A stretch of DNA of 64,000 nt from Paramacrobiotus metropolitanus (Eukaryota; Tardigrada; Eutardigrada; Parachela; Macrobiotidae). A model generated the notes under the pieces. The model was not told where the DNA came from and did no database searches. It was given only the letters and a program-made list of their open reading frames with translations. The DNA is taken from NCBI RefSeq assembly GCF_019649055.1, contig NW_026570293.1:372001-436000 (forward strand), in the 5' to 3' direction. Each line of letters begins with the position of its first letter. The stretch's first letter is position 1. The position numbers and the translations under genes were made by a program. Below are positions 1 through 64,000 of the stretch, piece after piece.

Positions 1-294
1 CTTCCCACTTCTTGGTCGCTTCTTATAGACTTCGTTAAGCTTTCATTTTTCAGCCAACTTAAGGAAAGTTACCCGGTACATGGTACCAAATTCGTGTACT
101 AGTACTTACATGCATGAAAACTTTCGCTTTTGCGCACTCCCATACACGTTTGTTTTACTTGCTTTGCAATGTTTGTTTTACGACATACGGTTAAATGGGC
201 GGATTTAAAATGGACTAAGCGTTTCCTTCAACTGCATGTTGATCATTACTGTTTACTGTAAAAATGTTGTTTAGGTTTGCCATGTTTTATATGT

Positions 295-320
295 AAGGCT
301 ATCACTGATGTGATAGCCTT
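295..320. repeat. Perfect 11-bp hairpin
   Basis: An 11-bp arm (AAGGCTATCAC) and its exact reverse complement flank a four-base TGAT loop, followed by a T-rich run. It recurs at about 4795-4820. It may be a fragment of a foldback element, and no gene next to it suggests a terminator. Confidence 0.6.
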
Positions 321-485
321 TTCTCTATGTTAGTCTATAACCTCGTGCAGGACATCCCTGATTGTTGTAGACATTAAGCTCATTCCGCTTTTATTCGGCA
401 ATGGCCAATTCAGATAACAATGAGCTTGCGCAGGTACAAATTACCTAAAATGATTCAAAATTTTAAAAAGTAAAAATCAGACTGA

Positions 486-965
486 CACTGCTGGCCCTCC
501 TTGGGGGCAAACACGTGCCATCAGCAGCAGGTTTTTTTGCAGCGCGCCACATGCGGATGGTGTCAGTGACCTGACCGGTAACAAAAAATATGAAGCCGCA
601 TACATAAAGTGACCGAAATAAGCTCATTAAACAAACAAACATCCTGTAGCCAAATGATCTGGGTACAGCTACATTGGGCGAAATCGTTTGTGCGCGCCGT
701 ATCCGGGTGGCCGGGAAGCTATGAGTGAAATAACGTATTCATTCAAGTGTACAGACTGTACTTCTAGGAGAAAGTGTGTACTTCGATTAAACGCACTCAA
801 GTCTACTTCGATTTTTCTCATATTTCGGTCACTTTATGTATGCGGCTTCATATTTTTCTTTACCGGTCATGTCACTGACACCATCCCCTGTGGCGTGCTG
901 CAAGAATACCTTCTGCTGATAGCACGTGTTTTTTTGATTTGGTTTCACATTTCTGTGTCATCAGA
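486..965. repeat. Nested foldback element
   Basis: The segment about 486-640 is an imperfect reverse complement of about 805-965. Matching blocks include TATGAAGCCGCATACATAAAGTGACCG on the left (given here only as a landmark of the arm), GGTGTCAGTGACCTGACCGGT, and the CACGTG-TATCAGCAG stretch. About 165 bp separate the arms. It lies inside the larger 55-1790 foldback, and its copy is at about 4984-5465. No coding capacity is seen. Confidence 0.7.
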
Positions 966-1591
966 ACAAAATTAAAACAGTGGAATTTGAAACTTCTTAA
1001 GGTTGTAAAAGTGAAAGAGCGGTTTTATTGCACTGCACCCACTCCACTTTTTGTTCTTAGTTTTGGCATTTTATGGAAATTTTTGAAGTTTATGCTTCGA
1101 AATGCATGCATGGGCGAAGTTTTACTATGAAAACTATTCATTTCAGATATTTTTGTTAGAAAATTTTAGCCCCAGGTGATAAAAATATGAAAGGTTTACT
1201 AGAGTTGAAGAAATATGAAAAAAACGGAAGTACCGGGCCAAAGATTTCGTTATTTATGGTCCAATCTTCCGGCAAATTTGCTTTTGACCGAACCAGCATT
1301 CCACCATTTTTAAAATTCTAAATTAATTTTTGAAATTTACTTTACAAATTTCGAAAACATGGTTGAATGGAATCGGGTATTCCGTGTACCAACAGTCTTC
1401 ATGCCCATATGCATTTTGAAAATCTGAAAGAGATCAGTCTTTAGAGAAGCTTCTGAAAATGTGTGCAAAATTTGGAAAAGGTTGGTCTGTAATGACACTT
1501 TAGGTAAAAGTGAATGCGTCCAAACTTTTTGTGTTTTCTTACAGCCATAATTCTACAACCTGATATTATGCACACAAACGGTTTTCCCGCC

Positions 1592-1656
1592 GATATATAC
1601 AAATTAGCTAATTTGTGTATATCGTACCAGATACTATATACCTAGGTATCTGGTAC
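1592..1656. repeat. Two adjacent palindromes
   Basis: Positions 1592-1623 form a 32-bp palindrome without a loop (16-bp halves, one mismatch). It is followed at once by a second one at 1624-1656 with 11-bp arms beginning GTACCAGATA and ending TATCTGGTAC. Together they could extrude two neighbouring hairpins. The same pair recurs about 4.5 kb downstream in the duplicated block. Confidence 0.75.
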
Positions 1657-3829
1657 AGAATGCCTTGAAACAGTGCAAAAAATTGCATGGGAGTGCGCGA
1701 AAGTGAAATTTTTCGCACATGTGCACGAAAATGATGCCATGTGCCAGGTCACTTTTTTTTAGCAACAAAGTCTTAAAGGAAAAAGTATAATATATTATTT
1801 TATCTGTAAACAATTAAACTGTATTTCGAGAATAGTACCCATCAACGTTCATTTTACGGATTTCCGAACCTTTAATTTGCCACCTTCTTCGAAATTTCAA
1901 ATTTAGTACAATAAAGTGATGAACGAAGCTCTAACGCAGTCTACAAAGCCAGAAATCTACAAAATTTGTGGAACACATATAATTTTTTCACAGGTACGTA
2001 CTGGTAGTACTAGTACGTACAGAACGGTCCGTAGTACGGCAAGGTCCGGCGTTTGATCGTAGCCTGCGTTACTCAGAGGCAAATCGGACTACGAGTATAA
2101 TCGAACTGTTCGCGCAAAGGTGGAAGCCAGCAAGGGATTTTATCGCAAATATCGCTAGAAATTCCAGTAAAAACAACAAATTATCCTGGTTTATCCTGGT
2201 TTAACTGGTTGCATCGGATACAAGCGACGGACTGTCAAGTCAAGTCAAATAGTTAGAGTAGAAGATGAACTAAGAAGTAAATTAACTAAAAATATTTGAC
2301 GAGAAGATGAACTCATCCAGTATCAAAAGGGGCATTGGAATTGGATTTTGTTCCTTTTAAACTAATTGAACCAGAACAGGCGGTATCTTACTTATATCCG
2401 GTTTCGCATGTTAGTTCAACGACAGCCTTTAGCATTTTCCTGCTTTTGTACTGGTTGATTTATCGTATGCTGTTGAATATGCGCTAAGAATGTAACAGAA
2501 AATGGGGATAAATCTTAACAGAACTATCCATACAACTAAATTTGTTAACTTTTGATTACTTTTCACATTGAAAGTCTTTAATTAAAGCAAGTGCTAATTT
2601 AGTTATTCCGCGCATTTTGCGCATCCGTCTATGACTAGTGATTACATCAGGAAACTGGAAATTTTGATTCGGTCTTGTACATTCTGATATTGTGTGGACC
2701 ACAGCAAACATGCACCGTGCGGTTGTGTTGACTTCATGTCAAATTGTGCTGTTGTCGTTACTCGGACATCCGAGAGCACGTTTTTGCTCAAAATTAACAA
2801 TACTTTAAAGGGTGGCTGTTGGCAGTTTTCAAGCCCAAGTTCTCATCTATCCAGATGAACTCATATACCTTTACGTGAGCTCACTATAAGCGGGCATGCA
2901 ATTATGTTTGCTGTCCCAGAACGCAAATATCGACAGCTAAAATGGAGGCAGGTTATTTACTTAAAGATTCCCATGTATGTACACTCAAAAGTTAAAGAAG
3001 CGCTAAAGGCTTTAGCAAATAAATTTTGCAGTTCCGATACGTTTTGGACAACATGTGATATCCGTAAAGGAAATCGTAGTATGAATGCGGTCTATTTATT
3101 TTCAAATTTTTTTATACGAGAATAACCCAAACTGTTTTTATTCCAAAGGCCAAGATCTTCCGGACAATGGCTAACCGTTTACATAATCGCGAGAATCCTC
3201 AGGTATTTGCACCTCAGATGATTTTTCTACATTCTGGTTTTGAGCAGGTATTGTATATGTGGTGGCAGTGGTGCTAAGCAGGTATAAATAAACTTTAGTA
3301 CGATCTTTTTTTTCGATATTATTATTTGGATTTACGAAATATTATTCACCGTTGCAAAACATTGTGGAGTCTCTGTCCCAGTCGGGATTTTTGTTAAATT
3401 CATTCGACCGAAGTATAGCTAAGGTTTACTGTGCTCAGTGGTAGTGGAAAGTATGGTGTCCATACGTCGGTCTAGCCCGGTCGGCTAGGTAAGATTCACA
3501 TAATCATAATCATAAAACATAACAAATTTCTTTTGCTGATTAGCAATATCAAAATCAGAAAATGTTCAATTCTGAAAGTTGATAATGAAGCGTTGGCAGT
3601 GACCACTGCACGCGGCTTTCACTTGCCTACGAGTAGATGGTCGGCAGCTTGAACCATGTACATACCGGTGCTTATGTTGGGAATACAGTGCATTATACAG
3701 TACAAGAAACAACCTCGGCTTCGCCTCCGCGTTTCTTGTAGTCAACGGCCATTTTATTTAGTTTTCAATGAACATTTATTAGAATAACATATTTCGTCGA
3801 AACATAATCGGTACATCGTATAAGTGCAA

Positions 3830-4432
3830 GGGTGTAAGGGCTTCATAATTGACTTCGATTATCCAGAACACCATTCCGATTTTGTACCGTTTAACCGTTG
3901 CTTTGGTCCCACTCCGTCTGATTTTTATGCTGCTGGCGAATCGGTTGAGGTTCTATGCCGCAGCAGCAAGCAGGAGCCTTGGCGTTGGCATCCGGCCACC
4001 GTCATTGCTGGATCCATCAGGACCTTTGCTTTTGTCGAGATGGAGTGCAATGGTGAGAACATCTGCCAGGTGGTACGGAGATGGCATATTCAACTTCTTG
4101 GAGAAAGACCGCTGCTAGATTTGGGAAGGTACCGAAGATATAGTGTACACCTTAGCCGGCCACTCCTGCAACTGGCCAGTGCGTGCAGCCAAGAGGATCT
4201 GCATTGGTGGAATCGCACGCACGGGAATGTCTTTACGGCTTTGTTGGTAAAGATCGAAGAAGGCTACTTGATCCACATTACCAGCGACATCGAGCCCTGT
4301 TTCACACAAACGCATTTTAAAGAACTGGTGAGTAATACTCCTTCTGCCCAAATACGTACCATTCTGTTGCGACGACTTGCAAAATTGCATGGCATTGCTT
4401 GTATCTATACCCGATTCGAACAATCGAACTGA
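3830..4432 (+). pseudogene. FMRP/FXR-like Agenet-KH0 fragment
   Basis: The open frame reads about 200 codons without a stop until TGA at 4430-4432. It resembles the N-terminal half of the FMRP/FXR RNA-binding family. The first residues match the end of the first Tudor/Agenet module (FIIDF, then VPFNR). Residues ~37-75 match the second Agenet module (GESVEVL, then KQEPWRW). The rest matches the KH0-like segment (HFKELV, IRTILLRRL). The family acts in mRNP granules and translation control. There is no ATG at its 5' side: the frame begins abruptly at the join with repeated DNA, and it ends before the KH1/KH2 and RGG regions. I read it as a 3' piece of a gene cut by a duplication breakpoint. A truncated retrocopy is the alternative, since no intron is seen. 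Confidence 0.7.
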
Positions 4433-4500
4433 CAATGAACGTTATATTCAAGCTCGGCAATTATGCTTGGGTAAAGTGACAACACTGTTTTAATTAATGC

Positions 4501-7500
4501 CTTCCCACTTCTTGGTCGCTTCTTATAGACTTCGTTAAGCTTTCATTTTTCAGCCAACTTAAGGAAAGTTACCCGGTACATGGTACCAAATTCGTGTACT
4601 AGTACTTACATGCATGAAAACTTTCGCTTTTGCGCACTCCCATACACGTTTGTTTTACTTGCTTTGCAATGTTTGTTTTACGACATACGGTTAAATGGGC
4701 GGATTTAAAATGGACTAAGCGTTTCCTTCAACTGCATGTTGATCATTACTGTTTACTGTAAAAATGTTGTTTAGGTTTGCCATGTTTTATATGTAAGGCT
4801 ATCACTGATGTGATAGCCTTTTCTCCCATGTTAGTCTATAACCTCGTGCAGGACATCCCTGATTGTTGTAGACATTAAGCTCATTCCGCTTTTTATTCGG
4901 CAATGGCCAATTCAGATAACAATGAGCTTGCGCAGGTACAAATTACCTAAAATGATTCAAAATTTAAAAAGTAAAAACAGACTGACACTGCTGGCCCTCC
5001 TTGGGGGCAAACACGTGCCATCAGCAGCAGGTTTTTTTGCAGCGCGCCACATGCGGATGGTGTCAGTGACCTGACCGGTAACAAAAAATATGAAGCCGCA
5101 TACATAAAGTGACCGAAATAAGCTCATTAAACAAACAAACATCATGTAGCCAAATGATCTGGGTACAGCTACATTGGGCGAAATCGTTTGTGCGCGCCGT
5201 ATCCGGGTGGCCGGGAAGCTATGAGTGAAATAACGTATTCATTCAAGTGTACAGACTGTACTTCTAGGAGAAAGTGTGTACTTCGATTAAACGCACTCAA
5301 GTCTACTTCGATTTTTCTCATATTTCGGTCACTTTATGTATGCGGCTTCATATTTTTCTTTACCGGTCATGTCACTGACACCATCCCCCTGTGGCGTGCT
5401 GCAAGAATACCTTCTGCTGATAGCACGTGTTTTTTTGATTTGGTTTCACATTTCTGTGTCATCAGAACAAAATTAAAAACAGTGGAATTTGAAACTTCTT
5501 AAGGTTGTAAAAGTGAAAGAGCGGTTTTATTGCACTGCACCCACTCCACTTTTTGTTCTTAGTTTTGGCATTTTATGGAAATTTTTGAAGTTTATGCTTC
5601 GAAATGCATGCATGGGCGAAGTTTTACTATGAAAACTATTCATTTCAGATATTTTTGTTAGAAAATTTTAGCCCCAGGTGATAAAAATATGAAAGGTTTA
5701 CTAGAGTTGAAGAAATATGAAAAAAACGGAAGTACCGGGCCAAAGATTTCGTTATTTATGGTCCAATCTTCCGGCAAATTTGCTTTTGACCGAACCAGCA
5801 TTCCACCATTTTTTAAAATTCTAAATTAATTTTTGAAATTTACTTTACAAATTTCGAAAACATGGTTGAATGGAATCGGGTATTCCGTGTACCAACAGTC
5901 TTCATGCCCATATGCATTTTGAAAATCTGAAAGAGATCAGTCTTTAGAGAAGCTTCTGAAAATGTGTGCAAAATTTGGAAAAGGTTGGTCTGTAATGACA
6001 CTTTAGGTAAAAGTGAATGCGTCCAAACTTTTTGTGTTTTCTTACAGCCATAATTCTACAACCTGATATTATGCACACAAACGGTTTTCCCGCCGATATA
6101 TACAAATTAGCTAATTTGTGTATATCGTACCAGATACTATATACCTAGGTATCTGGTACAGAATGCCTTGAAACAGTGCAAAAAATTGCATGGGAGTGCG
6201 CGAAAGTGAAATTTTTCGCACATGTGCACGAAAATGATGCCATGTGCCAGGTCACTTTTTTTTAGCAACAAAGTCTTAAAGGAAAAAGTATAATATATTA
6301 TTTTATCTGTAAACAATTAAACTGTATTTCGAGAATAGTACCCATCAACGTTCATTTTACGGATTTCCGAACCTTTAATTTGCCACCTTCTTCGAAATTT
6401 CAAATTTAGTACAATAAAGTGATGAACGAAGCTCTAACGCAGTCTACAAAGCCAGAAATCTACAAAATTTGTGGAACACATATAATTTTTTCACAGGTAC
6501 GTACTGGTAGTACTAGTACGTACAGAACGGTCCGTAGTACGGCAAGGTCCGGCGTTTGATCGTAGCCTGCGTTACTCAGAGGCAAATCGGACTACGAGTA
6601 TAATCGAACTGTTCGCGCAAAGGTGGAAGCCAGCAAGGGATTTTATCGCAAATATCGCTAGAAATTCCAGTAAAAACAACAAATTATCCTGGTTTATCCT
6701 GGTTTAACTGGTTGCATCGGATACAAGCGACGGACTGTCAAGTCAAGTCAAATAGTTAGAGTAGAAGATGAACTAAGAAGTAAATTAACTAAAAATATTT
6801 GACGAGAAGATGAACTCATCCAGTATCAAAAGGGGCATTGGAATTGGATTTTGTTCCTTTTAAACTAATTGAACCAGAACAGGCGGTATCTTACTTATAT
6901 CCGGTTTCGCATGTTAGTTCAACGACAGCCTTTAGCATTTTCCTGCTTTTGTACTGGTTGATTTATCGTATGCTGTTGAATATGCGCTAAGAATGTAACA
7001 GAAAATGGGGATAAATCTTAACAGAACTATCCATACAACTAAATTTGTTAACTTTTGATTACTTTTCACATTGAAAGTCTTTAATTAAAGCAAGTGCTAA
7101 TTTAGTTATTCCGCGCATTTTGCGCATCCGTCTATGACTAGTGATTACATCAGGAAACTGGAAATTTTGATTCGGTCTTGTACATTCTGATATTGTGTGG
7201 ACCACAGCAAACATGCACCGTGCGGTTGTGTTGACTTCATGTCAAATTGTGCTGTTGTCGTTACTCGGACATCCGAGAGCACGTTTTTTGCTCAAAATTA
7301 ACAATACTTTAAAGGGTGGCTGTTGGCAGTTTTCAAGCCCAAGTTCTCATCTATCCAGATGAACTCATATACCTTTACGTGAGCTCACTATAAGCGGGCA
7401 TGCAATTATGTTTGCTGTCCCAGAACGCAAATATCGACAGCTAAAATGGAGGCAGGTTATTTACTTAAAGATTCCCATGTATGTACACTCAAAAGTTAAA

Positions 7501-8334
7501 GAAGCGCTAAAGGCTTTAGCAAATAAATTTTGCAGTTCCGATACGTTTTTGGACAACATGTGATATCCGTAAAGGAAATCGTAGTATGAATGCGGTCTAT
7601 TTATTTTCAAATTTTTTTATACGAGAATAACCCAAACTGTTTTTATTCCAAAGGCCAAGATCTTCCGGACAATGGCTAACCGTTTACATAATCGCGAGAA
7701 TCCTCAGGTATTTGCACCTCAGATGATTTTTCTACATTCTGGTTTTGAGCAGGTATTGTATATGTGGTGGCAGTGGTGCTAAGCAGGTATAAATAAACTT
7801 TAGTACGATCTTTTTTTTCGATATTATTATTTGGATTTACGAAATATTATTCACCGTTGCAAAACATTGTGGAGTCTCTGTCCCAGTCGGGATTTTTGTT
7901 AAATTCATTCGACCGAAGTATAGCTAAGGTTTACTGTGCTCAGTGGTAGTGGAAAGTATGGTGTCCATACGTCGGTCTAGCCCGGTCGGCTAGGTAAGAT
8001 TCACATAATCATAATCATAAAACATAACAAATTTCTTTTGCTGATTAGCAATATCAAAATCAGAAAATGTTCAATTCTGAAAGTTGATAATGAAGCGTTG
8101 GCAGTGACCACTGCACGCGGCTTTCACTTGCCTACGAGTAGATGGTCGGCAGCTTGAACCATGTACATACCGGTGCTTATGTTGGGAATACAGTGCATTA
8201 TACAGTACAAGAAACAACCTCGGCTTCGCCTCCGCGTTTCTTGTAGTCAACGGCCATTTTATTTAGTTTTCAATGAACATTTATTAGAATAACATATTTC
8301 GTCGAAACATAATCGGTACATCGTATAAGTGCAA
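4501..8334. repeat. 3.8 kb duplicated block, copy 2
   Basis: This is the second copy of 1-3829, with the same internal foldbacks, palindromes and short open frames. Unlike copy 1 it continues past the duplication end into 8335-9070, which completes an inverted-repeat element. This suggests copy 2 keeps the ancestral right flank, and that the join at 3829/3830 is the new junction. Confidence 0.93.
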
Positions 8335-9070
8335 AAAACGGATTTTATTTTTGCATATGATTGTGTTAATCAGTTGGTGATTCTCTCAAATGATCATAAA
8401 TTCTCACTTAACTCAGTTCATGGTTCTGTGAAGCTCGACCTGATGAATCTGGGTAGTGAAAGCTCGGTCACTCGTTCATTTAACGGGATCTGTGCGCCAG
8501 CTTGGTCCCCCGTTCACCTAGCGGTCTGCGTAAACTGGACAGTACCGGCAGTTCAGTCACTCTTTCACCTGACGGGATCTGTGCGCAGGACAGTACCGGC
8601 TGCTCGGTCAACCGCTCACGTAACGGGTCCTGTACACTGGACAGTATCGGTTGCTCGGTCACTCCGTTCGCCTAAAGTGCTCTCTGCACTGGACAGTACC
8701 GATAGCTCGGTCATCCGCTTACTTATCGGGTCCCGTACAACAACTTGATGGGTATATGCTGATAAATTTGCGGGAACTAGAAATTTAGCAATTTACTGGA
8801 TTTTTGATTTACTGGATTTTTATTGCTTGTTTCATGGCCAAGGTGTATCATCATTAAGGTGTATAGTGCATGAAACAACACGTTAAGAAAACAACATACC
8901 AGTAGCATAAAAATCAATTATTTTAAGTAAGCTGTCAGCCTTTATGAGCAAGTACAGTTTTATGAGTAACGTTATGAGTTATGTTTATGATTTATGCTTA
9001 TGAATTATGTTTTATGTTTATGTTTTATGAGTTGTGTTTATGATTATGTGAATCTTACCTAGCCACGTCG
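7960..9070. repeat. Inverted-repeat element, ~1.1 kb
   Basis: The left arm at about 7975-8030 (GGCTAGGTAAGATTCACATA, then CATAATCATAAAACATAAC) reappears in reverse complement at about 8960-9070, where an ATTATG/TTTATG-rich stretch ends in TGTGAATCTTACCTAGCC. The interior holds a 51-bp minisatellite and a hairpin ACAAGAAAC...GTTTCTTGT near 8205-8243. Related interior sequence occurs at 14474-14830. No transposase is seen. The same left arm near 3475-3530 in copy 1 has lost its partner. Confidence 0.55.
8462..8750. repeat. 51-bp minisatellite, 5-6 copies
   Basis: The phrase GCTCGGTCA or a close variant starts at 8462, 8500, 8551, 8602, 8653 and 8705, so most units are 51-52 bp. Each unit carries CTGGACAGTACCGG. 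Because 51 is a multiple of three, the unit stays open in one frame and makes an apparent ORF (8329-8748) of 17-residue repeats. A diverged single-copy relative lies at 14725-14830. I do not consider it coding. Confidence 0.75.
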
Positions 9071-9419
9071 GTCACCGCCACGCCTTATATAAGTCACTGG
9101 CCGAACTTTTTTATACTGCACACCGACTGTGTATGTAGCAACAAAACCCGCCGGACAGATAAGACGTCCCACTACACGAATTTGTCGTTAAGGGAAGTGG
9201 CCCGGATATACAAATCATTTGGCTGCACAATATTTACAGCAATGTACAAAATGTGTTTGGGAGTATCTGTAAACGAAAGCGAAAGTCCTCGTGCATCCAC
9301 ACGAATTCGAGACCATGTATCCGGGTCACAAACCTTTAACCGGCAAAACAATAACGGCCAGTAAATGTTTCATTCTGCAATAATCTTTTTTTAATCTGGC
9401 CCTCTGACTGTTTTATTAG

Positions 9420-10181
9420 GGCAAAAAATCAACCATTACCGGCAACCTTCCATGCGTCAACACAATTTTGCCGTTAGAATCCATCAGCCATATATTTTCC
9501 TTTCTGGAATTACGCGATCGGATACGGTGCCAACTGGTTTGCAAAACGTGGCACCACATTTCAGTATCCTGCCAGCTACCTGTGAAAATGGAAGTGTGTT
9601 CATATTGGCCTGACGATTTTGCCATAGCAGTGGACCGTTGCGTTACACGGTGCACAAAGACAATAATTTTTCAGTGTCACCACTGCCAATGCGAGAAAGT
9701 TCATTGTTCGCTGCAAACCCTATTCAGTTTGCTGAAAGTTAAAAGCATACGACTTATTAAAATCGTGCTATCGCAGTGCGATGTGTGGGCTGATGATATT
9801 GTAGCCTTTTCCGACGCTCTTGTGCTAAAATTTCGCTCCACACTGCGCGATATCTGCAACATATTCGTGCTGGACAATGTACGCATGTACGGGTTGCCTT
9901 ATGTAGACGCAGAAGCCTGTTCTTGCATATTAACAAGGGGAACAGGTAGCGTAGGTCTGGACTTATTGGATCTGGCTGCAGAGGTTCTTGTGAACAAATG
10001 CGTGATAAACACCATTAACGAACAACAACTGGAATCGGCGCTAGATGTGCTGGAAAAGGGATGCCCCCCGATGCATCAAGAGCATCTTCCATTACTGCTA
10101 AACCGGCTAGAGAGCGCAGCCTCGGCGACACCTGTGGTGTTACGGGTACAGTCTAAATTACTATTATTAGTATACGACTAG
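9420..10181 (+). CDS. F-box protein, terminal exon
   Basis: An open frame of 253 codons follows a good splice acceptor (TGTTTTATTAG at 9409-9419) and ends at TAG 10179-10181. Residues ~17-48 of the exon form an F-box: LPLESISHIFSFLELRD, then RCQLVCKTWHHI. This is the Skp1-binding motif of SCF ubiquitin ligase receptors. The C-terminal ~200 residues are rich in Leu and Cys but show no repeat I can name, so the substrate domain is unknown. There is no ATG at the start of the frame, so an upstream exon must supply the start. The region 9075-9335 just upstream is a dispersed repeat, and I could not find that exon. A degenerate gene fragment is the alternative. Confidence 0.6.
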   Translation, partial: GKKSTITGNLPCVNTILPLESISHIFSFLELRDRIRCQLVCKTWHHISVSCQLPVKMEVCSYWPDDFAIAVDRCVTRCTKTIIFQCHHCQCEKVHCSLQTLFSLLKVKSIRLIKIVLSQCDVWADDIVAFSDALVLKFRSTLRDICNIFVLDNVRMYGLPYVDAEACSCILTRGTGSVGLDLLDLAAEVLVNKCVINTINEQQLESALDVLEKGCPPMHQEHLPLLLNRLESAASATPVVLRVQSKLLLLVYD

Positions 10182-13100
10182 GTAAATCGGATTTCCTAGT
10201 CTTTTTGAAATAATTCAAACAATTAACTACGGTTCGCTTACGCAAATTAGTGCTGCCTGCCGCTTGGTGACAGAAGGGAAGTACTAGTACTGCAGTAGCA
10301 CAATATTTGTTTTCGAATAAACAACCTTCCTACCTTATTTCTGCTGTTTTCAAATTTGTTCAGATATTCTCGTGTCCCTTTGTTTAACTGTAATATTTTG
10401 ATTTTAGCGAGGAAAAAATGAAATTAACGCAGAAACTTGAAAGGAACAGCGAGCAGCTTGTACAGATCTGTAGTGCGCCCGCTCACCATTGCTCACAATG
10501 TCAGCTTTGATCGACTTCCGACGTATATTGTACTTAAACCTGCAATCTAAGATGACCGAATCGGCTCACTAGTCGCAGTGAAATTTTGTATGGCATAATG
10601 GCAGCCGAAAGGACAAGCTTACGCTTACAAGCAACGTAACGAACGAGCAAGGCCTTACAATTTTTTAGAGGAAAAAATTGTATGACTTGTAATGTTCGAT
10701 AAAAAAGTTTTCTTCAACCCGTAACGAAATCGCGCTTTTAGGTACTAAATCAATGGCAACCCGGTGACCCAAGATTTGCCAGGATTTCGGTGACTACAGA
10801 TTTTCCCTGGGAGAATGTCCCTTTGGAATCGCTGAGAAAATTGACCTTGTTTGTTCTGCAGTGGCACATGGCTGACAACTGGCCCCACAAAGCTGCATGC
10901 CATAAATATTAACATAAAATCAATTATTCATAGGTAATTTTTAATCTATATGTAGACTTTAGAAATCGCAAACCATTGTATGACTAAGCACAAAACCAAG
11001 CAATGTATCGGTAAGCCGTAAGAGATTAGACGAAGTGGATTACCCAGATGTTGAAGAAATGTAACGCGTGACTTTTTGTTTAGCCACTGATGTAACCCGT
11101 GATTTTTTGTTTCACCAATGTTCCTGTGGATAACCACTTGATCTATGAGCGTAAAAGCTAAAGCACATCGTCATTTTAAAAAAATTGTCCTTGGACATAC
11201 GATTCTGTGCCTATAAGCTACGACTAAAATGTAAGTGCTGCAAAGTGCAAACTTGCCAAATGTTATAAAGTACAAGATCTGTACTACGCGCGGCGCCCCA
11301 TATTTCCTAGACCTCAGTAACCGATACATTTTTTTAAAAAACTGACAACGCCAAAAATTGGCCTCGATTCAGAACTGGGTCGCATGATTTTTGTATTTAA
11401 ATTCGTTAGACCGGAACCTTGCCGGCACGATGACGCAAGCCATCCCATCCACCCACTTTCAAGGACACTTAGCAAAAAGTTACATGGATACAGTACTTAA
11501 CACCCTAAATACAAAAAAATAAATAAATACAGTATCAAATAAATACAGTAACAAGTGTTGAACACTAATGCGATCCAAAAAACGGCTGCACTTATACTGA
11601 TAATGAGAATAAATGGAATAATAATGATACAGTAATGGAATATATCCACGTCACTGTTGCACTATCCAGCAAGAAAACTCACTAGATGGGTAAGTGACCG
11701 AACTAAGTGGCAAAACTGCCCAGTGAATATAATCGCTAGACATGTATGGGTGACCGAGCTATCACCACTGCCCAGTGAGCGAAATCGCTAGGTGAGTGAG
11801 TTATACATATTAGATTTTGGTTGTTTTCGATGTTAAAGTGTTAAATATGAATTTGTATATCAGCACTCTCTGTTATTTTGATGGCTGCTGCGGGCAGTGC
11901 TGCCTATTAAAAATCGAATGCAGTAGTATTCTTTAGTTGTTGGCAAGAAGTTGTACTTAGGTGCCTATTAGGTACCAATAGGTACCACTGGGCACTGGCT
12001 AGACCGCACAGACATGTATGGTAGAATACTGAATACATTCTGCTCCAACCGGCATTCGCAACAGGAACTGTACATTACAGTATCTGATATAAACTGCTGG
12101 ATAACATATTTTGTAATCGCTTACTGTTTTTTATAAAACAACAATTAAATGAAATGAGTACATAGCATACTTACTATTACAATGCAAATTCATGATACAC
12201 CACTTAAGCGCAATGAAAAAAGCGACTGTAAGCGCTTTTTAAGTAATGTCTGCATGAAAAGTGGAGGTCCAAGAATCCAGTTGTCCCAAAATTAAAATAA
12301 TAATTATTATGGTAACTGCCATTCTGCCAATAATTCATAGTAACAGTACGTACCTTACTATGAAATGTTATGTATAGATTTACATTGCTAAAATAATAAT
12401 TGTTTGGCCACACCCGACGGTTAACCTTCGCAATTAGTTTTTTAGTATATAGTCGACCGAAGCGTAGCGAAGGTCTTTCATGTTCAGTGATTATGGAAAA
12501 TGTGGTGTCCGTCCGTCGGTCTCCGCCGCTAATGCACATATGCGCGGTTGCCTTTGTTATCAAATGTACGCTTGCGCGGTGGCCGTATACACTTACATCT
12601 AATGTAATTGTTGGTGTCCGTCCGTCGGTCACCGCCACACTTGTATCATAAAAAGGGAGGGGCACAGAAGCCTTTTGTACTGACGGCTTATGACAGCGGT
12701 TGTCTTTTTTTTAGTATCGATGCCCTTTCTGTCACCATACAGACATTCTTCTAAAAAATTTTTCGAATACTTTAGCCGCTCGATGAGATTGTCCTACAGG
12801 GTGTGGTACGTAAATATCACACTAAATATCACACTTGCTGTGCGATGTAACGCACACGGCGAAATTAAATCAGGCTAACTTATACCAGTTGACCTTTTCC
12901 TAAAAGATACAGTTTCGAACCTGTCGTCAAGCATGCCTCTAAAAAGGCACAGCCATCCGTCGGCTTATTAGAAGAACGTCAGTCGTAGACTCGTAGTTTG
13001 GCCCATATGCAGTGTAAGTTGCCTTCGATCCAAGTTTTTTTTAACATGGCGACTGTGACCTGCAGGATTGTTTCTCAAAAATTCTTGCTCCTCGACCTCT

Positions 13101-13390
13101 TTCCCCTGCCCCCTTTCCCCCTTGGCAAGAATGGTGAGATAACAGTTCAACAGGTAAATGATGTATTTTAACATGACCTGTCCGTCTTACAGTAACACGG
13201 AAATTCACACCAGAGTTGACAGTGCATCACCAAGAAGAGAACAATAAGAAAAATAGTCACAATAATAGGAAAGTTACGTCTGGTTTAAATTATTGCTGCG
13301 AAAAGGAAAACATTATTACCGAGAAGTTACCAGGTGTGCTCGAAATTAGAGAACTCATTGTCTGAGTGTAGAAATGTGAGTCGAATATTG
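10182..13390. other. Intergenic, no gene recognised
   Basis: No open frame here has recognisable domains. The stretch is AT-rich, with short direct repeats (a GGTACC-rich stretch near 11960-11995; CTAGGTGAGTGA-like phrases near 11690-11800). The frame at 12204-12665 on the minus strand overlaps a repeat and is not convincing. Confidence 0.5.
12448..12650. repeat. Dispersed GTCCGTCCGTCGGTC repeat
   Basis: The phrase GGTGTCCGTCCGTCGGTC occurs at about 12507 and 12613, each followed by CNCCGCC. The upstream GTCGACCGAAGCG-TAGCGAAGGTCTT leader is shared with 62970-63000 and, diverged, with 3405-3480. It is probably a short interspersed family. No coding sense is seen. Confidence 0.6.
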
Positions 13391-13394
13391 CTAT

Positions 13395-13740
13395 TCAATG
13401 CCGCTACACGGTACTGATTCATGTATGTGTGAAATTTTTCGCTTTCACGCATTCCTAAACACTTTTTTGCATCATTTTATGACACTTTAAGGCCACGTGA
13501 TTTGTATACATTGGCGTCAAACTGTTTCTGCGCTCAACATCCAGTTGGTAAGTTATTGCGGTTTTCGCGCCAGTGTATACAAACCACTCACCTATACACT
13601 GCTATGAGTCAATGCCGATACGTGTATTTGAGTGAAAACTCGACCTACAACAAATCAAAAATTTTGGTGCATGCACACGAATTTTGTGCTATGTACCGGG
13701 TCACTTTCCCTAAAATATTAGCCTGTCAAAATTTTGGCGG
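13395..13740. repeat. Foldback repeat, dispersed family
   Basis: The left part (GCGTGAAAGCG and TGTATACAAATCA in reverse complement, about 13430-13525) mirrors the right part (GCGCCAGTGTATACAAACCA, then GCATGCACACGAATTTTGTG and ACCGGGTCACTTTCCCT, about 13560-13720). The right part matches the arms of the 55-1790 foldback and the sequences near 9215-9335 and 47100-47200. An ORF at 13502-13846 crosses it and is fortuitous. Confidence 0.55.
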
Positions 13741-14473
13741 TTCTAAGAACATCGAAATCTTCATTTGTCCGCGCGCTTTTACCGGTTATAGGTTTTTTGT
13801 GCTTCATAACATCCATTCTGCTATCTCTACTGCTGTAGCTCTCTAAGGATTAAAATACTGTAAACAGCGCTAAATACGATAATTGCAAACATAGTATAAT
13901 CCCCCGGTACCGGCAACAGTCTAAATCTAAGTTATTTACAATGCATTCCTGCTAAGCTTAGGTCATGCAGTGCCCGCCCAAAGCGAGTGCACTTTTCTAG
14001 TATATATTTTTTTATTATATAGTTTTCATTATACCACAGTAGTCTCCTATCTTTCTACAAAAACTTAGATTTTCTGAATTTGGAGAGGGAAATAGTGCTC
14101 TTGTTAGTCTTACGTCCATCAAATACAAAGTACATTTCAAATAAATTGATTCAGAAATCCTGCAAAATTTTCACCGCGGTAAAAAAACTTTAAAAAAAAC
14201 GTCTTGTATTTGCATAGAAGTATGCGTGATACGCAGTGTCTAATACATACTCCACTCTTATGCAGTGGTTAAATGATGCCCGGAAGTAAAGATGTCTGTA
14301 TCCGCAGAAGCAAGAAATGGGTGCCATACTTGCGCAGTTGCGCCTACGAGTGTTGCGCAGTGGTAGCGTGCCTGTTAAAAAATCTTTGCTAACCATAAAC
14401 GCCTCATCTTCGGGCGCTGTTGACCACTTTGAGATAGCCGGTACAAAAACGCTCGCCATTCGGTAAATATATT
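13741..14473. other. Intergenic, one unassigned ORF
   Basis: A minus-strand frame at 14190-14459 (89 codons) has no recognisable domain and no paralogue in the window. The rest is AT-rich with no structure I can support. Confidence 0.4.
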
Positions 14474-14830
14474 ATACAAGAAACAGCCTCGGCTTCGCCT
14501 CCGCGTTTCTTGTGGTCCGCGGCCACTTTATTTGATTTCCAGCGAATCTAATTGTTAGTGTAAAATCTATAATTATTTCGTCGAAACATAATCGGCAAAT
14601 TGCAGAAGCGCAAAAACACGGATTTTATAATATAAAAATCAGTTCATGATTCTCTCGAACCACTATGAATTCTCTCTTCTTTAATTCATGATTCGCTCCA
14701 ACTCAACCTGATGATTTTCGGTAGTGGTAGCTCGGGCACTCGCTCACCTAACGGGCTCTATGGATTGGACATCAGTAGCACCTTGCTCATTCGTTTACCT
14801 GTCAAGCTCGGTTTACTGGACGGTATTCGA
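14474..14830. repeat. Dispersed repeat related to 8200-8750
   Basis: It begins with the hairpin-forming ACAAGAAACAGCCTCGGCTT...GTTTCTTGT also seen near 3705 and 8205. It continues with TTTCGTCGAAACATAATCGG and ends in GCTCGGGCACTCGCTCACCT, a single relative of the 51-bp minisatellite unit. It is a third, diverged copy of the element interior at 8200-8750. Confidence 0.7.
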
Positions 14831-16157
14831 ACGGATTCAAAAACATCTTAAAGGTTTCAAGAATTTAAAAAAATGAAATTATAAATTTGATGTAACTGAC
14901 ACTTTTAAATAACTGTTGTTCAGGCTGCTAAGTTGCGAAACTCGTATTTGCTCATTCGAGACGTTTCCAAGAATTTACTGGAAACTTCTACGGTATGAGC
15001 TTTAAACGCTAAGTTCTGAAAGTTCGAAACGTTTTTAGAAACGTTCCGAAAACCAAAATTTTTTTTCAAAGTACAGGTAGGAAGCTTTGGAAGATGCTGG
15101 ATTTCATGAAACTATCAAAAGTTTGATAAACTGAATCTCGAATTAAAAGATATTCCAAAATATAAGGACGTTGGCATAATTAATTCTATGGAATCTACTA
15201 TTGATACGAGATACTAGTGCAGCGAGGAAAGCTGCTAGATGTGCTTTAAGCTCGGCATTTACGATACACTTCTGCTTTCCTCATGTATTTGCTCAAGAAG
15301 AAAGACGCAACGATAGCGCGCATCTTAAAGGAGCTCGAAGACAACGGTGAAACCGTGAAACACACAGTCTGTGTACCACATGGCGGTCTGTGTACCATTA
15401 GGCTTATATTATGGCGGAAATAGGCTTTGACGCCGTAGGTGAATGTACGGTAAGTGTCATCAAGAAAATGATGCCCATGAAGTTTCTGCTGACCAAGGCG
15501 TTGCTCGACTTAAAACAAGAGTGTCTTTTACCTTCCTTTTGGGCTCGTCACTAAACACACAGTGCAAACAAAGCTATGTAGCTCGAAAACACCAGACAAC
15601 CTGCGACAAGAGAGTACACGTACCATACCATCTAAAGTAAACACAGTCGGGGCTCATAAATCAGTGCGGTGAGGAGATGAGTATCGAGTCAGTGTTTGCT
15701 GCTGAATGGACCGATTGGCCAGACGTAGGTGTCGTGGATATGCATCAGGTTGATCTCACAAGCACAACAACAACGCGGCTAATTATGATGTTTTCTTTCG
15801 CGTCCGACCACTTCGGCCGCGTTTTCATTTCGACTGCATGTGATCACATCGGCCACAGCTCGTTTCGCCCACTCAGCATTTAAGTCATTTCATGAGTGTG
15901 ATAAGTTTGTTCTGCCTTAGTTTTCTTAGCACTCTTTTAAAGTTTTCTTATGTTTCCTTAGTTTTTCTTAATTTCTCGTAGTTCTCGTAATTTCTCTTAA
16001 TTTTTCTTAATTTCTCACTCTATAAGCGGTATAAACGTCCACAAACCAAAACAGATCACCGAAAAAGCAATTAGGAGCCCAATTAGAGACCAAGAAACCA
16101 CAACAACACGAAGGAACTGGCGCAATCACTCACAACAATGCAGTGACAACGATGCTG
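14831..16157. other. Intergenic, no gene recognised
   Basis: Frames here are short and show no domain. 15900-16020 is a T-rich low-complexity stretch with repeated TTTCTTA. The right end is the 3' flank of gene A on the minus strand. Confidence 0.5.
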
Positions 16158-19100
16158 TTAACAGTGCAACAGACTGTCTTGTACGACGGTGCTGGACAGT
16201 GCCAGCTGCGGCTCCGCGTCCAGCGACCGCCCAGGGTGGCGGACGGTCAGATGGTAGGCGAACATTCCGCGTCGCACAAAACCCTGCTGACACTCCTCGC
16301 ACTGGTACGGGAATTCGGTGTAGTGCTTCATTTTCTGCGGGGGAACGTAGTCTTTCCTCACCGACTGTTTCTTTTCACCGGCACCCGGATTTTTCCGCAG
16401 ATCCACCTTCCCTTCCGCATGCACGCGCTCTTTGTGATTCAGTAAATGGCGACGAGAGAAGAAACTCTTCCCGCATTCACAGACCATATCCCTAGTCGCC
16501 TTGTGCACGAATTCCCGGTGTTTCTGCATGCCATGTTTTTGCTTGAAGACTTTCCCGCAGATGTCGCACGGGAACTGGCCGATATCGCGGTGCATGCGGC
16601 GCAGATGGTGGCGGAAGTTGCGGAAGCTGTATTTGCAGGTGGCCGGGAATTTTTTATCGCACAGCGTGCACAGCAGCATCCCGTCCACCGAGTGCGACTG
16701 CTTGAAATGATTGTACAGGGGCACGGTGGTGGGAAATGTCTCCTCGCATAGCAGGCATTTGACGGTATTGCCATGGTGCGTCTGCAATCAACCGGCACCA
16801 GTGATCAAATATGCTTGAGTGTAGTTTTGAACGCTTTGATGCACACATGTAAATGAAAATGAAATTACTGTTATTGCTGCTAGTACGTTTATTCATGCAT
16901 TAATCTGGTTATTATCCGATCTTCTTGAAACTTTGCGGTAAAAGCCAGTAAGCCACATAGCCAAAAAGCATAGTCTCAGCAATCAGCTGTATACAGTGCA
17001 TTTCTTCTCAAATGAATCAATCTGTTTTGCAATTTTATAGCTAACAGCCTACTTTTGGTGCACTATGACGCCAATAAACTTTTTGTATATATACACCGTG
17101 TTTATACAGTTGCCGGGTCGTTATCATGGTAATTCGTCTCAGTTATTAGAAAATTTCCCAAGTCATACCCTCATATGATGCACGTAATAAGTATTGCCGG
17201 TGAACTTCCGGTGGCACGTGGGGCACTCATACGGCTTCTCGGCATCATCCAACAGATGAATCTGCTGAATGTGCCGTTCCAGTCGTTGGAACGTCACGAA
17301 GGAGCGTTGACATCGCGGACAGACGTGCAGATCTTTCCGTGCGTGACAGTTATCCACGTGCTCTACCAGTGTCCGGACGTTCCCCGTGGAGAAGGTACAA
17401 AGTGGACACTGCTGCACCTGTAGTTGGATAAATAATAATTCCACATATAATCTGCCCATAGCCTGGTGGTAGTACGTCTGGCTTTAGGATTGTATACCGC
17501 AGCTTCGGCAGGTGACTTTTATCTCAAAATCAGACCAAAAGGCGTATAAAATTTTTCCAAATTCACCCAAAAAACTTCCTAATACCCTGGTAAAATGTCT
17601 CGATTTGGATATTATACATTTATTATTTGGATAATTATAGTAATAATAATATAACAATACTAACCTCTTCGGTCTCTTTATCGAAAGTACCAAAGTCTTC
17701 GCGATGCTGCAGAGCATGTACCGACTGCACCGCACACGTGGCGAACTGCATTTTACAGGTTTTGCACGCACGATCGGTACCACGGTAACGTTTGGTCTTC
17801 TCGTTAGCCTTTCTCCGGATTTTTTCCGATTGTTCGTCCGACAGGGAATGATGCTCCGCATCTACGTGATCCACCAGTGCCGACCAATCTTCCGCTTGGT
17901 GGTCGCACTCGGGGCACACAATCCGCTGTCCAGTCGTTGCCGGGAGAATTCCGTCAGTGCGATGACGTAAATGGTGGATGTCGCGAGTGATTTTCAGCCG
18001 GAAACTAATCGGGCATCCTGCGGTGCACGGAAAACGTCCGTCGGAAAGATTGGTTGGCGGCCAGACACGGATCTGTAACGCCTTTCTCGACAGGAAATCA
18101 AGGGCTTCATCCAGATTTTCCGCCGGCACTGATAACAACGGTCCATCCGATGATTCTCTGGCGCTGTCGGGAAGAGGTGGGCCGAGAGCGTCCGCGTCTG
18201 CAGCGCTCTGTGTTGGATATTCTGCATAAATATGTATAAGTAGTGCTGTTAATTTTATCATAAACAGATTAATTAATGGCTAATTTAGAAATTTTTTTAG
18301 TCTATTTTAATGAATTTTTTTGATCCTTTATTCAAAATAAATCAATCGATTACTCAATGTGTTAAACTTTAACTAGAGTAGATTCAAAATTCTCACGAGT
18401 ATAACCAGGCACTGACTGCTGCTGTGAAACTGAGTTAGCGAGTACTGTATTATCAAAAGATCGAATATCGTCGTTAACGTTATCCAACCGTAAGCGTTAT
18501 TTCTTCGGTTGCACTGAGTGTTTAATTTGTGTTATTACATATTTCTTCAGCCATATTTTAATTACTTTTTTTAAGTTTTTTTAATTTTTTTAGGCACTCA
18601 CTCCGCGGAAAGGAATTTAGCTTAGAGGAAATTAATGATATTTAATGCAACTGTATGTTACTACGTACGGTAATCCAGTAAAGTGTACCTTCACTCATCT
18701 TCCGTTTGAGCTGCCAGGCTTCCTTCAGCGTCATCAACGGATGCCCAGTGCGCTGCAGGTACTTGTTGACACTCTCCTTGTCCAACTCCAAACAGCGAAC
18801 TTTCCCCCGGAGGCGCTTGGAACTGTAATCACCACCGTACTGACCACTCCGCTCCATAATAAATTCCCCGATGGTCTTCGCTACTTCGCACGGTGTTACT
18901 AGCGAGGTTTTCTTAGTGCGGTTGTTCCACAGTTGATAGTTTTCAGCGTCCGACAGCCATTCCACCAGCGCCGTCTCCTCTTTATCGCTCCATAATCGGT
19001 AGGAGCGGGTGCCAAATTGATCCGGCGTTAAGTCGGACTTTTTCGCTGCTTTTTTGGAGATTTTCCGGCGGGTGGGCTCAGTGTTGGTAGGACGGATTTC

Positions 19101-21749
19101 GTCCGTGTCAGGAGTGTCGAGATGGTCAACCAGATCAGTTCCTTCGCAAAGAGCGACCAAATTGTTATTATTGTTATTATTATTATTAAAATTATCCTGG
19201 CTGGTATCAGCGGTCCAGGAATCCGCAGAAATCGGCAAATCATCGATATTGTCGTCAAAAGCGTATTTCTTGACCAGCGCGGCCATTTTCGCCTTAACAG
19301 TCAGGACAAGATGCTCCCGGGCCGACTCACCGCACTCCCGGATGAGGTGCGCTTTGACCCGCCTTGCAATTTCCATCTTGGAAACTACACTCCCACCCTT
19401 CACCGAACTGTCGCCCGCGCGCTGCCACTGCCGATAATTCCGGGGATTTTCCAGCCATTTTATGGTCAGCGCCTCCTCCTGCGATGTCCACGCGCGGTAC
19501 CGCCGTTTCTTCCGCAGATCACTGCCACTATCCAGCAGCGCGGTAATCTTCGTTATAATATGCTGCGGTGAAAATTCCCGAGCGCCCCGCCCGACCAGGT
19601 ACGCCGCGACGATCCGCGCCACCTCGCTTTTTGTCTGCAGGACGCCTGATACGGGGTTGCTCTTCCCGGCGCACTGCCACATGGTCAGATTGTTCGGGCT
19701 GTCCAGCCAATCTCTCAGTAGACGTTCGTCCTTCTCCGACCAAGTGCGCTGCTGATTGGCGTTGAATTCTGACGGGAGTCCATCCGGCATAAACCCAACC
19801 TCTAAATCCGGCGCATCGTCCTCCATCAACGGATCCGCGGTGATTTTTGTTCGGGTCCGTGACCGACCATCTGCAGCAGTAGCCGACGCCGAATTCTCTG
19901 TACTATCATCAGCGACGCTCTCGTCCAGGTAAACGGCGTTGTATGCATCGCGAAACCGCCGAACATTCGCCGGCGTTTTGTCCGTGTCCGGCTGGAGGGC
20001 TTTGCCTTCCAGTGCGGCGACTTTTCGCTTGATGAGTACTGGTTCGAGGGAAGTACACCCCTGGCCCACCATATATGCCGCAATTAAACTGGCCACGTTT
20101 ATTTTGGTACCACAGTGCTCCGCCGAGCTTCGTCCGGCGCGTTTCCACTGGCGACAGTTGTCGGGATCCAAAAACCAGTCGACCAGACAGCGCTCTTCCG
20201 TTTTCGACCATAGATAGTAGGGGCGGATGGCCATGTCGACGGTTATCGCTCGACGACGGCGTGGCGCGGGGGACCGAGGCGGTGACGGATCATCATCCAC
20301 GGTAGGCAAATTATTTTGCACAACATTGCTATCTTCGTCGGGAGTGACGCTGGATGCACCGATTGGCATCGCAGTACAAAGCGCGTCCATCGCATCACGG
20401 GTATTCGCCATAACGCCCACACTATTGTCGCCATCAGCGTCCTTATTCCCTAATAAAAAATACAAACCAATTTAGGCTAGAAAAGCATTTATGAAAGAGG
20501 TTAGGCTTACCTTGCGTTGCAAGTCCAGGCGCGAGATTCTCCTTGTTGAGGAGTTGGCAGTATTTTGTGGAGTACCAGAAGCAGAGTTCCGTCTCGGCGG
20601 GGATGTCTTTCGTGGTGGCCAGGTAGACGTGGTCGTCCTGTTGGAAGGCGACGAGGTTCTGCTGCTCCGCGTCGACGGCCTCGCGGACGAACTTGATCCA
20701 GTTGCACAGATCGTCGCTCCTCAGGTCGAACACCCGCACACCTGCATTTTCTCCGCGGGATCCCTTCTTGTCGCGCAGTCCGAAGCGGTGGTCCACGGCG
20801 AAGGCGGCCACGGGGTGGGGCGTGAGGGGGGCCAGCAGCGGGCCGAAGACGCTCGGGTGGGGGATGGCGCGCTTGGCGAAGACACCCGGGTCTGCAATAA
20901 ATAATACAGCTATACAGACTGACAAATTAATCAGTCGACTGCTTCTCACCGAGCATCCCTTCCTTTTGCGCGATGTACAGCTCCGACGGCAGACTGCCGT
21001 ACGCCCGGGCCACCACTGGAGTGTCTCTGATCAGCTGTGAATGCAGCACACACGGCTCATCGCTCCCATCCAGACAGCGTCGACACTGATTGGGTTCTAC
21101 AACGTATCGTTCCCTTCTGCTTAGTCCTTCCACGTAAACCAGTGAAATTTGACGTTATACAGTATACCTGCACAATTTTCGTCGCCTACAACGGATGCTT
21201 CGCGCACACGTTGGCTTCGTCTGGCCAGTTTCGTGCGTTCTCCGCTGACGGATGATTCATGATGACGTTTTTTAGCATCAACTTGGAAGGGAACGGTCTC
21301 GGATACTCTGTTGCGACGACGGCCATGGTGATGCCGTGAGACAGGCGCAATGGGCACTAGGATGAACGTGGGTAGACCAACGGTCGGAATCGGCGGAGAA
21401 GGTTGATTCAGTTCCCCTGGTGCTACAAAAGTGATCAGCGATCATACATGATACTGATAACACGAGTGATACAACCCAGATATGTTAATGTATCACTTTG
21501 GCTGACTGATCTGGATTGTATGAATTTGTATCTGATCGGGATTATGTTAAATAGTTACTAAAACAGTCAAGGATATAGCACAGCTTATGTGCATCGATAA
21601 TATTGGTCTCGAAAATATAATAATAGTAATACAAGTTGAAGTAGTACATAAATGCATATAAAATTGCAAGTTGCAACAGCAAGAGTGCAAGACTCACAGT
21701 GTGCATCAGCAACCGAATTCGCTATTTGCTTTGGCAGTAATCGCTGCAT
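16158..21749 (-). CDS. PRDM-like gene A: PR/SET, 4 SANT-like repeats, C2H2
   Basis: Exons (5' to 3'): 21749-21698, 21422-21168, 21096-20950, 20891-20511, 20449-18689, 18221-17665, 17417-17169, 16781-16158. All phases fit and give ~1341 residues. Order: MQRLLPK start; variable exon with LPTFILVPIAPV; zinc knuckle C-x2-C-x7-C-x2-H; PR/SET domain (~residues 120-275: VFAKRAIPHPSVFGP, LCNWIKFV, QNLVAFQ, ELCFWY), closest by eye to the PRDM10/15 type. Then four W-rich Myb/SANT-like repeats at ~354-428, 512-585, 595-673 and 760-835, and about ten C2H2 fingers. The finger at the last junction takes its final His from exon 8. The likely role is a nuclear DNA-binding regulator; methyltransferase activity is not shown. 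Paralogous to genes B, C and E, and closest to E in the first repeat. The frame is intact throughout. Confidence 0.87.
19161..19187 (-). repeat. Poly-asparagine tract in gene A
   Basis: A (AAT)n-type triplet run encodes nine consecutive Asn between SANT-like repeats 3 and 4 of gene A. It lies in a low-complexity linker and is absent from the paralogues, so it is a likely length polymorphism. Confidence 0.8.
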
Positions 21750-22030
21750 CGTTCAGAATCCATCAAAAGAAGATCTCAATGCATGCCCGATTAAGTTTTC
21801 GTCATGGAATCTTTGAGATCACAGAATGCAGTGGAAAGGAAAACAGCAATTTATAACAAAACAAACAAACGTTAACCACTAAAACAGTGTAATAAGAAAA
21901 CTGGCTGCTGCAGGTCTCGTTCAGTAGTGCAGCAGCAGCGTCACCCGTAGGCGGTAGGTAACTTCCGGTAAGCCGGTAAAACACTTCCGGTATTTAATTC
22001 CGGTACTTATTCCGGTACATTCTTCCTGAT
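21750..22030 (-). promoter_or_regulatory. Putative 5' region of gene A
   Basis: This sequence upstream of the MQRLLPK exon matches the corresponding region of gene B (31116-31345). Shared phrases are GAAGATCTCA, AAGGAAAACA-CAATTT and the GGCGGTA-G-AACTTCCGG block. Four TTCCGGTA motifs (ACCGGAA on the gene strand, an ETS-like core) lie within 21960-22022. The promoter role is inferred from position and conservation between duplicates; no clear TATA box is seen. Confidence 0.35.
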
Positions 22031-22894
22031 GCAATTGTAAGTTTTTTACCATTGTTCACAGAATTCCATCACGTAGACAAACACTGGATCGTGACGCACG
22101 CATGTATCGGTATCACACGGTACAGACATACGAGTATAACGTTTACTTTGCGATAAACAACGCAGTCGGAAACGGAAAGAATGCTCCACTCGCATAACTG
22201 CAGTATACAGTACTTATATACTTAGAATTCTTTAATAAGTTCCATTTGCTGTTATGCGGCAAGATACCCTGTTGCAATTATGGGAAAAAGCACGCATAAA
22301 AGCACTATTCTTTTTAAAGGTTGTAAACAATGCTTGTGCAACGGAAGCAGCAATAAGGTTAAAAACCGCTTGCTCTCCTCTACTTTACACATGAATCTTG
22401 TAAGGAAATTGCCAATACCAATGGAACGCCTGGTATCCACAACCCTAAGCACATGATAATTTACGGGATACGTAGCTTACGAATTACGATTGATTTCTCC
22501 TTTCCATGGCTCTGTGGCACTCCATCTGTGTTTTGAATCAGACTTTCAGTGGTTGCAGAATAGTATCACGGAAAATCTTTAACATTTGTCTACTTTAGTT
22601 TTCAAGAAAATAACTGTCACTTTCCACTTTTATAGAGATACTACAGAGTATGAGAACTTATTACAGTAGCATCGACAGCGCTTGCATCCTTTTTGTTTAA
22701 CTGACTATTGCCTAGCTGTTAAACAAATCACTTACTGCGTAAATTAATAATTTGGATTTGATCGTTTCACTTCGAATTTGACCATTTCATTACTTTATCA
22801 TTAACGTGATGGAGAATAATACGTGAATGCATTGAAAGGAAAGGCTATGCTCTGTTTTTATTATTCAGCAAGAAAAACAAAACCGGAACAGGAA
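22031..22894. other. Intergenic between gene A and serpin
   Basis: No coding domain is seen. The two genes are divergently transcribed, so the serpin promoter must lie here. The serpin frame extends in-frame upstream of the chosen ATG to a GTG at 22823, with another ATG at about 22847. Confidence 0.45.
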
Positions 22895-24389
22895 ATGAGT
22901 GTGGAAGCTGATTTGTTCGTTAAGATATACCGAGCTGCTGTGCACGGTGGGCTGCATCCCAGCAGCAACATTATCGTCTGTCCATATTCCATCGAGCATA
23001 TTTTAGCAACTCTCTTATTTGGCGCCAAAGACAAACTCCGGGAGGACCTGATGCAACTGCTGTGCTCTGGCAAGCGCTCTGTCGAGGATCTGCGTGCGGC
23101 ATTATCCGTCACGAACGATGATGGAGCATTCAGCCAAGTCAACGCGATTTTCTATAGCAACGCGCTCACCTTGAAGCCATCATTCAAAAACGTCATTTCC
23201 ACAATATCCAAGGTGGTCTTCGTACCCGTAAACTTTGAGGATGCCGTCGCCAGCCGAAAAGCCTACAACGAGTTTCTGCGCGACCATGCCAGCGTCGAGA
23301 TGGCTGCTGTCCTCCCGGAGAGCGACATGGTCAGCGTTCTCGACAACGAAAACACCTGTCTTATAGTGGTTAACATGCTGGACTTCTCCGCGCCCTGGGT
23401 GCGACAATTTGATGAGGAAGACACGGCGGACGGCGTCTTTACCTGTATGAACGGTGACAAAAAGACAGTGCCGTTCCTGGTCTCCGCCTACACGACATGG
23501 CGGTCATTCAACGTCATGGAAAAGACGTCCTCCACCGATCCGCAGATGGTGATTATGGATGCTGCGGAGAAACGCTACAGCATCATGCTCCTCCTTCCGC
23601 CCGACACTGACGGGTTACGCGCATTGGAGGACAGCCTAACGGCCGAACAACTGCGGACATGGCGACAGGAGAGCATTCCGCAGGCGATGGTGCTGTCTTT
23701 ACCGAAGTTTCGCATCACTACCAAGCTGGACCTGCAGAGCTGCATGCTGGCTCTGGGACTGAGCGAGCTGTACACGACCGTAACGGGCTTCTCCGACATG
23801 TTCGGCAGCAGTAGCCTCATCGGCGTCACGGAGTTCCGACAAAGTGTTGTATTCGGTAAGTGGCGCGCTGCATTTGACTGTGCCTGTTTCTGCCGTACTT
23901 CGAGTACTGCCGTCAGTCAAATCAGTCTCTGACCGCTGATACATGGTGTTTTGCGTTAGCATTTATTAACCATGTTCGTTAGGTAGCATACTAATACCGC
24001 AGATTGATACAGTAATGATAGTAATCGATAGAGTAACCGGCTTATATAATGAACAGCATGCATACTGCATAGTGCATCAATGTGAACTTGTAGACACGAT
24101 GCGAACTAGCATTGCGGATCTGTTATGTCGGATGTCATACTATCGTATCATCCTACTATTCATAGATATCATACTATCGTAACACTGCTGATAGTCCTTC
24201 AACTGATCTACGGTTTCAGAATTTGACGAAATGGGCGTTAAATCCCGCGTGGCGACAATGTTTGGAGCAGAATATATGTGTGTCCCTATTCCCCACTTCC
24301 GGGCCAACCGGCCGTTCCTGCTGGTGGTGTGGCATAATCAGCTGGATCTTCCGCTTTTCATCGGACGCGTTATGGATCCCACGGCATAA
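22895..24389 (+). CDS. Serpin-family protein, two exons
   Basis: Exon 1 (22895-23855) and exon 2 (24220-24389) join in phase 1. Serpin signatures: SSNIIVCPYSI (helix B/strand 6B), AVLPESDMVS, LPKFRITTKLDL (strand 2C), GVTEFRQSVVF before the loop, and FRANRPFLLVV with FIGRVMDP at the C-terminus. With the chosen ATG the protein is ~376 residues, normal for an intracellular serpin. An in-frame ATG 16 codons upstream (22847) would extend it; neither start gives a signal peptide. The hinge reads EFDEMGVKSRVAT instead of the usual E-x-x-E-G-T/S followed by small Ala-rich residues. P14 is Val, and Lys and Arg sit in the hinge, which argues against loop insertion and for a non-inhibitory serpin. The exon junction just before the loop is typical for modular loop exchange. 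Confidence 0.85.
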
Positions 24390-25135
24390 AGCCGGCACAG
24401 TCGAGGGAAAAGTCATCCACGTTCTTGCGAATCTCACTGCCGCAGTGGCCGGAAATGGCTTGGTCACTTTGAGCAGAAAACATAGAACTGTAGTTTACTA
24501 CGTCAGGCAAATACGTTACTGCTTCCTTTCATCGAATACGGTAATTCTACTAAAACTTACCAGGGGCATTCCCGACCACTTGGCACTCTGATCAATTCGT
24601 GCTTAGTATCATCAGAATCCTCAGAAATTCTACAATTTTCTTTATAAATCAAATCATCCCCAAGTTAATGACTGGAATTTAGAGATCTCAAACAATTCAA
24701 CGCGGATAAAACGCACTTTAAAAGAAAACAGTCTATAAGAACCTATCTGTAAAAGTCAGCTTAAACAAACTCTGGCCAATCTAAAAATTAATACTGTAAA
24801 GTGGAATAGTTGTGCGGGTCTCAACATCCGGATATCTTCCTGGTCACGTATCTCATAGACTCGTACATGAAGCAGTGCGTGTTATTTATAAGCGTTTGTA
24901 ATGTTAAAATGAGTCATTTTAATTATTGTCCAACGCGCAGGCACTTTTATGTGCGGTGGCTGTGGCCAAAATTAATAAAAATGACGTTTGTAACTTCAAC
25001 TTGAAGTCTTTGAGTACGACTTTTATTTATTGGAAACCTTGAATTACATTATTATATCGAGTAAACATTTCAAAACAGAAACATCGCATCAACGAAAAGC
25101 GGAAACAGGCGGCTGAATTACAGAGAACATCTGTT
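24390..25135. other. Intergenic, no gene recognised
   Basis: Short open frames only; they overlap the serpin 3' region or are AT-rich. No repeat was recognised. Confidence 0.45.
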
Positions 25136-25345
25136 CTAGATTAGCCCAAGATGGTGCTGTTCGGAACAGCAACAGCTTCGGCTGATTTTGAACAAGCCTG
25201 TTCCCAAGATGGATGCAGCGTTTGCCCGTCCAAATTTCGATGCTGATCCTCTGGAGCAGATAGTATCTAGTGCATACTTGCTCGTATTTATCTCTCCTGT
25301 TTCCTGTCGTACCATCTTGCCAAGCTCAGTGAACATTCGAGAGGC
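25136..25345 (-). pseudogene. Relic of RLE-type LINE C-terminus
   Basis: The minus-strand frame reads ELGKMVRQETGEI and, after a diverged stretch, RANAASILGTG. This matches the last ~60 residues of the endonuclease region in the intact element at 36.5-39.4 kb (MGRKTRELTGEA, GNATAVLST) and the fragment at 60.2-60.4 kb (VGKMIRQETGEV, GNAASILGT). It is a short decayed 3' fragment, as expected for 5'-truncated insertions. Confidence 0.65.
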
Positions 25346-25552
25346 AAAATTCCCACGTTCAAGTTGATTTTTTTATGCAGCTACCATGTTCTTCCATAAT
25401 TGTCAAACAAAACAGAACTTTGTCAAACAAAACATTATGAAGACACCAGCATGAAATGACCAATTTCCGAAGAACAACAACTCAAAAGAACACAACACAC
25501 TATTCACAGAAAACAGTAGGAATACCGCGTCGTTTATCCTTGTGGGCAAAGG

Positions 25553-28500
25553 TCACTGATTTGGATGCACGGCGGTGCTGGAGAGCATCAGCTGCGGCTC
25601 CGCATCCAGCGACCGCCCCGGGTGGCGGACGGTCAGATGATAGGCGAACATCCCTCGCCGCACGAATCCCTGCTGACACTCCTCGCACTGGTACGGGAAC
25701 TCAGTGAAATGCTTCATTTTTTGCGGCGGAACGTAGTCTCTATTCTGCGCCACACTTTTGCCACCTGTTGCGTTCTTCCGCCCGTCCACCTTGTCCTTCT
25801 GATGCACCACTTTCTGGTGCTGACGGAGATGCGGCCGCGTGGGGAAGGATTTGCCGCAGTCACATACGTGATGCCGGCCGGCGCTGTGCACCCCTTCCAT
25901 GTGTTTAGAGCGGGCGCTGGAACTTTTGCACATTTTCCCGCAAATATGGCAGGGGCATTCGTTGCTCTCCACGTGTTTCCGGGCGTGGATGCGGAAGTTC
26001 CGGAAGCTCTCTTTGCATTTGATCGGGAATTTTTTGTCGCAGATCGTGCAGACCAACTGGCCATCGACCGAGTGCAACTGCTGCATGTGCTCGTAGAGTT
26101 TCGGCGTCTTAGGGAATTTCGCCTCGCATAATGGACAACTGATGTGGTCGGGCCCGAGATGAGACTGCAAAATTTTGCCTTTTTTAACTTTTTCAATGGT
26201 GTATAAGTGTATATTTTTCGTTAACGTGCTTTCAGTTATTTCCATTTTTCTAGAATTATTTTTTAGTAGTATTTAGTTTTTAAATAGTTTAAAAGCTCTT
26301 CAACTATTTTTTAATTATTTTCAATTATTATAAAACATTATTATCAATTTTTAAATATTTCAAAGATATTTTCAAAGACACGCTTTTAACACTATTGATC
26401 GCTTGAACGATACCGAGTAATATCATGATCTTTGGTCTCATAGTGCTGTACTTAGTGCATTGCACCTGTTGTGTTCATTTTGTAATAATTATTTTCTTAT
26501 GTTTTCGTTTATTAAAGTTAAAAGATTGTGGCGTATTCTTCCGGTCGAAGTATAACTCTCAACAGATCGCAGTACGGTGGCTGCTCTACTGGCTTACAAC
26601 ACTCCGACCGATACGCAAATTGTACATTTAATCACACTTTTCTTATAAATTTTATAGCTCTTCGATAAGTTATTTTAAATTTTATACTTGCCTTGAGATG
26701 CCGCACATAAGGAGGGTTAGACGAGAACTTTTTATGGCACGTGGGGCACTCCAAAGGCTTCTCCGCATCAGTCAGGAGATGTTTATGCTGGATATGGCGC
26801 TCCAGGCGCCGGTAGGAGATGAAGGAGCGTTTACAGCGCGGACACTGGTGTAGATCCTTCCGCGAATGCCGCTCGTCCACGTGCGCGATCAACACCGACC
26901 GGCGGACCGTGGAGAAGGTGCAGGCGGGGCACTGCTGCTCCTCGCCGGTATCCACTGGCAACGTTTTCTCATGCCGCCAGTAGTGGACTTCGCGGACCGT
27001 ACGCGAGATGAATTCCATTTGGCATTCTTCGCATTTTGGATACGGGCATATAATTTTTGGATATGAAGCACTCTTAATCCGCTTCATGCGCCTCGATTTT
27101 ATTGGCCTCAGCGCCGGACCCTAAAAAACAAATATGGGCCTTTTCGTACCTTTAAAAACGAGGAAAATCAACAAAATATTAGCGGTTACTGATATATCGT
27201 TATTCAACAGTTATTTTTTTTATTTTTTTTAATCGGCATTTAATTCTAAAATCCATCTAAAACCAAATTCTGAAAAAACTAAATTTCCTTCGACACTCTC
27301 GGACACCGCTTCGAATCTGAAAAAGCTTGAAACGTAATTAAAATAAAAAAAGGGAGAAATTAAATGAAATCAATGACATATGTCCTTGAGTTTCTTCTAA
27401 CCGTTTTCTTACTTTACTGAATTTAACTGGATCGCCATTTAATTTGATAACTTTTTCAATGGGAGAATGGAGGGAGCGGCAGCATTAAATGAAATTCTGT
27501 TTTTTTGATCTGTTGTTCTTAAACTGTGATGTTACCGCATTTTGTGAAATAAAAAGTCCGTTCACTAGAATCATTAGGAATAGTAACTAAAAAAATGAAT
27601 TTTTCATTTCAAATTGCTCAAATCCGGTTAGAATTCGCCATGGTCTGATTCAATGCTGAAATTATGAAACGTTTGAAATTGTAAATTAAATCCTACCGGC
27701 AATCGATGCTCTTCATCGACATGATCGCACAGCGCCACCCAGGTAACCGCAAAAAAATCGCACTCGGGACAAACGGGAGAAGATTCTCGGGCTTCCCAGA
27801 GCCAGCTGCGATGGCGCAGATGGTGGATGTCGCGCGTGAGGATCTTGCGAAAGCTTGCCGTGCAACCCTGCCGACAGTGGAATTTCTTGCTGCGGTTGCA
27901 GCGGGATGGCGGCCAGATGCGGTGGGAGAGCGCTTTCCCGGACAGAAACGACACGAGCTCTTCATCGCAATGCCGATTATCGCCTCCGTCATCTATTACC
28001 GCTTCGGTTTGCGGCAACTCTGACGAGACACCATCATTTATCGACGCTGCTTCTTCAGTGAACGGCAGCGAATCGGAACAGGTCGGCAATGATTCTGCAA
28101 TGCGCACAACGTACTCGTATAGGTATCAGCAACGGACCGGAAATCACCAAGCTTTTGCAGCAGAAAAATTCAGCAAAATTACAAAAAATTGGTTATCAAG
28201 AAATCTATGGCCAGCGGAATCGAATAACACACAGAAGTGCACATGTAAACACACGACGCACACTGATACTAAGAAACGCCCTTTGAATCAGTAAACAATG
28301 AAAAAGATTTAAAAAACCACGAATAAAATGCCAACTAAAAAAGGGCAAAACCAATTGTCAATACTTCGGCGTTTTTCGCGTTGCGGATACATAATAATAA
28401 TTAATTACAATATTCTATTTCAGTAGAATGATAAAACTTACTTTAGTAATTTTATAATAAAAGAACCAAATAAATTTGGAAATAATAAAATTAAAGAGAG

Positions 28501-31115
28501 CAGAACTCCAGTTTAAATGCCAATAAATAAAACAAAAAATGTAGAATAAACTAAGCAGCAAATGAAAACTAACAGCAAAGATTAGGCTGCTAATTTAAAG
28601 TGTATTGACAGTTTAACACCCACCATGACCGAGCCGCTTCAATCTCCACGCTCCCTCCAGCGTCACCGCCTCCCTGCCGGTGCGCTGCATAAACACGTTG
28701 GCCCTGTTCCAGTCACTGATCATAACGGCCACTTTCTCCTTGATCGATTTCACGGCAAACAGCCCCGCTGTAATTCCACACCGCTCGACAATCCACTCCC
28801 GCGCTATTCTGGCTAATGTGGCTTTATTCTGGTTATCCGACGGAATTTCAGCAGACGGGTCCTTAACGCCCGCGTTCCTCCATTTTTCCAAATTATCATC
28901 GGTCTCCAACCAATCTACTAAAGCGGCTTCATCGGCTTTCGAATAGAGGTGCTTTTTGGCGCGCTTCTTTTTGGCCGATTTCGCAGGTTCCTCCGACGGC
29001 CCTATTTCCGGCACTTCCGCGGAAACATTCACCGCGTTACACGCTGCCGCCATTTCAACCCGCCTCACCGGCTTTTTCGGATTCCGCTGTGGCGACGTCA
29101 TTTCTGGCGGATCACTGGCCGGAAGTCCTGGTAACGATGTTTCCGGGATGACCTCAAACTCGTCAATATTTTTCTCGAGATTCCCCGCGCGGTAGGATTT
29201 CTTGGAACCCGCGACCGGGTGCGACGTTTTGCCCTGCATCTTGGCGATGCGCCGCTGAATGACGTCGGCTTCGAAAGCAAAACATCCTTTCTGGATTAAA
29301 TACTGGGAAATATTACCAGCCACGTCGCTGCTAGTACGGCGACCGGAATCTGGCGTCGCAATCGCGTCACTTTCTACGGCGCGCTGCCATTGCAGAGCAT
29401 TCTCGCCGTTGCGGAACCATTCCGCCAGCCAGTGCTCTTCCATTCGCGACCAACCGTATCCTCTGCGCGGCTTAACACTCACTCGTCGCGTTTTCTTCCC
29501 GGGATTTATTTGCCGATTTATATCCGCATTATGGTTTACGTTGAGGGATACTTTCTCCACATTCCCGCTGACCAGTTCCAGTGCCGTAACAATGGAAGGA
29601 AATAACTGATTGGCATCGGCGGACGCTGCCGCCGTTGGTACACGAGCGGTATTTTCATCGTTTACCGACATACCTTACAAACGCAAACGATCTTTCGAAA
29701 TTTAAACTGAAACAATTCATTGAAGTGATCATACCTTCCGCGTTTGCTGCCAGGGAATAACCCAGATCATCGCCAACAGCTGGGGCAGGATTCTCCAGTC
29801 GACTGGATAAATCAACTTCGTTCTCATTGTTTTCCGACAAGCCTAAAACAACATACGTGCACTTTTGCTGCAAACTAGGTGCTAAAAAGTATACCTTCGG
29901 TAAACGATTCCGGGGAAAGATTTTCTTTGTTGAGGAGTTGGCAGTATTTTGTGGAGTACCAGAAGCAGAGTTCCGTCTCGGCGGGGATGTCCTTAGTGGT
30001 GGCCAGGTAGACGTGGTCGTCCTGTTGGAAGGCGACGAGGTTCTGTTGTTCCGCGTCGACGGCCTCGCGGACGAACTTGATCCAGTTGCACAGATCGTCG
30101 CTCTTCAGGTCGAACACCCGCACACCTGCGTTTTCTCCGCGGGATCCCTTCTTCTCGCGCAGTCCGAAGCGGTGGTCGACGGCGAAGGCGGCCACGGGGT
30201 GCGGCGTGAGGGGGGCCAGTAGCGGGCCGAAGACGCTCGGGTGGGGGATGGCGCGCTTGGCGAAGACACCCGGGTCTGCAATAAACATTTAAAATTAATT
30301 AAGCACACTGTCAGTTGATAAGCCAACGGCTTCTCACCGAGCATTCCTTCCTTCTGCGCGATGTATAATTGAGAAGGCAGACTTCCGTATGCTCGGGCCA
30401 CCGTCGGAGTGTCGCTGATCAGCCGCGAATGCAGCACACACGGTTCATCGTTCCCATTCACGCAGCGTCGACACTGATTGGGATCTGCAGTGCATCATTC
30501 CGTTCTGCTTAACACTCTAACATAAGCATGAAAAATTGACCGTTATACACCGTACCGGAACAATTTTCATCGGTGCTCACGGATGTTTCGCGCAGAGATC
30601 GGCCGAGTTTGGCCAGCTTCGTGCGAGATTCGTTGACGTCTGATAAAGATCCATGGTGTCGTCGTTTCTTGGCAGCAGCTGGGAGTGGAATGTCCTCGGA
30701 CACCTGTCGGTTGCGAGGACGACTGCCACGTTGAGGCAGTGATACAGGCGCAACGGGCACTAGGATGTACGTTGGCAGACCAACGGTCGGGATCGGCGGA
30801 GGAGGCTGATGCAGTTCAACCGCTGCAACCAGCGTCGAAACTTGATCAATGATCAGTAATAGGACAAGTCCGTGTATGATGGACCTATCTACTCTGTACT
30901 TTCGCTGACTGTCTAGCTTCACCGGATCGCCACGGTGCATTATATTAATTAATTACCTCATTACTGAAACATTGCAAGATATACGTAGAAGTGTAACGCT
31001 GATTACTAATCCCGTAATCCGACGATGCAACAGCTAGAAGCCAATGAACAGCGAACTTACAGTTATTTGGATCATCAACAGAATTCGTGTTGCGCTTAGG
31101 CAGTAATCGCTGCAT
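25553..31115 (-). CDS. PRDM-like gene B: PR/SET, 2 SANT-like repeats, C2H2
   Basis: Exons: 31115-31061, 30822-30556, 30484-30338, 30275-29895, 29842-29735, 29673-28624, 28094-27697, 27120-26692, 26164-25553. Phases fit throughout, giving ~1148 residues. The start MQRLLPKRNTNSV is followed by the FILVP-type exon (LPTYILVPVAPV), zinc knuckle, PR/SET (~residues 125-284), and a 36-residue acidic exon absent from gene A (SENNENEVDLSSRLENPAP). Then come two SANT-like repeats (YGWSRMEEHWLAEWF; LYSKADEAALVDWLE) and about eleven C2H2 fingers. The intron after 26692 starts with GC (AAG|GCAAGT), while gene C has GT at the same place. The PR and last exons are almost identical to those of gene C. The likely role is a chromatin-associated DNA-binding regulator, as for gene A. 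Confidence 0.87.
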
Positions 31116-31345
31116 TGTTCAGCATCCATCAAAGAAGATCAAAGCGCGTGCCATAATTTCCCGCAAAATCTGCAGGAAGATCTCAGAAGTGCACATATAA
31201 AAAGGAAAACAACAATTTGTAAGATTCAGTTAAATCTGAAGAAACAAACTTTCGCCAGTGCCAATCTAAAAAAGTGCAAAACAGAATGTTGGTCTCAACT
31301 TCAAGCTCGACACCCGCAGGCGGTAAGCAACTTCCGGTATGTACT
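31116..31345 (-). promoter_or_regulatory. Putative 5' region of gene B
   Basis: It shares blocks with the region upstream of gene A, including a GTGCAC-TTCTGAGATC phrase, AAGGAAAACAACAATTT and a CACCCGCAGGCGGTAAGCAACTTCCGG stretch (quoted only as a landmark). The duplication therefore included the 5' flank. The exact transcription start cannot be seen. Confidence 0.35.
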
Positions 31346-32143
31346 GTATTCCTAATTCACACAGGATACACTACGAGTAAGCATTAATGTACATTTGTAC
31401 TGCATTTGCTGCGCGTGTAACTTTGTAAGTTATTTTGGCATGCAGTTTCCATGTTCCTCCATCAATTCCGTCACGTACTTAAAGTTAAAAGCACTGATGC
31501 ATGCAGAGAGAAAATATATCCATAAGACCAAACCGATAGCTCCACAATGCTTTCTCTCGAGCGAACACAGCGGGTATGAATGTTAGTGTATGAATGTTAT
31601 TGTTCTGCATCACTGAAATGGGGACCGTTATGAACGCCTTAATTGAGCGGTTATCTTATCTTTGTGTTTAGTCATATTGAGCAACGCATGCTTCATGTAC
31701 CCGAATGTCGCATACTAAGCTGAGCCGAACTAATGTCGACAAAACACGCTGACTGCCGATAAACTAGAGTAGTAGTTCTATGAATGGGGCCTCTTCTTCC
31801 GGCAGTACCTCTACTGTAGGGTAGTATCTTGCATCAACACATCAGTCATTAAAAAAAAACAACATTTTGTCAAATAACCCAAGTCCGGGCGGGAATTTAC
31901 AAAACAAAAAACAGTACTGCTATCTGATGGCAGATGAAATAACCGATTTATCAAATGGAAACAACAAAAAGATCACAACACACCAATCACAGAAACAGTA
32001 GGAAAAAAACAGGAAGACTGCATCATTGGCATTCAACCGGTGGTCGCTAGTAAAATTTCTTAGTTTTCTTATGCTCTCTTAGCTGTTAGCTCTTGATTAA
32101 TTTTTCTTTGGATGTTTTGTGAAGGACGATAACAAATCTAAGG
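31346..32143. other. Intergenic between genes B and C
   Basis: AT-rich, with no domain-bearing frame. The right end is the 3' flank of gene C, where the minus strand carries its 3' UTR. Confidence 0.45.
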
Positions 32144-35100
32144 TCACTGATTGGGATGCACGGCGGTGCTGGAGAGCATCAACTGCGGCTCAGCGTCCAG
32201 CGACCGCTCCGGGTGGCGGACGGTCAGATGATAGGCGAACATCCCGCGACGGACGAATCCCTGCTGACACTCCTCGCACTGATACGGGAACTCGGAGTAG
32301 TGCTTCGTTTTCTGCGGCGGAACGTAGTCCTTATTCTGCGCCACACTCTTGCCACCTGTTGCGTTCTTTCGTCCATCCACCTTGTCCTTCTCATGTACCA
32401 CTCTCTTGTGCTGACGAAGATGCCCCCGCGAAGTGAAGGCTTTCCCACAGTCACAGCGATGATGCCGACCGGCGCTGTGCACTCCCTCCATGTGTTTAGT
32501 GCGGGAGCTGGAACGTTTGAAGATTTTGCCGCAAATATTGCACGGGTATTCGTGGTATTCCACGTGGCCCCGGGCGTGGATGCGGAAATTCTTGAAGCTC
32601 TCTTTGCATTTAATGGGCACTTTCCTGTCACAGATGGAACAGACCAGCTGGCCATCCGTTGAGTGCAGCTGCTGCATGTGCTCGTACAGTTTCGGTAATT
32701 TTGGGAATTTCTGCTCGCATAATGGACAGCTGATGCTGTCTGGTCCGAGATGAACCTATAAGAAATATTTAAAACTATGACCTATTATTATTATTATAAT
32801 TACGACACAAGAGCAGACAACCGCAAAGGGACTTCAAGTCCGGTCGAACAAAAAACATTTTTAAATGAAAGTAAAGAACTAAGACAGATTCACAGATTTG
32901 GTAGAAATCTGAAGGCAGGTACAAAACTGGCATCGAGAATTTTAGAGATACAATTACTTTTTCAATGACTTACACATACGATTTGCTTAAGTAAATAATT
33001 AATGTTACGATGTAATTAATTTGTTTATTTAATGAATTATTTTTCGGTTATTTTTCCTTATTTTTATACCTTGAGATGCCGCACAAAAGAAGGGTTGGAA
33101 GAGAATTTCTTATGGCACGTGGGACACTCCAAGGGCTTCTCCGCATCGGACATGAGATGTGTGTGCTGGATATGACGCTCCAGGCGTCGGTAGGAGATGA
33201 AGGAGCGTTTACAGCGCGGACACTGGTGTAGATCTTTCCGCGAATGCCGCTCGTCCACGTGTGCGATCAGCGTCGACCGGCTGACCGTGGAGAAGGTGCA
33301 GGCGGGACACTGCTGCTCCTGGTCGGTATCCTCCGGCAACGTTTCCTCATGACGCCAGTAGTGGACTTCCCGGACCGGACGCGAAATAAATTCCATTTCG
33401 CATTCCTGGCATTTCGGGTAAACGCTGCGCCCGCTTTCGCCTTTGATCCGCTTCACCTTCATCGCTTTCACCGGCTTCGGCCTCCGGTACACACCAAGCA
33501 ACCGGTGCTCGGCATCGACATGGTCGCACAGCGCCATCCAGTCATCCGGAACGGCATCACAGGCGGGACAGACGGGAGTGGACGCGTCCGCCGCCCAGTC
33601 GCCGCGGCGGTGTCGCACGTGGTGGATGTCGCGCAGAAGCGGCGTGGGCAAGCGGGCCTCGCATCCCCGCCGACAGCGGTACTTTTTCACACGGCTCAGG
33701 CGTGGGGGCCAGATGCGGTGGGCGAGGGCTTTGCGGGAGAGAAACGCTAGGATGACGGCCGCGGATTCCTCCTCATCGAGAGCACCATTCCTCATGGCGT
33801 TTACGGCGACGGCGGGAGGCGAAGCGGGAGGTGAATCCTCGACATCCGCTGCATTTTCAGCGTGCTGCGTCGAATCGGCACCGGTCGGCAATGATTCTGC
33901 AATAAGAAATTAAGAAAATTCAATACATACAAGCCTGTCGACAAATTGAGCATTCGAAAAAACAGCGAACATTAGAAATTTACGGGTAACGTTTAAATCC
34001 GTACCACGGCGCGCCACGCCACACGGTTTAAACACGTAGCATGCATTTGACTGGCTGGTGGCTTGGTTGCGATACTTATTAAAGTTTACTCCCGTTTCAA
34101 TAAAAATTTAAAAAATTGGAAGATAAGCAAAAAATGAAAGAAAAAGGGAAACTAAATCGCCGAATGTGAAGCATAATATCCCACCCACCGTGGGCCGCCC
34201 GTTTCAGCGTCCACGCCTCCCCGAACGTTACAGCCTCCTTGCCGGTGCGCAGCAGATACTCATTGGCCGTGTTCCAGTCACTGAGCATAACGGCCACTTT
34301 CTCCTTGATCGCTTTCACGGTAAACAGCCCCGTTGCCGTACCGCACCGCTCCACAATCCACTCCCGCGCTATCTTCCCTAATTCCGTTTTATTCCGACTA
34401 TCCGGTGGAGTTTCCGCGGACGGATCATTAACTCCAGCATTTCGCCATTTTTCCAAATTATCATCGGTCTCCAGCCACTCCACTAACGCGGCTTCATCGG
34501 CTTTTGACCAGCGGTGTGCTTTCCACTGTGTCTTTTCTACCGATGTCCCGTTCACCAATTTGCACTACAAAATATTTGAATTTTAAACGGAAACTGCTTT
34601 AAAAATGATACAAAGAATGCAGGTTTAAAAAACAACCCTCTTGTAGAATAGTTTTTGATTTGCTGTTGAAACACAACAATCACATAACCAAACAAGATTC
34701 AAAGTCAGTGCAAAGCTGTTCAAAGTCAGTATTTTTTTTATTCAGATTATTTTTCTTTCGGTTCTCGCTAAATTTTCCCGCTTTTTTTACAAATAGTTTT
34801 AACTGTTGGAAATTTGGATTAAGGCGATTTTCTTTCAAGTCGGTTCAGAAATGTGATGATTAGACTGTGCAAAGATTTCAAAACCTGGAGTCAAACTGCA
34901 TTTACCCGCTTTTTCGATTTCCGTTGTGGCGACGTCACTTCCGGTGGATCATCCGCGGGTAATGACGTCTCCGGGATAACTTCTCTTTTGCCAACCGTTG
35001 CAACATTTCTTTCAGAATTCGCCGCGCGGTAGAATTTCTTGAGACGCCGAACCGTCGGCAACGCTTTGCCCTGCATCTTGGCGATGCGCCGCAGAATGAC

Positions 35101-38100
35101 ATCGGCTTCGAAGGCAAAACATCCCTTCTGGATTAAATACTGGGAAATATCACCAGCCGCGTCGCTGCGGCTGCGACCGGCATCTGACGTCAAACTCGCG
35201 TCGTTTTCCACAGCACGCTGCCATTGCAGAGCATTCTCGCTGCAAAGGAACCACTCCGCCAGCCAGTGCTCTTCCATCCGCGACCAACTGTATTCCTTGC
35301 GCCGCTTGATATTCACTCGTTTGTTATTCAAGTGCGCATCCTGCGTGGTGGACTTCTCATTGAGATCTATTAGCCTATTTGTACCCGTACTATTTCCGCT
35401 GAAGGACAGTTTCTCGACGTTGCCGCTGACCAGTCCCAGTGCTGTAACAATGGAGGAAATTGAATGACCGCTGTGGACGCTGCAGCCAGTGGTCTACAGC
35501 CGGTGTTTTCATCGTTTACCGACACCCCTAAATAACGCAAACGATCATTGGAAATTCCGCACGCACCGGAAAACTGCTCCAGCAACTCATCATACCTTCC
35601 GTTTCCGCTGACGGGGATGGAACCAGTTCATCGACAACAGCAGGGGCTGGATTCTCTAGTCGACTGGATAGTTCAGCTTCATTCTCACAATTTTCCGACA
35701 ATTCTAAAATAATTTATACGTACTTAATGCTGGAAGATATTAGCTAAACGCTCGGGAAGTATACCGGCGATAAACGATTCCGGCGAAAGATTCTCCTTAT
35801 TGAGGAGTCGGCAGTATTTTGTGGAGTACCAGAAGCAGAGTTCGGTCTCGGCGGGGATGTGTTTAGTGGTGGCCAGGTAGACGTGGTCGTCCTGTTGGAA
35901 GGCGACGAGGTTCTGCTGTTCCGCGTCGACGGCCTCGCGGACGAACTTGATCCAGTTGCACAGATCGTCGCTCTTCAGGTCGAACACCCGCACAAATGCA
36001 TTTTCTCCGCGGGATCCCTTCTTCTCGCGCAGTCCGAAGCGGTGGTCGACTAAGAAGGTGGCCACGGGGTGGGGCGTGAGGGGGGCCAGTAGCGGGCCGA
36101 AGACGCTCGGGTGGGGGATGGCGCGCTTGGCGAAGACACCCGGGTCTGCGATTAATATTTAATTGTCTCTCGCAAGCCGTTCAACAAGAAATCGCAAAAA
36201 GCCCGGCGAGATCGTAATTTGAGTCATAATTCCATCGGCCATTTTTAACTAATATTAACTAATGACAAAATCCATGTTTCCTAATACGAATAACAAGTGA
36301 AACATAAACTTGCAAAGTTGCAAAGACATGGATTTTGTGGATTTGGTGGATTTTATGGATTGACAGTTAGCACGGACTGTTTTGTGGATTGACAATATCG
36401 ACGTCGGAATGACAATTGGGCTGTTGCACAGATTACTTGGGGGAAACTTTTGTGAACCCCAGGTAATGCGGGTATGTCGTTTCACATCGTTAAACGGCAC
36501 TCGTTTTCTCTGCTCTGTTTGCTGGCTTGCGGACTTCCTTTGTAGCTTCTAACTATGCCAGGAGACCAGCCAAAAGAGCCTTGCCACATATGTGGAAAGC
36601 CCTTCACTAAAGGCGCTGGGCTCTCCAACCATGTTAAAGCCTGCGCCAAGAAAGCACCCACACAAGCTCCTGGTTCCACGTCCGCTCCACCCGACCAACA
36701 ACCCCTTCAATCCTTTTTGGCCGGGAAGCATTACGCCGTCCCTAAAAAAGTGCCGAAGTCTGTCCGACGCCTGTGTGCTCAGTCCCTGACAGAAGTCCTC
36801 CGTACATGCATCAGAGAAAACACATCGGCGAGCTGGGCTGATTTGCTGTTGTTTGGATCAAGAGCCCTCTGCTTGCCCGCCACCAAAACCCTCCGCAAAG
36901 AATCCCTGTCCTCCATAATACGCAAAAATTTGTCGGATTTGTCTCGCCATCAACATCCTCCACGTCAACATGCTCCTCCACGAACTCAGCAGGGTGAGCT
37001 ATCGAGCGAGCGCATGTCAGCCCTTGCCACATCGATGTTGCAGGACAACAACATCAGACGCGCCATTGGGCTGGTAATGGGCGACGATTCAGTAGCGCCA
37101 GTAAATGCTGAAACCCTTAAAGAGCTGCGCAACAAACACCCTTGCGAACCAGCGGATAGTTTGTATTCCCCTCCTCCCGACCAGTCTAACGTATCACCCT
37201 CAGTAGCACCTGCCGAAGTGCTACAAGCAGTCATGAGCTTCCCTTCGGGTTCTACCGGTGGCTTTTCGGATCTACGCCCACAACATCTGAAAGACCTCCT
37301 AGGCGGCCCGCAAGCCGAAGAAAGCGAGTTGTGCTGTGTTCTGGCTGATTTTGTTAATCATGTTTTGCAGAGAGGCGTTCCAGAGGACATTAGACCGTTT
37401 TTCTTTGGAGCAAGGCTAATCCCCCTGCCAAAAAGACGGAGGAATTCGGCCAATTGCAGTTGGGGAAACGTTTCGCCGTTTAGTCTCTAAAATAATAACC
37501 CAGCGTTGTTCTGACAAGATGAAGGAATTATGCGGCACTGTGCAGTATGGCTGTGGCACGAAAGGCGGAGCCGAAGCAATTATCCACGGGGTCCGCTCGT
37601 ACCTGGAAGCTACACACGACGGCGAGCGAGTACTGGTAAAGCTGGATTTTAAAAACGCATTTAACCTTTTGAGACGGGACGCGTTATTGGAAGCCGTAAG
37701 ACAGCATTTTCCCAGTTATTACGGCTATTTCTGGCAATCTTATCGTTACGCGAGCCATTTGGTTTGTGGGGAAGAAGTTTTGTCGTCCGCCCGAGGGGTG
37801 CAGCAGGGCGATCCAAGTGGCCCCTTCGGCTACAGCCTCATATCGCTACCGCTCTTCGATGGACTGGATTGCGATCTGTTTCTGGGCTTTCTTGATGATG
37901 TTACTCTGGCCGGTACCATGGAGAAAGTGATCGGCGCGATAAAAAATATTGAAGAAAAAGGGAAGAAGATGGGCCTCGAATTGAATTTCAACAAATGCGA
38001 GTTCTACCTCATCAATTCAGCTGCGGATGCGGGTAAGCCTTTGTTGGAAATATGGCCAACAATGATCCAGTTGAATCCAGATAATCTTTTCCTGTTGGGC

Positions 38101-40289
38101 GCACCTTTACAACCAGCCGGTTGTGCGAAATTCCTGATGGAAAAGAAAGATCACCTATGCAAGTTTGTTCAGCGGCTCACGAAGCTACCTGCACATTACA
38201 GTCTTTTTCTTTTAAAAAATTGCCTTAGCATCCCCAAGGTTTTATATGGCCTACGCACTGCCCGATGCTATGAATTTCCAGAGCTGTTGAAAGATTATGA
38301 CAAACAACTGTGGAATGGTGTGGAACAGCTGACCAACGTAAGCATAACAGAAGCCCAATGGATGCAGATGGCTTTACCAGTTCGGCGTGGTGGATTGGGA
38401 ACGCGGCGCATAGAGACACTAGCTATTTGTGCCTTTTTGGCATCGGTGTACGCTGTGCAGCCTCTCGTTTCCAAATTTTACGCGCCAGCTGGTGACCATA
38501 TGACGCAATCGGCTGTAGAAAACTGGCTTCAGGTAACACACTGCTCGCCACCAGAAGATTGTGTGCGGAAGTTTCAGTACGTGTGGGACGTACCGATGAT
38601 TGACAGGGATGTATCAAAACTGATGTTATCAACGGTTGGTAATGAGCGCGCAAGAGCCGTATTGTTGGCTGCATTTAGCAGAGATTCTGGGGCCTGGCTG
38701 AATGCATTACCTGCGCCTTGTCTTGGAACGTTTTTACGAGATGAAGAAGTCAGAGTGGGAGTGGCATTACGTTTTGGATTGCCCGTAGTGACAGCTCATA
38801 ACTGCGTGGCATGCGGCAAATTAGTGGAGACGAATGGCCATCACGGGCTTTCCTGCAATAAATCAACGAAAGGGCGATGGGCCAGATATAGAGAAATGAA
38901 CAGTATCGCCAAAAACTGTTGCGAGAGTGCAGGATTCCCATGTCAACTGGAACCGACAGGCCTATCACCAAGTGCGGCGATTCGACCTGACGGCATGACC
39001 CTTATTCCAGTCCGTCAGGGAAAGTCTGTTGTATGGGATGTCACAAGTTGGTGTACAGTAGCCGATTCCCATGTTCACGGAAGTTCGAAGAAGGCAGGAA
39101 GTGTGGCTCACCTGGCAGAAAACGAGAAGCGACGGAAGTACTCTCCACTGGAAAGTAGACACCTTTTCTATCCCTTAGTTGTTGAAACGTTCGGTGTCTT
39201 TGGCCTAGCTTTAAGTGAATTTGTACATTTTATGGGCCGTAAAACTCGTGAATTAACTGGAGAAGCGCGTTCTACTGCTTTTATGAAGCAACGTTTTAGT
39301 TTGGCTGTCATTAAGGGAAATGCTACTGCTGTGTTAAGTACGTTGCCTTTTAACCCGCGGGCGGATAGAGATTTTGGTTGTTTTTTTAATGTTTAAATTT
39401 TAACTGTAAAGTAGTGTGCCCGCGCTTGCACTTTTGTTGTTATGGCGGCTATTGCCCAATAAACTTCAATTTTAAATCATATTAAACAAATATGTAAATA
39501 TCCACTTAACGCACGCCCTAAGGCCATCAACAATTGTGGATGTTTTTTCTTTGCTTAAAAATGTGATAATTTTAATTGGTGTAAATCAGAGCAGACTTAT
39601 ATGATACGTATGTGTACTGGTTGATGCAGAGTAAAAAGGAATATTGTGCACAGTGACAATTAATCAGTTAACAGCTTCTCACCGAGCATCCCTTCCTTCT
39701 GCGCGATGTAGAGCTCCGAAGGCAGGCTACCGTACGCTCGGGCTACCGTCGGAGTATCGCTGATCAACCGCGAATGCAACACACACGGCTCATCATTCCC
39801 ATCCTCACAGCGTCGACATTGCTTGGGATCTGCAGTATAATTTCAATTTGTTCCATGCTGCTTAACGGTCTCCTAAGACACCAGTGGAATGTGACGTTGT
39901 AGACTGTACCTGAGCAATTTTCGTCCGCTCCTGATGAAGCTCCACCTTCCGACGGATCTCTCCTCGCCAGCTTTGTTCGGCCGTTGCCAACTTCCGTCTG
40001 ACAACGGCGCTTCTTGCCTGCAACCTCCGCGAGCACGTTGCTGCGTTCTTCGGAGTGCAGAACAGGCGCGATGGGCACCAAGATGAACGTGGGCAAGCCA
40101 ACGGACGGAATGCTCGCTGGTGGCTGAGATGATCCTCCTGATAGATTTTTCGGTTTGAAAGAGGTCTCGCAATATATGCTGCTCGAAGCTAATACAGCGC
40201 ATTCCCGAAGAGCAGGAATTCGTCAGCAGATAGACACACTCACCGTTCTTGCCATCAGCACGCGGGTCTTTAGGCAGCAACCGCTGCAT
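32144..40289 (-). CDS. PRDM-like gene C, with LINE in intron 3
   Basis: Exons: 40289-40244, 40137-39910, 39829-39683, 36145-35765, 35703-35596, 35527-34906, 34564-34189, 33896-33070, 32755-32144. Order as in gene B: MQRLLPKDPRADG, LPTFILVPIAPV, zinc knuckle, 381-bp PR/SET exon, acidic exon, two SANT-like repeats (YSWSRMEEHWLAEWF; HRWSKADEAALVEWLE), C2H2 array. Intron 3, about 60 bp in genes A, B and E, is 3.5 kb here because a retrotransposon inserted antisense. The middle exon is split by an extra ~340-bp intron, and two zinc-finger exons of gene B are fused into one (33070-33896). Near 35455-35465 a small deletion relative to gene B shifts the frame between the acidic exon and the first SANT-like repeat. 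Either the gene is damaged, another splice is used, or the base is an assembly error. Expression through the long intron is unproven. Confidence 0.75.
36480..39478 (+). mobile_element. RLE-type non-LTR retrotransposon, near full length
   Basis: A single element on the plus strand lies within intron 3 of gene C. It has a short 5' leader, one long coding region and a ~80-bp 3' UTR with AATAAA near 39460. No LTRs are present. The boundaries are approximate: I could not find a clear target duplication. Related 3' fragments occur at 25136-25345 (-), 59738-60429 (+) and 61630-61720 (+). The clade (R2/R4/NeSL/HERO-like) is not resolved. Confidence 0.8.
36555..39396 (+). CDS. LINE polyprotein: zinc finger, RT, RLE endonuclease
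   Basis: The coding region opens at ATG 36555. An N-terminal CCHC-type finger (CHICGKPFTKGAGLSNHVKAC without further context) is followed by a linker and the reverse transcriptase. RT landmarks are LDFKNAFN (motif A), QQGDPSGPFGY (motif B) and FLDDVTLAG (catalytic FLDD, in place of F/YADD) near 37885. A CCHC knuckle (CVACGKLV, then HHGLSC) precedes the restriction-like endonuclease: RPDG near 38983, then VVWDVT near 39035, the PD-(D/E)xK type. Role: target-primed reverse transcription of the element's own RNA. One frame break at the A-run 37430-37434 splits the region (first part stops near 37490, second runs from ~37440 in the other frame to TAA 39394-39396). Otherwise it is intact, so the copy is young or the break is an assembly error. 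Confidence 0.82.
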
Positions 40290-40794
40290 ATTCTTTAAAA
40301 TCAATCACGCAGCCGAAGGAATATGGCAGCCGTTGGGATTATTTTCCCACAAGTGCACATAATAAACTGATAAACGAAGAAGCAATGTTAACACCAAAGA
40401 AATAAAAAACGCCAAAACGTCAAAACAGGAATAACAAAATACTCACCCAAGCAGACAAGCGGAGCCCGTGTGTAAATTTTGACCACCCATGCGCAGTCAG
40501 TTGCAAATCTTTTGCTGCACCACTTCCGCTGTTGGCCTGTTGCATACCTGCGTTAACGTTTGTGTCATAGAAAAATCTGTGGAGAATTTATAATTATATA
40601 AAAATTCAATTTGAAATACATTATACATGTATTTTTATGTTTTTTGGAAATGTTTCCGAAACTAATGTTCCAGAAGGTGTATTTGCGCTATTACAGAGTC
40701 TATGTGGGGAACTGAATCATTTCATTTTGTCGTTTGCGGACACGTTTTACAGTGTTCGTAGTTCGTGGTTAGAATTAACTGGCTTCCACCGCAA

Positions 40795-42388
40795 ATGGCA
40801 CCTAAACGAAAGCTCAAGAAGTATGAAATCGTGATCAAAGATGGGTGTCGAAAGATTTTTGATGGGCGCCAATTTCGCACGCTCTGCAGCGGGTTAGACG
40901 GCGAAGTGTGCGACAACCATGCTGTGGCCAAGCTTGCTTACTGCACCCGACATGCTGCTAGTCTTCCAAATGGAGGTAGATACAAGTCACCACAAATGTA
41001 TTTGCATCTTTTAGTTATCTAAAAATATTTCATTATCTGAAAGTTTCATGTGAAGCCTTAATAGCAAAGTTGAGTGTCAAATATGTACGTGTGAAGACAC
41101 GTCTGTCGACAGTATCTAGGCCAAAAACGCTCCGTTGCGCGGGCTATCATGCACTGATTCTGAGTCACAAAAAACTGAATCATAACAACTCCACCATTGG
41201 CCAAACAGCAGATACACAGCTGAATTATAAAACCGAGCTAAAGAGCTCGGTTTCATAAATCATACACATATCCGTGGCTAATATCAGGCATCGACTTGCA
41301 TTCTAGCAGACATTTTTGGCGCTTATTTCTTTAACTGCCACGGTCTCGTTAAGCCATCTTACAGCATCCTGTTTTAGTCGTTGTAGCATTTAGTCGTAGT
41401 AACCATTTGAAATAATTCTAAATTTGTACCAATTAATACAAATTAAGAATTATTTCCGCCTTCGGCAGCCTTAATTGCAGCTTGCCTGGCGTTCATGATT
41501 ACTGGCTAGCTACGTGTACTTAATTAGAACGGACAGCAGGATCACATTTTTTATTCATTTGCAAATGCAGATCTAAGAGAGAGAGCGAGCTAAAATGATT
41601 TGCTTATCAAGTTTCTCTCGCGACAGAACAGCTGTCTGTGCCCGCCCGTGCGATGTAGAGAAATTCAGATAGACATACAAGACGCGATTCATTCCTCTCT
41701 CAGTTATCACGTTTTCCCATCATATGTATCGATTATAAATGGCTCATGTTGTTTTCATTTTTTTGCTGTTAGTCATTGCTTGTGCATAGATAAGCGATAC
41801 GTACGGGGCAGTCATGCAGCAGATACTAACGGCCTGCTTATATTTGACGCTTGTTTTTAAAGTACAGTATCTAAATGTTGAATGGTGGTGTAACTACGTG
41901 TATTTCGCATACTTCGCACAAATAATACAGTAGTTTTTTTTTCAGAACACGTTGAGCGTACTAGCTTTATGCGATCTTGATGTACTTCTGGTGTTTGTTC
42001 TATTGGTGCAGAATCCAACAAGAAAAGAATGAAATTTCCTGGAAATCGGATTTATCGCCGTTGTTGGATGCCGGGCTGCCCGAGCGAGCAGAGCCGATTT
42101 AATAGCAGCTTAGGATCAGCCAACGGCCGCCACTTCTTCCGCTTCCCTGATCCAGCTGATCAGCCACAGCGTTTCGACGCCTGGTGTCGTACGGGTGGGC
42201 CTACTGCACAAAGTCCTGTGTCTAAGGATGTTCTGTGCGATCTGCATTTCCGTGATGATGACGTCATTAAATGCAGCACGCTTTCTAGCACCCGCAAAGA
42301 TCTGCATAATTGGCGTTTATCAAAAACGCTGTTCCGGTCGCATTATCCACCGGCTCTGAACAAGAGTCCACCGGCTGTGATGAGGTGA
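40795..42388 (+). CDS. Two-exon THAP-domain protein
   Basis: Exon 1 (40795-40975) starts at ATG with a basic stretch (APKRKLKKYEIVIKDG) and several Cys/His (LCSG, VCDNH, YCTRH). It ends in a phase-1 donor G|GTAGAT. Exon 2 (42012-42388) follows GTGCAG in matching phase and codes a THAP-type zinc finger: CWMPGCPSE, HFFRFPDP, RFDAWCRTGG and VLCDLHFRDDD, i.e. C-x4-C with the distal C-x2-H. The join gives ~185 residues. THAP domains bind DNA and occur in transcription factors and in P-element-like transposases; no transposase is seen nearby. The stop is TGA 42386-42388. A GTG in the last codons could act as a donor to more exons, but I found no continuation in frame. It lies head-to-head with gene C. 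Confidence 0.65.
40976..42011 (+). other. Intron of the THAP gene
   Basis: About 1 kb with no coding domain. A hairpin with 10-bp arms (AAACCGAGCT and AGCTCGGTTT, four-base loop) lies at 41230-41253. AT-rich direct repeats (AATTCTAAATTTG/ACAAATTAAGAATT) near 41410-41455 also form an inverted pair. Confidence 0.45.
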
Positions 42389-42890
42389 ACGAGCAGTGCC
42401 AAAAAAATTTGTTAATTTTCAGCAGATTACTAGTAACATTTAACCGGGCCTGTGGTTTTGCCAGCCGCCCAGGATGGCATATACGGTTGTTACAGTTGGC
42501 TGTTGGTGCCAGTCTGCCACTCATTTTGCACATGTCTGTGGTTAAATTTCAAAAAATAATGTTTTTCATTTTTGCAGAAATAGTTCAAATATTTTGCCTT
42601 TTGGAGTTAACTTTTTCTTAGCTTTACCGTCACGTGATACAAAGATTTTTATATTATAGCTGTTTTGATGCTATTTGTATTTGTTGTGGTTGTGATCCTT
42701 GTGCGAAACGACGGCACACTGCGAGGCTTGCAGTTCTCGTGCAGTACACTGAGTACAGTATGACTGTATAGGAATTAGGAGCTCAAGACGAGTTTTGGAC
42801 TAGTTGAGCGGATTTTGTAATAAAATCTTACAAGCCAGTTGGCAATCATTGTGCTGGCATTGCATTTCTGCCAGTTTCCGCTTTTCAGCC

Positions 42891-45800
42891 ATGGAGAACA
42901 GCGACGTACCGGAGAGCTCCTTCTATGTGCTGCTGACACCTGCAGCGAATTATAGACAGGAACCCGAGGCATCGTGGCATGTTGCATCGCGTTCTCCATC
43001 TCCCGGAATTCACGCTCCCGTTGCCAATCATCGATTTTCCAGCACGCCTGCTGCCAAATGTCCGCCGCCAGCATCATCGACGCTCGGTTTGAGAATGAAC
43101 TTCAAGAGAGGTATGCTGTTTACTTTGAGTATAGTCTGTACTCTGTACGAGTATAATGTTTCTCACGAAACGTTTTTGTTTTCACAACTTCTATTGCTTA
43201 TTTGTTTCTGGCTTCTGATATGTTTCCACGTTTTCATTTTGTTTGTTTGGGGCGTTGTTATAGGCCGCGGAGTACTGAATAAGGAAAATCATCAGACGAA
43301 CGGTGGATGCGTCTTTTGCATTCGTGATGTGCTGGAAGAACCGTGTCCGTTGCATTCGCATTCCGTACCCGATAGCGAGGTGCTTCCCTTGGCGCTGGCC
43401 ACGCTGCCTTCTTCGCTGTCCTTCATTCGCGCAGCGGCTGATGGTAAGCACAACGGCTAAAGGAATCAAGAGTTCGAAATCACTGTCAGTTGTTTTTTAT
43501 TTGCAATTTTTTTCGTACGACGCATTTATACAGTTATGCTCGTAGTATTTTACTGACAATGAGTAGCTAATTATTAAAACTCTTCCTTTTTCGAGAAGTA
43601 TATATGAGTTTATATTCTTGATTTATAATGTATGTATTTTGTATTCATAGGAATTTTTGGCAAATTTATTTATAAATAATGCATATTTTTAATATTCTAT
43701 TCTGTGAACTTGCGTCTTATGTGTCCGTTGGAATGGCATTTGCAGCTGCACCTGGTGGTGTACGAGCAGAGTGTAGCTTTTCTTCCCGCACGGTCTTCGG
43801 GCCGATGCGCGGCGTCATGTGTCCGCACGCCAAGCTACAGCCGCCCCTCTTCGGCATTCCGGACCGTCCGACGCTGCACGGCATCCTGCGCTTCCACACG
43901 GAATCCCCTCACGGCTGCAACTGGATGCAGTTCGTCCGACTGGCCACCCACACCGCCGAACACAATCTCACCGCCTACAACGTCAACGGGGAGGTGTATT
44001 TCGCCACAAAGAGGGATATTGCCGCGGGGGAAGAACTGACAGTCTGGTACTCAACCAACTACGCCAAAGCAATGAGAATCTCGGGGCGTTTACGGGAGAT
44101 CAGTAATGATCCTGGTGAGTACACAATGTTTTCCAGATTTTCCTAAGGAATTCCGTAAAATTCTTCAACACTTGCGTATGTTCCGTTGCAGCTTTGTCTG
44201 TTTTTGAAAAGATTTTTTCTGATTTTTTCAGTCCCACTGCGCGGGAGAATGGGCGTCCTGGGACGACCTGTGGCGTTCTGTGACGATCTCGTATGGGAGT
44301 CTGGTTTGCCGGACTCGTTGCCGCCGGACGAAAGTATTATGCAGACCGACGCAGTTGATCTCGTGCCACCGGCCAAAGAGGATTCAATCCATCAGGAAGG
44401 GGAAGGAAATGACAGCGGCAGTGGCAGTATCTGTATAGACTATGAAACAGCCGCCAGTGATGCGGAAAATGAGACCGCGAAGGCGATTTCTCCCACGGGA
44501 AATGTGCACGGTAATTTATTGCTTTTTATTTTCTTATGAAACTTTTTTCTTCGATATTTTATAATTTATTTTAATATTATATATGCATATTGTGTAAATT
44601 TAAATAGCATAACGTTACCACGTTATTCTTTTATGAATTTCATTTTTTTATTATTTATTCCGCTGCCTGGGTTTCAGAATCGAAGGCGCAGTATCCCAAA
44701 CGCGGCAGCCTCGTTCATCAGAAAACCATCGTGCGCCTAAAAGCCGTGATGGCCGTCAATCCCTACCAATTCCCAGTCGGGACCCCTCGCATCCAGGCTT
44801 TCGACGCCGTGGTGCGGCAACTCGACGGGCCCGATCTCTCGGCAACAGAGTTAACCAGCCGAAGTAAAGCCTTGCGCCGTTTAGTCAAAGATTGCTTGGA
44901 TATCTTCCCGGAGACCCTCCAACGCTTCGACAAATCCTCCTGCGATGAACGTACCATGGAGTACGTGAGTCTCATGAAAAAACTGAGAAAGATGGTGAAG
45001 AACAGTTGCAAAGAGAAGGAAGTTGTTCCGCGGCATGTCAACGCCGACACAGTGAAGAAACTGCAGGCGGTGCGGGAAGTTAATCCCTATCAGTACCCCC
45101 TGCCCAGTGCGGAACGACAGGCCGCCTGGGAGTCAGTGATGCGGAATTTACTCGGGGATCTGGAGACCGAGGAACTGGTGATTCAGATGAAGAAGATGAA
45201 GCGCTTGGTGCGGGAGTGTTTGATCAGCCGGGATGATACGTTCCGGCGCTGCGCCCGCCAGCGGGATGAAGTTACGCAGCAGTATAAAAGCGTGGTGGAA
45301 GAATTAATAATTTTGGCGGGGATTAACAAAGATGATGAAGGAAAGGAATCCGGAGCGGAGGGTTGCAGCAGTGAATTAGAAATTAGAGCAGAGGACGCAG
45401 CAAAGCTGCCACCAGCGCTTCCGGTCGATGGTGATGGCTCTCGGGATAGCTACACAATGGAGACGGGAAGCGATTTGCCGATGGCGTTGGATACCGCTGA
45501 TGAAGGCTGTGGAACGGATAGTGACGCGAGTTCTGTAGAACAGCCGAAAAGTAAGCGCATAATATAATACGTTGCAGGACTAAAAGTGGATGGATGGCTC
45601 TTTAGGAGAGAGATATCAGCACTATAGGAATAATTACCGTAATAATCTGGGCCACTCAACCATAGAATATGAGCTGATAATTTCAGAGTGGCATAGCTAA
45701 GTCTAGGAAATCTGGTAATCTACGCGAACGAGAACCTACACTGTTTTTCGACGATGAATTTAATTCATAACTCCGATCACTGCCTAACTTCTTGGTGTTG

Positions 45801-47951
45801 CTGCTTTACAGGAAAGCGCAAACGCCGCACCCGCTTCCGCCACGATAATCCCGAAGCGGTGAAGCGCCTGGAAGCCATCGTCCAAGTGAACCCGTATCAG
45901 TATCCTCCGGGAAAGATCGGGACGCCGCCTTCAACGCCGCTGTCCACCTCCTCGGCAGGGAAACCCCGGACACCCCTCAGGCTCTCAAAACCTTCGTCCA
46001 CCGCTGTTTAGAGACGGCGGCGGAGAAGGCGCAACAGTTCAACGACGCCGCCGGACCGGTGTTCCAGCGCTATATAGAGCTCCTACAAGTCCTCATTGCC
46101 CAGAAGCAGGACAGAATCAAAGACGTGCCCGTTGTTCGCTCCCGGCGAGAGGACCCGGTCGCGCAGTTGAAAGCCGTGGTAGACGTCAACCCTTTCCAGT
46201 ATAATACTGTTGAAGCGCGGAGCAAAGCCTTCGCTTCCGCGGTGAAGTTGTATTCGAAAAAGAAACTATCTCCGACGAAGTTAGAGAAGGAAGGACGGGC
46301 GTTGGAACGCCGCGTTAAGAGTCGTCTCGATCAGCTTCCGAAGCTTCTGGAGAACTATGATCCAGGGAACGCCGGGGACTCGTTGAAGGAATACATGGAG
46401 GTGCTGCAGAAAATCCCCGAATTGAAGGATAACGGGGAGAAGATTGTTCGGCCGTCGTCTCGGGTGTCCAGAGCGCCCGCGCTGCGAATGAAGCCGGCGA
46501 CGGAGGGGGTGCATGCATGCACAGCGTGTATGTTTTCCTTCGAGTCGGCGGAGTTGTTGGCGTTGCACACGCGGGGCCATGACGCCGCCGCCGTGGAGGA
46601 GGGCGGCGCCACCGCGTGTCCGGGGTGTCAGGAGGAGTGCGGATCGATGACAGCGCTGATCGCCCATGTGGCTGAGCACCGCAAGGCCTACCGTCCGCGG
46701 CAGCAGTGTCCCGATTGTGGGCTGTATGTCAGCGTGAAATTCTTCGATCAACATATCAAAACGTTGCATCCCGAGAAGTCAGATGATCCGGCAGCGACAT
46801 TTACCTGCGGAGAGTGTAAAAAAGAGTTCGGCGCACAAAAACAGCTGTGGGCTCATGAACAGGTTGGTAAAATTCCCATTATTTAACGCGAACTGATACA
46901 CCAAATGTCTCATTATGGACCGATGCTCTTCAAACATTGCCCAAAAACCCACATAACTATGAAAATCGTTGCTGCCCCGAATCAGGAGTTTTAGATTTTA
47001 AAATTACTTTTTTTATTTTAAAATTAATTTTGATAAAATGTTTGCGTTTTGAATCGTTTGGAATTTTTTTCACCCTTGATTTCTGAACCGGATACTGCAC
47101 TTACAAACGGTTTTCACGCCAACGTATACAAATCATTTGGCTTTAAAATCTAGAGTGCGGAAACGCGAAAGTTTTCGTGCATGTACACGTGTTTCGTATC
47201 TCCCAGTCGTATAACCACCTACGTATTCGCCGATTAAATTAAATTAAAAGCGACTTGCCAACCGGATTAATTCCCTTATAAATAACGAGCAACTAACTTC
47301 AAGGGGGTTCTGCTTCATTATAAGAATGAGCGACAAAATATTATTTTAACTAGAATGCTAAAGTAATTCCATCGTAAATGGCAGCCTCCTGATACGCGAT
47401 ATTACCGGTGTTTTGCGTTGCAGATCCACCGCTCCAAGAGCTGCCTGTTCTGCGCCCAGCTGTTCCCCTCCTGGCGACACCTCAGTCAGCACGTAGCGCA
47501 GCACAAACAGTCCGAAGGTTTCCCGTGCCTCCACTGCGCCAAAACCTGCGACAGCTACGCCGTCCTGAGCCGGCACTGCCGCGCCCAGCACGACGCTAAA
47601 GCGGTATGCATCTGTGAGATCTGCGGCGCTATTAAACGCAACCACGGTGCCCTGCGGCACCACATGCTCAACCACGCCAACACCTTCCGCCACCCCTGCG
47701 ACCTGTGCGGCAAGGGCTTCAAGACCACCACCACGCTGCGCACGCACCAGCGCTGGAAGCACAGCACGGAGCTGAAGGAGAAGCATAAGCAGCACAAGCA
47801 GAAACAGAGCGGGGTGCCCCGGGACTACCTGAATCCGCGGCAGCGCATGCGCTTCGAGGAGTTCAAGTTCCGCTGCGAGGAGTGCCGGTTCGGGTTCCTG
47901 ACGGAAGGGCGCTGGTTGCGGCATAAGGAGAAGTTCCATTACGAAGAGTGA
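42891..47951 (+). CDS. PRDM-like gene D: PR/SET, NPYQ repeats, C2H2
   Basis: Exons: 42891-43110, 43264-43443, 43746-44114, 44232-44510, 44678-45550, 45812-46862, 47424-47951. It has the same plan as genes A-C and E but is diverged: SSFYVLLTP exon; knuckle C-x2-C-x8-C-x2-H; PR/SET (FGPMRG, NWMQFVRLA, NLTAY, ELTVWYSTNYA); acidic exon. Four ~85-residue helical repeats follow, each opening L-x-A-V-x-x-V-N-P-Y/F-Q (44740, 45070, 45880 and 46185 approx.), then C2H2 fingers. The last intron again separates the two His of a finger (LWAHEQ then IHRSK). In exon 6 the frame breaks at the A-run near 45911-45915: one extra A would keep repeat 3 open, so this may be an assembly error. ATG 42891 is the first in frame; an upstream exon is possible. 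Gene F is its paralogue. Confidence 0.82.
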
Positions 47952-48717
47952 CGGTGCCTGTCTAGTGAAGTTGTAGTTTTTTTGGCCGTATTTCTATCCA
48001 TGCAGCTGCATTTGTTTGTTGTTGCACCCGCATTCTCTTACCTCGCTCATTAAAAATTGTTGTTGTGTAAATTTCACAATTTTCTACTGCGGTTGGTTGT
48101 GGTTTATGGTTTTTTTTCCCGTGCGCTCAATGCCGATCATGATGTCGTCTGTCGTGATTTTCATCTGTTGGATGTGTATTGTACCAGAGGTCGCTTTGTC
48201 AAGTGTTGGCACTTTACACCAACACACTTGCCTGATAAAAATACGCCGCAACAAGTTCTCGGTAGAAGTTTTCGTATGTAATATAAATATGTAACGTAAA
48301 GCTGGTAAGCTCGAATGATAAATACTCCAAAGCAACAACGGTTCGACAGAGTTTAACTTATAATCTGTTCCGCGTGTTCCACCTATCCAGACGAAACAAT
48401 TAATATGGAAGGAGAAACAAATTTCAGCAACACCACTCAACGCTGCGCTCATGTACAATGGACTGCAAAATTGATATTTTAACGCTGGCCGATATTGCCG
48501 TGTGCCCGATGTTAAATCACTTAACTTTTGCAGTCCATTAAAGGTCAGCGTGATATTATATCTAAGTGCGGTCCGAGCTGTGGCGGCACAAATTTACAAG
48601 TACTGTACAAATGGTCCAATGCGCGCTGGTCGGAAGGAGACTCAGAAAGCAATCATAATTCGTTTAACAGAGCAATGTTCATGGAGGCGTCTGGGTTCTC
48701 GATGAGGACACGAAGGG
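47952..48717. other. 3' intergenic between gene D and oxygenase
   Basis: This holds the 3' flanks of two convergent genes. No domain-bearing frame was found and no repeat was recognised. Confidence 0.45.
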
Positions 48718-50774
48718 TCATTTGATTCGGTCTCCGGGAGGACCAACTTCGGCGATGAGGCACATTGTTCCGTAGAAGTAATCCTGCTCGGGTTGATTCC
48801 CGTAAAATACAAACGCAGTTCTGGTGATGTTTTGTTTTGTTATTTCCGTAATCCACTGAATATCCAGAGCCCCCAGGGGCTCCAACCAATCCTCCAGACT
48901 GTCCCCGTCACAGTTGCAGCAGTCATCAGAGCGCAGGACAATCGCACCCTCCTCATCGGCCAGAGTTTCGAAAACATACCCCCCTCCGAGCGTTTTCCAT
49001 TTTTTCAGCTGAACAACATGATCGGTCAGGACGGCAACGTTGGTTCTGTCGTCTTGTGTGTAGATCTTCAGCTGGAAGGGCAGCGACAGCTGCCGGCACA
49101 CCCGGCGAATCATGGCATCGCTGCCTTTCAGATAATCCATCGTGGATCCAAAGGGCTGCTTAAGATCCACAGCCACCGGATATTGATACTGTAAACCAAA
49201 ACCAATCACGCCACCTTTCGGCAAGAAATCCGGCTCATCAAGCAGCTTCGCCAGATTGTCTTTGAACAACTGCTCCTTCTCCAAGCAGGCCTGGTTGACG
49301 GGGATGCTAAACTCGGGGAAGGTTGGCTGTGCGAAGTATAAATTGTACGTCAGTGTGACGCGGTGGCCGCTGTGCACCGGCAAAATCTCGTGCTCAATGT
49401 CGCTGTAGAAGGCCATGTACGCGATGGACGGTGTGCGGAGTGAGGCCAGTTCCTTGGCGGAGTCGAACGTCCATTCCTTGCCGCCCGATCGCAGCACCAA
49501 CGCGCCACCCTCGTGGGGGGTGGGGTAAACGACAACCAGTGAGGCGAACATGTTGGCGCCCCGCGGTGTGTCTTGGTGCGGTTTGAAGAGGCCACCTTTG
49601 CCTATAACACAAAAACAGCACAATTTATTTATTCACTAATGCAAGAGTAAACAAAATAGTTTCCTTGAGAACCAAATTGAAATTATCAAACTCCACACCA
49701 AAAAAAATATCGCAGCGCAACTTGTGCTTGAGACCTGAATCCGTTTTCTCTATCCTACTTTGAATTTTGGACTTTAACGTACACGGATTTTTCTACATCC
49801 TAACCGTATTACAGTCATAAGATAATTTTACGATATTCCGGGGCCACATGTTGGTTCAGCTACTGGTGATCCGGTATACTACCAAGTGGCAAGTATTACG
49901 TTACAACGAGTGCTTATTAAAATAGCTGTAAATAGTTCGAGTTAGTTTTCCAGAATATTTCTTCACTCATGAGTCTTTGCCGCCAGTCAATCATGTTTAC
50001 TCACGTATCGGTGTCCAACTTTTGAGTGCCAGTTCCGTTATACGCGCAACATCTGCTCATGTAGTCATGTATTGTACGCGGATGCACCCATGTACCGTCG
50101 GTGCGTTCGACTCGCTGCGTTGTTCCTTACCGTAGACATTGAGCTTGTACAGTTGCGCTTCCACATGTCTGTTGTGCTCGTCTCCCGACAGCAGATCGCT
50201 CTTTATCCGTCCCAGCAAACCCGACCGTTCCACGTCGAACTTCGCTGAGAACTCATCGACATCCAGTTTGCCAGCTTTACGGTAGGATTCGTCCAGAACA
50301 GCCTCCGCATTCCGTCCAAACGTGGCTGGATCACAGGCGCAGTACAGATGCTCCAGCTCGTCCGTGCTGGCATTGTGCAGAGAGATACGTCTGCAAAAAG
50401 CGATGGTGATGGGCGATGGCCATAAATTCCTAATAATTATTCCCGTAATACGCTTATCATCTTATTGCATGCGCATTTTACCTGGCATTAGTGTCTTTCC
50501 CGTAGTATAGGGTGAAGTCCTCAACAGATCGAGGATACACACCGAATGAAACTGGAGAACAACTGATCGAACCCCGCAAAGCTTCGATGAGTCTGCAGCA
50601 GGTGACAGACATGGGAGGGGATGCCTTTCGGTCCCTGTCTTCTTTGTCTTGATCGTCTGCAGCAGTAGTAGACAAACCAAGAGACTGTTGAATGTTTGCT
50701 GCTCGGACTGGTCTCAACGCTTTCAGCAGCGTTCGTGTCGACTGTGTTAGCAAGGGGTAAATCTTCTCTAACAT
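48718..50774 (-). CDS. 2-oxoglutarate/Fe(II) dioxygenase, P4H-like
   Basis: Three exons: 50774-50482, 50390-50131, 49601-48718, with phases 2 and 1 fitting, ~478 residues. The catalytic core is in exon 3: HQD (His193-x-Asp195) within FKPHQDTPRG, distal His255 in DIEHEIL and Arg265 ten residues later in GHRVTLTYNL, the 2-oxoglutarate contact. FYSDIEHE-type and GGALVLRSGG motifs resemble prolyl-4-hydroxylase-like oxygenases common in fungi and protists. The N-terminal part has an SVEDFTLYYGK motif and a helical region (YRKAGKLDVDEF). No signal peptide, so a cytosolic or nuclear role is likely; the substrate is unknown. The start ATG is the first in frame after a stop-rich leader; a few upstream codons are open but begin without ATG. 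Confidence 0.82.
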
Positions 50775-51841
50775 TTTAAAACAACATGAATTATTCGAAT
50801 CACTGATCACTGACCGTACTGGAAACCTTTCGATTTCTTACGACCAGAGACATGTAGAGTGTAAAACGATTTCAAAGACTATTAATCGTAAAAAGAAATG
50901 TGAAAACTGCGAAAATTTTCCTTGCGAACTTGCAACTGTTATACAGTGTTACACTTACGGTACAATGTACTTGTACAACCGAAAATGCCCAGTGCCCGTG
51001 AAGCTGAACTACGTGTAGTTGAAATCAACCAGTCGCATGTTCCCAACCGTCACTAGCTCCGCCCTAATAACCGGAAGTCCCCTATGTGCCCTGGTTAGAT
51101 TTATGGAAGTATCTGTAGTTATGAACATATATTTTTTCCTTAAATATTCGTTGCTTAAGAACTTATTCCGCGCAATTTGCGCGGGGTGACGCCGGGGTCT
51201 ACTATCTGTAGTACGAGTATTCATAATATACAAAATTATACGAGGAGATGATGGTCGCGCATTTCAGCACTCCCTGTACTTGCAGGCGTCAGCCGGCTGG
51301 AATATTACGCTGTGGCTAAACATGGTGAAGTACATATGAATGATAATATTATCAAATAATTATTATGTACCGAGCAATATTAGCCATATGTGTTACCGTA
51401 AAGTCACACTCCAGGCGGATGACGGCAGCAATACAGGGGAGCGCTGAAATGCGCTACCGTCATCCTATTCAATGGCCACCCGCCCATGAAGCAACAACTG
51501 GCAGGCCTTTTAGCTGCCGCCCAACGGCGGGTGTTAAGTGTTTTCTTCGGTTGTAGCCGTAGGATGAGATAACGTAGCGTCGTAGCGTACTGCTTAGTTG
51601 CGTACAAATAACATAGTACGAATGATTTGTGTAAAAAATGAAAGACGAAGAAAATTATTTTGCGGGAGTTTCGAATAATTCTGGATGATTGTGACGTACA
51701 TCTGCACCTCATCTGCAGCTGCGCCGCGATTGCCATCAGCTCCCGGATCCATCAACAGCGCACATGTTGGAATGCGCTATCTCGTAGGTTTGTCGAGCTT
51801 GTTTGTGATTTTCGGATGATTTATCCCGCAACACTGGCACC
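50775..51841. other. Divergent intergenic: oxygenase and gene E
   Basis: Two genes diverge from this stretch, so promoters for both should lie here. Short frames at 51365-51736 are not convincing. An inverted pair GGATGACGG...CCGTCATCC lies at about 51418-51466. No TATA box stands out. Confidence 0.4.
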
Positions 51842-54800
51842 ATGCAGCGATTGTTGCCTAAACCATCACCCAACGGCGTCCCCTCGGCTAACGGTGAGTT
51901 CATGCTGGAACTAAGCAATTTTGATTATAAACGGAACGGTTGGCACTCTGATGAAGAGGACATGATGCTATTTTGTCCGGGTACCCCTGACGCAGCGAGA
52001 CAATCAAAACACACCTAAACGCAGGCCCGTCTTTAGCTTTTTGGAAGGGGGGTGCACAAAACCTCGCGCCAGTTGGGAAATGGCCGAAAATTTCAGGAAA
52101 AACGTAGAAAAGTGGCTTTTTTGAGCCACTTTTCTACGCTTTTCTATTGTAATTTTCGTTGCGCCAGGGCCAGTGCGACCGCGCCAGTCGCATTTTCTTG
52201 CGCCAGCTCCCGGCACACCTTTTTCCCGTTTTTTTCCCTCCGGGAGGGGGGGGGCAGTGCGCCCCCCCCCCCTTAAAGACGGGCCTGCCTAAACGTCACG
52301 CGCACAAGTCACAACTACAAGCAAGCTAACAGCAAGCATTATAATGTTTTGGTAGACGCAGTGCCCCTGCCGCAGACTGCCTCTCTGACACTGCCCACCT
52401 TCATTCTGGTGCCCATTACACCTGGTCCACCACCCCTGCAAGACAACCGACATAACAGGCATGTTACCCGGGCTGCCAAGAAGCGAGGCCTCCAGTCACT
52501 ACGAGTAGGAGGTGCAACGAAAAATAAATTTCCACGAATTGACGAACCTGTCCGCGAAGCATCCGTTGCTGCCGATGAAAATTGCTCAGGTATGTTGTAC
52601 AACGTCAGATTTCCCTTTGGTCTACAGTATATGGAAACGATAAGCAGAATTGAACTACGTGCAGATTCGAACCAGTGTCGACGCTGTGTGGATGTTGGCG
52701 ATGAGCCGTGCGTGCTGCATTCGCGGCTGATCAGCGATACCGCGACGGTGGCCCGCGCATACGGCAGTCTGCCTTCTCAATTATACATCGCGCAGAAGGA
52801 AGGAATGTCCGGTGAGAAGCAGTCAAGACTGATCAACCGACAATTTGTGTAATTAAATTATTTCTCGTAGACCCGGGTGTTTTCGCCAAGCGCGCCATCC
52901 CCCACCAGAGCGTCTTCGGCCCGCTATTGGCCCCCTTCTCGCCCCACCCCGTGGCCTCCGTCTTGGTCGACCACCGCTTCGGACTGCGCCAGAAGAACGG
53001 ACCCCACGGAGAAAATGCAGATGTCCGGGTGTTCGACCTGAAGAGCGACGATCTGTGCAACTGGATCAAGTTCGTCCGCGAGGCCGTCGACGCGCAGCAG
53101 CAGAACCTCGTCGCCTTCCAACAGGACGACCGCGTCTACCTGGCCACCACTAAAGACATCCCCGCCGAGACGGAACTCTGCTTCTGGTACTCCACAAAAT
53201 ACTGCCAATTCCTCAACAAGGAGAATCTTCAGCCAGGATTTGCAGCGCAAGGTAAGCTCCTAATCTCTTAATTGGGTACTTTTCTAGGCTTACTTCGTAT
53301 GTATTTGATTTATTAGAGAATAATGACGCTTATGGCGACGTTACGGCGGATTCGCATATTCCGATGGACGCACTTTGCAGTGTAACACCGACCGCTGCCA
53401 CCGGCGACGATTCCGATGTTATAAAAAATGCGTTGCCGGCCGTGGATCCGTCACCGGCTCGATCCCCCGGGCCACGCCGTCGCCGAGTGATCACCGTCGA
53501 CACGGCCGTCCGCCCCTGTTATTTGTGGTTCAGAACGGAAGAGCGCTGTTTGGTCGACTGGTTTGTCAATCCCGACAACTGTCGGCTGTGGAAACGCGCC
53601 GGCCGAAAGGCGATGGACGGTAGTCCCAGCAAACTACACGTGGCGGGTGTAATCTCATCTTACTTGGTGGAGAATGGCTGCGAATCCATCGGACCGGAGA
53701 TCATCAAGCGGAAAGTCGCCGCATTAGAAACCAAAGCTCTGCAGCCGGAAACGGACAAAATGCCAGCGTATGTGCGGCGGTTTCGCGAGGCGTACAATGC
53801 GGTTAACCTGTCCGATGGCGCAGCTGATGATAATCATATTACGAATTTATTGCCGGATACAGCGCCGACAGGTTTAATGGCATTGGCAGCGCATCGTCCG
53901 CCGCGAAAGGGTAGACCCACCGGTTGGTCCAGTATGGAGGAGCGTTGGTTAGTAGGGGGTTTAAATCAAACGCCAGTTTTCCTATCTTTTTGTATAAGTA
54001 TCACAATACAAGTACAAACTTTAGGTACCAAAACATTTTCCTATTAATTTGTTCTATTTTAAAATATTTTAATTTAAGGTGGTTGCACCGGGAAGAATGC
54101 AAAATGAAATTTATAAAATATGCAAATTCACTTATATCCCTTATATATAATTAAGTTACTCTATATGAAATTATACAAATTATAATTCAAACATCGTAAT
54201 TGCTTTTATTATTGAATTATTTTTGTTGTTGCATTATCATTGAAATAATTTACATTCCTTCTATGTTATATTATAAAGTCCCTTCGAGCGAAGGTAATAA
54301 GTAGAAAAATCGAACATTTAATGGCTAGCAATTGTCTATAAAATTAATTTAATTAAAACATATAAAAATAAATAACGTAATTACATATATCATTAAATTT
54401 AAATTTTGTTTTCAATTACAAAATTTTAATTTTTAAAAAACAAATCGCATAAATCTCGGCCAGAATTGTTACCGATAATCTCGCGCCTAGGTTAGTGGAA
54501 TGGTTTGCGCAGCCAGATAACTGCCAACAGTGGAAGACGTCGTTTCTCCACCACACCGAAAACGATATCGCCAAGAGCATAGCCGCGTATTTATTAGAAC
54601 GCGGCGGACAAAATTTCTCCGAGCGTCCGCCGTTGAATATTCTCCGCAAAATCCGTCTTTTGAAGCTCAACTATCGGAGCCGGTGGCGGCCGATGCGCCG
54701 GAGGATGTTGTTTCCCTGTTCCGCACGGCGTACAACGCTGCCGTCGTTAACGAAGACGAAGCCGGTTCGTTGGACGAAGACGCAGCGGGTTTGGGGAAGA

Positions 54801-57800
54801 GACATTCGTGGTCGCTAGAGGAGGAAGCCATCTTAGTGGAATGGCTGGAGAAGGAGGAGGATGCCGCCCGCTGGCGGCCGCACGCGCCGGAAGAGACGAG
54901 AGTGCGGGATGGGGAAAAGTCGCGGGTGGCCGGTATCGTGCGGCAGCGGCTGGTGGAGCGGTGTGGAGCACACAATGCGCACCGGCGACTCTTTAATGTC
55001 AGGAAGAAAGCGGCGCATCTGCTGACGGACTGGCAGACGGCTAATGCGTATATGCAGAGCGTTGGGAAGCCGGCGATGACGCTGACGGATGCGTGGAAAC
55101 TGAAGCGCCTGGTGGCGGAGGGTAAGTCGCTCAGAAATATACCAATAATCCATAAAAACATTTAATCAATAAAATTTATTAACAGTTAATTTCATTTATT
55201 CGCCAGTCATTAAGATGTTCAAAATAAAATCAACGATATATTATTTTTTTACTTATAAACAATGTCTGCCCGGTCTTGGTGGACAATTTAGTAATTACAA
55301 ACATGACGAGAAAAAATAATATAATTAAATAATATAATAAAATTTACTAATTATTAACATGACGAGAAAAAATAATATAATTAAATAATATAATAAAATT
55401 TAGTAATTAGAAACATGACGAGAAAAAATACTATAATTAAATAATATAATAAAATTTAGTAATTACAAACATGACGAGAAAAAATAATATAATTAAATAA
55501 TATAATACAATTTAGTAATTACAAACATGACGAGAAAAAATAATAATATAGTGATTTAGAAATAAGTATAGCTGAAAATAATAAGGGAAAAAATTGTAAT
55601 AATATTATAGTGACTGACCGATTGTAATAAACGTACTGGTAAGAATAACGAACAAAATGCAAATAAATTAACGTTAAAAATAATATTACCTAATGATGGA
55701 AAATAGTAGTATTCATAATAAAATGGCAGACATAAAAATATTATTAATTAATGATGGAAAATAGTAGTATTGATAAAAAAATGGCAGACATAATATAAAT
55801 AAATTCAGTAACAATCTACAGGAGACATACGACCTGTCGTGGACCATTATCTCACTCCTGTGCCAGACGACATTCAAGCGGGTCAATCGTCGGAAACGAA
55901 TCAACCGACTGGCCAGGATGATCTCCAACAAATTCTCACGTTCTTCTCCCGAAAAGCGCTGCACCACCGCATCTGGCCGCCGGTCGACTCGAAAATCGAA
56001 GTCACCGTGTGTGAATGTCGGGACGGGTGCGGAGCGCAGTTCACACTGAAATTGGCGCGCGATCTGCACGGGCTACGGCATCGGACCGGACCCTGGACGA
56101 CCAGCGCGTTTAATCCGTTGTGTCCCGTGTGTGATTTTGCACCGACCAACTGGACGGCGCTGTTCGATCATCTGGATGAGCAGCATCAGTTCTTTGACTT
56201 TGCGGCCGACTCCCAGAATCTATCAAAACTGAAACTGCGTCGCGAGTTAAAAAAGAAGCAGGAGAAGAAGGTCAAGAAGGTACGGACATAGCTCCATTTT
56301 CTAATTCTCTCTTTAATTAAAATGTCGTTTCCAGAGTAGTTTGTTAACAGAGTAACAAAATCAAAAAAAATTGTGCTGTGGAATATGAAATATGTGACAT
56401 CATGTGAAAATTCTTATTAGTTTTTAGAATTTAATATTTATTTAAATTAATTGCATTATAAGGACGGTTAAAAAATCTATTTTATTTCAACGGTAGACCA
56501 AGAAGAGATGTAAAAATTTCCCCGTCTGCGAGCACTGCGGTATGGAGTTCATTCATAAGGAGGTACGCAGCATCCATTACCTGAGACATGGTACAACGCT
56601 GCCGGACGATGCCGGGGAAATACGCCAGTGCCCTGCGTGCACCTTCTACGCGGACAGTGTGCCGGCATTAATTGCGCACGTGGACGAGCGGCACACGCGG
56701 AAGGATCTGCACACGTGCGCGCGCTGCCAACAGTCGTTCATTTCCTACCGGCGTTTGGAGCGCCACATCCAGCGCAGTCATCTGTGGTCGGACGCCGAGA
56801 AGCCGTACGAGTGTCCGACATGCCACAAGAAATTCTCCGTCAACAGCGCTTTCACCCGCCATCTCAACGTACGAATGCCTAACTAAGATTTTTAAAAATA
56901 ACGGATAAATAAATAATAAATAAATAAATTTATAGTAAATTCATAAATAAATCAATAAATTCATAAAATAATAAATATATTTATAAGTAAACAGCGGATA
57001 ATGAATGACGGATAGGAAAAAACGAGTAACGGATATAGTGCGGCATTATGGAAGTGTAAATTCTTGTATTTCAGTTTAATTTCAATTTGAGTTTTAAAGC
57101 GGGTAGTTTTATGTTTTTTTTAAGTTTAAACTCGTCTCTAAACCTGTGTGGATAATTAGCTTCAAAGGACTGTTAATTTTTATAAAATACAGTAACTTAA
57201 TTTTTTTTATTTTGTTTATGTTCATTTATTTATTATTAATTTAAACTAATTACTGTAATAACATTATTAAATACTCATGCAGTATAATTAGTATTATTAT
57301 AAATAAAAATATTTGTTCATTTATTATTGTTATAAATTCGATGATTAGTTTTAATGTTATAATTTATTTTAATTTCTCTCAATCCGATGCAGACCCATCT
57401 GGACGGTGATCCCATCAGTTGTCCCTTATGCGCCAACGCGAAATTCCGTCAGACCGCGCAACTGTACGACCACATGCGGCAAGCCCACTTCGTCAACGGT
57501 CAGCTGGTGTGTTCGCACTGTGATAAACGTTTCCCCGCCGTCTGCAAAGAACACTTCCGCAATTTCCGCGCACATGTCCGCAGACACGTGGCCACTGAGG
57601 AGTACCCGTGCAATATTTGCGGCAAAATCTTCAAACGCTCCAGCGCCCGCTCCAGGCACGTGGAGGGGGCGCACAGCTTGAGCCGGCCTCACGTGTGTCA
57701 CTGCGGAAAATCCTACGACACGCGAGGGCATCTCGCTCAGCACCTACGCGTGGTGCACCGGAAGGACAAGGTGGATGGGCAAAAGAGCGTCACAGGTGGC

Positions 57801-58007
57801 AAGAGTGTCGCGCAGAGTAAAGACTATGTCCCTCCGCAGAAAACGAAGCACTACACCGAGTTCCCGTTTCAGTGCGAGGAGTGTCAGCAGGGATTCGTCC
57901 GCCGCGGCATGTTCGCCTACCATCTGACCGTCCGCCACCCGGGGCGGTCGCTGGACGCCGAGCCGCAGCTGATGCTCTCCAGCACCGCCGTGCATCAAAA
58001 TCCGTAA
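51842..58007 (+). CDS. PRDM-like gene E: PR/SET, 3 SANT-like repeats, C2H2
   Basis: Exons: 51842-51893, 52356-52589, 52665-52811, 52871-53251, 53317-53947, 54491-55121, 55822-56279, 56497-56868, 57393-58007. Start MQRLLPKPSPNG, then LPTFILVPITPG, zinc knuckle, 381-bp PR/SET exon (LCNWIKFV, QNLVAFQ, ELCFWY), three SANT-like repeats (YLWFRTEERCLVDWF; GWSSMEERWLVEWF across a splice junction; HSWSLEEEAILVEWLE), and about ten C2H2 fingers. Closest to gene A. The intron 53948-54490 is unique to this copy and bounded by a 7-bp duplication. Near the T-run 54658-54661 the frame shifts by one base between repeat 2 and its linker; one extra T would keep it open, so damage or assembly error are both possible. 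Intron 1 carries a MITE, and intron 6 a 56-bp minisatellite. Confidence 0.8.
52022..52287. mobile_element. hAT-like MITE in gene E intron 1
   Basis: A 266-bp element has 14-bp perfect terminal inverted repeats (CAGGCCCGTCTTTA at the left, its reverse complement at the right). It is flanked by the 8-bp direct repeat CCTAAACG (52014-52021 and 52288-52295). The 8-bp duplication and CAGG terminus fit the hAT superfamily. The interior has no coding capacity. It holds a strong hairpin (GTAGAAAAGTGGCT and its reverse complement, about 52107-52140) and long G and C runs. Confidence 0.88.
53948..54490 (+). other. Insertion-derived intron in gene E
   Basis: A 543-bp AT-rich segment interrupts SANT-like repeat 2 between the codons for Trp and Val. 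The direct repeat GGTTAGT lies at both ends (53947-53953, 54490-54496). If 53948-54490 is spliced (donor GTTAGT, acceptor CGCCTAG), the repeat reads through exactly as ERWLVEWF, as in the paralogues, none of which has an intron there. The duplicated target supplies the donor. No terminal inverted repeats are obvious. Confidence 0.72.
55283..55550. repeat. 56-bp minisatellite, five copies
   Basis: The phrase CATGACGAGAAAAAATA starts at 55302, 55358, 55414, 55470 and 55526, an exact 56-bp period with few changes. The rest of the unit is A/T only. It lies in intron 6 of gene E. There is no spacer-repeat alternation, so it is not a CRISPR. Confidence 0.92.
55690..55795. repeat. Two-copy 58-bp tandem repeat
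   Basis: TAATGATGGAAAATAGTAGT followed by ATT(C/G)AT and ATGGCAGACATAA occurs at 55691 and again 58 bp later. It lies in the same intron as the 56-bp minisatellite. Confidence 0.8.
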
Positions 58008-59197
58008 AAGCCGTGGTCGGACGGCGTGTCGGTGTTCTAGTACAGGCCATATTCTAATTTTTTGTTCGAACGTACTGTTGTGAGTGTGGTTGTGTATGCA
58101 GTGTGCTTGATGTACTACCGTTGCATACTGATTTTTAATCTGAATGGATGTATGTGAACGCACGGAGCCGAAGCATTCTCACTTTCTGTTTAAGGCTGTG
58201 TAAAAACTCACTCTGACTTGTGAGTCAAAAATACGGAACTTATGATGTCTTCTGTCACATTTAGATTTTATTGGATACTTACTGCGCTCACATGCAATAA
58301 TATGTTAGCGTGCTAGTGATCTATGAGGGAGATATTTCAGCGTAAGTTATCTGATTGACTTTCAGTGACTTTCACACTTGTTGCTTACATATACCGCTGC
58401 TTTTCGTCTCGTGGCATACATTCGATCGCCAATCTGATTTCTTTCCTAAGAATGTACTCTACCAAAGCTATGCCCTCTTCACAAAAACAGACCTTGTGAT
58501 GAAAAGGAAAACTTGTTGTTTTTCGTGCGATTGTCTGCTTTCGGTTCATATAACAGGCGTTGTTAGATATATAGTTTCGGGCATTAGTTTCGACTGCGCC
58601 TGTTTCGCTAAAGTGAAACATGCGCGGGCAGCTATCATAGCTCTCCGAGTAACGGTCTCCTTCCTACCTATAGTCAAGAAAGTATTAATGCCTTAAATGC
58701 GATCGCTGCCGATTCCCTGTCGTGGACTCGCGAGGACAAATGTTAGTAACACGGTTTCAAAGCCACCCACCCACTTACCAGTTCATAACACTGCGGTACG
58801 AATTGATAAATTAGCGGGTGGCTTTTAAACCTTGCGTTCGGAGTTGGACAAGGAATTCCGGCCGCTGGCGACACGGAGGTACAGTGTACGATATTAAAGC
58901 ACTTACCTGCCTCGCGAGTCCCTGTCCGGTGCCCAACAGGACAGGTGTGACCGCGTGCGGTCGTCTGCGGGATGAAACGGACGATAGAGGCTATACCGTT
59001 CAATTGGAGCGTGAAACCATGAAGAAATACTCACGGACAACCCGGAGAAAACGCTCGGACAAGCCTTGTCCATAGACCAGTTGGCCCGTTCCGTTTCCGG
59101 GACCTTACGGCTGACCTTTCCGGCTTAACGCTGGAAACTGGCGCTTCGAACTATCCAGGATTATCACCCCATTAATTAGCACCAAGGACAACGGAGC
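58008..59197. other. Intergenic with inverted pair
   Basis: 3' flank of gene E, then sequence without a convincing gene. GGTTTCAAAGCCACCC (58753-58768) and its reverse complement with one mismatch (58816-58831) could form a 16-bp stem around a ~47-base loop. Confidence 0.45.
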
Positions 59198-59703
59198 ATG
59201 GCTTTGCGCGGCAAACTGGCTAAAGCACAACGGAAAGCACTGCGGGCGATTTCTGATTACAAGGAGCGGGTAACACCCGAGCTGTACCAGAAAATGCGCA
59301 TCCTGCCGGTGTACGACCGTTGGAAGCAGTCCGAAGCAGTATGGTTGTATAAGATCTACAACCATGAAGCGTACCGTCCTCCGCAGTACATGGTCGAAAT
59401 GATTGACTTCACGGATATCACAGCGCGGTATAATCTTCGTAAGCCAAAGAGAATCGAAGCCTCAGCGAAGAAGAAGATCGGAGAAGGCACGTTGGCTATG
59501 CGTTTAAAGGACATTTTTGAGCGCATACAAAAAGTTAATATGCAGATACTCAGTGTTGATGGTGTGGGTTTTTTCAAGTTTGCTCTCCGAATGGTTGATC
59601 TGTCGTAATATGCTGATGTTGTTTACTTTTGTACCGACCAGACGTTGAAGTCCCGTTTATCGGGTTGTCTGCTCTTGATGTAATAATAATAATAATAATA
59701 ATA
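59198..59703 (+). mobile_element. 3' end of an APE-type LINE with (TAA)n tail
   Basis: The open frame 59198-59608 (136 residues) resembles the C-terminal tail of jockey/CR1-like reverse transcriptases: QRKALRAISDY, then ILPVYDRWKQSEAVWLYKI, YRPPQYMVEM and ARYNLRKPKRI. It is followed by a ~85-bp UTR and a run of TAA triplets ending at 59703, a typical LINE tail. No reverse transcriptase core precedes it, so it is a 5'-truncated insertion. Confidence 0.65.
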
Positions 59704-59737
59704 ATGGCCGGATGCACCACCAGCTGCATCACTGGGA

Positions 59738-60429
59738 AATCTCCTGAACGACTCCGCATTAAGAATCGTTATTGGCCTGCGTCTTGGAACACCGACATTT
59801 GCAGTGAATGGGTGGACGCACGAGGCCACCATTGAAACTGACCTTGATCGAGCCTTTGGGTATATCGCGAACCAACGGCAAACGCCCAGACGGAGTCACC
59901 TTAATGCCATGGGAACGAGGCAAGATGTTAACATGGGATGTGACATGTGTGTGTACGACGGCCCTACCACATATCGCAGCAACATCCACGCAAGCCGGCG
60001 CAGCAGCGGCACAGGCTGAAAGGGAAGAAAATTGGGAAGTACCAGAACATCACGCAGGACTACCTGTTCCGTGAGGCGGCCTTATGACATATCGCAGCAA
60101 CATCCACGCAAGCCGGCGCAGCAGCGGCTCAGGCCGAACGGAAGAAAATTGGGAAGCACCAGAACATCACGCAGGACTACCTGTTCCGTGCGGTGGGCGT
60201 TGAGACATTGGGACCACTCGGACCGGGAGCATCCCCGCTAATCACTGAAGTGGGCAAGATGATTCGTCAGGAAACAGGCGAGGTACGTGCAACGGAATAT
60301 CTGCGCCAGAGGTTCAGCATCGAAGTCCAACGGGGAAACGCGGCATCCATCCTGGGAACGGCACCAGCCACGGCTAATTTAGATCAAATGTTCTCTGTAA
60401 TTCGGCCGCCTGTTTCCGCTGTTTGTTAA
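59738..60429 (+). pseudogene. RLE-type LINE 3' fragment, rearranged
   Basis: In shifted frames this reads SALRIVIGLRLGTPTF (compare VRVGVALRFGLPVV in the intact element), then KRPDGVTLMPW with LTWDVTCVCT (the endonuclease motif). It then continues YLFRAVGVETLGPLG, MIRQETGEVRATEYLRQRFS and GNAASILGT to TAA/TGT... at 60427-60429. The knuckle region is deleted, and a 117-118 bp tandem duplication lies inside. It belongs to a different subfamily from the intact 36.5-39.4 kb element. Confidence 0.75.
59971..60190. repeat. 117-bp internal tandem duplication
   Basis: ATATCGCAGCAACATCCACG begins at 59971 and again at 60089, and CTGTTCCGTG at 60064 and 60181. The two units differ by a one-base indel and a few substitutions. 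The second unit keeps the frame that joins the downstream endonuclease tail. Confidence 0.9.
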
Positions 60430-61018
60430 ATTCGTACTGTAATGTTTCTTTTGTGGCTGTTGGATTATTCTGTATTCGCTCATCAATAAACAGAATAGAA
60501 GTAGTTAAAAAATTTAATTAACGTGCGAAATACTTAAAATTAACGAGTTTTCACAGTGTCCTTGACATTTATTACGACTTTAACGATTTTTATGCCGTTG
60601 TAGTGTTTCTTCGGCATATTATCGAACCATAACCGTGTGTTTGGGATTGACGATTCTCGCCCGGATGGCGCCCTGCGGCGGTTGGGAGCCGTGCAACTCA
60701 GGTGCGACGGGAAGTCATCGTACTGATCGTAGTTACATAGAAACAAGTGCTTATCCCGGCACTTTTTAAACCGCGTGCGTTTGCAAACTACACTGTTTGT
60801 TAACTGGACAGATACATGAAAATTCACAGAAAACCATCCTCTGCAAACGATGAAAAAATGTGTGATAAAAATGCTTACAGTATTCTTAAATGAGTGGCAG
60901 CTCTATGACCACGGGACTACTCTACCGCTTTGAATTTTAGCACACGACCAGAAACAGAGCGCATGCGTAGTTCTCCTGTTGGTGCACTGTAAAATCCCTG
61001 TTTGTTAGTGACGTCAAA
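60430..61018. other. 3' flank of LINE fragment
   Basis: AATAAACAGAATAGAAG near 60485 looks like the LINE 3' end. The remainder has no gene I can support. Confidence 0.4.
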
Positions 61019-61498
61019 ATGACACACTGCCAGTCTTCAGTCTCGGCGAGAATCACGAATTGGTCCCAGTCTGGGACTCCCAGATTGTTACAAACCGCGC
61101 TCCCGAAGGGGGTACAACTTCCATCCAGACCGCGCGCACCCGTCTGGGATGATGCAACTATTGCGGACAATCCAACCCGTAACTCCCGAAATTCACGAGC
61201 GCTTTGTATACAAACCACAAACGCCACAGCATCGCCGTCGGACACCGTCCGGATGGCGAAACCGGTTTACGCCAACGTACGTTCAACCTTGGAGGAATCG
61301 TCCAAGGTTAAACGTACGTTGGCGGTTCCGTTATTCAAATTGGCGTATCCCGGTTCCGTGATCCGGACGTGGCGTCACCGAAAATCCGGAAAACATTTGA
61401 CGGCTCAAGAACTAATAGACTCGTGGACAGGCTTAGAATTCGAACAGATATTTTTACGCGGAAAAATGAAAGAGACGCAATTACGAGGAACTGACTGA
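61019..61498 (+). CDS. Unassigned ORF, 159 codons
   Basis: An ATG-started open frame ends at TGA 61496-61498. I do not recognise it. It is rich in Ser/Thr/Arg in the first half and has a more ordered-looking C-terminus (LFKLAYPGSVIRTW, ELIDSWTGLEFEQIFL). A strong palindrome (61270-61324) lies inside it, and it sits among retrotransposon remains, so it may be part of a mobile element or fortuitous. Confidence 0.25.
   Translation: MTHCQSSVSARITNWSQSGTPRLLQTALPKGVQLPSRPRAPVWDDATIADNPTRNSRNSRALCIQTTNATASPSDTVRMAKPVYANVRSTLEESSKVKRTLAVPLFKLAYPGSVIRTWRHRKSGKHLTAQELIDSWTGLEFEQIFLRGKMKETQLRGTD
61270..61324. repeat. Near-perfect 24-bp inverted repeat
   Basis: The left arm 61270-61293 (CGCCAACGTACGTT, then CAACCTTGGA) and right arm 61301-61324 are reverse complements with one mismatch and a seven-base loop GGAATCG. 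Each arm contains the self-complementary ACGTACGT-like core AACGTACGTT. No parallel copy is seen in the window. Confidence 0.85.
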
Positions 61499-61629
61499 TC
61501 GTTATTTCGTACATCCAGCCTCCGGCCTTGGAGATCATGGGACCTTGCGGCGCTAGTACGCGTCAGTTCATCAGTGCAGTTGGTTGACACATAAAAGGTT
61601 AAACAGGAAAAACGCGCGCCATCGAATTT

Positions 61630-61720
61630 TTGTGGCAGCGTATAAGTGTTGAGATTCAGCGCGGAAATGCTGCTTCTGTTCTGAGAACTACTGGTTGTTC
61701 AAAAGTGCTGCAAGGGTTAT
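61630..61720 (+). pseudogene. Relic of RLE-type LINE C-terminus
   Basis: The frame reads WQRISVEIQRGNAASVLRTTG, which matches the QRFSIEVQRGNAASILGT end of the 59.7-60.4 kb fragment. Only about 25 residues are recognisable. It is the fourth trace of this element family in the window. Confidence 0.6.
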
Positions 61721-61897
61721 TTTATTTGTTCCAGGGTCCCAGGCTTCCAGCTACTGATTATTTGAGTTTAAGTGTAAATGGCAACGCCTTGTACAAGTTT
61801 GAAATAAAATACTAATATGTTTCTCAATAAGCCATGGAAGGCAAATGTAGTAAAACCAGGGCGCTATCCACTGGAAACCGAGATACGGCTGAAAAAG

Positions 61898-61976
61898 GCG
61901 CCGATGGCCCGATGGGGGAATCGAACCCCGGCTACGTCAATAGATCCGCATAGGCAGTACCACTGCACCACGGCGC
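61898..61976 (-). tRNA. tRNA-like sequence with Pol III boxes
   Basis: On the minus strand an A-box-like TGGTGCAGTGG and a perfect B box (GGTTCGATTCC, with the T-stem GGGG/CCCC) are spaced as in a tRNA. A 5' GCGCCG-TGG can pair with a 3' CCATCGGCGC, followed by TTTTT. The anticodon arm is long (a CTATG/CGTAG stem around 12 bases), so no anticodon can be assigned. A tRNA-derived SINE head or tRNA pseudogene is more likely than a working tRNA. Confidence 0.4.
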
Positions 61977-62250
61977 AATACGTTAAAATCCTTTGAAAGA
62001 CTTTATCGCTGTACGTAAGCCGCTTCTCTCCTCTCAGTAGTGTCTCATTAAAATCGGCATCAAGTTACATTGTAGGACGGCGTGGCGTAAGAAAGAGCAC
62101 AAACCACCTTTGAAATCAAATTTATATATCAAGAAGCGCGCAATCATCCTTACAAATGCAACTATAACATCCAAATATCAGCCCCTGAAAGTGTACAAAA
62201 CATTCAGACAGGAACATTGTGAGAATGCCTTAAACAGGAAAACACTCATT

Positions 62251-64000
62251 TCACGTCTTAGCAGCACGCTTCCGCGGCTTCTCATCCGTATCTTCACGGT
62301 TCCGCGGCTTTCCACTCCGGCCGCCGCTGTGCACCTGGTTGCGATGGCGCTCCAGTTTCCATCTGGAGTGGAAGCTCTTCCCGCACAGCGGACAGGGATG
62401 CTGGTGGACTGTGCCGATCCCGTGTTTGAGCATGTGCATGCCGAGGGCGTAGCGGTTGCGCTTAACATCGCCGCAGACACTGCAGGCGCACACCGCCTTG
62501 GCGTTGTGCAAGCGGCGGTTGTGCCGGCTGAGGCTCAGGTAGGTGTCGAAGGTCTTGGGACAGTGCGGACACAGGAAGCCCTCGTCCTGTCGGTGCATCA
62601 CTGCGTGATACCCCAACTGCGGCCAGGAGGGGAAGAGTTGGGCGCAGTACAGGCAGCGCTTGGCGCGGTGATGCTGCAAAGCATCGAAATGAATTCAAGA
62701 ATTTTTTTAGATTTTAGACGGCGAAAGAGTTTTTTAGACAGCGGTTATCTATCCAAATGCAACGGGGAAACGCGATATGTGTTATGGGTACAATCCCCGA
62801 GCAGGATAGCATCGAAGAAGTGTTTTTGTTATAAAACTCGTTTTTTCTAGTACTCAGTTTGTACTTCCATAACGATACTTATTAAAGGCATCAGAATTTT
62901 TTTAAGTTTATTTCTAGAATTAGAAAAAAGATTGTCCCTAAATCTTTTTCGGCTCAGACCGGTCTTCATAGTCGACCGAAGCGAAGGTCTTCTATGTTCA
63001 CGAAAACGGGATTTTTGTCGGTCACGTACAAATTTTTGTAAAATTAATATGATTAATTTTATTTCGTAAATTTTATTTGGATTATTTTGTATTGTAATAC
63101 AAAACTAAAACATATTTGAAAATGTAATTTTTTGAATTGTAATAAATTTGACTGCGACGTTTCATCACAGAGGCAACCATAAGTCGGCTGTCCGTGGTGA
63201 TCTCAGCGAGGGAGGGTAGTCAGATGAAGTCCTGTCTGTGGAGGAAATTCCGAAAAATGGCGATGGAGCGGAATCGAACCGCTGGCTACCGAGTGAGATC
63301 CACGTAGCACAGCCACTGTGCCATCGCCGCTGTTGGCGAAGATCAAGATATTTGTGCTTGAGCTTGAGCCAACCAGGTAGGGCAGCTGCTGTGGGTAAAG
63401 AGGATTCTCCTCTTACAGTTTGAACGATCAAATTATCGTCGGGCTTCGCTTGGGTCTTCTAGTGGTAGATTATTATTGCCTTATTATCTTGTTTTTTTTA
63501 AAGAATAAATAAAACCATGATTTCTATGCATTTAAAACAAAAAATTCTCCTTTTTCTAAAATTCCACTGTTGCGAAAGTTTTTTCGCATATTATTTTTCC
63601 CATTTGTTTTACCAACCATTTCATGGGCAGTCAGCTGTTTCTGCGACGCATACTCCTTTTGACACTCTCCGCACGTAAACTTCCCAACCGGATCCGCGGA
63701 CTTCTCGGGATGCACGTTCCGCAAATGCTGCCCCATAAACTTCACGCTGACATACAGCTCACAATAGGCGCACTTCTCCCGCGGGCGGTAGGTCTTGCGG
63801 TGCTTCTCCACATGGGCGATCAGCGCGGCCATCGTTCCGCACTCCTCCTGACACCCCGGACACGCGGTGGCGCCGCCCTCTTCCACGGCGGCGGCGTCAT
63901 GGCCCCGCGTGTGCAACGCCAACAACGCCGCCGACTCGAAGGAGAACATACACGCCGTGCACACATGCAGCCCCTCCGTCGCCGGCTTCGTCCGCTGCGC
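62251..64000 (-). CDS. PRDM-like gene F, 3' part, paralogue of D
   Basis: Two exons are visible: one running in from beyond the right edge to 63617, and the last exon 62673-62251. The first matches gene D closely (KPATEGLHVCTACMFSFES, ALHTRGHDAAAVEEGG, CPGCQEECG). It ends at ASQKQLTAHEM with a donor ATG|GTTGGT. The last exon begins HHRAKRCLYCAQLFPSW, so again one finger is completed across the intron. Five or more C2H2 fingers follow. The C-terminal basic tail (RKRAAKT) differs from gene D. PR/SET and NPYQ repeats are expected beyond 64000. The 943-bp intron holds a tRNA-like sequence on the same strand. Confidence 0.82.
63259..63328 (-). tRNA. tRNA-like sequence in gene F intron
   Basis: On the minus strand GGCGATGG pairs perfectly with CCATCGCC (8 bp). 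A GCAC/GTGC D-like stem encloses AGTGGCT. The T arm is a perfect AGCGG-TTCGATT-CCGCT, and ATTTTT follows, like a Pol III terminator. The anticodon arm is again too long (CTAC/GTAG around ~14 bases, containing GGATCT), like the sequence at 61898-61976. The strong terminal stem suggests a transcribed tRNA-like RNA or a SINE head rather than a standard tRNA. Confidence 0.45.

Follow-up and report, generated by a model that had tools for sequence, protein, structure and literature searches.

The DNA analysed here, a window of 64,000 nucleotides corresponding to positions 372001-436000 of contig C73, is part of the 169.8 Mb genome of the tardigrade Paramacrobiotus metropolitanus, assembled in 533 contigs, and holds a cluster of PR-domain zinc-finger genes, with genes A, B and C on the minus strand and genes D and E on the plus strand. 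CAHS proteins, which are not known outside tardigrades, match in this genome with identities of up to 77-83% and mark it as that of a eutardigrade; a COX1 search gave no match. A PR domain and zinc fingers make up the usual architecture of PRDM proteins (PMC2082429), as was also stated in the first-pass annotation, made from the sequence alone. Between these two parts, in genes A, B, C and E, it had noticed tandem W-rich repeats of about 75 residues (W-repeats in the following), and had taken them for Myb/SANT-like DNA-binding helices. What these repeats are, where they come from, and what they may do within a PRDM protein, are the questions raised by this locus.

Architecture of the gene cluster

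Splice junctions of genes A, B, C and E were picked by GT/AG sites and frame. By joining the exons in silico, one open frame was obtained for each of genes A, B and C, of 1237, 1021 and 957 aa between knuckle exon and stop codon, the domains being in the order zinc knuckle, PR, W-repeats (4, 2 and 2, respectively) and C2H2 fingers. The features are listed below, by window position; the repeat-bearing part of each gene is called its cassette.

16158..21091, minus strand: gene A, knuckle exon to stop (1237 aa spliced), open through all junctions
20950..21091, minus strand: gene A, pre-PR zinc-knuckle exon (CxxC..CxxH, SLPSELYI), from the sequence; no Pfam match for this exon type
20511..20891, minus strand: gene A, PR/SET exon (PF21549, 5.7e-21)
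18689..20449, minus strand: gene A, cassette exon, W-repeats at 20216-20001, 19748-19530, 19496-19269 and 18998-18783
16158..18221, minus strand: gene A, C2H2 exons at 18221-17665, 17417-17169 and 16781-16158
25553..30479, minus strand: gene B, knuckle exon to stop (1021 aa spliced), open spliced frame
29895..30275, minus strand: gene B, PR exon (PF21549, 1.3e-21)
28718..29458, minus strand: gene B, W-repeats at 29458-29228 and 28951-28718 (W-repeat profile)
32144..39824, minus strand: gene C, knuckle exon to stop (957 aa spliced), open spliced frame
35765..36145, minus strand: gene C, PR exon (PF21549, 5e-21)
34280..35292, minus strand: gene C, W-repeats in two exons, at 35292-35065 and 34516-34280 (W-repeat profile)
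42056..47951, plus strand: gene D, THAP exon (domain 42062-42313), knuckle 43264-43443, PR 43746-44114, NPYQF-type repeats 44737-45324 and 45903-46442, C2H2 46500-46862 and 47424-47951
52670..58007, plus strand: gene E, knuckle exon to stop, with a frame break separating the second W-repeat from the third
52871..53251, plus strand: gene E, PR exon (PF21549, 1.2e-21)
53520..55027, plus strand: gene E, W-repeats at 53520-53732, 53922-53948 joined to 54492-54665 (intron-split), and 54803-55027
62251..64000, minus strand: 3' part of a further D-type PR-C2H2 gene, with its PR exon outside the window, at C73:437765

The PR exons of all five genes match PF21549 with 75-84 bits (cut-off 27), and the finger exons match the Pfam zf-C2H2 model; the PDB structures nearest to the PR domain are those of PRDM10 (3.5e-21) and PRDM4 (7.8e-20). 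A CxxC..CxxH motif precedes the PR domain in A-E by sequence, the knuckle exons tested giving no Pfam match; its exon may correspond to the zinc knuckle of PRDM4, PRDM10 and PRDM15, which it resembles. With these three proteins the tardigrade genes share the PR domain and the downstream C2H2 fingers; unlike them, they have Myb-like or NPYQF repeats, arranged in tandem, after the PR domain and before the fingers, form tens of clustered paralogs and, in some cases, carry an N-terminal THAP domain.

A search of the window with a W-repeat profile built from nine seed repeats found four copies in A, two in B, two in C and three in E, within the two to four per gene originally claimed. Each scored 80-97 bits (i-E 1e-24 to 1e-29), values too high for motifs occurring by chance; one gene E copy is split by an intron, and its second half scores 44 bits. 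The repeats show no Cys/His pattern, which rules out a degenerate zinc finger.

The consistent splice phases that had been claimed were recovered: in A, B, C and E the knuckle-PR, PR-repeat and repeat-finger introns are all in phase 1, and the finger-finger introns in phase 0. Genes C and E have one additional intron within the cassette, and C has one finger exon fewer; the splice consensus is weak at some junctions, namely gene B PR-to-repeat and the last junction of gene B. In gene E the frame shifts between repeat 2 (ending near 54665) and repeat 3 (from 54803), and no intron of at least 30 bases bridges the change, so that what is seen is either a pseudogene, an allele in decay or an error of the assembly. 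The PR-repeats-C2H2 arrangement, initially read as being in frame in four genes, is in frame in A, B and C; gene E has the same exons, but a broken frame.

The span covered by that reading (16158-58007) also holds gene D, likewise of the PR-C2H2 kind, whose repeat is another one and which starts with a THAP exon. Its order is THAP (PF05485, 1.4e-7), knuckle, PR, four NPYQF-type helical repeats and C2H2, with consistent junctions.

Three other genes or elements lie among those described. The knuckle-PR intron of gene C (39682-36146) contains, on the opposite strand, a non-LTR element (36546-39396, plus strand), with a reverse transcriptase (PF00078, 4.9e-17) and a C2H2-like N-terminal ORF. A single-exon serpin (22820-23932, plus strand; PF00079, 6.2e-46) is located between genes A and B, and a gene with a 2OG-Fe(II) oxygenase domain (PF13640, 2.5e-7) at 48718-49632 on the minus strand.

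Fold of the repeats and their transposon counterparts

The search of the repeat against Pfam, proposed in the first-pass annotation as a check, returned no Myb, SANT or MADF model for the W-repeat at E up to 1, with the same result for the transposon copies described below, and a PDB sequence search with the W-repeat exon gave no match. The predicted model of the W-repeat is helical (pLDDT 82). Foldseek searches with this model and with that of the D-type repeat (pLDDT 93) produced no significant match, the E-values for the W-repeat being above 1. In a second structural comparison, the five best rows for the W-repeat were TEAD4 on DNA (Z 6.2 and 6.1), Sap1 on DNA (5.1) and the Tbf1 Myb domain (4.8 and 4.5), with the next at 3.5; every one of the five is a DNA-binding domain, at modest Z values. 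For the D-type repeat, the DNA-binding domain of Sap1 came first, with Z 9.0 across 88 residues, and the row after it had 5.1. For helical domains such values would be weak on their own, and the argument rests on the homology with transposon domains.

A third type of cassette is found in a PR gene at C17:1287643, whose exon matches the Pfam model Myb_DNA-bind_4 (PF13837) with 34.3 bits, above the cut-off of 27; in the genome scan the type scores 23.5 bits for the same model. The Myb/SANT-like assignment thus draws support from the five best structural rows and from this sister cassette, and none from Pfam models of the W-repeat itself or from Foldseek; the evidence supports the W-repeat as a putative helical domain of the DNA-binding type.

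Searching the genome with the repeats separated two sets of matches: arrays beside PR genes, and dispersed single domains, located within ORFs of about 110-210 aa. The latter are transposon-encoded. The layout is exemplified by locus L018, where a coiled-coil ORF comes after the W-domain ORF, and a DDE_Tnp_4 transposase faces them on the opposite strand. A convergent DDE_Tnp_4 transposase within 4 kb was found at 16 of 17 W-type sites away from PR genes (expected by chance at about 0.6% per site), at 5 of 8 sites of the gene D type, where it belongs to a second transposase family (L046-L048), and at 7 of 7 sites of the third type, where it belongs to a third family, for a total of 28 out of 32; the transposase matches range from 3e-35 to 2.6e-19. 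In the same genome scan, none of the 25 cassette-bearing PR genes had a transposase nearby.

Inverted repeats were located for some of the transposon copies only: third-type elements have terminal inverted repeats, with matching 3-base flanks (TAT/TAT and ATT/ATT), while the W-type element L057 has inverted repeats of 30+21 bases and ambiguous 3-base flanks.

The three types were compared with the transposon domains, and with each other, by profile-profile alignment. The W-repeat matched its transposon domain with a probability of 99.5% (E 3e-23), the gene D repeat its own with 98.2% (4e-14), and the third type its own with 99.4% (4e-21). The W type reached only 9.2% and 0.2% with the other two cassettes, which rules out that it is the same domain as either. 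By profile, the cassette types compared are unrelated, and each of the three matches a different transposon family.

PIF/Harbinger elements are defined by a transposase and a second gene, which encodes a Myb-like protein (PMC9710019). In zebrafish this protein binds a 9-bp subterminal motif, and that of Harbinger3_DR also binds the transposase and is required for nuclear co-localisation (PMC9710019). On the profile evidence, the W-repeat is homologous to a domain encoded by resident PIF/Harbinger elements. The PRDM version differs from the second gene of these elements, a Myb-like/MADF protein, in being tandemly repeated and fused to PR and fingers, and in lacking the transposase partner and the coiled-coil part.

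Expansion, THAP arrays and sequence evolution

At least 85 PR-domain matches were found in the genome, of which contig C17 carries 50 and C73 another 10, together with 72 matches to the C-terminal finger region of the family; an earlier survey put the number of PRDM genes at 2 in nematodes and at 3 in arthropods (PMC2082429). A cassette match lies within 5 kb, on the same strand, at 25 PR genes, and about half of the at least 85 PR matches adjoin extra DNA-binding modules of transposon type. For further PR loci on C12, C17, C104 and C448, cassettes were assigned by coordinates only.

Of 150 scored THAP matches, 73 fall within 6 kb upstream of 20 PR genes, on the same strand, with up to seven per gene, at C17:1228705-1407964 and at PR loci elsewhere; many of them share an uninterrupted frame that is 1000-1300 aa long. 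At L051 (C73:232-235 kb) THAP (3.1e-12) and the next linker share a single open frame. The 20 PR loci possibly encode THAP-array PRDM proteins, THAP-PR splicing having been modelled for gene D and L051 only. Twelve lone THAP matches sit just upstream of DDE_Tnp_4, on the same strand.

Two extra third-type Myb-like domains, spliceable to the PR exon, precede it at L071 (1948-2772, corresponding to C17:1285947-1286771); this C17 gene may carry pairs of Myb-like domains on either side of PR.

In the tree of W-domains, genes A, B, C and E have their first repeats in one group (support 97/99), and their last repeats in another, together with those of two outside genes (89/91). Since first and last repeats each group across genes, the arrays seem to predate the gene duplications; the tree does not distinguish a single capture of the W type from several (AU p 0.28). 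Synonymous divergence among the four genes is uneven, dS being 0.10-0.15 for PR exons, 0.31-0.64 for cassettes and 0.52-1.08 for finger exons. The PR values lie far under the others, which suggests that gene conversion, limited to the PR exons (20511-20891, 29895-30275, 35765-36145 and 52871-53251), homogenises them, the DNA-reading parts being left to diverge. At C73:302033-302622 and C73:296881-297302, away from PR matches, there are decayed copies of the W-repeat, interrupted by stops, which are dead paralogs.

Proposed origin and possible role of the repeat cassettes

We consider it probable, at roughly two chances in three, that genes A, B, C and E belong to a PRDM family expanded in tardigrades, which captured domains of the PIF/Harbinger second gene between its PR and C2H2 exons, and that their products act as composite repressors. 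The captured units would be Myb/SANT-like domains, in one to several tandem copies, occupying a phase-1 slot. Besides the homology and the transposon context, the low dN/dS values of cassettes and finger exons (given below) speak for this reading. All genes tested have a PR exon that ends in phase 1, this donor being common to the D, C168, C73 and C17 genes, so that an in-phase transposon exon entering the next intron would get spliced in. A transposon may have inserted into the intron behind the PR exon, its Myb-like exon being spliced in and afterwards multiplied. The protein would then contact DNA via the captured array plus the fingers, as in the two independent DNA readers suggested by the first-pass annotation, and the PR domain would recruit or write repressive chromatin; histone methyltransferase activity is absent from some PRDM proteins. 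Composite sequence-specific repression appears the likeliest role for the PRDM-cassette proteins.

To the best surviving alternative we give somewhat less than an even chance. It holds that the captured arrays are general DNA readers of transcription factors, retuned to host sites and serving development or stress responses, with no transposon link left. Purifying selection (dN/dS 0.25-0.34 in cassettes, 0.17-0.30 in finger exons) agrees with it, as do the far divergence of W-repeats from the transposon domains, with long branches in the tree, the lack of transposase near the 25 cassette-bearing genes, and the fact that transposon-derived transcription factors are common across animals (PMC10027918). 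It leaves unexplained, however, the repeated independent capture from resident transposons, and the number and clustering of the genes resemble KRAB or ZAD expansions, which are often defensive.

If the PRDM proteins are composite repressors, their targets could be the Harbinger elements themselves, in a hypothetical counterpart of KRAB zinc-finger silencing that would use the transposon's own reader; we regard this as plausible, though less likely than not. We think it unlikely, and equally hypothetical, that PRDM proteins with captured transposon readers, comprising three Harbinger types and THAP arrays of up to seven, would form a whole KRAB-ZFP-like silencing system in tardigrades, with the host repressor guided back to the transposon.

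The cassette might instead be a protein-contact module, which binds the transposase without reading DNA, the fusion trapping or misdirecting it in a dominant-negative manner. Transposase binding by the Harbinger3_DR Myb-like protein in zebrafish (PMC9710019) is a precedent; yet it is the Myb-like domain that the genes contain, the spliced PRDM proteins lack the coiled-coil ORF of the transposons, and the structural neighbours of the repeats are DNA-binding domains, all of which makes this explanation improbable. It is more improbable still that the exons for PR, repeats and fingers belong to different genes, or are relics in decay, and are joined in appearance only: the broken frame of gene E and the W-repeat pseudogene at C73:302 kb would fit, whereas order, strand and intron phases are identical in several paralogs, including loci beyond the window, frames are unbroken in A, B and C, dN/dS is well under 1, and, as said, same-strand cassette matches no more than 5 kb away accompany 25 PR genes. 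The reverse direction, with host PRDM genes donating the domain to Harbinger elements, has the least to recommend it: the W-domain tree alone does not root the two groups, which leaves room for it, but a Myb-like second gene is general in PIF/Harbinger elements (PMC9710019), the domain is spread over a number of diverged element families, and each of the three unrelated types would require its own transfer from host to element.

Host capture of transposase DNA-binding domains (PMC12062965, PMC10027918) and domesticated Harbinger genes (PMC9710019) are already known. Caenorhabditis F-box genes with a captured Tc1/mariner HTH (PMC12062965) are likewise a multicopy host family that gained a transposon DNA-binding domain; unlike them, one PRDM family took several unrelated ones. 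The domesticated PIF/Harbinger genes of insects derive from the same source elements, with the same class of Myb-like domain, but are stand-alone transposase or MADF genes (PMC9710019), whereas the tardigrade genes are PR-C2H2 fusions. What is new is that, on this reading, a single gene family has taken up DNA-binding domains of transposons more than once. The first-pass annotation had named a prior description of the architecture as a refutation; among open-licence papers, none was found of PR-repeat-C2H2 or PR-Myb-C2H2 proteins, nor of a tardigrade PRDM expansion, and a 2026 survey of tardigrade zinc fingers covers C4-type proteins, its main text being without PR domains (PMC12941274).

KRAB-ZFP and ZAD-ZNF expansions likewise consist of C2H2 genes that lie in clusters, have multiplied within a lineage and encode a chromatin effector or a partner domain. 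In the tardigrade genes the effector would be PR, and the additional DNA readers would be transposon-derived. As three unrelated cassettes occupy one and the same slot of the protein, and each has a relative among the resident transposons, recurrent domain capture can be tested directly here; the genes also offer a non-vertebrate system for asking if the DNA reader of a transposon is used by its host to act against it. The captured modules may be a home-made defence against mobile elements, or merely new gene switches.

Two further sets of matches were observed in the genome scan. About seven matches to the C-terminal finger of the family, with no PR match there, lie at C70:708-741 kb, and correspond either to PR-less relatives or to missed PR domains. 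On the PR-rich contig C17, six Myb_DNA-bind_4 matches, at 1150-1196 kb and 887 kb, none with a transposase nearby, perhaps represent a further cassette type.
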